NCBI GenBank assembly: GCA_031291305.1
Contig: JARLJH010000044.1
Span: 1-55,333 of the forward strand
Reading direction: 5' to 3'
Length of the DNA: 55,333 nt
Source of the DNA: Rhodoferax sp.
GTDB taxonomy: Bacteria > Pseudomonadota > Gammaproteobacteria > Burkholderiales > Burkholderiaceae_C
Below the pieces are notes generated by a model. The model had not been told where the DNA came from. It made no database searches and saw only the letters and a list, made by a program, of their open reading frames with translations. Below, piece after piece: positions 1 through 55,333 of the stretch. A program made the translations under genes and the position numbers. The stretch's first letter is position 1, and each line of letters opens with the position of its first letter.

Positions 1-1
1 A

Positions 2-319
2 AGCAGCGGCGTGGGTCAGATCAACTCGGCAGTCAGTCAGTTGAACCAGACCACTCAGCAAAATGCCTCCAGCTCTGAAGAACTGGCGGCGACCAGTGAG
101 GAGATGAGCAGCCAGGCCGAGCAGTTGCAACAAACCATGTCCTTCTTCAAACTCGACAGCGCGGGGCAGGGCAGCACGGATGGGCGTTTTGCCGTGCGCA
201 AAAGCAGCGCCAGTACTCAAAAGCCCGGTGCTGTCAAGGCCTTCCATACCAAACCGGCATTCAAGTCGGCGCAGGCCGCCAGTGCGGATCTGGATGAATC
301 CCAGTTCACCAAGTTTTGA
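2..319 (+). CDS. Methyl-accepting chemotaxis protein, C-terminal end (partial)
   Basis: Only the last 105 codons are in the window; the reading frame is open to the left edge. The visible part is the tail of the cytoplasmic signalling coiled coil, with the phrase SAVSQLNQTTQQNASSSEEL followed by ATSEEMSSQAEQLQQ, typical of receptors that send signals to CheA through CheW. The final 50 or so residues are a low-complexity linker rich in Ser, Ala and Lys, and end in FTKF. There is no clear NWETF-type CheR/CheB tether. The gene lies 12 bp before cheW in the same direction, so it is probably part of the chemotaxis operon. The sensor domain cannot be seen, so the ligand is unknown. Confidence 0.9.
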   Translation, partial: SSGVGQINSAVSQLNQTTQQNASSSEELAATSEEMSSQAEQLQQTMSFFKLDSAGQGSTDGRFAVRKSSASTQKPGAVKAFHTKPAFKSAQAASADLDESQFTKF

Positions 320-331
320 CAGGAGTCGACC

Positions 332-883
332 ATGAACGCACTGGTCCAAGCTGACAGAAAGGGGCCACCCAACCAGGTGGCGACCCAGGCGGCAGGTGAG
401 GAAAAACAATACCTCACCTTCATGCTCGGCGGAGAGATGTTCTCCATCAGCATTCTGAGTATCAAGGAAATCATCTGGTACGCCAACCTGACTGAAGTGC
501 CGATGATGCCCGCCTGCATACGCGGCGTCATCAACCTGCGTGGTTCCGTGGTGCCGGTGATGGACTTGTCAAACCGCTTTGGAAAGCCCAGCACCCCGGT
601 GATCAAAAGTACCTGCATCGTGATCATCGAGGTGCCCACAGCCGTAGAAGGTGAACACCAGAACATGGGCGTGGTGGTGGACTCGGTACAGGCGGTGCTG
701 GAGATACCGACTTCCGAGATCGAGCCAGCACCGAGCTTTGGGGCCAAGATCCGGTCCGATTTCATTGAAGGCATCGCCAAGGTGAATGGCAAGTTTGTCA
801 TCCTACTCAATGTCAATCGCGTGCTGTCTACCGAAGAAATTGGTCAGATGGGGCAGATGGCCAACGCTGCGGAGATGTCTTAA
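332..883 (+). CDS. cheW: Chemotaxis coupling protein CheW
   Basis: A 183-residue CheW-domain protein, slightly longer than the usual 150-170 because of a hydrophilic N-terminus. The domain starts near residue 28 (QYLTFMLGGEMFSISI) and includes the conserved stretch IRGVINLRGSVVPVMDL that contacts receptors and CheA. CheW bridges receptors to the CheA kinase in polar arrays. The start at 332 has an AGGAG ribosome-binding site 6 bp upstream (321-325). It sits between a receptor gene and cheR. No CheA gene is present in the window, so it should lie to the left or elsewhere. Confidence 0.95.
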   Translation: MNALVQADRKGPPNQVATQAAGEEKQYLTFMLGGEMFSISILSIKEIIWYANLTEVPMMPACIRGVINLRGSVVPVMDLSNRFGKPSTPVIKSTCIVIIEVPTAVEGEHQNMGVVVDSVQAVLEIPTSEIEPAPSFGAKIRSDFIEGIAKVNGKFVILLNVNRVLSTEEIGQMGQMANAAEMS

Positions 884-890
884 ATTGATA

Positions 891-940
891 TTTTTTTGAT
901 AGCTTTAAGCCAATATAAGATGTGGGCGAAAGGCCAAAAG
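891..940 (-). repeat. Dispersed short repeat, copy A (cheW-cheR gap)
   Basis: Read on the minus strand this segment begins GGCCTTTCGCCC and ends AAAGCTATCAAA, matching the core pattern of the other copies (GGCC..TAGCCC ... AGCTATCAAA). It fills the gap between cheW and cheR and covers the ATG at 922, which argues that this ATG is not the real cheR start. Confidence 0.6.
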
Positions 941-966
941 TTCATAAAAATATTCAAGGAGCGATC

Positions 967-1776
967 TTGCAGGTTATTGCCATCTCCGACGCCGAGTTTG
1001 CCCAGTTTCAGCGTTTCATTTATGAAGCCGCGGGCATCACCATGGCAGATGCCAAAAAGCAGCTGGTCACTGGGCGATTGAACAAGCGTCTGGCGGTATA
1101 TGAGCTCGACAGCTTTGGTGCGTATTTCAAGCTCCTCAAGTCGGGCCTGCACCCTAACGAAGTGCAGATGGCGGTTGACCTGTTGACCACCAATGAGACC
1201 TACTTCTTCAGGGAAATCAAGCACTTTGAGTTTTTGCGTACGCTGGCTTTGAAGGAGCGCAGTCGCCCGCAGCCGTTTCGGGTGTGGAGTGCAGCCAGTT
1301 CCAGTGGTGAAGAGGCTTACAGCATCGCCATGGTGCTGGCCGATTGCATGCAGACCACGCCATGGGAGGTTCTGGGCACCGACATCAGCACCCGTGTCAT
1401 TGATGGCGCACGCAAGGCGCTGTACTCGATGGAACGCGGCCGCCACATTCCCCCCGAATTCCTGAAGCGCTTTTGCCGCAAGGGCGTTGGACCCTACGAG
1501 GGACAATTGCTGGTGGATCGCAGTCTGCGCAGTAAAGTGACGTTTCGCCAGGTCAACCTGAACGCCACACTGCCCGAGCTGGGGCAGTTCGACATTGTTT
1601 TTCTACGAAATGTGATGATTTATTTCAACAACCAGACCAAACGCGAAGTGGTGGCGCGGGTCATCTCCACCATCAAGCCCGGAGGCTACTTTTGCGTGGG
1701 GCATTCTGAAAGTCTCAATGACATCACACAGGCGGTGAAGATGGTGGAAACGGCGATTTACCGCAAGGGAGCCTGA
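967..1776 (+). CDS. cheR: Chemotaxis protein methyltransferase CheR
   Basis: CheR methylates glutamates on chemoreceptors with S-adenosylmethionine as donor. The protein shows the N-terminal helical CheR domain (ISDAEFAQFQRFIYEAAGI) and then the SAM-binding fold with VWSAASSSGEEAYS and DIVFLRNVMIYF. I chose the TTG at 967 (269 residues, near the family norm). It has an AAGGAG ribosome-binding site at 956-961, five bases away, and the protein then begins QVIAISDAEF. An in-frame ATG at 922 would add 15 residues, but it lies inside a dispersed repeat and lacks a ribosome-binding site. cheD follows after one base. Confidence 0.93.
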   Translation: MQVIAISDAEFAQFQRFIYEAAGITMADAKKQLVTGRLNKRLAVYELDSFGAYFKLLKSGLHPNEVQMAVDLLTTNETYFFREIKHFEFLRTLALKERSRPQPFRVWSAASSSGEEAYSIAMVLADCMQTTPWEVLGTDISTRVIDGARKALYSMERGRHIPPEFLKRFCRKGVGPYEGQLLVDRSLRSKVTFRQVNLNATLPELGQFDIVFLRNVMIYFNNQTKREVVARVISTIKPGGYFCVGHSESLNDITQAVKMVETAIYRKGA

Positions 1777-1777
1777 C

Positions 1778-2311
1778 TTGACTCGCCTGAAAGATTTGAT
1801 GGACATTTTCTTGCAACCAGGTGAGCTGTTTGTGGGGGATGCCAGCTTTCAGATACGCACCATTCTGGGTTCATGCGTGTCGATCACGTTGTGGCATCCG
1901 CAGGCACGTATGGGGGGTATGTCGCACTTTTTGCTGCCCACCCGCAGTGTCCCTGTGCCAGAGCACGTGCTGGACGGTCGTTACGGTGATGAAGCTTTGC
2001 AGTGGATGTTGAAAGACTTGAGAGCTGCCGGTGTCGATCCACGGCAATGCCAGGCCAAGATTTTTGGTGGTGGCAACATGTTTCCGGGTCAGCCCCGTGC
2101 CAGTGCCATCACAGTGGGGCAGCGCAATGGCGAGGCAGCCCGGTTGCTGCTGAAGAACCTGGGCATCGAGGCGGTCAGTGAAAGTCTGTTTGGCGTGGGC
2201 CACCGGCAGATCATTTTTAACGTCAGTAATGGCGATGTCTGGATGCGCCAGGTCCGGCCATCGCAGTTTGAAGTCGATTGTGAAAAAGCAGTCGAAGGGT
2301 GTGCATCATGA
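1778..2311 (+). CDS. cheD: Chemoreceptor glutamine deamidase CheD
   Basis: CheD deamidates specific receptor glutamines and can interact with CheC-type phosphatases. The 177-residue product has the family motif [15 protein letters not shown], whose Cys is the expected nucleophile, and GGMSHFLLP, which supplies the catalytic His; later come KIFGGGNMF and [10 protein letters not shown]. The start is a TTG at 1778 with AAGGGAG at 1765-1771, six bases away; an in-frame ATG at 1799 is possible but has a poorer site. It overlaps cheB by an ATGA junction, so the two are probably translationally coupled. Confidence 0.92.
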
Positions 2312-3375
2312 GCCGGATCAAGGTTTTAGTGGTGGATGATTCCGCTGTCGTGCGTCAGGTGGTCACAGGGCTGTTGTCTGCCGACCCGGATATCGAGGTC
2401 ATAGCCGCTGTGGCGGACCCGATTCTGGCCATTGCCCGCATGAAGGTGCAATGGCCTGACGTGATCGTGCTCGATATCGAGATGCCCCGCATGGATGGCA
2501 TCACCTTCTTGAAGAAGATCATGGCCGAAAAGCCCACACCGGTGGTCATCTGTTCCACGCTGGTGGAGGCGGGCGCGCAGACATCGATGGCGGCGCTGGC
2601 TGCAGGTGCTGTGGCGATCATTGCCAAGCCCAAAGTCGGTCTGAAACAGTTTCTGGAAGACGCCTCAGAAGACATGGTGAGCGCCGTCAAGGCGGCTGCC
2701 AAGGCCAATGTGAAGGCGCTTCATGTATCAGCCAAGAACACGGCCGACGTCATCATGCCGGCGGTGGACAAACACTCAGCCATGATTCAGACCACCGAAC
2801 GTGTGGTGGCGATTGGCACCTCCACGGGCGGCACACAGGCGCTTGAAGTGGTGCTGACCGGTCTGCCACGGGTTACACCTGGTATCGTGATCGTGCAGCA
2901 CATGCCCGAAAAGTTCACTGCAGCCTTTGCCGAACGGCTCAATGGCCTGTGCCAGATCGAGGTCAAGGAGGCACAAAACAATGACCGCGTCATCAACAGC
3001 CGGGCGCTGATTGCGCCAGGTGGCAAACACATGCTGCTGCGCCGCACCGGCGCGCAGTATTACGTCGAGGTGATGGATGGCCCGCTGGTCAACCGGCATC
3101 GCCCGTCGGTGGATGTGCTCTTCAGGTCGGTGGCCAAATGCGCCGGGGCCAACGCCCTGGGCGTGATCATGACCGGCATGGGCGACGACGGCGCGGCGGG
3201 CTTGGCGGAAATGCGCAAGGCCGGTGCCCGCACAGTCGCTCAAGATGAAGCCAGCTGCGTGGTGTATGGCATGCCCAAGGAGGCGGTGAAACGCGGCGGT
3301 GTTGAGAAAACCGTGCCTCTGACCGCGATTGGACGCGAAATCATGCAGCAGCTCTCAGGGGTTATGGTGCGCTGA
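2308..3375 (+). CDS. cheB: Chemotaxis response regulator glutamate methylesterase CheB
   Basis: A 355-residue CheB with a receiver domain (acidic pair DD near residues 10-11, phospho-acceptor Asp in [13 protein letters not shown], then a Lys in IAKPK) and a C-terminal methylesterase domain. The esterase triad is visible as Ser in IGTSTGG, His in IVQHMPEKF and Asp in [10 protein letters not shown]. It removes methyl groups from receptors once phosphorylated by CheA. The ATG at 2308 overlaps the cheD stop and has GAAGGG at 2294-2299. A GTG at 2299 would add three residues and is less likely. The gene converges with hemH, with 4 bp between the stop codons. Confidence 0.95.
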
Positions 3376-3379
3376 CAGC

Positions 3380-4486
3380 CTATGTGTCGGCTCCGAGCGC
3401 CAATGCGGCGGCTCTGGAGGCGGCCAGGGCTTGATCGTCAGGTGCAGTTTGCGTCGGCCAGCCCTGCAGGTGCTGCTGTGTGATCTCGCCCAGTGCGGCA
3501 ATCCATTGCGGGTCGTCGTTCAGGCAGGCGATGTAATGGAACTCCTGACCACCCGCATGCAGGAAGGCTTCGCGGGCTTCCTGGTTGATCTCTTCCAGGG
3601 TTTCCAGGCAGTCGCTGGTGAACGCCGGACAAATCACATCGACACGTTTGACACCGGCCTTGCCCATGGCGATCAGGGTCGGCTCGGTGTAGGGCTCCAG
3701 CCATTTGGCGCGGCCCAGGCGGGACTGGAATGTGACCTTGAACTGGTCGGCGCTCAAGCCCAGGTGTTGGGCCAGCAGCCGTGCTGTCTTGAAGCACTCG
3801 CAGTGGTATGGGTCGCCCAGATGCAATGTGCGCTCAGGCACACCATGAAAACTTATCACCAGCACATCCGGGCGGCCATGCGCCTGCCAGTGCTGCGACA
3901 CCAGTGCGGCGAGTGCGGCCATGTAGCGCGAGTCGTCGTGGTAGTGGTTGATGAAGCGCAGTTCGGGAATGCTGCGCACGGTAGCGGCCCATTGGTACAC
4001 GGCGTCAAACAGACTGGCGGTGGTGGTGGCCGAATATTGCGGGTAGGCCGGCACGATCAGCACGCGAGTGGCGCCTTCGGCTTTGAGTGCATCAAGTTGG
4101 CTGGCGATGGAGGTGGCACCGTAGCGCATGGCATAGCGCACCAGAACCTGATGCTGGCGTTGCGTCAGCCAGGTCTGCAAGGCCTTGGCCTGTTTCTCGG
4201 TCCAGACTTTGAGTGGCGAGCCTTCCGCTGTCCAGATACTGGCGTATTTGGCACCTGATTTGGCCGGGCGAACGCGTAAAACAAGGCCATGCAAGATCAG
4301 TAACCAGAGCAGGCGCGGGATTTCCACCACCCGCGGGTCGCCCAAAAATTCAGCCAGAAAGCGACGTACGTCCGATGTGCCGGGCGAGTCGGGTGTGCCG
4401 AGATTGCAATACAAGACACCGGTACGCGGTACTTGCCCGTGAACAAACGGTGGTTCGGCGGCGAAAGGGGAGGAAAAAATAGGCAT
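3380..4486 (-). CDS. hemH: Ferrochelatase HemH
   Basis: Ferrochelatase inserts ferrous iron into protoporphyrin IX, the last step of protohaem synthesis. The 368-residue product begins the core fold at GVLYCNLGTPDSP and carries SFHGVPERTLHLGDPYHCEC (metal-site His in SFHG), the segment TFQSRLGRAKWLEPY and CPAFTSDCLETLEEI with the conserved acidic residues. Length and motifs fit the proteobacterial family. It lies alone on the minus strand, 60 bp downstream of the acylase gene and convergent with cheB. Confidence 0.96.
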   Translation of the reverse strand: MPIFSSPFAAEPPFVHGQVPRTGVLYCNLGTPDSPGTSDVRRFLAEFLGDPRVVEIPRLLWLLILHGLVLRVRPAKSGAKYASIWTAEGSPLKVWTEKQAKALQTWLTQRQHQVLVRYAMRYGATSIASQLDALKAEGATRVLIVPAYPQYSATTTASLFDAVYQWAATVRSIPELRFINHYHDDSRYMAALAALVSQHWQAHGRPDVLVISFHGVPERTLHLGDPYHCECFKTARLLAQHLGLSADQFKVTFQSRLGRAKWLEPYTEPTLIAMGKAGVKRVDVICPAFTSDCLETLEEINQEAREAFLHAGGQEFHYIACLNDDPQWIAALGEITQQHLQGWPTQTAPDDQALAASRAAALALGADT

Positions 4487-4546
4487 GGTGCATTTTCCCT
4501 GACTGCGCAGCGTCCTGATGTCAGCGGCGTTATAAATCTGCCTGCT

Positions 4547-6952
4547 TCAGCGTTTGGCGGGTTGCAGTGTCAGGGTACTGCGCGTGTTGGCGGCCACATC
4601 CGGCTCGTTGAGGTATTCCTGCATATAGCCGCCCACTGCGTAGGCGGCAGCCTGATCGTCGTAATGGCTGTCAAAGAGAACGCCGCTTTGCCCCACCGGG
4701 TTGATGCCAAGCGCCTTACCGGGGTCGGCAAAGTCGATGATGCGCCGGGTGGAGGGGCCATACACCACCGACCAGGGAGCGGGGCCGATTGGCATGGACA
4801 TGTTGTTGGGCACCTCGCGGCCTCCGGCCATTTCAAAAGGCCCGACGTTGAACAGCCAGTCCAATGGCTTTTGCGATGACAGCGGGTGCTTGTGTGTCAG
4901 GGTGTGGGCGTGACCCCAGGCCCAGTCGTTGGGGCTGGGGCCCAGTGTTGCTTTCAAATGCGCGATGGTGGCATTCCAGGCGATGCGCACGATGTCTTCG
5001 CGGGTTTCCACCTTTTTTGTGTTGATGTTGTCCCACCAGGGCGAGTTCTCGTCGTCGGCCAGCCGGGGCAGCGCCAGATCCAGCGCACGGGTTGCAAGCA
5101 GATTCTTGAATTGTGTCTCGCCCAATTCGTCAGCCATGGCGGCCTTGGTCAGTTCATACAGAAACTGGGTGAATACGGTGGGCGGAATGTTCAGCGGGGT
5201 GTATTGGCCGTCCCACAGTGACAGGCTGTCAAACACCGAGCGCTCCAGCGGATCGCGCACCACGTTGCTGAGCACCGGCAGCAGGGGTTTAAGCACGCGC
5301 CAGTAATAGGCGGTCTGTGTGCTGAGTTGTAGCGACTCGCTGTTGAGCGCGTTCCACTGGATCTTGTCATTGCCGAGTCGGTCTTCCAGCACCTGGGCAC
5401 GGTCATACAGGTTGTAGTAGCCAGGCACCGGCATCCCGCTGGTCGATATGGGCTGCTGGTTGGCTGACACGATGTAGCCGCGTGGCGGGTTTTCCTCTTG
5501 CGGGTTGTCGCTGAAGCGGTAGAAGCCCAGTTTGTCGGACTCCTCCTCTTCGCCATCCAGAATGAACGCCGGATTGACACCGGGCGGACGGATGGGCAAT
5601 TTGGCAGCGGCCCACCAGCCGATGTCGCCGCTGGCGTTGGCCCAGACGATGTTCAGGCCGGGCGCATGAATCTTGCTGGCAGCCTCGCGCGCCTTGGCCA
5701 GGGTGTTGGCCCGGTTGAGTTCATAAAACGCATCCAGAATGGGGTTGTCGGTTTCCAGAAATGTCCACCACATGGCAATCGGTTTGTCACCCAGGGTGTC
5801 GCGAAATGCATTGGTGATGATCGGGCCCTGCGGGGCGCGTTGCAGGGTCAAAGTGACGGATTTGGCACCTTTAACCTTGATGATCTCCTGCGTGGTCTGC
5901 AGGTCGACCCATTCGCCCATGCTGGCCACTTGGTTGGGGTTGTTGGGGTTGGTACGCAGCTTGATCAGGTCCATGTCGTCGTTCTGGAACATGGTCAGCG
6001 TCCAGCCAAACTGGCTGTTGTGGCCCAGCAGGGCGGACGAATTCAGGGCCTGAAAGTGGCCGTACAGCTCAAAGCCGGGCGCGCTCAGATGCGCCTCATA
6101 CCACACCGAAGGTACGGAAAAACCGATGTGTGGGTCACCGGCCAGCAGCGGCTTGCCACTGGAGCTGCGCTCGCCAGAAACCACCCAGGCATTGCTGCCC
6201 TCCAGCAGAGGCACACCGGCGATGTCCTGGGCGGCGTTGGCGGCTCGGGCCAATGCGCTCAAGGCCTGCCAGTCGGGCTTGGTGGTTGCGGCGGTGGCCT
6301 GATTCAGCACCCCCAGCGGGTGCCAGTCCAGGTCAAAAATACGCAGATAGTCTGCACCCAGCTCGTCGCGCACATAGGTCAGCACCGGTTCAGTCTTGAA
6401 AGCGGCGGCAAAGCTGTAGGCTAGGTAACCTGACACGGCTATCGTGTCTTGTAGCGTGAAAGGCCGCTTGGGGATGCCGATCAGATCGAACTCCATCGGG
6501 GACGGGTGGCTGGCCTGAAACTGGTTGACGCCGTCCAGATAGGCCAACTGCGCCTTGACAGCCGGACTTTCGAGGTCCAATGCAGCGGCTACCTTGGCTG
6601 CGTGTTCGCGCAGGCGCAGTGTGCGAAACAGCTTGTCCACGGGCAGCAACTTGGGCCCCAGCACTTCGGCCAGCTCACCCATCGCCAGACGGCGCACCAT
6701 TTCCATCTGGAACAGGCGGTCCTGCGCGTGTACATAACCCAGAGCGCGGTACAGGTCAGCTTCATTGGCAGCCTTGATATGGGGCACACCACGCTCGTCA
6801 TAACGTACGGTCACCGGGGCACTAAGCTGCGTCAGGGGCAATTCGCCAGAGCGCTGCGGCTGCTTGCTGGAAACATACCAATAACCGCCGCCGCCTGCGA
6901 TCACCAGCAGAGTTAGCAGCAGTCCGGCGATGATTTTCAGGGTGAGTTTCAT
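4547..6952 (-). CDS. Penicillin acylase family N-terminal nucleophile hydrolase
   Basis: An 801-residue member of the penicillin/AHL acylase family, made as a precursor that cleaves itself into two chains. Residues 7-26 form a membrane or signal segment (IIAGLLLTLLVIAGGGGYWY), so it should act in the periplasm or be anchored to the inner membrane. The alpha chain shows VRYDERGVPHIKA and YVHAQDRLFQMEMVRR. The processing site is at EGSNAWVVSG, giving Ser253 as the mature beta-chain nucleophile. Downstream are AGDPHIGFSVP and FQNDDMDLIKL. Family members cleave beta-lactam side chains, N-acyl homoserine lactones or other amides; the substrate cannot be told from sequence. The gene is divergent from the DUF937 gene. 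Confidence 0.9.
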   Translation of the reverse strand: MKLTLKIIAGLLLTLLVIAGGGGYWYVSSKQPQRSGELPLTQLSAPVTVRYDERGVPHIKAANEADLYRALGYVHAQDRLFQMEMVRRLAMGELAEVLGPKLLPVDKLFRTLRLREHAAKVAAALDLESPAVKAQLAYLDGVNQFQASHPSPMEFDLIGIPKRPFTLQDTIAVSGYLAYSFAAAFKTEPVLTYVRDELGADYLRIFDLDWHPLGVLNQATAATTKPDWQALSALARAANAAQDIAGVPLLEGSNAWVVSGERSSSGKPLLAGDPHIGFSVPSVWYEAHLSAPGFELYGHFQALNSSALLGHNSQFGWTLTMFQNDDMDLIKLRTNPNNPNQVASMGEWVDLQTTQEIIKVKGAKSVTLTLQRAPQGPIITNAFRDTLGDKPIAMWWTFLETDNPILDAFYELNRANTLAKAREAASKIHAPGLNIVWANASGDIGWWAAAKLPIRPPGVNPAFILDGEEEESDKLGFYRFSDNPQEENPPRGYIVSANQQPISTSGMPVPGYYNLYDRAQVLEDRLGNDKIQWNALNSESLQLSTQTAYYWRVLKPLLPVLSNVVRDPLERSVFDSLSLWDGQYTPLNIPPTVFTQFLYELTKAAMADELGETQFKNLLATRALDLALPRLADDENSPWWDNINTKKVETREDIVRIAWNATIAHLKATLGPSPNDWAWGHAHTLTHKHPLSSQKPLDWLFNVGPFEMAGGREVPNNMSMPIGPAPWSVVYGPSTRRIIDFADPGKALGINPVGQSGVLFDSHYDDQAAAYAVGGYMQEYLNEPDVAANTRSTLTLQPAKR

Positions 6953-7059
6953 GGCGCGTATGCGAAATAAGTCCGGTTCATGGTTGGATCATAAAGGGGT
7001 GAAAGTGGCAGACACGCGGAGCTGTGGATAATTTGCCGCTTCAATTCCAGGAGATTTCT

Positions 7060-7479
7060 ATGAGTTTGTTCGATTCGGTGATCAGTATGGTGAGTAGCCA
7101 GGTGGAGCAACAAGGCGGTATCGCCCATGTGTTGAGTGGCTTGCTGGCCAACAACGGTGAACTCGGTGGTTTGAACGGTTTGGTGGAAAAATTTAACCAG
7201 GCTGGTTTGGGTGATGTGGTGCAGTCTTGGATCGGCCATGGCCAAAACCAGCCAATCTCAGGGGACCAACTCGCCAATGTGCTCGGTGGTGATGTGCTGG
7301 GTCAGGCGGCCAGCAAACTGGGCATGGACCCGGCGCAGCTTTCCGGCCAGCTGTCGACGATGTTGCCGGGCTTGATCGACAAACTAACCCCCCACGGTGC
7401 AGCACCGGCTGGCGGCCTGGGTAATACCGGTGACTTGATGGGCATGCTGGGTGGCCTGTTGGCCGGACGCGCAGCCTGA
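7060..7479 (+). CDS. YidB-like DUF937 family protein
   Basis: A 139-residue protein of the DUF937/YidB type: MSLFDSVISMVSSQ at the start, a Gly/Asn/Gln-rich centre and the family tail VLGGDVLGQAASKLGMDPAQ followed by LSTMLPGLIDKLTPHG. The function of the family is not established. The start at 7060 was chosen because of AGGAG at 7049-7053, six bases upstream; an ATG at 7024 in frame lacks one. There is no signal peptide. It is divergent from the acylase gene and its stop is 4 bp from the hpnE stop on the other strand, so it is probably monocistronic. Confidence 0.85.
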   Translation: MSLFDSVISMVSSQVEQQGGIAHVLSGLLANNGELGGLNGLVEKFNQAGLGDVVQSWIGHGQNQPISGDQLANVLGGDVLGQAASKLGMDPAQLSGQLSTMLPGLIDKLTPHGAAPAGGLGNTGDLMGMLGGLLAGRAA

Positions 7480-7483
7480 GGTC

Positions 7484-8812
7484 TCAGGCGGTGAGGGCGT
7501 GCACAGCTGCCACGCCGCTCATCACCGCCCCTTCCAGCGTGGCCGGGTAGGGGCCTGCCACATAGTCGCCACAGGCCAGCAGACCCGGTGCGATCTGCAG
7601 AGCAGGGCGCTGCAGGCCGGGCGTGCAGGCAAATGTGGCACGCTTTTCGATCACGGTCTGGACCGGCTGCAGGGTCAGCCCCAACTGGGTTTTCGCTTGC
7701 GCCAGCACTTGCGCCTGAACTTTGGCACGGTCACCGTGTGAAGCGCTGACGACAAACGCCAGCAGGCCTGCCGGGCCATTGAGCGCACCACGGTCAAAAG
7801 CAAATTGAGCCGGATGCGCTGCACTGCTGCGAAGCGCTAATATGGGATGGGTCAACCGGGCGTTGGTGGACCAGGCGTACACGGTGGCAATCGCTTCAAA
7901 GCGCAGGGCTTGCGCCGCGTGCGCCCAGCTTGTAATCTGACTAGATATGCTTTCAGGAGCTGTCAGCCCATATTGCATAAGGGCTAGAGCCGCATTTGAT
8001 GCAGAAGTTGCCCAGATGACCGCATCAAAGCGGTTGTCATCCAGCGAGCCCAGACCTGTGCCGCCCAGTTGCCACTGCCCGGCGCTAAACGCCAATGTTT
8101 CCACCCGTGCTTTGACGTGTACTTGGCCACCATGTTGCTGGATCCAGGTGGCCGCTGCCTGCGGGAAAAGCGCGCCGAGGTCGGTTTTGGGCAGCAGCAG
8201 GTGCGAGCCACCGGCGGCTCCGAACAGCGCGTCGCGCAGTACCCTTAAAAAAACGCTGGCGCTGGCCTGGTGCGCTGGGGTGTTCAGGGCCGACACGCAC
8301 AGTGGCTCGATCAGCTCGGCGTTGATACGTGGTGTGAGTCGCTGACACAGGTCGGCCACGCTCAGCGATGCATCGCACACAAAGCCCTGGCGTTGCCAGC
8401 CCATGGCGGCGCGCAGCAGCGACCATTTATCAGACCACGACCAGCCGCGCGCACTCAAAATGCCACCGAGTGCGTCCAGCGGCGTTGGCCAGTTAGGGAA
8501 GCGGATGCCGCGGTCATCGGGAAACTGCAAGGTCATCGGCAGGTCCAGCAGCGCCTCGCGGGGTTCGATGCCGACGGTGCGCATCAGGCGCAGCGTCTCA
8601 CTGTAGGCACCAATCAGAATATGTTGACCGTTGTCCAGCGTGACGGGTGTACCATCAGGTAATAAGCTTTTTAGGGCTCTAGCCCTTCCACCATAAGCAT
8701 CGGTAGCTTCAAAAACAGTAGCGGAGTGACCGGCCTGGATGGCGGTTACGGCGGCGGTCAGACCGGCCCAGCCAGCCCCCACAATGGCAATCTTCAAGCC
8801 AGCAGCCGCCAC
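7484..8812 (-). CDS. hpnE: Hydroxysqualene dehydroxylase HpnE
   Basis: HpnE is an FAD-dependent amine-oxidase/phytoene-desaturase-like enzyme that reduces hydroxysqualene to squalene, the last step of the HpnCDE route. The 442-residue product opens with the dinucleotide motif IAIVGAGWAGLTAA, then FEATDAYGGRAR and DNGQHILIGAY, all typical. The C-terminus has LLACGDYVAGPYPATLEGAV, the FAD-contacting end. The start is a GTG at 8812, 6 bp after the hpnD stop, so it is probably translated by coupling; no strong ribosome-binding site is seen. Two copies of the dispersed repeat lie inside the gene (7950-7996 and 8671-8715), in opposite orientations. Confidence 0.9.
   Translation of the reverse strand: MAAAGLKIAIVGAGWAGLTAAVTAIQAGHSATVFEATDAYGGRARALKSLLPDGTPVTLDNGQHILIGAYSETLRLMRTVGIEPREALLDLPMTLQFPDDRGIRFPNWPTPLDALGGILSARGWSWSDKWSLLRAAMGWQRQGFVCDASLSVADLCQRLTPRINAELIEPLCVSALNTPAHQASASVFLRVLRDALFGAAGGSHLLLPKTDLGALFPQAAATWIQQHGGQVHVKARVETLAFSAGQWQLGGTGLGSLDDNRFDAVIWATSASNAALALMQYGLTAPESISSQITSWAHAAQALRFEAIATVYAWSTNARLTHPILALRSSAAHPAQFAFDRGALNGPAGLLAFVVSASHGDRAKVQAQVLAQAKTQLGLTLQPVQTVIEKRATFACTPGLQRPALQIAPGLLACGDYVAGPYPATLEGAVMSGVAAVHALTA
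7950..7996 (-). repeat. Dispersed short repeat, copy B (inside hpnE)
   Basis: On the minus strand it reads GGCTCTAGCCCTTATG near its start and GGGCTGACAGCTCCTGAAA at its end, with an internal inverted pair AGCCC/GGGCT. It lies in frame within hpnE and encodes part of the segment ALALMQYGLTAPES. Confidence 0.6.
8671..8715 (+). repeat. Dispersed short repeat, copy C (inside hpnE)
   Basis: The plus strand shows TAGGGCTCTAGCCCTTCC and then GGTAGCTTCAAAAA, the same layout as the other copies but in antisense orientation to hpnE. It overlaps codons for the conserved GGRA motif and the following loop, so part of the match may reflect coding constraint. Confidence 0.45.
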
Positions 8813-8818
8813 AATGCG

Positions 8819-9658
8819 TTACAACCGACCCAGCGCTTGCACCCGCCAGGCCAGCCAGAACTTGCGCAAGGGCGTCAGGCTGATGCGCTGGTGCAGCACC
8901 TTGAACTGCTCGCGCTCAATCTCTCCCAGCAGCGCCCGATAGATGCTGGCCATCATCAGCCCAGGCTTCTGGGCGCGGCGGTCGTCGGCGTTGAGCAGGG
9001 CGATGGCCTGGTCGTACAGACCGTGGGCGCGCTGCGCCTGAAAGCGCATCAGCGCGGTGAAACGGTCGGAGTAGGTGCGGTCAAGAATCTCTTGCGCGGT
9101 GACGCCAAACTGCTGCAACTCGTTGACCGGTAGGTAAATACGCCCGCGCATGGCGTCTTCGCCCACGTCGCGCAGGATGTTGGTGAGCTGCAGCGCCTGA
9201 CCCAGCGTGTGGGCGTAGGCGGTGGTTTGCGCCCGCGTCTGGCCAAAGATCTGCGCCGCCACTTCACCCACCACGCCTGCCACCAAGTGGCAATAGCGTT
9301 GCAGGCCGGGGTAGTCCAGATAGCGGGTCTGGTTCAAATCCATCTGGCAGCCTTCAATGACCGCCTGCAAATGGCGCTGCTCAATGGCGAAGTCTTTGGC
9401 GATAGGCATCAGCGCCTGCATCACCGGGTGGCTGGGTTGCCCGGCAAACGATTTGGCCACTTCCTGTTGCCACCACGCTAGCTTGGTGGCGGCGACACCG
9501 ATGTCGGTGGCCTCGTCCACCACGTCGTCCACTTCGCGGCAAAACGCATAAAACGCCGTGATGGCGGCGCGCTTGGGTGGCGGCAAAAACAAAAAGGCGT
9601 AATAAAAGCTGCTGCCCGAGGCGGCGGCTTTTTGCTGGACGTAGTCTTGGGGGGTCAT
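8819..9658 (-). CDS. hpnD: Presqualene diphosphate synthase HpnD
   Basis: HpnD joins two farnesyl diphosphates into presqualene diphosphate. The 279-residue product belongs to the squalene/phytoene synthase family. It has the first acidic motif in YAFCREVDDVVDE, the second at NILRDVGEDAMRGRIYLP, and the substrate-site phrase SSFYYAFLFLPPPKR. The stop lies 6 bp from the hpnE start on the same strand. Upstream, 152 bp separate it from nrdB with no strong terminator visible, so read-through from nrdAB is possible. The other squalene genes are hpnE (next) and hpnC (beyond nrdAB). Confidence 0.92.
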   Translation of the reverse strand: MTPQDYVQQKAAASGSSFYYAFLFLPPPKRAAITAFYAFCREVDDVVDEATDIGVAATKLAWWQQEVAKSFAGQPSHPVMQALMPIAKDFAIEQRHLQAVIEGCQMDLNQTRYLDYPGLQRYCHLVAGVVGEVAAQIFGQTRAQTTAYAHTLGQALQLTNILRDVGEDAMRGRIYLPVNELQQFGVTAQEILDRTYSDRFTALMRFQAQRAHGLYDQAIALLNADDRRAQKPGLMMASIYRALLGEIEREQFKVLHQRISLTPLRKFWLAWRVQALGRL

Positions 9659-9810
9659 AAGGAGGCTTGGTTGCGGCTGAGTTTAAACGGGGAGAGGTGT
9701 GACCTGATCCCCGCCCAGCGTGTGCCCCACATCCAGTTACACCGTCAACAGATACGTTTGAAAACCTGGGGCCGCCAAGTCTTCACTCGGCCACCCACAT
9801 TGCAGCTTGT

Positions 9811-10962
9811 CTACCAGGCCAGAGCGCCACCTGTCTGGTACTCGGTCACGCGGGTTTCAAAGAAGTTTTTTTCCTTGCGCAGGTTGGCCTGCTCGTCCAA
9901 CCAGGGCAGCACGTTTTCAGCACCGGGAAACGGCTCTTCGACACCGACCTGGCGAGCCCGCCGGTTGGCGATGAAACGGAACTGCTGCACGTGCAGTTCC
10001 GCGTTGTAGCCGAGGATCGGTTCCTTGAGGATGTAGCCAGCGTAGGCGCGCTCAGCCGCCTCGGCTTCGTCCCACAACTGGCGCAGCGCGGCGGGATCGA
10101 GCGTGAGCTGTTCTTCCTTGAGCAGTTCGCGGATCACGCGGGTGCCAAAGGCGCAGTGCATGACTTCGTCGCGCATGATGTACTGCAACTGCTCAGCCGT
10201 GCCTTTCATCAGGCCGCGCCGCTGCAGCGCAAAGATAGGTGTAAAGCCGTTGTAGAACCAGCAGCCTTCAAAGATGACTGCAAAGAAGAAGTACGACAGC
10301 GCGAACTCGTGCAGGTTGTCACGGTTGCCAAGGTCGAAGTCGGCACGCATCACCCGCTCCAGCCGACGGTTGGCCAGCGCGATCTTGCCGTGGATTTGCG
10401 GCACCACGCGGTAGCGGTTGTAAATTTCCTGCTGGTCCAGGCCGATGCTTTCGATGCAGTGCTGGTAGGTCCAGGTGTGCAGCGCTTCTTCATAGACCTG
10501 GCGGGCCTGGTAGATCTGCAGTTCCGGCGCGGTCATTTTCTCCATGACGGCCAGGCCAATGTTGCGCATGGCCAGGATGTCGGAGGTGGTCAGATAGGCC
10601 AGCACATTCTCAAAAACGTGGCGCTCGGCCGGGTTGAGCTTGTGGTGGTAGTCGTGCACGTCCTGCGCCATGCTGATTTCCAGCGGCGTCCAGTGATTGC
10701 GGTTGGCCTTGAGAAAGTACTCCCAGGCCCACGGGTATTTGAACGGCGCGAGTTGGTTGACATCGGCCTTGCCATTGACGATGCGCTTGTCGGCGGCGTT
10801 GATTGGTGCCAGCGCCGGGCGTGCAGGCGCTTCGGCGGTGGCTGTCGCTGTGGGTAGTGGGCTGGAAGTCGCCTCGGGTGCGTGATTCGGGCTCGCTGTG
10901 GCTACTGGCTGGGCGGCGGGTTGGCTAGGGGTGTCCCAGTCGTCAAAACGGTTGGTGCTCAT
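9811..10962 (-). CDS. nrdB: Ribonucleoside-diphosphate reductase, beta subunit NrdB (class Ia)
   Basis: The small subunit that holds the di-iron tyrosyl radical. The 383-residue product has an unusual N-terminal tail of about 55 residues rich in Ala, Pro and Thr, then the ferritin-like core. Metal and radical positions are recognisable in EEALHTWTYQHCIESIGL, where the pattern ExxHxxxY matches the site of the radical tyrosine, and in RDEVMHCAFGTRVI. FEGCWFYNGFTPIF is typical of the family. The ATG at 10962 overlaps the nrdA stop (ATGA junction), so the two subunits are made from one coupled transcript. Confidence 0.95.
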   Translation of the reverse strand: MSTNRFDDWDTPSQPAAQPVATASPNHAPEATSSPLPTATATAEAPARPALAPINAADKRIVNGKADVNQLAPFKYPWAWEYFLKANRNHWTPLEISMAQDVHDYHHKLNPAERHVFENVLAYLTTSDILAMRNIGLAVMEKMTAPELQIYQARQVYEEALHTWTYQHCIESIGLDQQEIYNRYRVVPQIHGKIALANRRLERVMRADFDLGNRDNLHEFALSYFFFAVIFEGCWFYNGFTPIFALQRRGLMKGTAEQLQYIMRDEVMHCAFGTRVIRELLKEEQLTLDPAALRQLWDEAEAAERAYAGYILKEPILGYNAELHVQQFRFIANRRARQVGVEEPFPGAENVLPWLDEQANLRKEKNFFETRVTEYQTGGALAW

Positions 10963-13736
10963 TGGCAGGCCTCACAGTCCGGGTTGTCGATGGAGCAGAA
11001 CTTGGGTTCCTCTGGCGTTGCCGTATCGTCGCGTCCACCGGATTTTTCGGCCTGGCTGGCGCCGAGTGTGCGCAGGTAGTAGGTGGTTTTCAGGCCGCGT
11101 GTCCAGGCCAACTTGTAGATCTCGTCGAGCTTTCTGCCCGAGGGCTGTGCCAGATACAGGTTCAGCGACTGCGCCTGGTCGATCCATTTCTGGCGGCGCG
11201 CTGCGGCTTCGATCAACCATGTCGGGTCGATCTCGAAGGCGGTGGCGTAGCGAGCCTTGAGTTCGTCGGGCACGCGCTCAATGCGGGCCAGCGAGCCGTC
11301 GAAATACTTGAGGTCGGACACCATCACCTCGTCCCACAGGTTGAGCGCCTTCAGGTCACGGACCAGCGCGTCGTTGACGACGGTGAATTCGCCGGAGAGG
11401 TTCGACTTGACGTAGATGTTCTGGTAGGTCGGCTCAATGCTGGCCGAGACGCCGACGATGTTGGAAATGGTCGCGGTCGGGGCAATGGCCACGCAGTTGG
11501 AGTTGCGCATGCCGTAGCGGGCGATGCGTTCTTTGAGCGCTGCCCAGTCCAGACGGGCGTCGCGGTTCAACTCGACATGGCCACCGCGTCCGTTCTCCAG
11601 CAACTGGATCGAATCCAGCGGCAGGATGCTTTGATCCCACAGACTGCCGGTGAAGCTTGAATAGCGACCGCGTTCGCGGGCCAGTTCGGTCGAGGCCCAA
11701 TAGGCTTGGTAGCAAACGGCTTCCATGGTGCGGTCGGCGAATTCGATGGCTTGTGCAGAGGCATACGGCAGGCCAATGGCGTAAAGGCAGTCGGCAAAAC
11801 CCATGATGCCCATGCCCACCGGGCGATGGCGCATGTTCGCGTTGCGTGCCTTGGGTGTGGCGTAGAAGTTGATGTCGACCACGTTGTCGAGCATGCGCAG
11901 CGCGGTGCCGACGGTGCGAGCCAGCTTGGCCTGGTCGATGTCGCCATCTTTCAAATGCGCCAGCAGGTTGACCGAGCCGAGGTTGCAGACAGCGGTTTCC
12001 GAGTCGGACGTATTGAGCGTGATCTCGGTGCACAGGTTGCTGGAGTGCACAACGCCAACGTGCTGCTGCGGTGAGCGCAGGTTGCAGGCATCCTTGAAGG
12101 TGATCCACGGGTGGCCGGTCTCGAACAGCATGGTCAGCATCTTGCGCCACAGCTGCACGGCAGGCACTTTTTTGTGCAGTTTGAGTTGCCCGGCAGCGGC
12201 CTGCGCCTCATAGCCAACATAAGCCGCCTCGAAGGCAGCACCGAATTTCTCGTGCAAATCGGGTACATCGACGGGTGAGAACAGCGTCCATTCGCCGTTG
12301 TCCATGACGCGCTTCATGAACAGGTCGGGAATCCAGTTAGCGGTGTTCATGTCGTGCGTGCGGCGGCGCTCGTCGCCGGTGTTCTTGCGCAAGTCCAGGA
12401 ATTCCTCGATGTCAAGGTGCCAGGTTTCGAGGTAGGCACAGACCGCACCCTTGCGCTTGCCGCCCTGGTTCACGGCCACCGCCGTATCGTTGACCACTTT
12501 CAGGAACGGAATCACCCCCTGGCTCTGGCCGTTGGTGCCCTTGATGCGACTGCCCAGTGAGCGTACCGGCGTCCAGTCGTTGCCCAGGCCGCCCGCATAT
12601 TTCTGCAGCAAGGCGTTTTCCTTGATGGATTGGTAAATGCCTTCGAGATCATCCGATACCGTGGTCAGGTAGCACGACGACAGTTGTGAATGCAGCGTGC
12701 CGCTGTTGAACAGGGTCGGTGTCGAGCACATGAAGTCAAAGCTGGAAATCAGGTCGTAGAACTCGATGGCGCGCGCCTCGCGGTCGATCTCGTTCAAGGC
12801 CAGACCCATGGCGACGCGCATGAAAAAGATTTGCGGCAGTTCGATGCGGCGGCCTTCGATGTGCAGGAAGTAGCGGTCGTACAGCGTCTGCAGGCCCAGA
12901 TAGCCGAACTGCAGGTCACGTTGCGGCTGGAGTGCGGCAGCCAGGCGCGGCAGGTCAAACGTGGCCAGGCGTGGGTCGAGCAGTTGGGCGTCGATGCCCT
13001 GTTTGATGAAGCTTGGCAGATAGTCGCCATGCAGCGCTGCGAGTTCGTCCAGTGTGACCGGGCGGTCAAGCACTTCGCGACCCAGGCTGGCCAGCAACAG
13101 GCGGGCGGTGACCTGGTTGTAGGCGGGTTCGCGCTCAATGAGTGTGCGCGCGGCGAGGATCAGCGCCTGGTAGACGTCGGTCAGCGGCACGCCGTCGTAG
13201 AGGTTTTTCAGGGCGTGTTCGAAGATGGTGGATGCCGACACCACCTCACCCAGTCCGCTGCAGGCGGCCTCGCAGTTTTTGAGCAACAGTGCGCGATCCA
13301 GCGGCTGGCGCTGGCCGTTGTGGATCACATACAGTTCGGCGACCTTGATGGCCTCGGTCTGGCTGTTGGCACGCTCGGCGGTGCGGCGTTCGCGGTAGAG
13401 CACGTAGGCGCGGGCAACATCGTGTTCGCCCGAGCGCATCAGCGCCAGTTCGACCTGGTCCTGGATGTCCTCGATGTGCACCGTGCCGCCGTCGGGCATG
13501 CGCCGGGTCAGCGCACGGATCACCGTTTGCGTCAAACGGGCGACGACCTCGCGCACCCGGGAAGACACGGCGCTCTGGCTGCCCTCTACGGCAATGAAGG
13601 CCTTGGTCAGAGCAACACTGATCTTGTCGCCATCAAAGGCAACGAGTCCGCCATTGCGACGGATGACCTGCAGGGCGGCAACGGCGAATTCGTTATCTGC
13701 CGAGTCTGCGGACAGAGATGGATGAGTAGATGGCAA
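10959..13736 (-). CDS. nrdA: Ribonucleoside-diphosphate reductase, alpha subunit NrdA (class Ia)
   Basis: The catalytic subunit, which reduces ribonucleoside diphosphates to make DNA precursors. An ATP-cone allosteric domain occupies roughly residues 10-110 (VIRRNGGLVAFDGDKIS). The barrel shows SSCYLTTVSDDLEGI, NLCTEITLNTSDSETAVCNL (radical-site Cys in NLCTE) and PTATISNIVG. The tail ends CEACQ, the mobile cysteine pair that exchanges electrons with thioredoxin or glutaredoxin. I prefer the TTG at 13736 (925 residues) because it has GGAG at 13744-13747, seven bases away. In-frame starts at 13796 (ATG) and 13835 (TTG) would extend into the riboswitch leader. Expression is probably controlled by the cobalamin riboswitch upstream. 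Confidence 0.93.
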   Translation of the reverse strand: MPSTHPSLSADSADNEFAVAALQVIRRNGGLVAFDGDKISVALTKAFIAVEGSQSAVSSRVREVVARLTQTVIRALTRRMPDGGTVHIEDIQDQVELALMRSGEHDVARAYVLYRERRTAERANSQTEAIKVAELYVIHNGQRQPLDRALLLKNCEAACSGLGEVVSASTIFEHALKNLYDGVPLTDVYQALILAARTLIEREPAYNQVTARLLLASLGREVLDRPVTLDELAALHGDYLPSFIKQGIDAQLLDPRLATFDLPRLAAALQPQRDLQFGYLGLQTLYDRYFLHIEGRRIELPQIFFMRVAMGLALNEIDREARAIEFYDLISSFDFMCSTPTLFNSGTLHSQLSSCYLTTVSDDLEGIYQSIKENALLQKYAGGLGNDWTPVRSLGSRIKGTNGQSQGVIPFLKVVNDTAVAVNQGGKRKGAVCAYLETWHLDIEEFLDLRKNTGDERRRTHDMNTANWIPDLFMKRVMDNGEWTLFSPVDVPDLHEKFGAAFEAAYVGYEAQAAAGQLKLHKKVPAVQLWRKMLTMLFETGHPWITFKDACNLRSPQQHVGVVHSSNLCTEITLNTSDSETAVCNLGSVNLLAHLKDGDIDQAKLARTVGTALRMLDNVVDINFYATPKARNANMRHRPVGMGIMGFADCLYAIGLPYASAQAIEFADRTMEAVCYQAYWASTELARERGRYSSFTGSLWDQSILPLDSIQLLENGRGGHVELNRDARLDWAALKERIARYGMRNSNCVAIAPTATISNIVGVSASIEPTYQNIYVKSNLSGEFTVVNDALVRDLKALNLWDEVMVSDLKYFDGSLARIERVPDELKARYATAFEIDPTWLIEAAARRQKWIDQAQSLNLYLAQPSGRKLDEIYKLAWTRGLKTTYYLRTLGASQAEKSGGRDDTATPEEPKFCSIDNPDCEACQ

Positions 13737-13754
13737 GGCGATTCTCCATAGTGG

Positions 13755-13889
13755 GGGGCGGGGAGCCGAGGACGTGGTCGAGCGCAAGCCGCTCATCGGC
13801 ACGGCCGGAGAAACTCCGGCAATGACGCGACGCAACCGGTCAACGACTTTGGATCACGTCACACCTTCTCGTCAGGGACACCCCGCCCC
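13755..13889 (-). promoter_or_regulatory. nrdA leader with long-range complementary segments (candidate expression platform)
   Basis: In the transcript, GGGGCGGGG (plus-strand positions 13881-13889) is perfectly complementary to CCCCGCCCC (13755-13763). The second arm ends 8 nt before the GGAG of nrdA. Between them lies a compact hairpin, GCCGGAG-loop-CTCCGGC (13804-13820), without a following U-run. The arrangement suggests that a structure near the ribosome-binding site transmits the riboswitch state, but this is inference from pairing alone. Confidence 0.4.
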
Positions 13890-13913
13890 AAAAAACAAAC
13901 AAAAGGACGCATT

Positions 13914-14077
13914 GAGGCAGGTCTCCTGGCTCTCAGCTCAACGCGTTTCGCAGGCCTTCCCGGACGCGTCCAGTGGCTACGTTTGGCGAAACGCTTGCCG
14001 ATTACAGTTGCGGGGGCAGCGCCGGTATTCAGGTCAATGACCTGGCACCGGCTTCCCTTTTCATCCCATCGCGGGAA
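13914..14077 (-). promoter_or_regulatory. Cobalamin riboswitch upstream of nrdAB
   Basis: Read on the minus strand, the segment has the conserved blocks of the AdoCbl riboswitch in the right order: AAGGGAAGCCGGTGCCAGG, then GCGCTGCCCCCGCAACTGTA with ATCGGCAAGCG, then GCCACTGG, CCGGGAAGGC and finally the B12 box AGCCAGGAGACCTGCC. The element ends about 178 nt before the nrdA start. Cobalamin riboswitches normally lower expression when adenosylcobalamin is present. In front of a class I reductase they are known from genomes that also hold a B12-dependent class II enzyme. Exact ends are approximate. Confidence 0.95.
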
Positions 14078-14092
14078 CCATCAATGGCAGAA

Positions 14093-14098
14093 AGTATA
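14093..14098 (-). promoter_or_regulatory. Candidate -10 box of the nrdAB promoter
   Basis: TATACT on the minus strand, about 17 nt upstream of the riboswitch. The matching -35 region (about 14116-14121) is weak. The two NrdR-like boxes lie just upstream of it, which fits a repressible promoter. Sequence match only. Confidence 0.4.
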
Positions 14099-14128
14099 AA
14101 GTCAATTTGCCGGAAATTTGATGAAAAA

Positions 14129-14175
14129 CTACTACAGATGGTGTCTGAAGAGTGTTTGTTCGCTATAGGTGGTGT
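14129..14175 (-). promoter_or_regulatory. Two tandem NrdR-box candidates upstream of nrdAB
   Basis: On the minus strand ACACCACCTATAGCGA (14160-14175) and ACACCATCTGTAGTAG (14129-14144) share the pattern ACACCAyCTrTAG. Both resemble the left half and centre of the NrdR box ACACwATATATwGTGT. Their starts are 31 bp apart, three helical turns, as is usual for paired NrdR sites in front of ribonucleotide reductase operons. The right halves match the consensus poorly. No nrdR gene lies in this window. Confidence 0.5.
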
Positions 14176-14309
14176 TTGAAAGCCGGGGGTGATAGCGGCT
14201 GCGTCTGCGTTTGCAGGGCTGTCACGCCGTCAGCGCAGGGCATGACTTGCTATGTTTTTTGAGGTCCCAACGGGCAGGGCGTGGCTGGGAAATTTCTATA
14301 GCGCGAAGA

Positions 14310-15161
14310 TTATCGGGGCCCCGGCTTCATCCAAAGTGCACGCCACAGCAACACCGGCACATCCCACGCGGAGAGTTTGGGGCGGGCCCGCCAGGTGGTG
14401 CAGCCCATGGCCTCGATCTTGTCCAGTATCCGCAGGCCTCCTTGCACCACCAGCCGTAGCTCCCAGCCAGCGCGTCCCGGTATCTTGAACGGCAATTCAG
14501 AGCCTTTTAGCATCAAAGCCCTTGCGATGCTTGCACAATCAGCTATCAATAGCGCAGCACCTTCGGACTGACTGGTTGGCAGAAAATCGGCCTCAGTGAG
14601 GCCAAAACGGGTCAATGATTCTTGGGTGATGTACCAGCGTCCGCGCGCAGCGTCCACGCTGACGTCCTGCCAGAAGTTAATGAGTTGCAAGGCGCTGCAA
14701 ATATGGTCGCTTTTCTCCAGCGATACCTTGTCTTGCACACCATACAGGTGCAGCAGCAAGCGGCCGATCGGGTTGGCCGAGCGGCTGCAGTAGTCCAGCA
14801 GTTCAGTGTCATTCGCATAGCGGCGTTGCTCGGCGGTGTAGCGCACATCCTGCTCAAAGGCGTCGAGCAAGTCTGTCAGCAAGTGCACAGGCAGATCGTT
14901 CACTTGCAAGACGTGTTGCAAGGGCTCGAACACGTTGGCCCAGCGGCTATTGCCAGCTTGCCCACTGGCGGCGGCCAGCAGGTCAGAACGGTAGGCGTGC
15001 AGTTCGTTCAAGCGCTGCTGTGCATCGGCGTTGCCTTCATCGGCTATGTTGTCTGCGGTACGGGCAAAGTGGTACATAGCCGCAATGGCTGGGCGCAGAT
15101 GTGCCGGGCATAGTAAGGAGGCCACCGGAAAATTCTCGTAGTGGGTGACGGGCTGGCTCAT
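14310..15161 (-). CDS. hpnC: Squalene synthase-like protein HpnC
   Basis: HpnC converts presqualene diphosphate to hydroxysqualene. The product (283 residues from the ATG at 15161, beginning SQPVTHYENFPVASLLCP) shows the family's first acidic region as FARTADNIADEGNAD and the second as INFWQDVSVDAARGRWYI. A GTG at 15194 would add 11 residues; neither start has a good ribosome-binding site. It is the first gene of the interrupted set hpnC-nrdAB-hpnDE, all on the minus strand, and is divergent from the RND efflux operon. A dispersed repeat (14501-14550) lies within the C-terminal third. Confidence 0.9.
   Translation of the reverse strand: MSQPVTHYENFPVASLLCPAHLRPAIAAMYHFARTADNIADEGNADAQQRLNELHAYRSDLLAAASGQAGNSRWANVFEPLQHVLQVNDLPVHLLTDLLDAFEQDVRYTAEQRRYANDTELLDYCSRSANPIGRLLLHLYGVQDKVSLEKSDHICSALQLINFWQDVSVDAARGRWYITQESLTRFGLTEADFLPTSQSEGAALLIADCASIARALMLKGSELPFKIPGRAGWELRLVVQGGLRILDKIEAMGCTTWRARPKLSAWDVPVLLWRALWMKPGPR
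14501..14550 (+). repeat. Dispersed short repeat, copy D (inside hpnC)
   Basis: The plus strand contains AAAGCCCTTGCGATGC and then AATCAGCTATCAAT. It runs antisense to hpnC and is read in frame to give part of LIADCASIARALMLKGSE. The inner bases GCGATGCTTGC form a small inverted repeat. Confidence 0.6.
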
Positions 15162-15261
15162 GGCAGGTACATTGATTGTTTTTGGGCTTTTCACGGCAGG
15201 GTCAACGCGGTGGTAGGGTATCCATTGGATTGCATGGATGGCCCTGCGGAATTACTTAGAA

Positions 15262-15283
15262 TTAATAACCTACTGGTCATTAA
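15262..15283. promoter_or_regulatory. 22-bp palindromic operator candidate between hpnC and the RND operon
   Basis: The site reads TTAATAACC, four central bases, GGTCATTAA. The two 9-bp arms are inverted copies apart from one position (A/G). It lies 27 bp before the efflux adaptor start and about 100 bp before hpnC. This size and symmetry are typical of TetR-family operators that control efflux pumps. No regulator gene is adjacent. Confidence 0.5.
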
Positions 15284-15309
15284 CTTGTTTTCTTCTCTGA
15301 GGTCACGCC

Positions 15310-16509
15310 ATGCATTCGTCGCCATCCATTGCCCGGTTGTCAGGGTTGAGCCTGACTATAGCGCTCGCGTCGCTGCTGCTGGCGTGCTCCAAAACAGCCG
15401 CACCTGAGGAGCCGATCCGTGCCGTCAAAGTTATGACAGTGGGTGTGCAGCCCGTGGCTTTCGGCTTGGAATATGCTGGCGAGGTCCGCGCCCGCGTGCA
15501 ATCAAGCCTGGGCTTTCGGGTCGGCGGCAAGCTGATTACCCGCACGGTCGAGCTGGGCCGGCGCGTCAAGGCCGGCCAGGTGCTGGCGCAACTTGACCCA
15601 CAAGACCTGAAGCTGGCAGCCGATGCGGCACGTTCGCAAGTCGCTGCAGCTCTCACCAACCGTGATTTGGCAGCGGCGGATTTCAAGCGCTATCAGGCCC
15701 TGAAAGAGCAGAACTTCATCAGCTCGGCCGAACTTGAGCACCGCGACACGGCGATGAAAGCGGCTCAGGCGCAGCTGGACACGGCGCAGTCGCAGCTTTC
15801 GGCCCAGGTTAACCAAGCGGGTTACGCCAATTTGCTGGCGGACAGCCCCGGCGTCGTGACTGCCGTGCTGGCTGAGGTGGGTCAGGTCGTGGCTGCTGGC
15901 ACACCGGTGATACAGCTGGCGCAAGATGGCCCGCGTGACGTGGTGTTTGTCGTGCCCGAGGACAAGGTGGCGGCCATCAAGCTGGGCTCCAGCGTGGCGG
16001 TGCGGGTCTGGGCGGGCACCGAGCCACAAACCGCTGTGGTGCGCGAGGTGGCTGCCAGCGCGGACCCGGTGACGCGAACCTTCACCGTCAAGGCGGGCTT
16101 GTCTGCCACCAGCGACTTGGCGCTGGGCCGCACCGTGTCGGTGCTGCCCGCAGGATTGCAGCGCAGCGCCTTGCAAGTCATCAAGTTGCCCACCACTGCG
16201 CTGCGTCAGGAAGGGCAAGCGACCGTCGTGTGGGTGCTGGACACGGCCACGATGACCGTCAGGCTGCAACCTATTCAGGTGGCCACGGCCGACGGTAATG
16301 ACATTGTGGTGGCGAGTGGCTTGACACCTGGCATGCAGGTGGTGACCGCTGGTGTGCATGTGCTGACGCCGGGCCAAAAAGTCATGCTATATAAGGATAA
16401 TCAGTCTGTAGCCCTTACCAGTAAAGCACAGACAGCTATCAATGGAGTAGCTTTCGAGAACCCTGCAATTGCTTCGCCATCAGCGGCAGTGTCGGCTCCG
16501 GCGCAGTGA
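15310..16509 (+). CDS. RND efflux periplasmic adaptor (membrane fusion) lipoprotein
   Basis: A 399-residue adaptor of the HlyD/AcrA type that would link the inner-membrane pump to an outer-membrane channel. The N-terminus is a lipoprotein signal with lipobox LLAC (Cys26). It is followed by the biotinyl-lipoyl half-domains (SLGFRVGGKLITRTVELGRR and GVVTAVLAEVGQVVAAGTP) around a coiled-coil hairpin (about residues 100-165), then beta-barrel and membrane-proximal domains. The last 40 residues contain a dispersed repeat and are probably a flexible tail. Seven bases separate its stop from the permease start, so the two form an operon, with no outer-membrane component nearby. The substrate is unknown. 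Confidence 0.92.
   Translation: MHSSPSIARLSGLSLTIALASLLLACSKTAAPEEPIRAVKVMTVGVQPVAFGLEYAGEVRARVQSSLGFRVGGKLITRTVELGRRVKAGQVLAQLDPQDLKLAADAARSQVAAALTNRDLAAADFKRYQALKEQNFISSAELEHRDTAMKAAQAQLDTAQSQLSAQVNQAGYANLLADSPGVVTAVLAEVGQVVAAGTPVIQLAQDGPRDVVFVVPEDKVAAIKLGSSVAVRVWAGTEPQTAVVREVAASADPVTRTFTVKAGLSATSDLALGRTVSVLPAGLQRSALQVIKLPTTALRQEGQATVVWVLDTATMTVRLQPIQVATADGNDIVVASGLTPGMQVVTAGVHVLTPGQKVMLYKDNQSVALTSKAQTAINGVAFENPAIASPSAAVSAPAQ
16402..16444 (+). repeat. Dispersed short repeat, copy E (inside the efflux adaptor gene)
   Basis: Contains GTCTGTAGCCCTTACC and then AAAGCACAGACAGCTATCAA; GTCTGT and ACAGAC form an inverted repeat. It is read in frame as QSVALTSKAQTAIN in the C-terminal tail of the adaptor, the same frame as copies G and K. 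Confidence 0.7.
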
Positions 16510-16516
16510 GGTACAC

Positions 16517-19500
16517 ATGACTGACATGCATTTGCACCCGGAAAAGGGCTTTAACCTGTCGCGCTGGGCGCTGGAGCATGCGCCGCTGACGCGGTTTTTG
16601 ATGATCGTGCTGATGGTTCTCGGCGCGGCCAGCTACTTTCAGTTGGGTCAGGACGAAGATCCGCCGTTCACTTTCCGGGCCATGGTGGTGCGCGCGTATT
16701 GGCCGGGCGCCAGTGCCCAGCAGGTGGCCGAACAGGTCACCGACAAGCTGGAACGCACGTTGCAGGATGTGCCTTACGCCGACCGGATTCGCAGTTACTC
16801 CAAACCGGGTGAGTCACAAATCATTTTCGAAATCAAGGACTACGTGCGCGGCGCCGAGGTGGCTAACGTCTGGTACCAGACGCGAAAAAAGATTGGTGAC
16901 ATGAGTTACACGCTACCGCAAGGCGTGCAAGGGCCGTTTTTCAACGATGACTTTGGCGATGTGTTTGGTGTGATCTACGCATTGCAGGCGCCAGGCTTCA
17001 GTTATGCCGAGGCCAAGACTTTTGCCGACGACGTGCGCCAGCAGCTGCTTCGCGTGCCTGACGTGGCCAAGGTGGAGCTGTTTGGTGATCAGGACGAAAA
17101 ACTGTATGTCGAGATCTCGCAAAAGCGCCTGGCGGAACTTGGTCTGGACATGAACGCGGTGCTGGCGCAGCTTAGCCAGCAAAACGCCATTGAATCAGCC
17201 GGTGCCGTGCAGACACCGCTGGACATGGTGCAGGTGCGGGTGGCGGGTCAGTTCAAGGCCATTGAGGACCTTGCCGCGATGCCGATTCGTGCTGCAGGCT
17301 ATGGTTCGGGTACCGGTGCGGCTGCCAGGCAGTTCCGTCTCGGTGACATTGCTGAGATCAAGCGTGGTTATGTTGATCCACCCACGGTGAAGGTGCGTTT
17401 TCAGGGTCATGAAGTGGTTGCACTTGGCGTGTCCATGGCCAAGGGTGGCGACATCATCGCGCTTGGCAAGGCGCTGGCAGCGACGGTCAAACGCATTGAA
17501 AAGACGCTACCTGCGGGTGTCACGCTGGCGCAGATCCAGGACCAGCCCAAATCGGTGGCGAATTCAGTGAACGAATTTGTCAAGGTGCTGATCGAGGCGA
17601 TCGCGATTGTGCTGGCAGTCAGTTTTCTGAGCCTGGGGCTGCACAAGCGCCCCGGCGTGCACCCCTTGTTCAGGCGCTGGACGCTGGACATGCGCCCCGG
17701 TCTGGTGGTGGCGATCACCATTCCGCTGGTGCTGGCGATGACGTTTCTGGCCATGAACTACTGGGGCATCGGCCTGCACAAGATTTCGCTGGGTTCGCTG
17801 ATCATTGCCCTCGGTTTGTTGGTGGACGATGCCATCATTGCGGTGGAAATGATGGTGCGCAAGATGGAAGAGGGCTATGACAAGGTGCGTGCTGCCACCT
17901 TCGCCTACGAGATCACCGCCATGCCGATGCTCACCGGCACACTCATTACCGCCACCGGCTTTTTGCCAATTGGTATTGCCAGGTCGATGACGGGTGAATA
18001 CACCTTTGCGATTTTTGCCGTGACGGTGATTGCGCTGTGTCTGAGCTGGATCGTGTCAGTGTATTTTGTGCCCTATATGGGGGTGCGCCTGCTCAAAGTG
18101 CCGCCGCATGTGGTAGCACACGCCGAAAGTGGTGCTGTGTTGGAAAGTGGCGAGGTGCATGACATGTACGACACGCCGTTCTACAACTGGTTTCGCCGCG
18201 CAGTGAATGCCTGCGTGCGTCGACGTTGGGTCACCATCGCCGTTACGCTGGGGATGTTTGTGGCGGGATTGATTGGTATGACCCAGGTGCAAGAGCAGTT
18301 TTTTCCTGATTCCGTGCGTCCGGAAATTACGGTGGATTTGTGGTCACCCGAGGGTACCGCTTTTGTCAGTACCGAAGAAGTGGCCAAACGCGTGGAGGCA
18401 CGCCTGCTGAACGAGCCAGGTGTCGAGTCGATTGCGCAATGGGTAGGTTCTGGTGTGCCCCGTTTTTACCTGCCGTTGGATCAGATTTTTACGCAAACCA
18501 ATGTGTCGCAGATGATCGTATTGCCCAAGGATTTGCAGGCACGCGAGGTGTTGTTACACAAACTGCCGACGATCTTGGCGCAGGAGTTTCCTGAAGTGCG
18601 TGGCCGGGTCAAGCTGTTGGCCAACGGGCCACCGGTGCCGTATCCGGTGCAGTTTCGGGTGATCGGTCAGGACCCGCAGGTTTTGCGGGCACATGCGGAC
18701 GAGGTCAAGGCCGTTATGCGGCAAAGTGCCCATACGCGCGGCGTGAACGACAACTGGAACGAGTCCATCAAGGTGATGCGTCTGGAAGTGGATCAGACCA
18801 AGGCGCGCGCACTGGGTGTGACCAGTCAGTCGATCGCACAGGCCGCCAAGACCATCTTGAACGGCACGACCATCGGTCAGTTTCGCGAGGGTGACAAACT
18901 GATCGGCATCGTGCTGCGCCAGCCACTTGATGAGCGCAACGCCATCACTGACATCGCCAATGCGTATCTGCCGACGGCTTCCGGTCAGTCTGTGCCGTTG
19001 ACACAGATCGCCAAGCCGGTCTTTACCTGGGAGCCCGGCGTGTTATGGCGCGAGGGGCGTGACTACGCCATCACCGTGCAAAGCGACATTGCAGAGGGGC
19101 TGCAGGGTGCCACGGTGACCAATGAACTGCTGCCCAAGCTCAGGGCACTGGAAGTCCGTTGGGGGCAAGCTGGGCAAGGTGATTACCGCATTGAGGTGGC
19201 TGGTGCTTCAGCTGAAAGCGCCAAAGGCTCAGCGGCTATCGTGGCGGGCATTCCCATCATGCTGTTCATCACCTTCACGCTGCTGATGTTGCAATTGCAC
19301 AGTTTCAGCCGCGCCGTGTTGGTGTTTTTGACCGGCCCACTCGGAATCACTGGGGTTGCGGCCGCTTTGTTGCTGCTGAATCAGCCGTTTGGCTTTGTGG
19401 CGCTCTTGGGGGTGATTGCGCTCATGGGCATGATTCAGCGCAATTCGGTGATTTTGATCGATCAAATCGAGCAGGACCGTGCCCGGGGTGTGCCCGCTTG

Positions 19501-19717
19501 GGAAGCTATTGTCGAATCGGCGGTGCGCCGACTGCGTCCGATTGTGTTGACGGCCTCCGCGGCTGTGCTGGCCATGATTCCCCTGTCACGCTCGGTTTTC
19601 TGGGGGCCAATGGCGGTGGCGATCATGGGTGGGCTGATGGTGGCCACGGTGCTGACTTTGCTGGCGTTGCCCGCCATGTATGCGGCCTGGTTCAGGGTGA
19701 CACCACAGAGCAAGTAG
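16517..19717 (+). CDS. RND efflux transporter permease
   Basis: A 1066-residue inner-membrane proton-driven pump of the AcrB/HAE family. The first transmembrane helix is at about residues 27-45 (TRFLMIVLMVLGAASYFQLG), followed by QDEDPPFTFRAMVVRAYWPG, typical of the subgroup close to multidrug and solvent pumps. The proton-relay helix is recognisable in GLLVDDAIIAVEMMVRKMEEG, and the second membrane half ends with PIVLTASAAVLAMIPLSRS. Start ATG 16517 follows GAGG; an upstream in-frame start at 16469 would overlap the adaptor gene. A rho-independent terminator lies at 19807-19837. Drug or metabolite specificity cannot be inferred. Confidence 0.95.
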   Translation: MTDMHLHPEKGFNLSRWALEHAPLTRFLMIVLMVLGAASYFQLGQDEDPPFTFRAMVVRAYWPGASAQQVAEQVTDKLERTLQDVPYADRIRSYSKPGESQIIFEIKDYVRGAEVANVWYQTRKKIGDMSYTLPQGVQGPFFNDDFGDVFGVIYALQAPGFSYAEAKTFADDVRQQLLRVPDVAKVELFGDQDEKLYVEISQKRLAELGLDMNAVLAQLSQQNAIESAGAVQTPLDMVQVRVAGQFKAIEDLAAMPIRAAGYGSGTGAAARQFRLGDIAEIKRGYVDPPTVKVRFQGHEVVALGVSMAKGGDIIALGKALAATVKRIEKTLPAGVTLAQIQDQPKSVANSVNEFVKVLIEAIAIVLAVSFLSLGLHKRPGVHPLFRRWTLDMRPGLVVAITIPLVLAMTFLAMNYWGIGLHKISLGSLIIALGLLVDDAIIAVEMMVRKMEEGYDKVRAATFAYEITAMPMLTGTLITATGFLPIGIARSMTGEYTFAIFAVTVIALCLSWIVSVYFVPYMGVRLLKVPPHVVAHAESGAVLESGEVHDMYDTPFYNWFRRAVNACVRRRWVTIAVTLGMFVAGLIGMTQVQEQFFPDSVRPEITVDLWSPEGTAFVSTEEVAKRVEARLLNEPGVESIAQWVGSGVPRFYLPLDQIFTQTNVSQMIVLPKDLQAREVLLHKLPTILAQEFPEVRGRVKLLANGPPVPYPVQFRVIGQDPQVLRAHADEVKAVMRQSAHTRGVNDNWNESIKVMRLEVDQTKARALGVTSQSIAQAAKTILNGTTIGQFREGDKLIGIVLRQPLDERNAITDIANAYLPTASGQSVPLTQIAKPVFTWEPGVLWREGRDYAITVQSDIAEGLQGATVTNELLPKLRALEVRWGQAGQGDYRIEVAGASAESAKGSAAIVAGIPIMLFITFTLLMLQLHSFSRAVLVFLTGPLGITGVAAALLLLNQPFGFVALLGVIALMGMIQRNSVILIDQIEQDRARGVPAWEAIVESAVRRLRPIVLTASAAVLAMIPLSRSVFWGPMAVAIMGGLMVATVLTLLALPAMYAAWFRVTPQSK

Positions 19718-19806
19718 GCGGGCCTGCAGCTTCTCGGCATTTATGAAGTGAGGTTGGTCTCGGGATGGTTGTGTGTCAGGTTAAAATCCACGGCTAACCA
19801 ATTTCT

Positions 19807-19837
19807 GGGGGCGGTCTTTACCAGCCCCCTTTAATTT
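19807..19837 (+). terminator. Rho-independent terminator after the RND operon
   Basis: GGGGGCGGT-CTTT-ACCAGCCCCC forms a strong hairpin with one bulged A, followed by TTTAATTT. It ends directly before the tRNA-Leu gene, isolating it from the efflux operon. Confidence 0.8.
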
Positions 19838-19924
19838 GCGCGGGTGGCGAAATTGGTAGACGCACCAGGTTTAGGTCCTGACGCTGGCAACAGTGTGGGG
19901 GTTCGAGTCCCCCCCCGCGCACCA
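19838..19924 (+). tRNA. tRNA-Leu (anticodon UAG)
   Basis: An 87-nt tRNA with acceptor stem GCGCGGG/CCCGCGC, D-arm sequence TGGCGAAATTGGTAGA, anticodon loop containing TTTAGGT, a long class II variable arm and T-arm GGGGGTTCGAGTCCCCC. The CCA end is encoded. The tig start codon is only 22 nt downstream, so the tRNA and tig are probably on one primary transcript. Confidence 0.97.
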
Positions 19925-19946
19925 CTCATATTTTTGGAGATGAAAG

Positions 19947-21263
19947 ATGGCCGTTGCTGTAGAAACTCTTGAGAAGCTCGAACGCAAGATGACGTTGAGC
20001 CTGCCCCTGGACACCATTCAATCGGAAGTGAACGCGCGCCTGAAAAAGATGGCTCGCACCGTGAAGATGGACGGCTTCCGTCCGGGCAAGGTTCCGATGA
20101 GCGTGGTGACACAGCGCTACGGCTACTCGGTCCAGTATGAGGTCATGAATGACAAGGTGGGTGAAGCGTTTTTCAATGCGGCCAATGACGCGCAGCTGCG
20201 TGTGGCTGGTCAGCCCAAGATCAATGAAAAAGACGGTGCTCCTGAAGGTGAACTGGCGTTCGAGGCTGTGTTTGAGGTCTATCCGGATGTCAAGATTGGT
20301 GACCTGACGACGGCTGAAGTTGAAAAAGTTACCACCGAAGTGTCTGAGCCTGCTATTGAAAAAACTCTTGATATCCTGCGTAAGCAGCGCCGTACTTTCT
20401 CTCAGCGTCCGCATGACGCGCAAGCCGTTGCTGGCGACCGTGTGACCGTTGATTTTGAAGGGAAAATTGACGGTGAACCCTTTGAAGGCGGTAAGGCACA
20501 AGACTTTCAGTTCATTTTGGGCGATGGTCAGATGCTCAAAGAATTTGAAGAAGCGACACTGGGTCTGAAGACTGGCGAAAGCAAGACTTTCCCGTTGGCT
20601 TTTCCTGCGGACTACCATGGCAAGGATGTCGCAGGCAAGACTGCTGACTTCATGGTCACGGTCAAGAAGATCGAAGCCGCGCACTTGCCTGAAGTCGATG
20701 GTGCTCTGGCAAAGTCGCTGGGTATCGAAGACGCAAGCGTTGAAGGGCTGCGCGCCGACATCAAGAAAAACCTGGAGCGTGAAGTCAAGTACCGCTTGCT
20801 GGCGCGCAACAAAACGGCTGTGATGGACGCTTTGGTGGCCAAGGCTGAATTGGACTTGCCGAATGCTAGCGTGCAGGCTGAAATGGCCCGCTTGCTCGAA
20901 GGTGCGCGCGCTGACCTCAAGCAACGCGGCATCAAGGACGCTGACAAGGTTACGATTCCAGATGACGTGTTTCGTCCCCAGGCTGAGCGTCGCGTACGTC
21001 TGGGTCTGGTGGTTGCGGAACTGGTGCGTGCCAATGGCCTGCAAGCCAAGATGGAGCAGATCAAGGCTCATGTGGACGAATTGGCTGCCAGCTATGAAAA
21101 ACCTGCTGAAGTGTCCCGCTGGTATTTCAGCGACAACAAGCGCCTGGCTGAGGTGGAAGCCATCGTGCTTGAAAACAATGTGACTGACTTCGTGCTTTCC
21201 AAGGCTCAGGTGACTGAAAAAGTGGTCGGCTTTGACGAATTGATGGCACAAAACCAGGCGTAA
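19947..21263 (+). CDS. tig: Trigger factor (ribosome-associated chaperone, peptidyl-prolyl isomerase)
   Basis: Trigger factor binds the ribosome exit tunnel and folds new chains. The 438-residue product has the ribosome-docking signature GFRPGKVP (residues 47-54), a central FKBP-type isomerase domain ([20 protein letters not shown] and [20 protein letters not shown]), and the helical chaperone domain to the end. The start has GGAG at 19936-19939, seven bases away. It is followed by a terminator-like hairpin and then clpP and clpX, the usual tig-clpP-clpX-lon order. Confidence 0.97.
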
Positions 21264-21283
21264 ATCGCTGACATTGTCCAAAT

Positions 21284-21330
21284 TGGGGCTTGGGTCTGGC
21301 TTGTGGTCAGACAATCAAGCCCCATTTCAT
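21284..21330 (+). terminator. Terminator or attenuator between tig and clpP
   Basis: TGGGGCTTG (21284-21292) pairs with CAAGCCCCA (21316-21324), and an inner stem GTCTG/CAGAC extends the hairpin. A T-rich stretch (TTTCATTT) follows. The tail is not a perfect T-run, so some read-through into clpPX is likely. Confidence 0.6.
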
Positions 21331-21346
21331 TTGCTGGCTTGTTTTT

Positions 21347-21376
21347 TTGGCTACAGTAGGGCCAGTTTTTGATAAT
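21347..21376 (+). promoter_or_regulatory. Candidate sigma-70 promoter for clpPX
   Basis: TTGGCT (21347-21352) and GATAAT (21371-21376) separated by 18 bp, 26 bp before the clpP start. It lies just after the tig hairpin, as expected for an independent clpPX promoter. Confidence 0.5.
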
Positions 21377-21401
21377 TAACCCCAACCTTCGCGGGAGTGC
21401 A

Positions 21402-22001
21402 ATGGACATACAGAATCTGGGCATGGTGCCCATGGTGATCGAGCAATCAGGCCGTGGTGAACGCTCTTACGACATTTACTCACGTCTGCTCAAGGAGCGA
21501 GTGATTTTTTTGGTTGGCCCGGTCAATGACCATGTTGCCAATCTGGTGGTCGCACAGTTGCTGTTCCTGGAGAGTGAAAACCCTGATAAGGACATTTCCT
21601 TCTACATCAACTCGCCTGGCGGTTCTGTGAGTGCCGGTATGGCGATTTATGACACCATGAACTTCATCAAACCTCAGGTGTCCACCCTGTGTACCGGCAT
21701 GGCTGCCAGTATGGGTGCGTTTTTACTGGCTGCCGGGGCCAAGGGTAAGCGGTTTTCCTTGCCCAATTCCAAGGTCATGATCCACCAGCCCTCGGGTGGC
21801 AGTCAGGGTCAGGCGACTGAAATCGAGATCCAGGCGCGAGAAATTCTCAAAACCCGTGAGCAACTCAATAAGATTTTGGCCGAGCGCACCGGGCAGCCGC
21901 TGGAGCGTATTGAGCGTGACACCGAGCGCGACTACTACATGTCCGCTGAGGAATGCAAGGAATATGGTCTGATTGACCAGGTTATCTCCAAAAGGGCGTA
22001 G
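21402..22001 (+). CDS. clpP: ATP-dependent Clp protease proteolytic subunit ClpP
   Basis: A 199-residue serine protease that forms the tetradecameric barrel fed by ClpX or ClpA. The catalytic triad is visible as Ser103 ([12 protein letters not shown]), His128 (MIHQPSGG) and Asp177 ([11 protein letters not shown]), with the spacing found in E. coli. The ATG at 21402 has GGGAG at 21393-21397. An upstream in-frame start at 21369 would overlap the -10 box and is not favoured. clpX begins 5 bp after the stop. Confidence 0.97.
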
Positions 22002-22006
22002 TTCAC

Positions 22007-23269
22007 ATGGCCGAAAAAAAAGGCTCCTCCGGCGAAAAGACGCTGTACTGTTCGTTTTGCGGCAAAAGCCAGCATGAAGTTAAAAAACTGATTGCCGGCC
22101 CGTCGGTTTTTGTATGTGATGAGTGCATTGAACTTTGCAACGAAATCATTCGGGACGAACTTCCTCTCACCACAGAGACCGCTGGCTCTGGCGACTTGCC
22201 AACGCCTGCGGAAATCAAGGCCAATCTAGACAACTATGTCATTGGCCAGGAACCCGCCAAGCGCATTCTGGCGGTGGCGGTTTATAACCACTACAAACGG
22301 CTTAAACACCAGGAAAAGTCCTCCAAGGACGATGTAGAACTGTCTAAAAGCAATATTTTGCTGATCGGTCCTACGGGGTCCGGCAAGACACTGCTGGCGC
22401 AGACTCTGGCGCGCATGCTGGACGTGCCCTTTGTCATGGCGGATGCCACTACGCTGACGGAAGCGGGCTATGTGGGCGAGGATGTTGAAAACATCGTCCT
22501 CAAACTTCTGCAAAGCTGCAATTACGAGGTGGAGAGGGCACAGCGTGGCATTGTCTATATCGATGAGATCGACAAGATTTCCCGCAAATCCGACAATCCG
22601 TCGATCACACGTGACGTTTCGGGCGAAGGCGTACAGCAGGCGCTGCTCAAGTTGATTGAAGGCACCATGGCCAGCGTGCCGCCTCAGGGCGGGCGTAAGC
22701 ACCCGAATCAGGACTTTGTACAGGTTGACACCACCAACATTTTGTTCATTTGCGGCGGTGCGTTTGCCGGTCTGGAAAAAGTCATTGACAACCGCACCGA
22801 ATCGTCAGGCATAGGTTTTGGTGCAACGGTCAAGAGCAAGCAGAATCGAAGTCTGACCGATGTGTTCAAAGAAGTTGAGCCAGAGGATTTAATCAAGTTT
22901 GGCTTGATTCCGGAATTGGTAGGGCGTATGCCGGTGGTGGCGACTCTTGGTGAACTCAGTGAGGAAACCTTGGTTCAGATCCTGACCGAGCCGAAGAATG
23001 CGTTGGTCAAACAATATGGCAAGTTGTTCTCCATGGAAGGGGTCGATCTCGAAATTCGGCCCGCTGCTTTGAAGGCAATTGCCAAAAAGGCGCTGGCCCG
23101 TAAAACCGGTGCCCGTGGCTTACGCTCCATTCTTGAATTGGCGCTGATTGACACGATGTTTGACTTGCCGAACTCGTCCAATGTGGAAAAAGTGGTGCTT
23201 GACGAATCCACTATTGAGGAGAACAAGGCGCCTTTGCTTGTTTACCGTGAAGTTGCCAAAAAGGCTTGA
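22007..23269 (+). CDS. clpX: ATP-dependent Clp protease ATP-binding subunit ClpX
   Basis: A 420-residue AAA+ unfoldase that recognises tagged substrates and feeds them to ClpP. The N-terminal zinc finger has Cys15, Cys18, Cys37 and Cys40. Walker A is GPTGSGKT (121-128) and Walker B is IVYIDEID (182-189). The pore motif GYVGEDVEN and sensor regions follow. It is coupled to clpP and separated from lon by a 127-bp gap with a heat-shock-type promoter. Confidence 0.98.
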
Positions 23270-23343
23270 TTTGGTGTGCCTTTGTTTGCCTGTTGGCAAT
23301 ATAGAAGTTTTGTGGCTTGCAGATAATAAGAACAAGCAGCTTG

Positions 23344-23371
23344 CTTGAAAAATAGGCAAGCCTCTCCATAT
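23344..23371 (+). promoter_or_regulatory. Sigma-32 (heat-shock) type promoter of lon
   Basis: CTTGAAA (23344-23350) and CTCCATAT (23364-23371) with a 13-bp spacer match the RpoH consensus CTTGAAA / CCCCATnT with one mismatch. The element ends 25 bp before the lon start codon, so the leader would be short. Confidence 0.7.
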
Positions 23372-23396
23372 CGACTGGGTAACAAGAGGAATTTTT

Positions 23397-25838
23397 ATGT
23401 CTGTGTATACCCCTTTGCCTGCCGATCTGTTTGATTTACCACTGTTGCCGTTGCGCGATGTGGTTGTGTTTCCGCACATGGTCATCCCCCTGTTCGTCGG
23501 CAGGCCCAAGAGCATCAAGGCGCTGGAAGCTGCGATGAACTCTGATCGGCGCATCATGCTGGTGGCGCAAAAGGCTGCTGCAAAGGATGATCCGCTAGTC
23601 ACCGACATGTTTGATGTTGGTTGTATCTCCACCATTTTGCAAATGTTGAAATTGCCAGATGGAACTGTCAAGGTGTTGGTGGAGGGGCAGCAGCGCGCTT
23701 TGGTTACCAAAGTGGAAGATGGCGAGTCTTATTTTGTCGCTAGCGTGACACCGGTCGAAGTCGTTGGCGATTCTGAGACCCAGCCAAAAAACAAGGCAAG
23801 CGAAATTGAGGCGTTGCGCCGCGCCGTCATGCAGCAGTTTGACCAGTACGTCAAACTTAATAAGAAAATTCCGCCAGAAATTCTGACGTCGATCTCCAGC
23901 ATTGACGACCCAGGCCGTATGACGGACACCATCGCGGCCCACCTGCCTTTGAAGCTCGATGCCAAGCAAGCCGTGCTGGAACTCTCCAGCATCAAAGATC
24001 GGCTGGAGAACTTGTACGGGCAAATTGAGCGTGAAGTTGATATCTTGAATGTTGACAAAAAGATCAGAGGCCGGGTCAAGCGCCAGATGGAGAAAAACCA
24101 GCGCGATTTCTATTTGAATGAGCAGGTTAAAGCCATTCAAAAAGAATTGGGAGAGGGAGAAGATGGAGCCGACATTGAAGAGATAGAGAGAAAGATCAAG
24201 GCTGCAAAGATGCCCAAGGAGGCGTTGAAAAAGGTGGAGGCAGAGGTCAAGAAGCTCAAGCTCATGTCACCCATGTCTGCCGAAGCCACAGTGGTGCGTA
24301 CTTATATCGACGTGCTCATCGGTATGCCGTGGTCGGTCAAGACCAAGATTAAACACAACCTAGCCAATGCTGAGGTTGTATTGAATGAGGACCACTACGG
24401 GCTGGATAAGGTCAAGGATCGTATTCTTGAATACCTTGCGGTACAACAACGTGTGGACAAAGTCAAAGCACCCATCCTGTGCCTGGTGGGTCCTCCGGGT
24501 GTGGGTAAAACATCCTTGGGGCAGTCGATCGCCAAGGCAACTGGGCGCAAATACGTACGCATGGCGTTGGGTGGAATGCGCGATGAAGCCGAAATCCGTG
24601 GCCATAGGCGCACCTATATTGGAGCTATGCCTGGCAAGGTGTTGCAGAGTTTGTCGAAGGTTGGGACGCGTAATCCCTTATTTCTTCTGGACGAAATCGA
24701 CAAATTGGGAACTGATTTTCGGGGTGACCCATCTAGCGCTTTGCTAGAAGTTTTGGATCCGGAGCAGAACCACAAGTTTGGTGATCACTATGTGGAAGTC
24801 GATTTTGATCTCAGCGATGTGATGTTTGTGGCGACCTCCAACTCCATGAATATTCCGCCAGCGCTATTGGATCGAATGGAGGTGATTCGCTTGGCGGGTT
24901 ATACCGAAGACGAAAAAACCAACATCGCCGTCAAGTACCTGTTACCCAAGCAGCTCAAGAATAATGGTGTCAAAGAATCTGAGCTGTTGGTGACTGAAGA
25001 AGCGGTGCGTGACATCGTTCGTTATTACACCCGTGAGGCGGGTGTGCGGTCTTTGGAGCGAGAAATTTCCAAAATTTGCCGTAAGGTGGTCAAAGCTCTG
25101 CAACTCAAGAAGATGAGTGGGATGGCGACTGTGACTGGTGAAAATCTGAATGATTTTCTGGGTGTGCGCAAATATGACTATGGTCGTGCTGAGAAGAAAA
25201 ATCAGGTGGGTCAAGTGGTTGGCCTGGCTTGGACCGAGGTCGGCGGAGATTTGCTGACCATTGAAGCAGCCATGATGCCTGGCAAGGGTGTGATCACCCG
25301 CACAGGGTCTTTGGGTGACGTCATGAAAGAGTCGGTGGAGGCAGCTCGCACAGTGGTTCGCAGTCGATCACACCGACTGGGTATCAAGGACGAATTTTTC
25401 GAGAAGAAAGATATTCACATTCACGTGCCTGATGGTGCAACACCCAAGGATGGCCCTAGTGCCGGTGCTGCCATGACCACTGCCTTTGTTTCCGCCATGA
25501 CTGGTATCCCTGTGCGTTGCGATGTGGCGATGACTGGAGAAATCACTCTGCGTGGCGAGGTAACAGCCATTGGTGGTCTGAAGGAAAAATTGTTGGCTGC
25601 ATTGCGTGGCAATATTAAGACGGTGTTGATCCCAGAAGAAAATGCCAAAGACTTGCAGGACATTCCGGAAAATGTCAAGAATGGTCTTGAGATTGTGCCG
25701 GTACGCTGGATTGACAAGGTGCTTGAGATCGCTCTTGAGCGCATGCCCACCCCCTTGCCTGAAGATGAGCCCGTGGCGGCCACGACATCTGAAGTTGTGA
25801 TAGGTTCCGGACAAACCTCAGATGCGGTGAAACACTAA
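23397..25838 (+). CDS. lon: ATP-dependent protease Lon
   Basis: An 813-residue LonA protease that degrades damaged and regulatory proteins. The N-terminal substrate domain (LPLLPLRDVVVFPHMVIPLF) is followed by the AAA+ module with Walker A GPPGVGKT (365-372) and Walker B FLLDEIDK (429-436). The protease domain has the catalytic Ser688 in KDGPSAGAAM and Lys731 in GGLKEKLLAA. An AGAGGA ribosome-binding site lies at 23385-23390. The stop is 63 bp upstream of the tRNA cluster. Confidence 0.98.
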   Translation: MSVYTPLPADLFDLPLLPLRDVVVFPHMVIPLFVGRPKSIKALEAAMNSDRRIMLVAQKAAAKDDPLVTDMFDVGCISTILQMLKLPDGTVKVLVEGQQRALVTKVEDGESYFVASVTPVEVVGDSETQPKNKASEIEALRRAVMQQFDQYVKLNKKIPPEILTSISSIDDPGRMTDTIAAHLPLKLDAKQAVLELSSIKDRLENLYGQIEREVDILNVDKKIRGRVKRQMEKNQRDFYLNEQVKAIQKELGEGEDGADIEEIERKIKAAKMPKEALKKVEAEVKKLKLMSPMSAEATVVRTYIDVLIGMPWSVKTKIKHNLANAEVVLNEDHYGLDKVKDRILEYLAVQQRVDKVKAPILCLVGPPGVGKTSLGQSIAKATGRKYVRMALGGMRDEAEIRGHRRTYIGAMPGKVLQSLSKVGTRNPLFLLDEIDKLGTDFRGDPSSALLEVLDPEQNHKFGDHYVEVDFDLSDVMFVATSNSMNIPPALLDRMEVIRLAGYTEDEKTNIAVKYLLPKQLKNNGVKESELLVTEEAVRDIVRYYTREAGVRSLEREISKICRKVVKALQLKKMSGMATVTGENLNDFLGVRKYDYGRAEKKNQVGQVVGLAWTEVGGDLLTIEAAMMPGKGVITRTGSLGDVMKESVEAARTVVRSRSHRLGIKDEFFEKKDIHIHVPDGATPKDGPSAGAAMTTAFVSAMTGIPVRCDVAMTGEITLRGEVTAIGGLKEKLLAALRGNIKTVLIPEENAKDLQDIPENVKNGLEIVPVRWIDKVLEIALERMPTPLPEDEPVAATTSEVVIGSGQTSDAVKH

Positions 25839-25901
25839 CAAGGTTTTTTGAATTTTCTGAAATACAAGCCAAACTTTGGGTTATACTCATGGGCTTGCAA
25901 C

Positions 25902-25977
25902 GCGGGAATAGCTCAGTTGGTAGAGCGCAACCTTGCCAAGGTTGAGGTCGAGAGTTCGAGACTCTTTTCCCGCTCCA
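25902..25977 (+). tRNA. tRNA-Gly (anticodon GCC), first copy
   Basis: A 76-nt tRNA: acceptor GCGGGAA/TTCCCGC, D-arm AGCTCAGTTGGTAGAGC, anticodon stem-loop ACCTTGCCAAGGT (GCC) and T-arm GAGAGTTCGAGACTC, with encoded CCA. A TATACT at 25882-25887 may be its -10 box. A hairpin with 8-bp arms GATGCAAA/TTTGCATC (25989-26010) lies between this and the second copy. Confidence 0.97.
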
Positions 25978-26013
25978 TAGGTTTAATAGATGCAAATCTT
26001 GGTTTGCATCCAC

Positions 26014-26089
26014 GCGGGAATAGCTCAGTTGGTAGAGCGCAACCTTGCCAAGGTTGAGGTCGAGAGTTCGAGACTCTTTTCCCGCTCCA
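26014..26089 (+). tRNA. tRNA-Gly (anticodon GCC), second copy
   Basis: Identical over all 76 bases to the copy at 25902-25977. The two are 36 nt apart and should be processed from one transcript. A terminator-like hairpin follows at 26095-26124. Confidence 0.97.
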
Positions 26090-26094
26090 TATTT

Positions 26095-26124
26095 AAAAAG
26101 GGAAGCATGGCTTCCCTTTTTTCT
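26095..26124 (+). terminator. Terminator after the tRNA-Gly pair
   Basis: AAAAGGGAAGC-AT-GGCTTCCCTTTTTT: a near-perfect stem, A-rich before and followed by a T-run, the classic rho-independent form. The tRNA-Cys gene starts 11 bp later. Confidence 0.8.
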
Positions 26125-26134
26125 AGCAGGTTTT

Positions 26135-26208
26135 GGCGCGATAGCAAATCGGTTATGCAACGGATTGCAAATCCGTCTAGCCCAGTTCGACTCTGGGTCG
26201 CGCCTCCA
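26135..26208 (+). tRNA. tRNA-Cys (anticodon GCA)
   Basis: A 74-nt tRNA: acceptor GGCGCGA/TCGCGCC, anticodon stem-loop CGGATTGCAAATCCG (GCA) and T-arm CCCAGTTCGACTCTGGG, with encoded CCA. A terminator-like hairpin follows at 26236-26268. Confidence 0.96.
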
Positions 26209-26235
26209 GACGACGGAGCTGAAATAGGCTCATGT

Positions 26236-26268
26236 AAGCCTCGCAAGTTCAATGTGCGGGGCTTTTTT
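26236..26268 (+). terminator. Terminator after tRNA-Cys
   Basis: AAGCCTCGCA pairs with TGCGGGGCTT around a short loop, and a T-run follows. It separates tRNA-Cys from tRNA-Leu(UAA). Confidence 0.7.
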
Positions 26269-26286
26269 GTTTCACAATACAGCTGT

Positions 26287-26379
26287 GCCCGAGTGGTGAA
26301 ATAGGTAGACACATCGGACTTAAAATCCGCCGCTTCGTGAATAACGGGCGTACCGGTTCGATTCCGGTCTCGGGCACCA
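26287..26379 (+). tRNA. tRNA-Leu (anticodon UAA)
   Basis: A 93-nt class II tRNA: acceptor GCCCGAG/CTCGGGC, anticodon loop with CTTAAAA (UAA), long variable arm CGCTTCGTGAATAACGGGCG and T-arm ACCGGTTCGATTCCGGT, with encoded CCA. The next gene starts 16 nt downstream with no terminator between. Confidence 0.95.
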
Positions 26380-26395
26380 CTTAAACTCAAGACCT

Positions 26396-27034
26396 ATGGC
26401 TCGTTACAACGCCCCTTTTGAAATTCATGTTCATGGCCAGGTGGCCTTGCGCACCGATGTCACTTCCGACAACGTGCAGGATGCGCTCAAACCACTCTGG
26501 AAATACGCTGGCGCCAAGTCGTTAGCGGCTGCTTCCGGCAGTTTCTATGAAGATGAGCCTGGCATTTTGTTTGATGCCAAGGAACATTTGCTGCAAATGT
26601 GCTGGACGGTTGAGGGTGATGACGATTTCCGCCAGGCGCTGGACGAAATGTGCATGAACCTGAATGACGTAGCTCAATCTGGTGCTGCCATTGAGGTCAC
26701 GTTTTACGACACCGAGTTTGACGATGATGACGAACAGAATGTCTCAGATGCTGAGTCACGTGACGATTTTGTCATGCTGTTTGTAGGCCCCGATCCTGCG
26801 TCAATCATGCAGGTCCAGCGTGACTTGCTTGTACAGGATGTCGTCAATCTGATGGAGCGCCACTTTGATGGTGCTGAACTTGGTGGTGTGGTGGCTGCGA
26901 TTGATATTTTATTCAGCCAGCGTTTTGATGATTTGGTTAACTCTTTGCAGCTCGGAAAACCTCCGCGCGGTTCTGGCGGCGGTCCCGGTGGTATGGGCCA
27001 CGGTGGGGGCCGTAAACCTCGTCATTTGCATTGA
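26396..27034 (+). CDS. Conserved-looking hypothetical protein with acidic centre and Gly-rich tail
   Basis: A 212-residue soluble protein I do not recognise with certainty; it resembles an uncharacterised family seen in Burkholderiales. It opens MARYNAPFEIHVHGQVALRT, has an acidic run (EFDDDDEQNVSDAE) in the middle and ends in a basic, glycine-rich tail (GSGGGPGGMGHGGGRKPRHL). There is no signal peptide, membrane segment or catalytic motif. The start lies 16 nt after tRNA-Leu(UAA) with no clear ribosome-binding site or promoter of its own, so it is probably expressed from the tRNA transcript. mshE follows after 18 bp, so this gene could feed the pilus operon. Confidence 0.75.
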   Translation: MARYNAPFEIHVHGQVALRTDVTSDNVQDALKPLWKYAGAKSLAAASGSFYEDEPGILFDAKEHLLQMCWTVEGDDDFRQALDEMCMNLNDVAQSGAAIEVTFYDTEFDDDDEQNVSDAESRDDFVMLFVGPDPASIMQVQRDLLVQDVVNLMERHFDGAELGGVVAAIDILFSQRFDDLVNSLQLGKPPRGSGGGPGGMGHGGGRKPRHLH

Positions 27035-27052
27035 TCGAGAACGCAGCTGGGT

Positions 27053-28807
27053 ATGAATCAAGTCTTGACATCTTCCACTGCGGCCAGTTCACCTGTTATT
27101 CCCGGGCGTCCAGAAAAACTCCGACTGGGTGACGTGCTTGTACAGCAGCGTTTGATTTCTCAGGAGCAATTGCAGCAAACCCTGCTGCTGCAAAAGCAGA
27201 CGGGTAAAAAAATGGGCCGCTTGCTCATTGAGACCGGACTAATCACCGAGGAGTTATTGGCCAATGGATTGGCGCGTCAACTGCGCATTCCGTTCGTCAA
27301 CCTCAAAACCTTTCCATTTCGGGCCGATGTCGTCAAGCTTTTGCCAGAGTCGGCTGCACGGCGCTTTCGTGCCTTGGTGCTGGAAGACAAAGGTGACACC
27401 TTGTTGTTGGCGCTGGCAGACCCGCTGGACCTGTTTGCTTTTGACGAACTGACGCGGTTGCTCAAGCGGACGATTTCGATTGCTGCGGTGCCTGAGAGTC
27501 AGTTGGCGCTGGCATTCGACAGGCTTTACCGTCGCACGGAAGAAATTAGTGGGCTGGCCCGTGCTCTGGAAAAAGATCTCGGTGATGCCGTTGACTTTGG
27601 AGAACTCACAGCCAGCGTGGGCACCGAAGGCGCACCAGTAGTGCGGCTGTTGCAATCGCTGTTTGAGGATGCCATGCAGGTTGGGGCTTCCGATGTGCAT
27701 ATTGAACCGCAGGAGTCTGGTTTGCAGATACGTGTGCGGGTCGATGGAGTGTTGCAAACCCAGACCCAGGCAGATAAACGCGTTGGCGGTGCCTTGGCGC
27801 AACGGCTCAAGTTGATGGCAGGGCTGGATATTTCGGAAAAGCGATTACCACAAGATGGCCGCTTCAGTGTGCGCTTGCGTGACATCACCATTGATGTGCG
27901 GCTTTCAACTTTGCCTACAAACTACGGTGAGTCTGCTGTCATGCGCTTGCTCAAGCAGGGTGTTGGCATGAAGCGACTCGACGACATAGGTATGCCCGCC
28001 GATATGTTGCGGCGCTTTCGCGAGGTGATTGGCCGAAGCTCGGGCCTGGTGCTGGTGACCGGTCCGACAGGCTCGGGCAAAACAACCACGTTATATGCCG
28101 CGTTGTCTGAAATCAACGCCACCGAGCTGAAAGTCATTACGGTGGAAGACCCGGTGGAATACCGCCTGCCCGGATTGTCACAGGTACAGGTCAACGACAA
28201 GATTGATTTGACTTTTGCACGTGTGTTGCGAGCCTGTCTGCGTCAGGACCCAGACGTGATTCTGGTCGGTGAAATGCGTGACGAGGAAACTGCCGAAATT
28301 GGCTTGAGAGCCGCTATTACAGGGCACCTTGTGCTATCAACGTTGCATACGCGTGACGCCATTAGCACACCTTTTCGTTTGCTGGACATGGGTGTGCCGC
28401 CGTTCATGGTGGCGACATCCTTGCAGGCTGTGATTGCCCAACGTCTAGTGCGCTTGAACTGCCTGGAGTGCAGTGAGCCTCACCTGCCAACACCGCAAGA
28501 ACTCTCCTGGCTGATGGGCATGGTGGACGACGTGGACTCGGTAGCTTCCAGGCGTGGTCGGGGATGCTCGGCCTGCAACGGCACAGGGTATGCGGGCCGC
28601 CAGGGCGTTTACGAGTTGTTGGAGTTGGATGCTGCGCTGACTCAGGCAGCTTCGCGTTCTGATCCCGCTGCTTTCATGAAACTCGGGCGCGAGAGCATGA
28701 GAGGGAGAACCATGTCGTTTCATGCCTTGGAGCTAGTTCGCCAAGGGCGCACCTCGCTGGCAGAAGCTCTGCGTATCGGTTTTGACGTTGACGATCAGGA
28801 CAACTGA
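27053..28807 (+). CDS. mshE: MSHA pilus assembly ATPase MshE with c-di-GMP-binding MshEN domain
   Basis: The extension motor of the MSHA-type IV pilus. The 584-residue protein has an N-terminal MshEN domain (about residues 22-160): RLGDVLVQQRLISQEQL then KKMGRLLIETGLI, matching the two-part c-di-GMP-binding motif with Arg24-Leu25-Gly26 and Gln47. The second half has Lys-Met-Gly where Lys/Arg-Leu-Gly is usual. The ATPase core has Walker A GPTGSGKT (337-344), the Asp and His boxes, and a four-cysteine zinc site (CLEC ... CSAC). It opens the pilus gene run and is followed by mshG after 20 bp. Its ribosome-binding site is weak. Confidence 0.9.
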   Translation: MNQVLTSSTAASSPVIPGRPEKLRLGDVLVQQRLISQEQLQQTLLLQKQTGKKMGRLLIETGLITEELLANGLARQLRIPFVNLKTFPFRADVVKLLPESAARRFRALVLEDKGDTLLLALADPLDLFAFDELTRLLKRTISIAAVPESQLALAFDRLYRRTEEISGLARALEKDLGDAVDFGELTASVGTEGAPVVRLLQSLFEDAMQVGASDVHIEPQESGLQIRVRVDGVLQTQTQADKRVGGALAQRLKLMAGLDISEKRLPQDGRFSVRLRDITIDVRLSTLPTNYGESAVMRLLKQGVGMKRLDDIGMPADMLRRFREVIGRSSGLVLVTGPTGSGKTTTLYAALSEINATELKVITVEDPVEYRLPGLSQVQVNDKIDLTFARVLRACLRQDPDVILVGEMRDEETAEIGLRAAITGHLVLSTLHTRDAISTPFRLLDMGVPPFMVATSLQAVIAQRLVRLNCLECSEPHLPTPQELSWLMGMVDDVDSVASRRGRGCSACNGTGYAGRQGVYELLELDAALTQAASRSDPAAFMKLGRESMRGRTMSFHALELVRQGRTSLAEALRIGFDVDDQDN

Positions 28808-28827
28808 AGTCTGTTTACAAAAAACGT

Positions 28828-30072
28828 ATGGCAGCTTATGCATGGCGTGGCCGCAACAATCGCGGTGAGGCAGTTCAGGGGCAAATAGATGCACTGAGCG
28901 AAAACAGCGTGGCCGATCAACTTCTGGCCATGGGTGTTGCACCCGTGCATATTGGGGAGATCATAGACAGTGCCAAGGCCAAACCTGGGCAAGAAAACTG
29001 GTTCGAACGACTGAGTCGGCCATCGGTGGTGGTGGAGGACATCCTGATTTTTTCCCGTCAGATGTACACGCTGAACAAGGCAGGTGTTCCGATTTTGCGG
29101 GCATTTGCTGGCTTGGAGGCTTCCAGCACCAAAGTGGCCATGGTGGACCTGCTGAAAGACATCCGCTCCAGTCTAGACCAGGGGCGGGAACTGTCTGCTG
29201 CACTGGCCCGACATCAGGATATCTTTGGCGCGTTTTATATCTCGATGATCCGCGTGGGGGAGATGACTGGCAAACTCACAGAGGTGTTTTTGCGCCTAAA
29301 TGAGCACATGGAATTTGAGCGCGATGTGCGTGAACGCATCAAGCAGGCCATGCGATATCCGATTTTTGTGATCATTGCCATGGCGATTGCCGTGGTGATC
29401 CTGAACATCTTTGTGATCCCCGTTTTTGCAAAGGTGTTTGCTGGGTTCCATGCTGAATTGCCGCTAATCACACGTGGCTTGCTGGGTTTTTCGGCCTTCA
29501 TGCTGGCTTGGTGGCCTTTGATGATCGCAGTGGGTATTGCCCTAGGCATGTTGGTGCGTGGTTATATCCGCACCCCTGCAGGTCGATACAACTGGGATGC
29601 ACGCAAACTCAAACTTCCCATTGTGGGTGACATCATCCTGAAAGCCACGCTGGCGCGCTTTGCCCGCAGTTTTGCCCTGTCCAGCCAGAGTGGTGTGCCA
29701 CTGGTGCAAGCTCTGACGGTAGTGGCGCAGACGGTGGACAATGCCTTTATTGGCAGCCGGATTGAACAAATGCGTGACGGCATTGAGCGCGGCGAAAGCA
29801 TTTCCCGGTGCGCTGCGGCCACCGGGGTCTTTACACCGGTTGTGTTGCAGATGATCGCAGTGGGTGAGGAAACTGGTGAGCTTGACAACCTGCTGTTCGA
29901 GATTGCCGGTATGTACGAGCGAGAGACGGACTACAACATCAAAGGATTGTCGGCAGCCATTGAGCCCCTGCTGCTGGCGATTGTGGGTGTGTTGGTGCTG
30001 TTGCTGGCGCTGGGCGTTTTCCTGCCGCTGTGGAATCTGGGGCAGGCGGCCATGGGCAAAGGCGGAGGCTAG
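28828..30072 (+). CDS. mshG: MSHA biogenesis inner-membrane platform protein MshG (PilC/GspF family)
   Basis: A 414-residue polytopic protein that forms the platform on which the MshE ATPase turns. It has two GspF repeats (about residues 70-195 and 270-395), each with the family pattern (FSRQMYTLNKAGVPILRAF; FARSFALSSQSGVPLVQAL). Three hydrophobic segments lie near 172-192, 212-235 and 380-402. The spacing to mshE and the downstream genes indicate one operon. Confidence 0.92.
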   Translation: MAAYAWRGRNNRGEAVQGQIDALSENSVADQLLAMGVAPVHIGEIIDSAKAKPGQENWFERLSRPSVVVEDILIFSRQMYTLNKAGVPILRAFAGLEASSTKVAMVDLLKDIRSSLDQGRELSAALARHQDIFGAFYISMIRVGEMTGKLTEVFLRLNEHMEFERDVRERIKQAMRYPIFVIIAMAIAVVILNIFVIPVFAKVFAGFHAELPLITRGLLGFSAFMLAWWPLMIAVGIALGMLVRGYIRTPAGRYNWDARKLKLPIVGDIILKATLARFARSFALSSQSGVPLVQALTVVAQTVDNAFIGSRIEQMRDGIERGESISRCAAATGVFTPVVLQMIAVGEETGELDNLLFEIAGMYERETDYNIKGLSAAIEPLLLAIVGVLVLLLALGVFLPLWNLGQAAMGKGGG

Positions 30073-30074
30073 CT

Positions 30075-30578
30075 GTGACAATGGGCGCAACGACGCGCTC
30101 ATCAGCACCCAATTGGCTGCAACCAGTCGAATGGCTGTTGATGGTGGTGGTGATTTCTGTGCTCGTGGTTTTCTTTTTGCATTTCGCACAACAAACCAAG
30201 GGCCAATCTGAATTAGCTGCTATCAAATCAACGGTTGGTGCATTGCGCACAGCCTTCGTGATTGACCATGTTCAACAGCAGGTGCGACCAGTTTCAGGAT
30301 CGGCTGCACCTGTTCATACCAATCCGTTTGAGCTGGTCCAGCCGCGCCCTGGCAACTATAGAGGTGAGATGGACACTGCCAAGGCCGCCGATGTGCCGCC
30401 TGGGTCCTGGTTTTTTGTGCCATCTTGCCCCTGTGTTGGCTATCGGCCCATGGATGACCTGTGGCTCAACAGCCCCAGTAGCAGTTCTCTGATCTGGTTT
30501 AAAGTGGTCGGTATGCCGGGAGTTTTACAACTTGTACCGCAAGAAAAGTATCTTTGGGGAAACAATTTCATAGATTGA
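30075..30578 (+). CDS. mshF: MshF-like MSHA biogenesis protein
   Basis: A 167-residue protein with one N-terminal membrane helix (WLLMVVVISVLVVFFLHFA) and a periplasmic part that follows a prepilin-like helix (ELAAIKSTVGALRTAFVIDH). It has no G-F prepilin cleavage site. Position between mshG and the pilin genes is that of mshF in Vibrio, which is the main reason for the name; sequence similarity cannot be confirmed here. The GTG at 30075 has GGAG at 30064-30067; an ATG at 30081 is the alternative. A short stretch (30210-30228) resembles the end of the dispersed repeat. Confidence 0.65.
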   Translation: MTMGATTRSSAPNWLQPVEWLLMVVVISVLVVFFLHFAQQTKGQSELAAIKSTVGALRTAFVIDHVQQQVRPVSGSAAPVHTNPFELVQPRPGNYRGEMDTAKAADVPPGSWFFVPSCPCVGYRPMDDLWLNSPSSSSLIWFKVVGMPGVLQLVPQEKYLWGNNFID

Positions 30579-30611
30579 ACCATTCGCTTGTACCTATACT
30601 CCGGCCATTGA

Positions 30612-30631
30612 TGCTACGATTTCCGGTAGCA
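30612..30631 (+). promoter_or_regulatory. Hairpin in the mshA leader
   Basis: TGCTAC and GTAGCA form a 6-bp stem with an 8-nt loop, 30 bp before the mshA start. It could stabilise or regulate the pilin messenger, but nothing further supports a role. The AAGGTG ribosome-binding site of mshA lies downstream at 30650-30655. Confidence 0.3.
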
Positions 30632-30661
30632 AGATTCTTTGCATTTTTTAAGGTGAACAAC

Positions 30662-31093
30662 ATGAAACAGGTGCAGCGCGGCTTTACTCTGATTGAACTG
30701 GTGATGGTGATCGTGATCTTGGGCGTTTTGGCAGCTGTGGCGTTGCCAAAGTTTGTGGATTTAAAGGGTGATGCTCAATTGGCTTCCGTCCAAGGCGTTG
30801 CAGGCGCCCTGTCTTCAGCCTCGGCGATCAACTATGCTGGTTGCTCTTTGACTAGCCAATCTGCAACCACTGGTAAATGTGTGAAGGTTGCCAAATGCTC
30901 CGATCTAGGAGCGTTACTCCAGCCATCGATAACGCTCGGAACCGTTTGCAGTACAACAGCCCCATATTTGACTGCAGATAGTGCATCGACCACCAATGGT
31001 ACAGGTGTGAGTTGTACTTTGAACTACGGAACCGGAAGTACATGTGCATCAGGTGGCACTGCGACATTCACGGCTATTGGCGCAGCCAATTAA
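30662..31093 (+). CDS. mshA: MSHA-type major pilin (type IV prepilin)
   Basis: A 143-residue prepilin with a short leader cut after Gly7 and the conserved mature start FTLIELVMVIVILGVLAAVA (Glu5 of the mature protein present). The globular part is rich in Ser, Thr, Ala and Gly and holds six cysteines, more than the usual two. The ATG at 30662 has AAGGTG upstream; an upstream in-frame start would give an overlong leader. A strong terminator at 31114-31153 follows at once. This is usual for a gene needing much more product than the minor pilins downstream. Only one such pilin is present; mshB is missing. Confidence 0.88.
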   Translation: MKQVQRGFTLIELVMVIVILGVLAAVALPKFVDLKGDAQLASVQGVAGALSSASAINYAGCSLTSQSATTGKCVKVAKCSDLGALLQPSITLGTVCSTTAPYLTADSASTTNGTGVSCTLNYGTGSTCASGGTATFTAIGAAN

Positions 31094-31113
31094 ATCTTTT
31101 CAATCTTTCCATG

Positions 31114-31153
31114 ACGAGGGTTTCCATAGAAGAAACTCTCGTTTCTTTTTTTT
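31114..31153 (+). terminator. Terminator after mshA
   Basis: ACGAGGGTTTC pairs with GAAACTCTCGT (one mismatch), followed by TTCTTTTTTTT. Most transcripts should end here, leaving a separate mshA message. Confidence 0.8.
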
Positions 31154-31394
31154 GGGGTGATTGATTGGCAGATGCTGTGTATGTCTTTTTGTGCATTGAC
31201 AACCATGCAAAGATATGAACTATCAATCGCTCGAGCGCCTTCAATACCGTGCTTACTTGGCTGATATGCTGAATTCTGCTTAGAATAGTCGTCCTTATTG
31301 AGTTTGTTGCTATATAAATTGCAGTAAATTTTATTAAGTGTAATGTTACTTGGTCGCAGTTCGGTGGAGTGGATACGTTGGCAATCCAGAAATA
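31154..31394 (+). promoter_or_regulatory. AT-rich gap before mshC with a candidate promoter
   Basis: A 240-bp AT-rich stretch with no convincing gene. TTGACA at 31196-31201 is a perfect -35 match; the best -10 is TATCAA at 31221-31226 (19-bp spacing), so the promoter is only a candidate. A 10-bp palindrome CGCTCGAGCG follows it at about 31228-31237. The location after the mshA terminator makes a promoter for mshC-Q plausible. Confidence 0.35.
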
Positions 31395-31889
31395 ATGCGT
31401 CAGCGCGGTTTCACCCTGATTGAGTTAATCATGGTCATCGTCATTCTTGGCGTATTGGCTGTGTTTGCATCGTCGCGTATTTTTCAGAATAGTGATTTTT
31501 ATGCCCGTGGGTTGCATGATGAAACTCTAGCGCTGTTTCGCTATGCCCAGAAGGCAGCGATTGCGCAGCGGCGCATGGTCTGCGTGACTTTTGACACGGT
31601 GAGCAACCCCAATACCGCCTTTTTGACTACCGAGAACCCTACGCCGACAAGTTCACCCTCGCCAGCGATCAATTGCAATGTCAATCTGGTTGGACCCAAG
31701 GGTGAAAGTCCCGCTACCGTTACGGCCAGGGTGGGGACCGCTTACGGCGGTGCCACCAGTTTCATCTTTGATGGATTGGGCCAACCGGTGAGCACTTCGC
31801 GTACACCTCTGACCAGCAACATCACCGTTAGTGTCACCGGCGCAGCAGATATTACCGTTGAAGCCGCCACGGGTTATGTCCATGACTAA
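31395..31889 (+). CDS. mshC: MSHA minor prepilin MshC
   Basis: A 164-residue type IV prepilin-like protein. The leader MRQRG precedes FTLIELIMVIVILGVLAVFA, so prepilin peptidase should cut after Gly5. It carries a GspH/FimT-like region (YARGLHDETLALFRYAQKAA, then AQRRMVCVTFD). Minor pilins of this class initiate or cap the pilus. The ATG at 31395 is preferred to a TTG at 31350, which would give a long leader. It overlaps mshD by 14 bp. Confidence 0.85.
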   Translation: MRQRGFTLIELIMVIVILGVLAVFASSRIFQNSDFYARGLHDETLALFRYAQKAAIAQRRMVCVTFDTVSNPNTAFLTTENPTPTSSPSPAINCNVNLVGPKGESPATVTARVGTAYGGATSFIFDGLGQPVSTSRTPLTSNITVSVTGAADITVEAATGYVHD

Positions 31890-32331
31890 GCCTCAACGCG
31901 GTTTCACGCTGATTGAACTGATCATCTTCATCGTTGTGGTCAGCGTGGGATTGGCGGGCATTTTGTCAGTGATGAATACCGTCGTGAAATCGAGCGCTGA
32001 CCCGATGGTGCGCAAACAGGCGGTAGCCATTGCCGAGTCGCTGCTGGAAGAAATTCTTTTGAAACAATACAGCAATCCCACCGGGGGTTACAGTGGCACG
32101 GATCGCTCCAAGTTTGACGATGTCAGCGACTACGCGGGCTACAGCACCACGGCTGGCATTGTCGACCTGGTCGGAACCGCAATACCGGGTCTGACGTCGT
32201 ACAACATTTCTCCGCCAGTGACGGTGATTGTCAGCGGCGACCTCACCGGTGTGACATCGAAGAAGATCACGGTCTCGGTCACCGGGCCTGGCGTCAGTGT
32301 CAGCTTAAGTGGTTACCGTGCCAATTACTGA
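31876..32331 (+). CDS. mshD: MSHA minor prepilin MshD
   Basis: A 151-residue prepilin-like protein with leader MSMTKPQRG and mature start FTLIELIIFIVVVSVGLAG. The region after the helix (PMVRKQAVAIAESLLEEILLKQY) matches the GspI/PilV type. The start may be the ATG at 31876 or the one at 31882; both overlap mshC. The stop overlaps the mshO start (TGATG). Confidence 0.83.
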   Translation: MSMTKPQRGFTLIELIIFIVVVSVGLAGILSVMNTVVKSSADPMVRKQAVAIAESLLEEILLKQYSNPTGGYSGTDRSKFDDVSDYAGYSTTAGIVDLVGTAIPGLTSYNISPPVTVIVSGDLTGVTSKKITVSVTGPGVSVSLSGYRANY

Positions 32332-33209
32332 TGATGGGAGTCAACTTTCCTACCCGACGTTGCCAGCACGGTTTCACGCTGATCGAACTGGTGATTGTTA
32401 TCGTCTTGATCGGCGTGATCGGCGGGATGGTGGCAGTCTTCATGAAAAGCCCCATTGATGCCTACTTTGCCAGCGCGCGCCGGGCGGGTTTGACCGACGT
32501 GGCTGATACGGTGGTAAGGCGCATGGAGCGCGATATTCGCAAAGCGCTGCCCAACAGCATCCGCAATGCGGGTAGCCAATGTGTGGAATTCATCCCCACC
32601 AAGACCGGTGCGCGCTACCGGGCGGATGTGGGTGGCGGTGGGGATATGCTGGATTTCACCCTGGCTGCGGGAGACATCAGTTTCAACATGCTGGGACGAA
32701 ATGCCGATTTGCCAGCCGATCAGCAGATCGCTACGGGCGATTTGGTGGCCATCTATAACTTGGGGATTTCGGGAGCAGATGCGTATGCCGCAGATAACAC
32801 CTCTGTGGTAACGGCGGCCAATGCCGAGTCGGGCGCACCCGCAGAGAGCGTCATTTCCATCAACGCTAAACAATTCCCGCTGGAATCTCCCAACAAGCGG
32901 TTTCTTGTGATCCCGGCTGGCGAACAGGTCGTTCGCTACGTTTGCGTTGGGGCCAGTGGCACGAATGCTCAGGGGTATGGCAATGGCACGCTGTACCGGC
33001 AGGTTCTGACTTTGCCACTGGCTGCATCATCGTGTCCGTCATCGGTGACAGGTGCGGCCATCATGGCCAACGGGGTCAGTTCGTGCAACTTCGACTACAG
33101 TGGCTCGGACCTGCAACGCAACGCGCTGATCAGCATGCGACTTCAGTTGACCGACAGTGGTGAGACGGTGAGCTTGCAGCATGAAGTCCATGTCAGTAAC
33201 GTGCCATGA
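32331..33209 (+). CDS. mshO: MSHA minor prepilin MshO
   Basis: A 292-residue minor pilin of the GspJ/PilW type: leader ending RRCQHG, then FTLIELVIVIVLIGVIGGMV, followed by RRAGLTDVADTVVRRMERDIRKALPNS cut here in two recognisable parts (ADTVVRRMERDIRKALPNS). The long beta-rich C-terminus is as expected for MshO. It is coupled to mshD and overlaps mshP by ATGA. Confidence 0.83.
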   Translation: MMGVNFPTRRCQHGFTLIELVIVIVLIGVIGGMVAVFMKSPIDAYFASARRAGLTDVADTVVRRMERDIRKALPNSIRNAGSQCVEFIPTKTGARYRADVGGGGDMLDFTLAAGDISFNMLGRNADLPADQQIATGDLVAIYNLGISGADAYAADNTSVVTAANAESGAPAESVISINAKQFPLESPNKRFLVIPAGEQVVRYVCVGASGTNAQGYGNGTLYRQVLTLPLAASSCPSSVTGAAIMANGVSSCNFDYSGSDLQRNALISMRLQLTDSGETVSLQHEVHVSNVP

Positions 33210-33673
33210 ACTCACGGCCTTCTTTTTTGGATGCTAAAGGTCTCAAGACCCGTGGTTTTGCAGCGATAGCGGCTATATTTTTGGTTGTAATTTTGGCTGC
33301 ATTGGGCGGTTTTATGCTGACGTTTTCCAATACTCAGCAATTGACGTCGGCCCAGGACTTGCAGGGTTCCCGGGCGTATTGGGCTGCCCGCGCCGGGCTG
33401 GAGTGGGGCTTTGGCAGAATCCCGGTAGATTCCGCATTGTGTCCAGCTGCAACGTTGACAACGATTGCGCCCACCGCAGCGACCCCCAGCTTGCTTTCGT
33501 CGATTGACGGCTTTACGTTGGCAATTAAATGCGCCAGAAATGTTTATAGCGAGGGGCCGGACAGCCCGGTGATTTACCAATTGAACGTGGTTGCTTTTAA
33601 GGCGGGTCAAGCCGTTGGCTCCATAGGTTATATAGAACGCAGCTTGTCGGCCAGCATGGAGACTAGTCATTGA
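33206..33673 (+). CDS. mshP: MSHA biogenesis protein MshP (PilX-like)
   Basis: A 155-residue protein with one N-terminal hydrophobic helix (GFAAIAAIFLVVILAALGGF) and the phrase QGSRAYWAARAGLEWGFGRI, characteristic of PilX/MshP minor pilin-like proteins that sit at the pilus tip complex. It has a G-F junction (KTRG/FAAI) but lacks the Glu of true prepilins. The start overlaps mshO; mshQ follows after 10 bp. Confidence 0.82.
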   Translation: MNSRPSFLDAKGLKTRGFAAIAAIFLVVILAALGGFMLTFSNTQQLTSAQDLQGSRAYWAARAGLEWGFGRIPVDSALCPAATLTTIAPTAATPSLLSSIDGFTLAIKCARNVYSEGPDSPVIYQLNVVAFKAGQAVGSIGYIERSLSASMETSH

Positions 33674-33683
33674 TCTGATATTT

Positions 33684-36600
33684 ATGCAAAATATGCTTGT
33701 AGCCTTTGTAAAGCGTTCGCAAGTAGCTATGCTTTTTATGGCATTCTGCTTCGCCCTTGGTTCAGTGCATGGCACGTTGATTCGGTTTGATTTGAGGGCG
33801 GTGGTGTGCCATTTCAAGCGCTTTACGGCGTTGCTTGTTGCGGTTTCGTTTTGCGGGTTGGCCACTGCCGCCACCTACACTCTGCCGGATAACCCGCCCG
33901 CGGGATGCAGTGCAACGTCAAGTACCAGTGTCACTTGTTCAAGCCTGAGTCTGAACTGGGCTGACAGCGTTGTCGTCAGCAATGCCAATTTAACCCTGAC
34001 AGTGACCAATGGGGTCAACTTTGGAGGCAACAACAATATCAACATCAGCAATCCCGTCGCGGGTTTTGTGCTTTATGCGCAAACGGTCACAGTAAGTAGT
34101 AGTAACAACATCAATTTGAATGGCGGCATCAACACTTCCGGGTCCTTGACCCTCAGCGGCGGTGCCAACAATATTACGGGCAATCTCAGTGCAGGCGGCG
34201 ATATCCTCATTGGGGGGACCGTCACGGGCACTGTGACGGCCTCTGGCAGTCTGGTGACTCAGTGGGCCACAACGATCACCGGCAACGTCAGCGCCAGTAG
34301 CATCCAAAGTGGTGGATCGAATGTCTTCGGTGGCAATCTGACGGCCACCAGCGGCAATATCACCGGCGGTTATGCCGACAAGGTGGCCGGCAACGTCAGC
34401 GCTGTCAATGTTGCATTGAGTGGTGTTTCCGCCCAAGTGCAGGGTTGTGCTACGGCGTCCAGTGGCGGGTCCATTACCCTTGCTTGGAACACAACCGTTG
34501 GTGGCGTGTGTTGCCAGTCAGCATCGGGGTGTGGCAGCAGTTGCCTCACTAACAACAGTGGCCTCCCGGCACCTGGCCTGTGTTCGCTACCGGCCCTCAG
34601 TCTGTCAAAGACCGTTAGCAGTTCGGCAGGGGTAGTGGGTGATGTGGTTACCTTCTCGATCACTGCCAGCAATACGTTTGCGACGCCATTGAGCAATGTT
34701 ATCGTCACCGACACGCTGCCGACCGGCTTGAGTTATGCCGCGAGTGCGTCAACGCTGGGAACAGTGTCGGTGTCTGGCCAAGTAATCACATGGACGGTGC
34801 CTTCCATAGCTGCCAGCGGGAATGCGCAGTTAACGCTCGCTGTGAATTTACTGGCGCAAGGCGCTTATACCAACACAGCCTCGTCGCCGGGCGCTACCAA
34901 TGCCAGTGCGTCAATTTTGGTACTTCCTGCGGCGACAACAGACTTTCGCATGGATGAACCAGCAGGCTCTTGGACGGGCGCCGCTGGTGAGGTTCTGGAC
35001 AGTGGTGGTACTGGCTTGCAAGGCCGTCGGGTGACGACATCGACGCCGACAACAACCAACGCGGTGTCACCTAGTCCCACGATTGCGGCGCAGAATTCTT
35101 CTGTTGTCGGCGGTTTTTGCAATGCCGGCAATTTCGATGGCAAGGCTGTGGTGACGGTGTCTAGCAATCCATTGCTTCAATACACCAACAAGCTGTCGGC
35201 ATCGGCCTGGATTTATCCGACGGTTTACCCATCAAGCGATTTGTATTCAATTCTGTCGAATGACGTAAATTACGAATTTCACATCAATCCTTCTGGCAAG
35301 CTATATTGGTGGTGGCAGGCGTCCGACCTCACTTCCAATACTACGATTCCACTGAACAAGTGGACACACGTGGCCATCACCATGGATTCATCAACATCTG
35401 GGGGGCGTGAACGTATCTATGTCAATGGCGTTCTTGACACCAATACCAACAGTTGGAAAGGCACGTTGGCGACGAATAATTGCGATTTTTACATAGGGGG
35501 TGACATCGGTACTAATACCGGGTGTGCCCTGATTCCAGCACGCAACTTTCACGGCATGATTGACGAAGTCAAGTTGTACAACTATGAGTTGTCCGCTGCC
35601 GAGGTACAGGCCGACATGACGCTGGGCAGATCATGCTCGGGGTCCTACGACCACATTCAGATTGAACATGATGGTGTTGGGTCTGTCTGCACGCCTAAAA
35701 CGGTGGTAATCAAAGCCTGCCTCGATGCCGCATGCAGCACGCTTTACACCGGTAACGTGACTCTGAACATGGCTACACCCACGGGTGCCAGTTGGGTCAA
35801 TGGGGCGACTTTCAGCTTCAGCGGTGGTATCACGACACGGCAACTCAGCGACGGTACGGCGGGCACCGTGACGTTAGGAACTAGCAGTGCGTCGCCGCTA
35901 GCAACCAATGCAACCATTTGCAAGGTCAACGGTGTGACAAACTGCAGCATGAGCTTCGCTGCCGCGTCGTGCGCCTTCGATGCGGTGGAGTCAGGTGCTG
36001 CACCCCACACCCGCATCTACACCAAACTGGTGGGCACCAATTTCAATATCGATGTGCTGGCCATGGGCTCGGGGACCAATATCAACACGACCTATGCAGG
36101 CACGGTGAATGTGGATTTGGTGGATGCTAGTACCTCGGGCTGTCCCAGCAGTGCCGGGTTGACGACGGCTGCTCCTTTGGTTTTTGTCTCTGGTAACGGT
36201 GGCCGCAGATCTATCACGTTCAACTACCCAAAAGCTGCGCGCAATGTCCGGGTGCGCGCCCAAGTGGGCAGCACCACGCCAGCGTGTTCAACGGACAACT
36301 TCGCCATACGCCCGACAACCTTTTCATCAATTTATTCGACCGACGCCAATGCGGACAGCACCGGGCAGAGTGCATCTGCAACCCCTGCCGTCAAAGCAGG
36401 CACCACGTTCAATGTGACGGTCGACACCAATAAGGTGGGATATGACGGCACACCCAAAGTCAATGGTGCACTTTTAGAGTGGCCCTACGTGCCTGTTGGC
36501 GGCAGGGCTTCGCCAGGGGTTGGCAATTTGTCCGGTGGCCCGGTTTTTTCTGGTGCTGCGTCAGTTAGCACTGGTAATGGTGCCAGTGGTAGTTTTACTT

Positions 36601-37739
36601 ATGATGAAGTGGGCTACTTCCGCTTCAAGGCAGATGGCGTGTATGACGACACCTTCACGGCGACGTCTGGTGACCAGGCGGGAGGAGATTGTGTGGTTGG
36701 CGACTTTTCGAACACGCTCAATGCGAGCGGAAAATACGGTTGCAATTTTGGAAACACATCCGTAAGCAACCATATTGGGCGTTTTATACCGGATCATTTT
36801 GCAGTGACGTCCTCGTCGTTTGCACCAGGGTGTGGCACGTTTACCTACATGGGACAGACGTTTTCGACGTCGGCAACGGTGCAGGCTCAGAACGCTGGTG
36901 GTGGCAAGACCAGCAACTTCAGCGGCTCCTTCTTTGGCAGTGCCACTGTGGTACCCGAGCTTGAAAATGCCAATGATGGTGTCAGCCTGAGCGTGGCTCG
37001 CCTGACGGGTTTGGGCACTCCCACTTGGGCTGGCGGCGAGTACCCTTTTGTGGCTACCGGGTTTGCCAGGCTCGCGACACCCGATGGTGCCTACGATAGT
37101 CTGGACATCGGTTTGAAAGTGTTGCCACTCAATGCCACTGACACCGCCAGTTTGATCAATCGCGACATGGCTGCCAGCACGACCGTATGTACTGCCGATG
37201 GCACGGGCACGAGCAATGGCACTTGCACCGCCAAGCGCATTGCCACCAGCACTAAAGTTCGCTTTGGCCGCCTGCGTCTGCAAAATGCCTTTGGCTCGGA
37301 AAAGTTAGCCTTGCCTGTGCCATTGCAAGCCCAATACTGGAATGGTGGCTTCTTTGTGAACAACGCTGATGACAGTTGCACGGCGCTAAGCGTGCCAGCA
37401 GTCCAAACGTTGGCAACAGGTGCTACACCGGCGGGTGCGCCAGGTTTGTATTTTTACCCTGTGATTACCGGTAAAAACCAGTTGCAGAGCAGTAGTACGG
37501 TGCCGACTCTGAACAGCCCGCTGACGACAGGTCAGTCCACCTTGCAGTTTCCCGCACCGCAACAACCGGGTTGGCTTGACATCATTTTGCAGGTCCCCAA
37601 CTACCTGATGGGTAATTGGGGTAACTGCAGTGGTCAGACGGGAGCCGCTGGTTTATACGACGATTTGCCTTGTGCCCGTGCGACCTTTGGCATTTATGGG
37701 CCAAAATCCCCCATCATTTATCGACGTGAAAACTACTGA
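33684..37739 (+). CDS. mshQ: MshQ-like large pilus tip or surface protein (DUF11, LamG, DUF6701)
   Basis: Up to 1351 residues. After a signal peptide comes a repetitive beta-rich region full of short NITGN/SGSLT-like units (about 70-270). Next are a DUF11 repeat (about 304-405: LSLSKTVSSSAGVVGDVVTF), a LamG/concanavalin-like lectin domain (about 418-642: KLSASAWIYPTVYPSS ... GMIDEVKLYNYELSAAEV) and a C-terminal DUF6701 region (about 870-1351, FAIRPTTF to IYGPKSPIIYRRENY). Its place after mshP and its size suggest an adhesin at the pilus tip. The first 40 codons contain a dispersed repeat. A second, better signal peptide (FTALLVAVSFCGLATAA) follows a GTG at 33804 with GAGGG five bases upstream, so the true start is probably 33804. 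Confidence 0.85.
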   Translation: MQNMLVAFVKRSQVAMLFMAFCFALGSVHGTLIRFDLRAVVCHFKRFTALLVAVSFCGLATAATYTLPDNPPAGCSATSSTSVTCSSLSLNWADSVVVSNANLTLTVTNGVNFGGNNNINISNPVAGFVLYAQTVTVSSSNNINLNGGINTSGSLTLSGGANNITGNLSAGGDILIGGTVTGTVTASGSLVTQWATTITGNVSASSIQSGGSNVFGGNLTATSGNITGGYADKVAGNVSAVNVALSGVSAQVQGCATASSGGSITLAWNTTVGGVCCQSASGCGSSCLTNNSGLPAPGLCSLPALSLSKTVSSSAGVVGDVVTFSITASNTFATPLSNVIVTDTLPTGLSYAASASTLGTVSVSGQVITWTVPSIAASGNAQLTLAVNLLAQGAYTNTASSPGATNASASILVLPAATTDFRMDEPAGSWTGAAGEVLDSGGTGLQGRRVTTSTPTTTNAVSPSPTIAAQNSSVVGGFCNAGNFDGKAVVTVSSNPLLQYTNKLSASAWIYPTVYPSSDLYSILSNDVNYEFHINPSGKLYWWWQASDLTSNTTIPLNKWTHVAITMDSSTSGGRERIYVNGVLDTNTNSWKGTLATNNCDFYIGGDIGTNTGCALIPARNFHGMIDEVKLYNYELSAAEVQADMTLGRSCSGSYDHIQIEHDGVGSVCTPKTVVIKACLDAACSTLYTGNVTLNMATPTGASWVNGATFSFSGGITTRQLSDGTAGTVTLGTSSASPLATNATICKVNGVTNCSMSFAAASCAFDAVESGAAPHTRIYTKLVGTNFNIDVLAMGSGTNINTTYAGTVNVDLVDASTSGCPSSAGLTTAAPLVFVSGNGGRRSITFNYPKAARNVRVRAQVGSTTPACSTDNFAIRPTTFSSIYSTDANADSTGQSASATPAVKAGTTFNVTVDTNKVGYDGTPKVNGALLEWPYVPVGGRASPGVGNLSGGPVFSGAASVSTGNGASGSFTYDEVGYFRFKADGVYDDTFTATSGDQAGGDCVVGDFSNTLNASGKYGCNFGNTSVSNHIGRFIPDHFAVTSSSFAPGCGTFTYMGQTFSTSATVQAQNAGGGKTSNFSGSFFGSATVVPELENANDGVSLSVARLTGLGTPTWAGGEYPFVATGFARLATPDGAYDSLDIGLKVLPLNATDTASLINRDMAASTTVCTADGTGTSNGTCTAKRIATSTKVRFGRLRLQNAFGSEKLALPVPLQAQYWNGGFFVNNADDSCTALSVPAVQTLATGATPAGAPGLYFYPVITGKNQLQSSSTVPTLNSPLTTGQSTLQFPAPQQPGWLDIILQVPNYLMGNWGNCSGQTGAAGLYDDLPCARATFGIYGPKSPIIYRRENY
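33690..33732 (+). repeat. Dispersed short repeat, copy G (5' end of mshQ)
   Basis: Contains ATGCTTGTAGCCTTTG, then AAAGCG and AAGTAGCTATGC. If translated it reads LVAFVKRSQVAML, the same frame as copies E and K. It probably lies upstream of the real mshQ start. Confidence 0.5.
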
Positions 37740-37789
37740 TTCAAGTTCTTTAAGCTTTTTTGCTCTTCATCCCTTATTCATGATGGGTA

Positions 37790-37826
37790 GATAGCTATTA
37801 AAATTAGAGCGATAGCAGCTGTCGCC
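37790..37826 (+). repeat. Degenerate dispersed repeat, copy H (mshQ-mshI gap)
   Basis: ATAGCTATTAAAATTAGAGC followed by GATAGCAGCTGTCGCC resembles the AGCTAT and TAGC ends of the family but lacks the central TAGCCC...GGGC pair. The 154-bp gap around it holds no gene. Confidence 0.3.
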
Positions 37827-37893
37827 TCATCATTCTAAAAATGCCAGTCATTGTCCGACTTCATCATCAACCTGCTCGGGGGCGCGCCTGACC

Positions 37894-38979
37894 ATGCGCT
37901 GGCCGTGGCAACGCAGTGTCTCTAGTACCCAGTGGGTACTCTCCTGGTCAGGTGGGGTATTGGCATACGTGCATGCCAAGAGGTTGGGCGATGGTTCGTA
38001 TGAGGTGCTGGCCTTAGGGACGGAAGTGCAGGGCGCGGATGATGTCGGTCACTTCAAGCAGCGCTTGCAGGCATTGGGACTCAAAGGCGCTGACGTGACT
38101 GTCATGTTGTGTTCTGATCAATACCAATTGCTCCAGATTGACACACCGAATGTGCCTGTCGAGGAATTGCGTGCTGCGGCGCGTTACCAGGTGCGTGAAA
38201 TGCTGCAAACCCACGTGGACGATGTCATCATCGACGTCATGCGTGTGGGGGATGGTCAACAAAAGGGTTCCGGTCACTCTTTTGTGGTGGCTGCGACCAA
38301 TGCTGTGGTGAAAGGAGCGTTGGATTTTGTCTCCGCTTTGGATTGTCGCGTGTCGGTCATTGATATCCATGAAACTGCGCAGCGCAATCTGCAGACGGCG
38401 CTTGCCCGGAGAGACGGTTCGTTGGAGCGTGCCAGCGCAGCCTTGGTACTGGCCGAGGGGCAGCAAGCAGTGTTGACCATCAGTGCCAATGAAGAGCTGT
38501 TTTACAACCGGCGGTTTGATGTGCCGGATGGTTTTTTGACCGGAAGATGGCTGCAAGGCGTCACCGAGCGTGCGCCCATCGACGGCTTCACGCCAGTGCA
38601 GGAATATGTCCCGGCTTATGGGGCTGGGGATATTTCACTTGATCTTGATCTACCCGATGCAAATACGTCTCTAGCCGAAGATCAACACGCTGTTTCATCA
38701 GACGATGACCGCTCTCAGCGGTTGTTGCTAGAGGTGCAGCGGTCACTTGACGTGTGGGATCGAACCTTTTCCAGCCTGCCCTTGACAGGTTTACGGGTGT
38801 TCGCTGGCGAGCGCAGTGCCGAGCTGGCAATCTGGCTGACCAGGCAGCTCGGGCAGGTGGTGGTGCCGCTGGATGTCAAGCCCATTTTTTCGGGGCTGGA
38901 CGCCGTCCCCACCGCAGATATGGTGGCCTGTTTACCCTTGCTGGGTGTGTTGTTACGCACTGAGGAGCCAACGCGGTAG
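37894..38979 (+). CDS. mshI: MSHA biogenesis protein MshI (PilM-like)
   Basis: A 361-residue cytoplasmic protein with the actin/FtsA-like PilM fold suggested by VLSWSGGVLAYVHAKRL at the start and FVVAATNAVVKGALDFVSAL in the middle. It would bind the inside face of the inner membrane and link the MshI2/MshJ pair to the motor. It starts the second half of the locus (I to N), after a 154-bp gap from mshQ. No strong promoter is seen. Confidence 0.85.
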   Translation: MRWPWQRSVSSTQWVLSWSGGVLAYVHAKRLGDGSYEVLALGTEVQGADDVGHFKQRLQALGLKGADVTVMLCSDQYQLLQIDTPNVPVEELRAAARYQVREMLQTHVDDVIIDVMRVGDGQQKGSGHSFVVAATNAVVKGALDFVSALDCRVSVIDIHETAQRNLQTALARRDGSLERASAALVLAEGQQAVLTISANEELFYNRRFDVPDGFLTGRWLQGVTERAPIDGFTPVQEYVPAYGAGDISLDLDLPDANTSLAEDQHAVSSDDDRSQRLLLEVQRSLDVWDRTFSSLPLTGLRVFAGERSAELAIWLTRQLGQVVVPLDVKPIFSGLDAVPTADMVACLPLLGVLLRTEEPTR

Positions 38980-39006
38980 TTTGACTGCCAGCGTTTTATT
39001 GTCACT

Positions 39007-39708
39007 ATGCCGCAACAAGTCAATCTGTGTCTCCCTATTTTGCGCAAGCAGGAGAAGCGTTTTGCTGCTCAATCCCTGGCGCAGGCGCTGGCCGTGGTGT
39101 TGCTTGTCGGTGGTGGCCTAGCTGCGGTCTGGATATGGAGTTTGAATACCACGTCAGCCAGTTTGCAAGCGACCTTGGCATCACAAAGCAAAGAACTGGA
39201 AGACTTGCGTGCCACGCTAGAGCGTGCAAATGCCAGCGCGGGCGCGTCTGAGTCACCGTTAGTGCAAGAGCTAAGGCAGCGAAAGCTGGAACTCCAGCAG
39301 CGCCAAAGCGTACTTGAGGCATTGAGTCAAGGTTTGTTTGCACCGGGGCAGGGGCATTCAGCGCGCCTGCGCCTGGTGGCGCAAACCATTCCTGCGGTCG
39401 CTTGGCTGACGCAAGTCAAAGCAGATGACCAGTTGCTTGATCTCAGCGGCTACACGCTGGAGCCAGCTGCGCTGAATGAATGGGTCAGCAAACTGGCCGC
39501 CAGCCCGCTGTTACAGGGGCAGAGCTTGAATACTGTCAAAGTGGAGGGTGTCAAACCCGCCAATACGCTGGTGCAGGCCACGTCGGTCAGCACGGCCCCA
39601 CACGCTTCTGGGAGAGCTAACGCGTCTGATGAGAAGCCAGCCATGTGGTCGTTCAGTCTGCTGAGCAAAGTGGCGACCGCCCCGTCGTCGTCTGGAGTCA
39701 AACCATGA
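39007..39708 (+). CDS. PilN-like MSHA biogenesis protein (MshI2)
   Basis: A 233-residue inner-membrane protein with a short cytoplasmic N-terminus of PilN type (MPQQVNLCLPILRKQEKRFAA cut to the pattern QQVNLCLPILR), one membrane helix (ALAVVLLVGGGLAAVWIW), a coiled coil (about 50-100) and a C-terminal fold. The N-terminal peptide of PilN binds PilM, so this protein is expected to bind MshI. It overlaps mshJ by ATGA. Confidence 0.83.
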   Translation: MPQQVNLCLPILRKQEKRFAAQSLAQALAVVLLVGGGLAAVWIWSLNTTSASLQATLASQSKELEDLRATLERANASAGASESPLVQELRQRKLELQQRQSVLEALSQGLFAPGQGHSARLRLVAQTIPAVAWLTQVKADDQLLDLSGYTLEPAALNEWVSKLAASPLLQGQSLNTVKVEGVKPANTLVQATSVSTAPHASGRANASDEKPAMWSFSLLSKVATAPSSSGVKP

Positions 39709-40343
39709 AGGCGCAGTGGCAGGCGCAAATGGCGCGCGTTGACAATTTGAGTTTGCGTGAGCGACTTTTTCTTTTTGTATCGATTCTGTTGTGCTGTTTA
39801 GCGTTGGTGGACACGCTATGGTTGTCACCTGCACAAACCGTCCACAAGCAATTGATGCAGCGATTGGACAAGCAAAATGGCGAATTGCAGCGTCTGCGTG
39901 ACAGCGTGCGCGCCAGTGCACAGCCCAAAGATGCCGACCAGGCAGCGCGCGTTGAATTGCAGGCCACACAAACGCAACTTGACCAGATCAATCAGGCGGT
40001 ACGTGAACGCTTGCCCGGCGCTGCGGGTTCGACGCCTTTGGCACAGGCTTTGGTGCAGTTGTTACGCCGCCAGGACGGCTTGACACTGGTGCGCACGGCG
40101 GCGCTGCCACCGGAATCGGCAGGGCCGGGTAACAACAACGGTGCAGGCAGCTTGCCCAAAGGGCTGACGCGTCAGGGGGTGACCATCACCGTTGCGGGGG
40201 CTTACCCCGATTTGACGCGTTATGTGGCTTCTCTGGAGTCATCGATGCCCTACGTGCGTTGGGGTGTCATGACTTTATCGTCGGACAAGGGCCAGCCCGA
40301 GTTGACTTTGCAGCTTTTTTTGCTTGGGGAGACCACCCCATGA
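39705..40343 (+). CDS. mshJ: MSHA biogenesis protein MshJ (PilO-like)
   Basis: A 212-residue inner-membrane protein: membrane helix at about 23-42 (LFLFVSILLCCLALVDTLWL), coiled coil (about 48-100), then a ferredoxin-like periplasmic domain ending VMTLSSDKGQPELTLQLFLL. This is the layout of PilO/GspM partners of PilN. The start ATG overlaps the previous stop, and the stop overlaps mshK, so translation is coupled throughout. Confidence 0.83.
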   Translation: MKAQWQAQMARVDNLSLRERLFLFVSILLCCLALVDTLWLSPAQTVHKQLMQRLDKQNGELQRLRDSVRASAQPKDADQAARVELQATQTQLDQINQAVRERLPGAAGSTPLAQALVQLLRRQDGLTLVRTAALPPESAGPGNNNGAGSLPKGLTRQGVTITVAGAYPDLTRYVASLESSMPYVRWGVMTLSSDKGQPELTLQLFLLGETTP

Positions 40344-40780
40344 ACCAGAGCAATGGTGCGCTAATGCCGACATTTGCCAACTGTTTGATATGTTTCGCGG
40401 CGGCGTTGCTGAGCATCTCCACGTCAGCGGCGGGACAGGCTCTGCGCGACCCGACCATTGCTCCAGCGGCTGCAGGCATGTTCGATTCAAGTGGCGCGCA
40501 GCAAGATGAAGCACTCAAATCCGGCAGCATCTCGGTCATGACGCGTGGCGGTGTGCACTATCTGATGCATGGCACGCGTCTTTACGCCAAAGGACAGCGC
40601 ATCGGTTCGGCGCGTATCGAACGCATCTCCGAGACCGAGGTCTGGCTGCGCGATGACGGACAGCTGCAAAAAATCCCTTTGTTCAATGGCGTGCAGCGAC
40701 GCGCTGCCGTCGCCCCCGTTGCCCCGAAAAAACCGTCTGTTGCTCCGGTGTTGGTGCGCCCTGCCAAGATCACACCGTGA
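40340..40780 (+). CDS. mshK: MSHA biogenesis protein MshK (PilP-like)
   Basis: A 146-residue secreted protein with a signal peptide (FANCLICFAAALLSISTSAAG) and a small beta domain holding MTRGGVHYLMHGTRLYAKGQ and ERISETEVWLRDDGQLQKIP, a pattern typical of MshK and PilP-like linkers to the secretin. It ends in a Pro/Val/Ala-rich tail. It is coupled to mshJ and 9 bp before mshL. Confidence 0.8.
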   Translation: MNQSNGALMPTFANCLICFAAALLSISTSAAGQALRDPTIAPAAAGMFDSSGAQQDEALKSGSISVMTRGGVHYLMHGTRLYAKGQRIGSARIERISETEVWLRDDGQLQKIPLFNGVQRRAAVAPVAPKKPSVAPVLVRPAKITP

Positions 40781-40789
40781 GTCTTACCC

Positions 40790-42613
40790 ATGAAAACTGA
40801 AGAACTCGCCATGACTGAATGCCTGTTGAATATCCGGCACGATCCGCTGTATCTGGAGATTGGCAAGCAGCTTGCCCGCGTTGGCTTGGTGATCGCGGCG
40901 CTTGCAATAGGAGGCTGCGCCGCTGAACGCCCACTGCGCACGCCCAGTGTCAGCGATGCCATTCGCGCCGAGGTTCCGATGCCTGCTGCTCCGGTAGCTG
41001 CAGCCTCAGCGCCTGTTCCAGCGCGCATTGCCGACGCTTTGGTTGAACCCGCCCCGCCACCCGTTGCTTTGCCGCCAGAACCCAGGATTGACCTGCTGGT
41101 TAACAATGCCCCTGCGCGTGATGTGTTTTTGGCGATGGTGGCTGACACCCGTTACAGCATGCTGATGCATCCGGACGTGTCTGGCACCTTGTCGGTGACG
41201 TTGCGCGGTGTCACTATCGCGGAGGCGCTGGAGGCAATTCGCGACGTTTATGGCTACGATTTCAAGATTGATGGTCGGCGTATCACCATCTTTGCTCCCA
41301 CCTTGCAGACCCGTATTTTCACCATCAACTATCCCAATTCGCAGCGCAGCGGTAACAGTGATTTACGCGTATCGTCCGGCAGTGAGGGCCGCTCGTCAGG
41401 TACGAGTAGCTCCGGCAACACCAGCGGTGGTGGAACCACGACAGGCTCCATACAGGCAGAAAGCAGCCGGGTGACCACCAATTCAAAGACCGACTATTGG
41501 TCTGAGTTGACCAATGCGGTCAAGGGGCTGGTCGGTCCGGGCGAAGGCCGTAGTGTGGTGACAAGCCCTCAAGCTGGCATCATGGCGGTGCGTGCCATGC
41601 CGGAAGAACTTCGCCAGGTGTCGAAATTTCTGAAGGCTGCGCAGATATCGGTGCAGCGTCAGGTCATGCTGGAAGCAAAGATTGTTCAGGTCAGTCTGAG
41701 TGATGGCTATCAGAGCGGTATTGACTGGTCAGCTCTAAAAAATAGTGGCAACTCGACAGGGGCCATTGGTGTTCTCAGTGGCAATAGCACCAGCAACACT
41801 TTGATCAGTGGTGTTCAATCCAATTTGCCTGGCTTCGTGGCTAGTACGACCGGATTGCTGGCCAACGGTGTCGCGTTACCAACGGCAGGTGCCGGTCTGT
41901 TTGGTCTGGCATTTGCCACAGAAGGGTTTCAGGCTGTCCTGGGTTTCTTGGAGACGCGCGGGGATGTGCAAATCTTGTCCAGCCCTCGCATTGCCACGCT
42001 CAACAACCAGAAGGCTGTACTCAAGGTAGGGACAGACGACTTTTTTGTTACCGGGGTAACCGGAGGGTCAAATTCCGCCGGTACCACAACGACCAATTCC
42101 ACAACAACGCTTCCTGATATCACCTTGACGCCTTTTTTCTCGGGTATCTCGCTTGACGTGACGCCACAGATTGATGATGGCGACACCATCACTCTGCATG
42201 TGCATCCGTCGGTTACCACAGTTACTGAAAAAACCCGTGAGGTCGACTTGGGGACCGTAGGTAACTACCGCTTTCCGCTGGCTTCCAGCGAGGTGAACGA
42301 ATCCGATACGCTGGTGCGGATTCAGGACGGAAAGATTGTTGCCATTGGGGGCTTGATGCAGATGGAGTCGAACCGCAGTTCATCAGGCTTGCCAGGTTCA
42401 AGCAACACCATGTTTTCATCCTTGTTGGGTAACAAGGCCAACACCGGCAGCAAGAAGGAACTGGTCGTACTGATCAAACCCACCATCATCCGCAACCAGG
42501 AAGATTGGGATGATCAAAACCGGCGTTCCCGGGCTGCACTGGATGACATGGATGCAGCACGTGCCCGTGTGATTCGTATGGACGGTCAGGTGGTTCAACA
42601 CCCAGTGCAGTAA
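40790..42613 (+). CDS. mshL: MSHA secretin MshL
   Basis: The outer-membrane channel through which the pilus passes. The 607-residue lipoprotein has a lipobox LAIGGC (Cys43), a secretin N-terminal domain (about 95-180, with DLLVNNAPARDVFLAMVAD) and a Ser/Gly-rich linker (about 195-225). The secretin core shows VMLEAKIVQVSLSDGYQSGI, a gate region, LGFLETRGDVQILSSPRIAT and finally RIQDGKIVAIGGLM. The start may be ATG 40790 or 40811. The gene is followed by mshM after 9 bp. Confidence 0.93.
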   Translation: MKTEELAMTECLLNIRHDPLYLEIGKQLARVGLVIAALAIGGCAAERPLRTPSVSDAIRAEVPMPAAPVAAASAPVPARIADALVEPAPPPVALPPEPRIDLLVNNAPARDVFLAMVADTRYSMLMHPDVSGTLSVTLRGVTIAEALEAIRDVYGYDFKIDGRRITIFAPTLQTRIFTINYPNSQRSGNSDLRVSSGSEGRSSGTSSSGNTSGGGTTTGSIQAESSRVTTNSKTDYWSELTNAVKGLVGPGEGRSVVTSPQAGIMAVRAMPEELRQVSKFLKAAQISVQRQVMLEAKIVQVSLSDGYQSGIDWSALKNSGNSTGAIGVLSGNSTSNTLISGVQSNLPGFVASTTGLLANGVALPTAGAGLFGLAFATEGFQAVLGFLETRGDVQILSSPRIATLNNQKAVLKVGTDDFFVTGVTGGSNSAGTTTTNSTTTLPDITLTPFFSGISLDVTPQIDDGDTITLHVHPSVTTVTEKTREVDLGTVGNYRFPLASSEVNESDTLVRIQDGKIVAIGGLMQMESNRSSSGLPGSSNTMFSSLLGNKANTGSKKELVVLIKPTIIRNQEDWDDQNRRSRAALDDMDAARARVIRMDGQVVQHPVQ

Positions 42614-42622
42614 CGCGCTGCA

Positions 42623-43546
42623 ATGTACTTGCGTCATTTTGCATTGCGAGAGTTCCCGTTCTCGATCACGCCTGACAGCGCATTTTTTTTCCCCCACGAG
42701 AGCGCCCAGGCAGCGTTGAACACACTGCTGGTGGCGTTGCGTGGTGGCGAGGGTTTTTTGAAAATCGTCGGCGAGGTCGGTTGTGGCAAAACTGTGTTGT
42801 GTCGTCAACTGCTCAAAACCCTGCAGGACGAATGCGTCACCGCCTACATTCCCAATCCCGACATGGGACCGGATGATTTGTTGCTGGCATTGCTGCACGA
42901 ACTGAATATAGATACGGTAGCGACCGAAATGCCGGGTGTTCCAGGGCAGGTTTATCAAAGCAGGCGTCAGCTGATGATTTTGCTGGAGAAAAGCCTTTTT
43001 CATCACGCGCAGCAGGGCAGGCGGGTGGTGGTGTGCATCGATGAAGCCCAGGCTATTCCGCTGGCATCGATCGAAAGCCTGCGTCTGCTGTCCAATTTAG
43101 AGACTGAAAAGCAGAAGTTGTTGCAACTCGTGTTGCTGGGTCAACCCGAGCTGGACACCAAGCTGGCCCGACCGGAGATTCGTCAACTCTTGCAACGCAT
43201 CACCTTCAGTGAGTATTTGGGACCGATGGGCGAGCAACAGGTAGCGCGCTATCTGCAGCATCGGCTAGCTGTGGCGGCGATCAGTGAGGCAACAGACACG
43301 CAGGTGTTTCAGCCGTCGGCTGCAAGATTGATGGCCCGTTTGACAGGTGGGGTGCCACGGTTGGTTAACGTGTTATCGCACAAGTGTCTGATGCTGGCGT
43401 ATGGAGAAAACACCCATCGGGTAACGCCAGCGCATGTGCGCATGGCAGCGGCAGACACGCCTGGCTTTCGGCAGAAACCAGATTGGCATAGCGGCACAAG
43501 CCGTTGGCTTCCGGCCTGGCTGTGGCATAAGGGGACGCAGAGATGA
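42623..43546 (+). CDS. mshM: MSHA AAA ATPase MshM (ExeA-like)
   Basis: A 307-residue cytoplasmic ATPase related to ExeA/GspA, proteins that help assemble the secretin. It begins MYLRHFALREFPFSITPDSA, has Walker A GEVGCGKT (residues 50-57), Walker B VVVCIDEAQ and the sensor-like phrase LVLLGQPELD. The peptidoglycan-binding part of ExeA is absent. It overlaps mshN by ATGA. Confidence 0.9.
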   Translation: MYLRHFALREFPFSITPDSAFFFPHESAQAALNTLLVALRGGEGFLKIVGEVGCGKTVLCRQLLKTLQDECVTAYIPNPDMGPDDLLLALLHELNIDTVATEMPGVPGQVYQSRRQLMILLEKSLFHHAQQGRRVVVCIDEAQAIPLASIESLRLLSNLETEKQKLLQLVLLGQPELDTKLARPEIRQLLQRITFSEYLGPMGEQQVARYLQHRLAVAAISEATDTQVFQPSAARLMARLTGGVPRLVNVLSHKCLMLAYGENTHRVTPAHVRMAAADTPGFRQKPDWHSGTSRWLPAWLWHKGTQR

Positions 43547-44706
43547 GTGTGATTAACAAAATGCTGCGTGACCTGGACAGCCGTCAGGTTGACAAGGACA
43601 CAGCAGGCGTTCCCAAACCCTTTGGGTACAGTGATCTGACTGCAGGAACAGTTGCCTTGAACGGCGCAGCAGACGGTATATCGCCTCAGCGGTCTGGGAA
43701 GACATGGGGCTTTGTATTGGCTTTGTTTCTGTTGATAGCATGTGTTGGTCTGGTGATGTGGGTGAGTCTGCGACCGGCCAAGGCACCTGACCTAGGTTCC
43801 GTTGTGGCCTTGCCTGCGCCAGCTCCGACCAGAACGGTGGGTACAACCGTCTCAGTCGGTCCTGCCGCTGTTGCGCCCTCATTGGCTGCATCTACTGTGG
43901 CTTCGACTGCGGTAGCGGTATCGGTTGCTCCCCAGCCGTCTCCGACGGTGGCGGCCACTTTACCAATAGGGCAAAGCAAACCAATCTCAAAAGTCGAGCC
44001 AGCACCACCTGTAGTGGCCGAAATAACTGCCAAGCCCAAGACTAAGGTTGGGCAAACGGTGCGCCCTGTGGGACAACTGAAAGAGGCCACCGAGTTTTCG
44101 TCTTTCAAGCGGGCCAACCGTCTTGGTCCGAGCGCGCAGCGCGTGGTGTCTGATGGCAAGGCGGTTCTGCCTGCCGTACCTATTGTCGCTGTTGAGATGC
44201 CGAAACAGCGTCACACAGGTGTACAGGAAGTGCTGTCGCAGGCGCAGGAGCGTTGGACGCTCGGCGACCGGGCACAAGCTATTGCGTTGCTGCACACTGC
44301 CATCGACCGTCTGGAATCGTCATCCACGGGGAATTCGGTGGCTTTGGCAGCGTTGGTGCGGGAATATGTCCGCATGACGCTGATTCAAGGGCAAACCAGT
44401 GCCGCTTGGGCAGTGCTGTCCAGGTTGGAGCAGCCGCTTGCTGACTTGGCAGATATCTGGGCCTTGCGTGGCAACGTGGCGCAGCGCCTCGGGCTTCACC
44501 CAGAGGCAGTTCGCGCCTATTTAAAGGGGTTGGAGTTGCATCCAGACGAGCCACGTTGGATGCTCGGTGCGGCGGTGTCGCTCGCAGCACAGGGGCAAGT
44601 TGGCCCCGCAGCCGAGCTTGCCGAAAAGGCGCGTCTGGCCGGTGCACTACGCTCGGATGTGGCAAACTACCTGCGTCAGCTTGGCGTCGCAGTTCGCACG
44701 GAATGA
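43543..44706 (+). CDS. mshN: MSHA biogenesis protein MshN (TPR protein)
   Basis: A 387-residue protein starting MSVINKMLRDLDSRQ, the diagnostic N-terminus of MshN. One membrane helix lies at about 56-76 (GFVLALFLLIACVGLVMWVSL), then a long Pro/Ala/Val-rich linker and a C-terminal tetratricopeptide region (about 225-385: AQERWTLGDRAQAIALLHTA and AVRAYLKGLELHPDEPRWML). It closes the msh set. An HD-GYP gene follows 41 bp later. Confidence 0.9.
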   Translation: MSVINKMLRDLDSRQVDKDTAGVPKPFGYSDLTAGTVALNGAADGISPQRSGKTWGFVLALFLLIACVGLVMWVSLRPAKAPDLGSVVALPAPAPTRTVGTTVSVGPAAVAPSLAASTVASTAVAVSVAPQPSPTVAATLPIGQSKPISKVEPAPPVVAEITAKPKTKVGQTVRPVGQLKEATEFSSFKRANRLGPSAQRVVSDGKAVLPAVPIVAVEMPKQRHTGVQEVLSQAQERWTLGDRAQAIALLHTAIDRLESSSTGNSVALAALVREYVRMTLIQGQTSAAWAVLSRLEQPLADLADIWALRGNVAQRLGLHPEAVRAYLKGLELHPDEPRWMLGAAVSLAAQGQVGPAAELAEKARLAGALRSDVANYLRQLGVAVRTE

Positions 44707-44747
44707 GTCTGAATCCAGCGTTGTACTGGTGTTGACGTAATAAAAAT

Positions 44748-45992
44748 ATGCTCAAACGTATCCATGTTGATCAATTGCAGGTGGGAATGCACCTGAAAGA
44801 GTTTTGCGGCTCTTGGATGGATCACCCATTTTGGCGCACTGGTTTTGTGATCAAGGATCCCAAAGACATCGAATTGATTTTGGCCAGCAAGATCAAAGAG
44901 GTGATGATTGACTGCAGCAAAGGCTTGGATGTGCCCGCTGGCGCACCAGTGGTCAGCGAGATAGAAGACACTTCGGTAGCCATAGAGTCCAAGTCCACTG
45001 AGATGGCGCCGACTATATCCCCACAGGAGATTGCTCCGGTCACAGCCAGTCAGGAAGTTGTGCGTGCCGCGCGCATTTGCCAGCAAGCCAAGGCGGCCGT
45101 GGTTTCCATGTTTGAAGAAGTACGCATGGGCAACGCCGTGGATGTGGGCGGTGCTCGCCAGTTGGTGGAAGACATTACTGAATCGGTGTCGCGCAACCCG
45201 GGGGCCATCATCAGCCTGGCGCGGCTCAAAACGGCGGATGACTACACCTACATGCACTCGGTTGCGGTGTGCGCGATGATGGTGGCGTTAGCCAAACAGT
45301 TAGGTCTGGACGAGTCGCAAACCCGGCTCTGCGCTATGGCTGGGTTGCTGCACGATGTAGGCAAGGTGGCCATGCCCACCGATGTGCTCAACAAACCGGG
45401 CAAGCTGACCGATGCCGAATTCGACATCATGCGCACCCACCCCACCGAGGGCTACAAAATGCTGATGGCCAGCAAGGGCGTTGATGCCGTGTCACTGGAC
45501 GTGGTGCTACACCACCACGAAAAAATGGACGGCAGCGGTTACCCCGAAAAGCTCAAGGGTGACGAGATCAGCCTGTATGCGAAGATGGGTGCCGTGTGTG
45601 ATGTGTATGACGCCATCACCTCCAACCGCCCCTATAAATCTGGCTGGGATCCGGCGGAGTCATTGCGCCGCATGGCCGAGTGGAAGGGGCACTTTGATCC
45701 GAAGGTGTTTCAAGCCTTTGTCAAAAGCATGGGCATTTACCCGGTGGGCTCGCTGGTGCGACTGAAGTCAGGGCGCATCGGCGTGGTAACCGAGCAGTCA
45801 GCCAAGTCGCTCACCACACCGCTGATCAAAGTATTTTTTTCCAGCAAGTCCAACATGCGGATCGTTCCGGTGATGGTTGACCTGTCGCAGCCCACCACGC
45901 TTGAAAAAATCATCTGCCGGGAAGACCCGGCCATGTGGAATTTTCCTGACCTCAATGAATTGTGGTCAGGGCTGCCCAATCTGGGCAAATAG
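44748..45992 (+). CDS. HD-GYP domain c-di-GMP phosphodiesterase (DUF3391 N-terminus)
   Basis: A 414-residue protein with an N-terminal DUF3391-like domain (MLKRIHVDQLQVGMHLKEF) and an HD-GYP domain. The metal site is HDVGK (His202-Asp203) and the signature is HHHEKMDGSGYP (Gly264-Tyr265-Pro266), followed by DVYDAITSNRPYK. All key residues are intact, so it should hydrolyse c-di-GMP. The next domain (about 325-380) is a small beta unit. No good ribosome-binding site precedes the ATG. It lies directly after mshN; in Vibrio the msh cluster begins with mshH, an EAL/GGDEF-type regulator. Confidence 0.92.
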   Translation: MLKRIHVDQLQVGMHLKEFCGSWMDHPFWRTGFVIKDPKDIELILASKIKEVMIDCSKGLDVPAGAPVVSEIEDTSVAIESKSTEMAPTISPQEIAPVTASQEVVRAARICQQAKAAVVSMFEEVRMGNAVDVGGARQLVEDITESVSRNPGAIISLARLKTADDYTYMHSVAVCAMMVALAKQLGLDESQTRLCAMAGLLHDVGKVAMPTDVLNKPGKLTDAEFDIMRTHPTEGYKMLMASKGVDAVSLDVVLHHHEKMDGSGYPEKLKGDEISLYAKMGAVCDVYDAITSNRPYKSGWDPAESLRRMAEWKGHFDPKVFQAFVKSMGIYPVGSLVRLKSGRIGVVTEQSAKSLTTPLIKVFFSSKSNMRIVPVMVDLSQPTTLEKIICREDPAMWNFPDLNELWSGLPNLGK

Positions 45993-46027
45993 GTTCCTGA
46001 TTTTCTGTCAGATGCTTGCAATTAAAA

Positions 46028-46076
46028 ATAGCCTCGAGCCCCCACAAATAATAGGTTAGAAGCTATTGATATCAAA
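46028..46076 (+). repeat. Dispersed short repeat, copy I (HD-GYP to acyl-CoA dehydrogenase gap)
   Basis: ATAGCCTCGAGCCCCCAC and then AGAAGCTATTGATATCAAA match both ends of the family. The gap holds no gene. The element lies between the convergent stop codons and might act as part of a terminator. Confidence 0.55.
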
Positions 46077-46101
46077 GCATTGAGGTAGATTTTCGCGCTG
46101 A

Positions 46102-47379
46102 TCAGCAGCCCCGCGTGACGGGCATTTCCACTGATTTGGCGCTGGGCGCATATTTACGCAACTCCAACTTGGCAATCGCGTTGCGGTGCACTTCGTCCGG
46201 GCCGTCGGCAAAGCGCAGTGTCCGTGCGGCTGTGTAGGCGTAAGCCAGCGGAAAATCGTCGCACATACCGCCACCGCCAAAGGCCTGGATGGCCCAGTCG
46301 ATCACCTCGCAGGCCATGTTGGGCGCCACCACCTTGATCATGGCGATCTCGTTTTTGGCGAACTTGTTGCCAGCCACATCCATCATCCAGGCGGCTTTGA
46401 GGGTGAGCAGGCGCGCCATGTCGATCTTGCAGCGCGCCTCGGCGATGCGCTCCTGTGTCACGGTTTGGGCGGCGATGGGTTTGCCAAAAGCCACGCGGCT
46501 GTTGGCGCGCTTGCACATCAACTCCAGCGCGCGCTCGGCCAGGCCGATCAGACGCATGCAGTGGTGAATGCGTCCGGGTCCGAGGCGTCCCTGCGCGATC
46601 TCAAAACCCCGGCCTTCACCGAGCAAAATGCTGTCGGCAGGCACGCGCACGTTTTTGTAAGAGATTTCCATGTGACCGTGCGGCGCGTCGTCGTAGCCCA
46701 TCACATTCAAAGGTCGCATCACAGTCACACCTGGCGTATTGGCAGGCACCAGAATCATGCTTTGCTGCGTGTGACGGTCTGCCTCGGGGTTGGTCTTGCC
46801 CATGACGATGTGAACGGCACAACGTGGATCGCCCGCGCCGCTGATCCACCATTTTCGACCGTTGATGATGTAGTCGTTGCCGTCGCGCTCAATCAGCGTT
46901 TCGATGTTGGTGGCATCGCTGGAGGCGACATCCGGCTCGGTCATTGAGAACGCCGAACGCATCCGCCCTTCGAGCAGGGGCTTGAGCCACTGTAGCTTGT
47001 GTTCTTCAGATCCGTAGCGGGCAATGGTTTCCATGTTGCCGGTGTCGGGTGCCGAGCAATTGAAGACCTCGCTGGCCCATGGCACCCGGCCCATGATCTC
47101 GGCCAGCGGCGCATATTCCTGGTTGGTCAGGCCCGCACCGGCCTCGATGCCACCGGCCTGTTCGCTGTCCACTGGGTAGAACAAGTTCCACAGGTCCTGA
47201 CTCTGTGCCTTGCGTTTGAGCTCTTCAATAGTTCGCAGCGGAGTCCAGCGTTTGCCAGCTGCTGTATTGGCCTGCACCTCGGCATGGTGTGCGCCTTCGG
47301 CTGGATAGATGTAGTCGTCCATGAAACGCAGCAATTTGGCTTGCAGCTCTTTGGTTTTAGGGGAATAGTCAAAGTCCAT
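46102..47379 (-). CDS. Acyl-CoA dehydrogenase family protein (ACAD10/11-like, LvaC-like)
   Basis: A 425-residue FAD enzyme of the long ACAD11-type. Flavin-site phrases are visible: [54 protein letters not shown] and [19 protein letters not shown]. It lies just downstream of a kinase gene (47475-48560) on the same strand. Such pairs are known from levulinate metabolism in Pseudomonas (LvaA/LvaC) and from human ACAD10/11. There a phosphorylated 4-hydroxyacyl-CoA is turned into an enoyl-CoA or 3-hydroxyacyl-CoA. A plain beta-oxidation role is the alternative. Start ATG 47379 has AAGG upstream. Confidence 0.88.
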
Positions 47380-47423
47380 GGTGGCCTTACAGGGGTGGAG
47401 AGTTGAGTAAAAGTTATATAAGA

Positions 47424-47472
47424 AAACAGGGTGTAGCCCTTTTAAATAAAGGGCAAGGAGCTATCAAATTAG
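47424..47472 (+). repeat. Dispersed short repeat, copy J (dehydrogenase-kinase gap)
   Basis: GGGTGTAGCCCTTTTAAAT followed by AAAGGGCAAGGAGCTATCAAA. This is one of the clearest copies, with an AGCCCTTT/AAAGGGC inverted repeat. It is nearly the same as copy K. Confidence 0.75.
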
Positions 47473-47474
47473 TA

Positions 47475-48560
47475 TTAAATCTGTTGCACAAACTGCCAGG
47501 CCAGGTGGGCCAGTGGTCGGGCGCCTGCAGCGGCTTCAATGGCCTGTGCACTGGCAGCGGTGCCGGCTTCGACGCGTTTGCCGATGCCTTGCAAAATGGC
47601 CGCCATGCGAAACAGGTTGTAGGCCATGTAGAAGTTCCAGTCAGTGGTCAGCTGCTCCGGCGAGGTCAGCCCGGTACGCTGGCAATACTGACGGATGTAG
47701 TCGGCCTCAAGCGGGATGCCCAGAGCCTTGATGTCCAGCCCGCCAATACCTCGAAACGCGCCTGGTGTAATGTGCCAGGCCATGCAGTGGTAGCTGAAAT
47801 CCGCCAGCGGGTGGCCCAGCGTGGAAAGCTCCCAGTCGAGCACGGCAATGACGCGCGGTTCGGTTGGGTGAAACACCAGGTTGTCCATGCGGAAGTCACC
47901 GTGGACGATGCTGACCATCGCCGGGTCGCGTGCCATGGCCGGTATGTGCTCGGGCAGCCAGGCCATTAGCTGGTCCATCTCTTCAATGGGCTGGGTGATG
48001 GAGGCCTGGTATTGCTTGCTCCAGCGGCCAATCTGGCGCTCGAAATAGTTGCCGGGCTTGCCGTAGCTGGCCAGTCCCGCTGCGGTGTAGTCCACAGAAT
48101 GCAGGGCCGCGATCACGCGGTTCATCTCGTCATAAATCTCACCACGCTCAATCGGCCTCAGGCCGGGCAGGGACTGGTCCCAGTAAATGCGCCCGTTCAT
48201 GAACGACATGATGTAAAACGCTCGTCCAATGACCGTTTCGTCCTCGCACAGGCACAGCATTCGGGGCACTGGCACATCTGTGTTTGCCAGACCGGTCATC
48301 ACCGCGAATTCGCGCTCGATGGCGTGGGCGGATGGCAGGAGTTTGGCCACTGGGCCGGGTTTGGAACGCATCACATAGGTCTGGCTGGGCGTAATGAGCT
48401 TGTAGGTTGGGTTGGATTGACCACCTTTGAAAGACTCCACCTGCAATGGGCCCGCAAAGTCCTTCAGATGCTGGGTCAGCCAGTGCGCCAACGCAATTTG
48501 GTCAAAGGACTGGCCTGGTGGCACAACACGGGTGCCGGAAAAGTTGTCGTTGTTGCCCAT
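47475..48560 (-). CDS. APH-family phosphotransferase (4-hydroxyacyl-CoA kinase candidate)
   Basis: A 361-residue kinase-fold protein of the aminoglycoside phosphotransferase superfamily. It shows the nucleotide-binding lysine region ESFKGGQSNPTYKLI, the catalytic loop VHGDFRMDNLVF and the metal motif VLDWELSTLGHPLADFSY. This subgroup is not an antibiotic-resistance enzyme. Members linked to ACAD10/11-type dehydrogenases phosphorylate the 4-hydroxyl of acyl-CoAs. The dehydrogenase gene next to it supports that reading. It probably heads the two-gene transcript; a dispersed repeat fills the 95-bp gap. Confidence 0.85.
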   Translation of the reverse strand: MGNNDNFSGTRVVPPGQSFDQIALAHWLTQHLKDFAGPLQVESFKGGQSNPTYKLITPSQTYVMRSKPGPVAKLLPSAHAIEREFAVMTGLANTDVPVPRMLCLCEDETVIGRAFYIMSFMNGRIYWDQSLPGLRPIERGEIYDEMNRVIAALHSVDYTAAGLASYGKPGNYFERQIGRWSKQYQASITQPIEEMDQLMAWLPEHIPAMARDPAMVSIVHGDFRMDNLVFHPTEPRVIAVLDWELSTLGHPLADFSYHCMAWHITPGAFRGIGGLDIKALGIPLEADYIRQYCQRTGLTSPEQLTTDWNFYMAYNLFRMAAILQGIGKRVEAGTAASAQAIEAAAGARPLAHLAWQFVQQI

Positions 48561-48634
48561 AACTGCGCATCTTTGTAAAAGAAGGTGACAAGCTTGCCAC
48601 GCGCTTGACGCACGTGGGTAAGCGAATCAAGGTT

Positions 48635-49642
48635 TTAGCGCCTGACCTGCAGGGCACCGGGATTGACGATGTTGGTCGGTCTACCCTTGATAAAGTTCAC
48701 GACATTATCAAAGGCAGCACCAAAGTACATCTCGTAGCTGTCGAGCTCCACATAGCCGATGTGCGGGGTGCAAACGCAGTTTTCCAGGCGCAACAGGGCA
48801 TGGCCTTGCAAAATGGGTTCGGACTCATAGACATCCACAGCCGCCATACCAGGGCGACCACGGTTGAGCGCGCTCAGCAGAGCATCGTGCTGTATCAGCT
48901 CGGCGCGGGAAGTGTTCACCAGCAAGGCCGTGGGTTTCATTCTGGAAAGATCGTCCAGGCTGACGATGCCTTCAGTGTCTTCGTTCAAACGCAGATGCAG
49001 GGACAGCACATCGGATGTTTCAAACAATTCATCGCGCGTGCTGGTGACTTCATAGCCATCCAGAACAGCGCGTTCGCGCGATGGCGCACGGCCCCAGATC
49101 AAGACCCGCATGCCGAACGCCTTGCCATACCCCGCTACCAGCTGGCCGATGCGGCCATAGCCCCAAATGCCCAGTGTGCGGCCTTTTAGCGTGGTTCCCA
49201 AGCCGAAGTTGATCGGCATCGCATTGGACTTCAAGCCCGACTGCTGCCAAGCGCCATGTTTAAGGTTGCCAATATATTGCGGCAAACGCCGCATGGATGC
49301 CATGATCAGCGCCCAGGCCAGTTCAGCGGGTGCCACGGGGGAGCCAGTGCCTTCAGCCACGGCGATACCGCGTTCGGTACAGGCATTGACATCCAGATGT
49401 GGGCCAACCCGTCCAGTCTGCGCCACCAGTTTGAGCCGCGGCAGTTTCTCGATGACCGCACGCGGCAGATGTGTGCGCTCACGGTTGAGCACGATCACAT
49501 CAGCGTCTTTGAGCCGCACCGACAATTGCCCCAATCCCTTGACTGTGTTGGTATAGACCTTGGCCTGGTAGGCCTCCAGCTTGGCGGCGCATGCCAGTTT
49601 GCGCACAGCGTCCTGATAGTCATCCAAAATTACGATATTCAT
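48635..49642 (-). CDS. D-2-hydroxyacid dehydrogenase family protein
   Basis: A 335-residue NAD-dependent dehydrogenase of the D-isomer 2-hydroxyacid family. It begins NIVILDDYQDAVRKL, has the Rossmann motif GRTLGIWGYGRIGQLVAGYG, and the catalytic set Arg in VNTSRAELI, Glu in DVYESEPIL and His in CTPHIGYVE. Substrate is unknown; relatives include phosphoglycerate and glyoxylate/hydroxypyruvate enzymes. The ATG at 49642 fits the family start; an upstream in-frame start at 49678 would add 12 residues unlike the family. It lies 75 bp upstream of the kinase gene on the same strand. Confidence 0.88.
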   Translation of the reverse strand: MNIVILDDYQDAVRKLACAAKLEAYQAKVYTNTVKGLGQLSVRLKDADVIVLNRERTHLPRAVIEKLPRLKLVAQTGRVGPHLDVNACTERGIAVAEGTGSPVAPAELAWALIMASMRRLPQYIGNLKHGAWQQSGLKSNAMPINFGLGTTLKGRTLGIWGYGRIGQLVAGYGKAFGMRVLIWGRAPSRERAVLDGYEVTSTRDELFETSDVLSLHLRLNEDTEGIVSLDDLSRMKPTALLVNTSRAELIQHDALLSALNRGRPGMAAVDVYESEPILQGHALLRLENCVCTPHIGYVELDSYEMYFGAAFDNVVNFIKGRPTNIVNPGALQVRR

Positions 49643-49773
49643 GCCGCCGATTGTGCCTTCAGCGGCCGGTTTGGTCATCCAGGCGCTCAGGAATGCCCAA
49701 CTTTTACCCCTTGAGCGCGCTGGCGGCGGCTCAGCTCTGAGTGTTTATCGCGCCGGGTGTCCGTACCTGCGGT

Positions 49774-50118
49774 TCAGTGCTGCAGTGACTCTCGAGCGGC
49801 CAGCCGATCCAACTCGGCGCATACATCGGCCATGCGCCCAGAAATTCGCAACCGTCCCGCCTGAGTTGGACCTTGACCAGTTTCCATCACCTGGAGCACG
49901 CGTACGGGTCTGCCTGGAGTTGTGCTGATTGCCTGAACCTTGATGGTTTGGCTTTGCTGTTGGGGAGAACACTTGAGCAACGAAGGTGAAGCCACCCACT
50001 TGGATCTGACAACTGGCCGGGGTGATTGTTGCAATGACTGCCCTGGTTTGGCCATCAGCCATTGCCACAGTACCTTCAACGAGTTCATGACAGGGGTGGT
50101 GTAGTTCGCGTTGTTCAT
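49774..50118 (-). CDS. Small hypothetical protein encoded downstream of lexA
   Basis: A 114-residue protein with no signal peptide or known domain. The N-terminus (MNNANYTTPVMNSLKVLWQW) is amphipathic, the centre is Gln/Ser-rich, and the C-terminal third (RVLQVMETGQGP ... RLRISGRMADVCAELDRLA) looks conserved in Comamonadaceae. It follows lexA by 70 bp on the same strand with no terminator between, so it may belong to the SOS transcript. In pseudomonads that position is held by the division inhibitor sulA, but this protein shows no convincing SulA similarity by eye. The start at 50118 is preferred over a TTG at 50139. Confidence 0.65.
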   Translation of the reverse strand: MNNANYTTPVMNSLKVLWQWLMAKPGQSLQQSPRPVVRSKWVASPSLLKCSPQQQSQTIKVQAISTTPGRPVRVLQVMETGQGPTQAGRLRISGRMADVCAELDRLAARESLQH

Positions 50119-50188
50119 GGTGTGGGCTTTCACAGGCAAGGAGGCTGGAATGAGGTGGCTAAGCGTGCAATGTGACTGATATGGAGGC

Positions 50189-50863
50189 TTACATCAGCAT
50201 GGTGTTGCGGATCAGGCCGACAGCCAGGCCTTCAATCTCAAAGGGCTCACCGGGCTCAACCAGGATGGTTTGGTAGTCGGGATTTTCTGGGTGCAGCTCA
50301 ATGATGTCTTTGTTGCGCATGAAGCGCTTGACGGTGACTTCGTCACCCAGCCGGGCGACGACGATTTGGCCGTTTTTAGCGTCGCGCGTGGTTTGCACGG
50401 CCAGTAAATCACCGTCCATGATGCCCGCGTCACGCATGGACATGCCGCGTACTTTCAGCAGGTAATCCGGCTTGCGCTGGAACAGGCTGTTTTCCACGTA
50501 ATAGGTTCGGTCTACATGCTCTTGCGCCAGAATCGGTGATCCGGCTGCGACCCGGCCTATTAGCGGCAAGGCCAGCTGCGCCAAAGCGGCCAGAGGGGCC
50601 GCAAACTGAGAACCACGCGACTCGTTGATGGAACGTAGTGCGTCACCGCGCAGGCGTATGCCGCGGGAGGTGCCGCTGACCAGCTCAATCGCTCCTTTGC
50701 GCGCCAAGGCTTGCAAATGTTCTTCAGCGGCGTTGGCCGACTTGAAGCCCAGCTCGGTCGCAATCTCGGCCCGTGTGGGTGGCGCACCGGTGCGGGCGAT
50801 AGCACTCTGGATAAGATCCAGAATCTGTTGCTGGCGATCTGTCAGTTTGGGTCTGGTGAGCAT
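50189..50863 (-). CDS. lexA: SOS repressor LexA
   Basis: A 224-residue repressor with an N-terminal winged helix ([20 protein letters not shown] ... [20 protein letters not shown]), a self-cleavage site Ala107-Gly108 (RVAAGSP), and the catalytic dyad Ser142 ([10 protein letters not shown]) and Lys179 (VTVKRF). Spacing between Ser and Lys is as in E. coli. The ATG at 50863 has AGGAG five bases upstream; a longer frame to 50923 would cover one of its own operators and is unlikely. Two LexA boxes upstream indicate autoregulation. Confidence 0.97.
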
Positions 50864-50913
50864 GGTGACTCCTGATGTTGGCATGGTGGCAAACGGGGCT
50901 GGTATTAAAAACA

Positions 50914-50929
50914 CTGTTTTCATATCCAG
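50914..50929 (-). promoter_or_regulatory. LexA box 1 (lexA-asparaginase gap)
   Basis: CTGTTTTCATATCCAG matches the CTGT-N8-ACAG operator with one mismatch. It lies 51 bp before the lexA start codon. Confidence 0.75.
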
Positions 50930-50932
50930 TAA

Positions 50933-50948
50933 CTGTATTTTTAATCAG
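50933..50948 (-). promoter_or_regulatory. LexA box 2 (lexA-asparaginase gap)
   Basis: CTGTATTTTTAATCAG matches CTGT-N8-ACAG with one mismatch, 19 bp from box 1. It ends only 11 bp before the asparaginase start codon, so LexA bound here could also affect that gene. Confidence 0.75.
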
Positions 50949-50959
50949 TTTTAGAAAGC

Positions 50960-51958
50960 TTGCAAGTGGTATCTGATCAAATTTCAAAAAAAGTCGTGGT
51001 GTTGGGCACGGGCGGCACCATTGCAGGCACGGCGCAGAGTGCGTCCGACAACATTGGCTATACCGCCGCGCAGGTTGGGGTGGCACAGTTGCTGGACGGC
51101 GTGCCGGGTTTGCCTGCGGTGTTGCAGGGGCATGATCTGTGCACGGAGCAGGTGGCGCAAGTGGACAGCAAGGACATGCGCTTTGACATCTGGCTGGCGC
51201 TGGCTCAGCGCGTGGTGCACCATTTAGCACAGGCAGAAGTGAGCGCGGTTGTGATCACGCATGGCACCGACACGCTGGAGGAAACCGCTTACTTTCTGCA
51301 TGCCGTGTTGCCGCAGGATCTGATCAGTGCCAAACCCGTGGTGTTGACCTGCGCCATGCGTCCCGCCTCGGCACTGAATCCTGATGGCCCGCAAAATTTG
51401 ATGGACGCGGTGACCGTCGCCTTGACCCCTGGCTCGCACGGCGTGGTGGCGGTGTGCGCAGGCACGGTGCACGGCGGCTTGGACGTGCAAAAAGCCCATA
51501 CTTACAAGGTCGATGCTTTCACCTCGGGGGATGCTGGGCCACTGGCCTACGTGGAAGAAGCGCAGGTTAGATTATTAAGAAAATGGCCTCTAGCCCAGGT
51601 AAATAAAGGGCATGTAGCTATCAAAGATATATTGAAGGACGAGGTCTGGCCGCGCGTTGAGATCGTGATGAACTACGCTGGCTGTGATGGTCAGGTCGTC
51701 TTGGCGATGCTGCAACCGCGCGACAGTGTGGCACCACTGCGCGGTCTGGTGGTGGCGGGCACCGGCAACGGCACGCTGCACCACGATCTTGAAAGGGCGT
51801 TGCGTCAGGCTGTGCAGTCGGGGGTAAAGGTGGTGCGCTCAACCCGTTGCGCCAATGGGCGGGTGCTGCCTGTGGCCGATAGCGAATTTGCGCACTCTGA
51901 GGACTTGTCTCCCGTCAAGGCCAGAATCGCTTTGATGCTGGGGTTGATGAGCCGTTGA
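50960..51958 (+). CDS. L-asparaginase (type I/II family)
   Basis: Hydrolyses asparagine to aspartate and ammonia. The 332-residue protein has the first catalytic Thr in VLGTGGTIAGTA and the second in ITHGTDTLEETAYFL, with the conserved DGPQNLMDAV later. There is no signal peptide, so it is probably cytoplasmic. Start may be TTG 50960 or GTG 50966; neither has a strong ribosome-binding site. It is divergent from lexA, and LexA box 2 lies directly in front of it. A dispersed repeat sits inside the gene at 51581-51628, in frame. Confidence 0.92.
   Translation: MQVVSDQISKKVVVLGTGGTIAGTAQSASDNIGYTAAQVGVAQLLDGVPGLPAVLQGHDLCTEQVAQVDSKDMRFDIWLALAQRVVHHLAQAEVSAVVITHGTDTLEETAYFLHAVLPQDLISAKPVVLTCAMRPASALNPDGPQNLMDAVTVALTPGSHGVVAVCAGTVHGGLDVQKAHTYKVDAFTSGDAGPLAYVEEAQVRLLRKWPLAQVNKGHVAIKDILKDEVWPRVEIVMNYAGCDGQVVLAMLQPRDSVAPLRGLVVAGTGNGTLHHDLERALRQAVQSGVKVVRSTRCANGRVLPVADSEFAHSEDLSPVKARIALMLGLMSR
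51581..51628 (+). repeat. Dispersed short repeat, copy K (inside the asparaginase gene)
   Basis: ATGGCCTCTAGCCCAGGT, then AAATAAAGGGCATGTAGCTA and TCAAAG. It closely matches copy J in the gap at 47424-47472 yet is translated as WPLAQVNKGHVAIKD within the enzyme. Confidence 0.75.
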
Positions 51959-52179
51959 CTGGCTTACCGGACTGGTTTACTTGAAAGTCCTGGTACCCGA
52001 TTCAGTACTGGAGGTGGTTTTTTCAAAACTGTGCGGTTTTGCATGGCGCACGGATATTGATTCATGCAGTTTGGACAGAAGAACGACTTGAACGTCTCCC
52101 CAGCAGGGAGCGCTGAGTATAATTTTTCTACTATTTCAGTAGCAGACGCCAGTGCTCTACTGCAGTTCCGGAAGGCGGC

Positions 52180-52944
52180 ATGCGACATTTTCCCTCCCAT
52201 TATTTCTTTTTGCCGCTGCTGGCAGCTTTGGTGGCGCTGCCATGGGAAACCGCCTGCGGGACAGAAAAATCCACTGTTCCGGAAATTGAATATGCCTCGC
52301 CAGATCAGTCGGTGTGGACCACTCGCGTGAACCATAAGGGCGAGCCCGAGAATCCGCTGCTTCGGGTTGCTGCCGTGTTATTTGCTAAGGCTGGTATACC
52401 TTGGCATAGCCGTAGGTATCCGGCTGCGCGCATGTTCAAGAGCCTGCAGGATGGATCGGCTCAGTTTTCCATGCTTGTCAAATCACCGCACCTGCAGGCG
52501 TGTTGCCTGCTTAGCCGCAAGCCAATCACGTCAGTCGAAGTCCGTGCTTACCATCTCGGCGGCAGGGTACCGATCAACGGTGTCAACGACCTTGTCAACA
52601 AAAATATCATTTCAATACATGGCTATAGCTATGGTGGCCTGCTTGGTTTTTTGAATGATGAACACAATCACATCAGCAACAATCTGGCGCCAACACACCT
52701 GGCCGCCTTCAGGATGCTGGCGCAACAACGTGCCGATTACGTCATCGACTACGTCGGCCCGGCTACCGAAGTGCTCGCCGCCGTACCTTTGCTTGGGTTG
52801 CAGTCGGAAGTTGTGTCGAGCCAGGATGTCTATCTGGTCTTGAACAAGAATTATCCGGATGCAACCAGGGTTATGGCCCGACTGGAAGCTATTGCCGACA
52901 CGCTGGATGTCGACAGGGTTATGCGGCCAACCAACCCTAGATGA
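52180..52944 (+). CDS. Periplasmic substrate-binding-like protein (family 3 type)
   Basis: A 254-residue exported protein with an N-terminal hydrophobic segment (YFFLPLLAALVALPW), then a fold like the extracellular solute-binding family 3: PLLRVAAVLFAKAGIPWHSR, MFKSLQDGSAQFSMLVKSP and a late ADYVIDYVGPATEV. Membrane permease genes are absent. The gene lies 38 bp before a membrane GGDEF-EAL protein, so it may sense a ligand for that regulator rather than import it. GGAAGG at 52170-52175 serves as ribosome-binding site. The 221-bp gap before it, after asparaginase, has no gene but includes a short CAAAAC/GTTTTG hairpin. Confidence 0.8.
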   Translation: MRHFPSHYFFLPLLAALVALPWETACGTEKSTVPEIEYASPDQSVWTTRVNHKGEPENPLLRVAAVLFAKAGIPWHSRRYPAARMFKSLQDGSAQFSMLVKSPHLQACCLLSRKPITSVEVRAYHLGGRVPINGVNDLVNKNIISIHGYSYGGLLGFLNDEHNHISNNLAPTHLAAFRMLAQQRADYVIDYVGPATEVLAAVPLLGLQSEVVSSQDVYLVLNKNYPDATRVMARLEAIADTLDVDRVMRPTNPR

Positions 52945-52982
52945 CGACTGATGACTTGGCGATGCAGAGGAGCGCAACGTAA

Positions 52983-55277
52983 ATGTCTTTCCTGAAACGT
53001 TCTGTACTCGCCGCTCGCACCTTGCTTTATGTGCTGGTGGCCAGTTTGCTGATTTTTGTCTTGGTGACAACGATTGGCGTTTTGCATGAACGACAACGAA
53101 TCTTCCAGGCGGCACACGACGACGTCCAAAAACTCGTCGAACGCAGCGCCGTGGCCATTGCTGACGACTTGTGGAATTACGATATCAATTCTCTGCAAGC
53201 CATATTGCAGGGTATGACTCACTTTGGCGCCATCAGCCATCTCGAAGTCCGTGATGACCACGCCCTTGTGGCAGAGGCCAGCCAGCCGACGAGTACGCAG
53301 ATCGCCGAACAGGAATGGTCGGTAGCGATCATGGCCCCGGACGGCAGTCGGCAAATTGGCACGCTGAAGGTTTCGGAGTCCCTCGCAGAAGTTCGCCAAC
53401 ACACCGCCGACGCGATTCATACGCTGATCATCACCGAACTGGTGAAGATACTTGGTTTGACCATCGTAATTTTCGTCATCGTTTATCGTCTGATCGCTCG
53501 TCATGTCAGTCAACTGGCGGCTTCGGTCGCAGCGATTCGTCCGACAGATCCTTGCGCACGGGTTGCGTTGAATCGCCGAAGGGGGGCTAGTCACGACGAA
53601 CTTGACACCCTGACCCAGGCTATCAACAGCTTTCTGGTTGAACGTGCTGACGAAATGCGCAAACGTTCGCTGGCCGAGCAGAATCTGCGTGAACACATGG
53701 CGGAAATTGAAGTTGTTCTGGGGAGCCTGTCGGACGGCGTGATCGCGCTCAATGCCGACTGCCGGGTGCGTTTTGCGAATGCCTCCGCCCGCACGCTGCT
53801 GGACAGGCTCGACGATAGTATCGAAGGCGAGACGCTTGATGACTTGCTGAGAGTGATCGATGAACGTAACGGCAGGCAAATTGAAGGCATCTGCTCCACG
53901 GTAATCGGAGGGGCTGCGATTCATCTACGCGGACATGTGCTGATCCAGACTCCGACCGGAGTCGAATTCCACAGCCGGATCAGTGTCATGCCGGTACCTG
54001 AATCGCTTGATGTCCGCATAATTTTCGTCTTCACCGACATCTCGGCCGAGATCAGCAAGGAAAGGCAGATCGAGTTTCAGGCCTTCCATGATCCACTTAC
54101 GGAACTCGGCAACCGATCTCTGCTGGCTCGCGATTTGGCCCGCGAAATCGAGACCGCACGGCGCGAGAACAAGCACATCGCCATACTGTGTGCTGACCTG
54201 GATAACTTCAAGAATATCAACGATGCCCTCGGCCACGCACTCGGCGACATTTTGCTCAAGGAACTGGCGCAACGCCTGAACAATGTCGTTCAACCACCCG
54301 CCTGGATCACCCGCCACGGTGGCGATGAATTTATCATTGTTGTTCCGCAGTTGGGAAACAAACAGCAAGCCGTTGATATTGCAGAAAACCTGATGCGACG
54401 CATTGGTGATGTCTTCAATATCGACGGTCACCAACTGCGGGTGACCTCTTCCGTCGGCATCAGCCTGTTCCCCGAGCATGGACTATCCATCGGCGAATTG
54501 CTCAGCAACGCCGACATGGCCATGTACGAAGCCAAGCGCGAAGGGCGAAACATCCACCGTTTTTACGAAAACGATCTGCTTTACCGATCCTCCGAACGTC
54601 TGGCGATGGAAAACGGGCTACGTGTGGCCCTTGTTGGTGAAGAGTTGTTCCTTGTTTATCAGCCGAAGGTGACCATTGCGACAGGCGAAATTCACGCCGT
54701 TGAGGCGTTGCTGCGCTGGCGTCTGGCTAGCGGGGAAATTGTTTCGCCAGTCACATTCATTCCGGTAGCCGAAGAAAGCGGGCTAATCATCGATATCGGC
54801 GATTGGGTATTACGTCAATCCTTGCTGGCTGCCCGCCGTTGGCGGGAACAACTGGGCTTTGCCACGGCCATTGCGGTCAATGTCTCGCCAATCCAGTTTC
54901 GCAGTGATCGCTTGCTCACCACTCTGACCGAACTTGCCGCCAGTGAACCTGATCTGTCACGGTTGCTTGAACTGGAACTCACTGAAAGCGCCCTGGCTGG
55001 CAATATCAGGGAGGTTACCCGCAAGCTGGACAGTATCAAGGCACTGGGTCTCAAGATCGCCATTGACGATTTCGGTACTGGTTACTCGTCACTGGCCTAT
55101 CTCAAGAATTTCCCAATCGACATTCTCAAGATTGACCAAGCATTTATCAGAGAACTGCACATTAACCCGCAGGACCAGGCCATCGTCAACTCGGAGCCTT
55201 GTCCAATGAGGTATGAGCCTGAACGGTTTGCGTATTTCCACCCAGGAGTGAGCCTGAGTCGACGAATTTACGGTTGA
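52983..55277 (+). pseudogene. GGDEF-EAL c-di-GMP turnover protein, EAL domain truncated at 3' end
   Basis: The frame runs 764 codons. It has a membrane helix (about 13-32), a periplasmic region, a second helix (about 152-172), a HAMP-like linker, a PAS-like domain (about 235-350), GGDEF with an intact GGDEF motif (446-450), and EAL with an intact EALLRWR motif (574-576). The family similarity stops after DQAIVNS (residue 737). The remaining 27 residues (from 55194) are unrelated, and the last EAL strands and helices (the usual AEGVET region) are missing. This fits insertion of a mobile element. The diguanylate cyclase half could still work; phosphodiesterase activity is probably lost. AGGAG lies 9 bp upstream of the start. 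Confidence 0.8.
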
Positions 55278-55333
55278 ACTTGTTGCTTGATCATCCAAGG
55301 ATGGTGATCAATATGGACGAGGCCAAACTGCGC
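55194..55333 (+). mobile_element. Probable left end of an insertion element (partial)
   Basis: Sequence from about 55194 breaks the EAL domain of the preceding gene and leads, after some 107 bp, to the start of a new frame with good spacing (see 55301). The boundary is inferred from loss of protein similarity; no terminal repeat or target duplication can be verified because the other end is outside the window. Confidence 0.5.
55301..55333 (+). CDS. Possible transposase/integrase N-terminus (partial)
   Basis: Only MVINMDEAKLR is visible before the window ends. This opening resembles the start of DDE-type integrase-catalytic-domain transposases common in betaproteobacteria, but eleven residues cannot prove it. 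The start may also be the ATG at 55313. CCAAGG just upstream could be the ribosome-binding site. Its place downstream of a disrupted gene supports the reading. Confidence 0.4.
   Translation, partial: MVINMDEAKLR

Follow-up and report, generated by a model that had tools for sequence, protein, structure and literature searches.

A short palindromic repeat recurs in the window analysed here, a stretch of 55,333 nucleotides from a Rhodoferax sp. genome. It is probably a hairpin repeat of REP-like type, old and non-autonomous, that belongs to the Comamonadaceae (a family name taken from named records) and was spread by insertion of the whole element. The repeat has a core of 54 bp, in which TTTTGATAGCTgcTAGCGCTT-7nt-AAGCGCTAGAGGCC forms a hairpin with a stem of 12 pairs and a loop of 7 nt.

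Repeat copies in the window

The copies were scored with a covariance model, R1, built from 11 copies of the own genome, including four window copies that it later scores, and its E-values are rough. An additional consensus score counts 36 positions, which were picked by hand; 126 of its 156 source copies come from other genomes. The control for this score is the reversed window, in which the top place scores 22. The following places were considered.

891..944, + strand: repeat copy; R1 51.0 bits, consensus score 27 (control maximum 22); begins 7 bp past the cheW ORF and reaches the 5' portion of cheR (ORF 922-1776), both gene identities being from Pfam
16394..16447, - strand: repeat copy in the HlyD gene; R1 52.8 bits, consensus score 28 at 16447; within the C-terminal tail of a gene for an HlyD-family adaptor (15310-16509, + strand), directly ahead of an AcrB-type gene
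47419..47472, - strand: copy J; R1 58.4 bits, consensus score 30 at 47472; in the gap that separates an APH-family gene (47475-48560, - strand) from an acyl-CoA dehydrogenase gene (46102-47379, - strand)
51576..51629, - strand: copy K; R1 56.3 bits, consensus score 32 at 51629; in an asparaginase gene (50960-51958, + strand), in the linker between Pfam domains 11-208 and 232-329
7948..8001, + strand: decayed copy; R1 17.4 bits, E 0.0085 (7958-8001), consensus score 29 (control 22); inside an amine-oxidase family gene (7484-8812, - strand)
46021..46074, - strand: decayed copy; R1 15.3 bits, E 0.032, consensus score 25 (control 22); in the gap of the convergent ORFs 44748-45992 (+ strand) and 46102-47379 (- strand)
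37753..37806, - strand: decayed copy; R1 18.4 bits, E 0.0046, consensus score 24 (control 22); begins 13 bp past a 1351-aa ORF (33684-37739, + strand)
8665..8717, - strand: possible decayed copy; R1 13.5 bits, E 0.097, consensus score 24 at 8718 (control 22); in the amine-oxidase gene 7484-8812, in a reading phase that differs from most in-gene copies
33685..33738, - strand: borderline similarity only; R1 11.1 bits, E 0.42, consensus score 23 (control 22)

A sequence-only reading of this DNA had grouped ten or more segments into one family. Eight places exceed the reversed control and thus bear the grouping out, the place at 33685 is borderline, and two more, at 14501 (R1 11.1 bits at 14532-14554, E 0.43) and 30210 (R1 11.5 bits at 30209-30231, E 0.32), are unsupported by the consensus score. 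A first spaced pattern had matched 13 times in the window versus once in the reversed control, and about 8 of the 13 matches resemble family copies. Copies J and K had been called nearly the same, but they share 40 of 54 positions and are only similar. The copy at 7948..8001 is read in the same repeat frame as K and the HlyD copy. Rfam at gathering thresholds, applied to the whole window, returned a cobalamin riboswitch, five tRNAs and nothing else, leaving the repeat unmatched.

Consensus, fold and borders

The consensus set joins 108 copies from named loci with 57 from the own genome and its congeners. Of these 165, the 156 with a length of 54 were used. One of originally 109 named matches (L115, 3345-3395, + strand) was dropped as the second strand of an already counted copy. 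The 80 named loci were picked by a pattern in which GATAGCT, most bases of the arms and GCTAGAGGCC are fixed, and which inflates conservation at these positions; it allowed a C.C stem pair and loops of 5-9. The consensus folds at -18.1 kcal/mol (z -2.6), and the opposite strand at -17.9 kcal/mol (z -4.1). Stem covariation in the 11 own-genome copies did not rise above shuffles.

Conserved sequence spans about 70 bp and is thus wider than the core, and the GC content of the matches is 0.33-0.58. The two ends differ from each other (GATAGCT and GAGGCC), and only about three T are conserved 3' of the stem, at positions 48-50. Among the left edges of 155 copies, GTAG occurs twice and CTAC, its complement, 22 times, while the right edge and the CGTC head were judged only by eye in the consensus. 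A search for target-site duplications gave at best 12 of 155 versus 2.8 expected, over about 4000 combinations, which is not convincing.

Stem pair 21-35 is G-C in 79, G.G in 43, C-G in 33 and A-C in 1 of the 156 copies, and never C.C. Fisher's exact test gives p 6e-13 on 155 copies (A-C left out), though the copies are related by descent, and this is not a clean test. The pair type goes with the lineage, and in many lineages one type prevails among the sampled copies: it is G-C in Acidovorax-type genomes, mostly G.G in genome G005, and mostly C-G in G000 and G004. Some orthologous copies at fixed sites (J, K) carry the pair type of their host genome. The family might evolve in concert, as if the hairpin of one strand had to fold, but we consider this unlikely.

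Copy number and host range

The own genome (4.98 Mb) contains at least 150 matches to the repeat; 142 of the 150 that were scored, a set that includes the 11 training copies, have E < 1e-3. This genome-wide profile count had been proposed in the sequence-only reading, together with the possibility that counts would be no higher than base composition predicts. The genome-wide counts and the reversed control speak against that possibility, and in view of them neither chance nor coding constraint can be the full explanation. Among the congeners, at least 13 of 24 genomes are positive at E <= 1e-6, own genome included, with at least 1-89 matches each. In the family sample, the repeat was found in at least 42 of 200 genomes and at least 32 of 141 genera. 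The congener counts derive from the best 144 candidates and the family survey from the best 28 matches per genome, and both are therefore lower bounds. None of 16 genomes from other families of the order, one genome per family, was positive. In viral contigs, the pattern is present in one stretch.

The copies mostly stand alone. A BIME-like organisation had also been suggested, but the 109 matches at E <= 0.001 in the 80 named loci are mostly single, and the two closest clear neighbours are separated by 207 bp (locus L141); decayed neighbours could escape this check. The description as a palindromic REP-like family fared better, in view of the hairpin core, the copy number and the mostly intergenic, sometimes in-gene placement.

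Genomic context

Of the placed copies, 125 of 152 (about 82%) are intergenic (81 of 96 named copies and 44 of 56 own and congener copies), and non-coding sequence accounts for about 14%. Genes were called by a simple ORF method, and 13 copies at open locus ends are excluded from the percentages. A facing gene 3' end lies within 50 bp in 69 of 98 (named) and 26 of 44 (own and congener) cases. For gene starts, the same holds in 31 of 64 and 20 of 44 cases, so that the distances to starts are not much longer; all these distances are given without a control. Named copies occupy 23 convergent and 6 divergent gaps, and own and congener copies show no preference (9 to 9). The orientation relative to the upstream gene (48 to 30, p 0.054) is not significantly biased.

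Naively called ORFs contain 26 of the 152 placed copies, 7 of them only since the ORF start falls inside the repeat. In-frame copies occur in unrelated, Pfam-supported genes with orthologues, namely those for asparaginase and HlyD. Three reading frames account for 28 of 30 in-gene overlaps, a number that includes window copies fetched again as loci. The frame bias is not independent evidence, because ORFs can run only through open frames.

Orthologous sites

Shared orthologous sites in congeners show that the repeat copies are evidently old. Six of 30 loci, the own one among them, have a copy in the J slot. The gap measures 82-106 nt in five of the occupied loci and 231 nt in the sixth (G013), and 28-64 nt in the 21 other measurable loci. 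Judged by its length, the J gap looks like an additive insertion, and the empty sites could also be deletions. In the HlyD tail, 14 of 30 loci (again with the own one) have a copy at E <= 1e-3. The HlyD protein of G006 terminates where the repeat copy would start, and the C-terminal tail thus also looks like an additive insertion. The K position holds a copy in 17 of 30 loci (E <= 1e-3, counting the own locus), but here the copy leaves the linker length unchanged: 41 of the 58 aligned rows, some with and some without the repeat, have a linker of 44 aa. The comparison with repeat-less orthologues, which had been proposed as a check, hence points to insertion at two of these sites, but not at K.

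As a refuting observation, the sequence-only reading had named orthologues with the same residues and no repeat at the DNA level. Such orthologues exist in part. At K, genomes G073, G058 and G021 lack the DNA repeat and have the similar residues NWPLA/NWPLT; in the HlyD tail, G021, G058 and G003 have TTS-AQT-like residues in GC-rich codons and no repeat. At both places, coding constraint may therefore have played a part.

Of the 16 cheW loci from other genomes, 4 have an R1 match on the 3' side of cheW, within about 40-200 bp. Orthologous copies are decayed in many congeners and missing in others. Taken together, the compared loci show long vertical retention with graded decay.

Relation to known repeats

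Rickettsia palindromic elements are palindromic repeats that are found in frame inside unrelated protein genes and between genes. Compared by description, they are like the present repeat in having in-frame copies, and unlike it in the host and in the intergenic bulk of the repeat. A close match in the literature is a motif from Acidovorax ebreus TPSY, GCTTAT(N)5AAGCG, which, according to the accessible part of the report, has 114 copies, 107 of them intergenic, in 44 convergent, 4 divergent and 59 co-oriented gaps and generally near genes (PMC5217627). It shares the hairpin core and the spacing with the repeat. In the fetched loci, the motif has 113 matches at N5 and 1 in total over nine other spacings from 2 to 11, with 80 of these loci having been chosen by a pattern that fixes the arms and allows loops of 5-9. 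The repeat is thus a REP-like family that has partly been seen before as the A. ebreus motif. As far as the accessible part of the report goes, the motif is printed as an isolated spaced motif of one genome, and the full element, its range, its in-gene peptides and its persistence are absent (PMC5217627). The same source gives ATAGCT(N)22CAAAAG for Polaromonas naphthalenivorans; its spacing differs from that in the repeat (N30/N31, 4 matches each), and identity is unproven.

With REP sequences and their RAYTs, as described in the accessible parts of PMC2817692 and PMC3733652, the repeat shares a short imperfect palindrome, more than 100 copies, an extragenic location and a RAYT gene in the genome. 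It is unlike them in having no inverted repeat pair at the RAYT gene, in that most left edges are without GTAG, and in the lack of BIME clusters. The BRE elements are also betaproteobacterial, mostly intergenic, sometimes in genes, and present in several Comamonadaceae, but the accessible part of their description gives about 90 bp, 69% GC in Bordetella and a frequent tandem arrangement (PMC3110155), whereas matches to the repeat have a GC content of 0.33-0.58 and are mostly single. The comparison is one of descriptions, and the two may still be related. The full element was not found described in the open-licence literature, judged mostly at title level.

Alternative explanations

The sequence-only reading had proposed to look for a dedicated REP transposase. 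The own genome has a RAYT-type ORF of 231 aa that contains a Y1_Tnp domain and lies upstream of a glutamate-synthase-like gene, and a match to the repeat directly follows its stop codon. That the repeat is a true REP family moved by this resident RAYT is nevertheless unlikely. Of 30 congener loci, 6, the own one among them, have an R1 match at E < 1e-3 in the slot that follows the RAYT stop. Among 40 family RAYT loci (24 from repeat-positive and 16 from repeat-negative genomes), the repeat is found at E < 0.05 on the 3' side in 6 and on the 5' side in 2, all in repeat-positive genomes, and in G195 the RAYT-side copy is the top listed match of the genome (51.4 bits). However, these copies are one-sided only, with no inverted pair around the RAYT in any of the 40 loci, and the own-genome copy, at 27.9 bits, is among the weakest of the matches listed. 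Moreover, the gene does not follow the repeat, since 40 of the 42 genomes with the repeat have it and so do 150 of the 158 without, and it is flanked by a different motif. Of 69 parsed loci, 40 have GGGTC[AG]G upstream with its complement downstream, and the other 29, own genome included, have the downstream motif alone; GGGGTCAGATTCC occurs 58 times in RAYT loci (some of which overlap) versus 3 times elsewhere in the fetched sequence. As the RAYT is near-universal with or without the repeat and usually has different repeats of its own, no mobiliser is assigned.

A 3'-end signal selected site by site, be it a terminator, an mRNA stabiliser or the site of a DNA- or RNA-binding protein, appears rather unlikely as well. 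It would fit the nearness to stop codons and the few divergent gaps of the named copies, for which the A. ebreus motif provides a parallel in the accessible part of PMC5217627, and also the stable hairpin, the absence of C.C from the stem pair and the long persistence of some orthologous sites. It fits less well with the decay or loss of orthologous copies in congeners, the orientation without significant bias, the lack of a convergent preference in own and congener copies, and the short run of T after the stem; in-gene copies cannot be 3' ends. A MITE of a DDE transposase, finally, would also be short, non-autonomous and dispersed, and could account for the insertion-like J gap and HlyD tail, but the dissimilar ends and the absence of convincing target-site duplications speak against it, and it seems improbable.

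Under the favoured explanation, an old REP-like hairpin repeat, the copies would have arisen when the element inserted as a whole, in bursts of copying that may have differed among lineages, by a process that presumably acted on the folded strand. Copies would survive mainly where they do little harm, that is in gaps, often close past a stop codon, where the hairpin may be neutral or mildly useful for mRNA ending or protection. Within genes, they would survive in linkers or tails, provided that the frame brought in by the insertion is by chance an open one.

Implications

These data extend an isolated printed motif to a repeat of family-wide occurrence, for which there are now a full consensus, a host range, a context bias and sites persisting across species. 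The repeat supplies in-frame tails and linkers to ordinary proteins across genus-level time. Its separation from the resident RAYT means that the usual explanation for REP sequences should not be transferred to it untested. If the family does evolve in concert, this would need either a process that corrects copies of 54-bp repeats or a binding factor that is specific for one strand and co-evolves with the repeat. With the stem pair differing between lineages, one can test directly what keeps short, scattered repeats similar to each other.

A short hairpin repeat in the window and its consensus

Read directly, the segments that the sequence-only reading had grouped as one palindromic family share, on one strand, the order TTTGATAGCT, a variable triplet, an arm such as AGCCCTT, a 7-nt loop, AAGGGCT and GAGGCC. 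Four are strong copies of a single repeat and four more are decayed, yet score above the reversed-window control; one is borderline, and two lack support. Copies J and K, described there as nearly the same, have 40 of 54 positions in common. The features referred to below, and those that an Rfam search placed in the window, are:

47419-47472, minus strand: copy J, in the gap between APH-family and acyl-CoA dehydrogenase genes
51576-51629, minus strand: copy K, inside the asparaginase gene, in the linker between two Pfam domains
16394-16447, minus strand: copy in the C-terminal tail of the HlyD-family adaptor gene
13899-14097, minus strand: cobalamin riboswitch (117.4 bits)
25902-26376: cluster of four tRNA genes
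19838-19921: a further single tRNA gene

From 156 full-length copies the consensus CTATTTTGATAGCTGCTAGCGCTT-TATGGAT-AAGCGCTAGAGGCCAATTTGACT was obtained, lying within a conserved stretch from about -8 to +62. It folds into a stem of 12 pairs that has one mismatch and carries a 7-nt loop (-18.1 kcal/mol, z -2.6; opposite strand -17.9 kcal/mol, z -4.1), and the window copies are weaker folders (-9.8 to -14.9). No Rfam family matched the repeat at gathering thresholds.

Copy number and host range

The source genome (4.98 Mb) holds at least 150 matches to a model built from 11 copies, 150 of 1926 candidates having been scored, and 142 of these 150 have E<1e-3. Among 24 congeneric genomes, the source genome included, 13 contain matches at E<=1e-6 (range 1 to 89) and 11 contain none at this threshold. 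In the family, Comamonadaceae going by the named records, 28 candidates were scored per genome and the repeat was detected in at least 42 of 200 genomes, covering at least 32 of 141 genera. One genome from each of 16 other families of the order gave no match. A scan of named records yielded at least 119 stretches. The 80 records listed belong to Acidovorax, Rhodoferax, Simplicispira, Giesbergeria, Paenacidovorax and Comamonas, or are labelled Burkholderiaceae or Gammaproteobacteria only. One IMG/VR viral contig (L321, 2552-2589) matches the repeat pattern exactly; a phage or prophage may be a carrier.

Position relative to genes

Simple gene calls put 81 of the 96 placed copies from named loci between genes, as well as 44 of the 56 from source and congener loci, in sequences with a non-coding share of about 14%. 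Facing 3' ends lie at a median raw distance of 29 bp (named) and 36 bp (source and congener), with 69/98 and 26/44 no more than 50 bp from the copy; for facing 5' ends the medians are 62 and 93 bp, and the counts 31/64 and 20/44. Named copies occupy 23 convergent versus 6 divergent gaps (p 0.002), against a baseline, for the same loci taken together, of 76 convergent versus 73 divergent gaps at least 60 bp long. Source and congener copies show no such preference (9 to 9). With respect to the gene upstream, copies are oriented 48 to 30, which is not a significant bias (p 0.054).

Naively called ORFs contain 26 of 152 placed copies, seven of them counted only because the ORF start falls within the repeat. 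Copy K and the HlyD copy are read in the same frame of the repeat (consensus peptide NWPLAL..KALAAIKI). Two further in-gene copies, in the fetched loci L132 (6438-6491) and L054 (1501-1554), lie at matching positions, near residue 280, and the ORFs that contain them seem to encode one and the same large protein in each of two genomes.

History of individual copies

A copy fills the J slot in 6 of 30 loci, the source included. Occupied gaps measure 95, 95, 94, 106 and 82 nt in five loci and 231 nt in the sixth (genome G013), and 28-64 nt is found in 21 other measurable loci (three further loci gave no measure). The HlyD tail copy was found in 14 of 30 loci. HlyD of G006 ends where the copy would start. 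In G021, G058 and G003 the tail is short; its residues are similar, but the repeat is missing from the DNA. The C-terminal tail of this adaptor (window 15310-16509, L382-L411) varies widely in length and sequence among congeners, and is made in part from the repeat.

Copy K occupies one and the same site in 17 of 30 loci (E<=1e-3, source included) with graded decay, and weaker traces (E<0.05) occur in 5 of 30 loci taken from other genera. Of 58 aligned rows, 41 have an asparaginase linker of 44 aa (range 41-59), whether or not they bear the repeat. Copy K is therefore old, but not a clean addition to the linker. The aligned linker of a solved homologue is of similar length, as judged by eye, and third-position GC drops along the linker in repeat-bearing species.

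Stem pair 21-35

The pair at stem positions 21-35 differs between genomes, and stem type tends to be common within lineages. Acidovorax-type groups are all G-C (24/24, 10/10 and 5/5), one Giesbergeria (6/6) and R. antarcticus (4/4) G.G, and a Rhodoferax MAG C-G (4/4). C.C is absent from the 156 copies and from the 130 of a second, overlapping set.

Stem types per genome; the types may be biased, since the model whose best matches were sampled was trained on G000, the source genome
G000: 19 C-G, 11 G.G
G004: 18 C-G, 2 G.G
G005: 14 G.G, 6 C-G
G010: 4 G-C, 4 G.G
G023: 5 G-C, 7 G.G
G147: 8 G.G, 2 G-C
G195: 7 G-C, 3 G.G
G202: 3 G-C, 2 G.G, 1 G-T
G264: 6 G-C, 1 G.G
G085: 6 G-C, 1 G-T

At the J site the pair is C-G in G000, G.G in G005, and G-C in G010, G023, G049 and G013. 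At the K site it is C-G in G000, G004, G070 and G040, G-C in G010 and G023, and G.G in G005 and seven others, with other pairs in three. J and K thus follow the type of their own genome in G000, G005, G010 and G023, as does K in G004, which suggests, without proving, concerted evolution of the copies. Alternatively, the types may have been inherited from a mixed ancestor. J in G013 (3/3 sampled copies G.G) and HlyD in G004 run contrary to genome type, and J and K differ in G049. The HlyD site is G.G in 9 of 11, including G000 and G004, G-C in G002 and C-G in G019.

The transposase question

The source genome has two Y1_Tnp genes: a 154-aa ORF, read as IS200-like, and a 231-aa ORF that is RAYT-like (REP-RAYT features as described in the relevant part of PMC2817692). 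RAYT occurs in 52 of 60 congeners. Across the family it was found in 190 of 200 genomes: 40/42 repeat-positive and 150/158 repeat-negative ones. In 40 of 69 parsed loci RAYT has GGGTC[AG]G on its upstream side and the complement of this motif on its downstream side, and the downstream motif alone is found in 29, the source genome among them. Repeat copies adjoin RAYT in a minority of loci. Since RAYT is nearly universal in repeat-positive and repeat-negative genomes alike, has a different flanking motif and few adjoining copies, it was not assigned as the mobiliser of the repeat. In G195 the RAYT-side copy is the best among the matches listed for that genome.

Within the fetched sequence, this TAATTGGGGTCAGATTCCAATTA-type flanking motif is nearly confined to RAYT loci, and almost all members of the family retain a single RAYT-type gene (L071, source genome C1:55938-59264; L072-L101; L221-L260), upstream of a glutamate-synthase-like gene in the loci looked at. 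The family-wide RAYT has the look of a domesticated transposase that keeps a repeat of its own.

Known repeat elements include BRE, treated in part of PMC3110155. The part of PMC5217627 on Acidovorax ebreus describes the motif GCTTAT(N)5AAGCG, with 114 copies in a context similar to that of the present repeat, and this motif is its core. The repeat is real, widespread and ordinary in kind.
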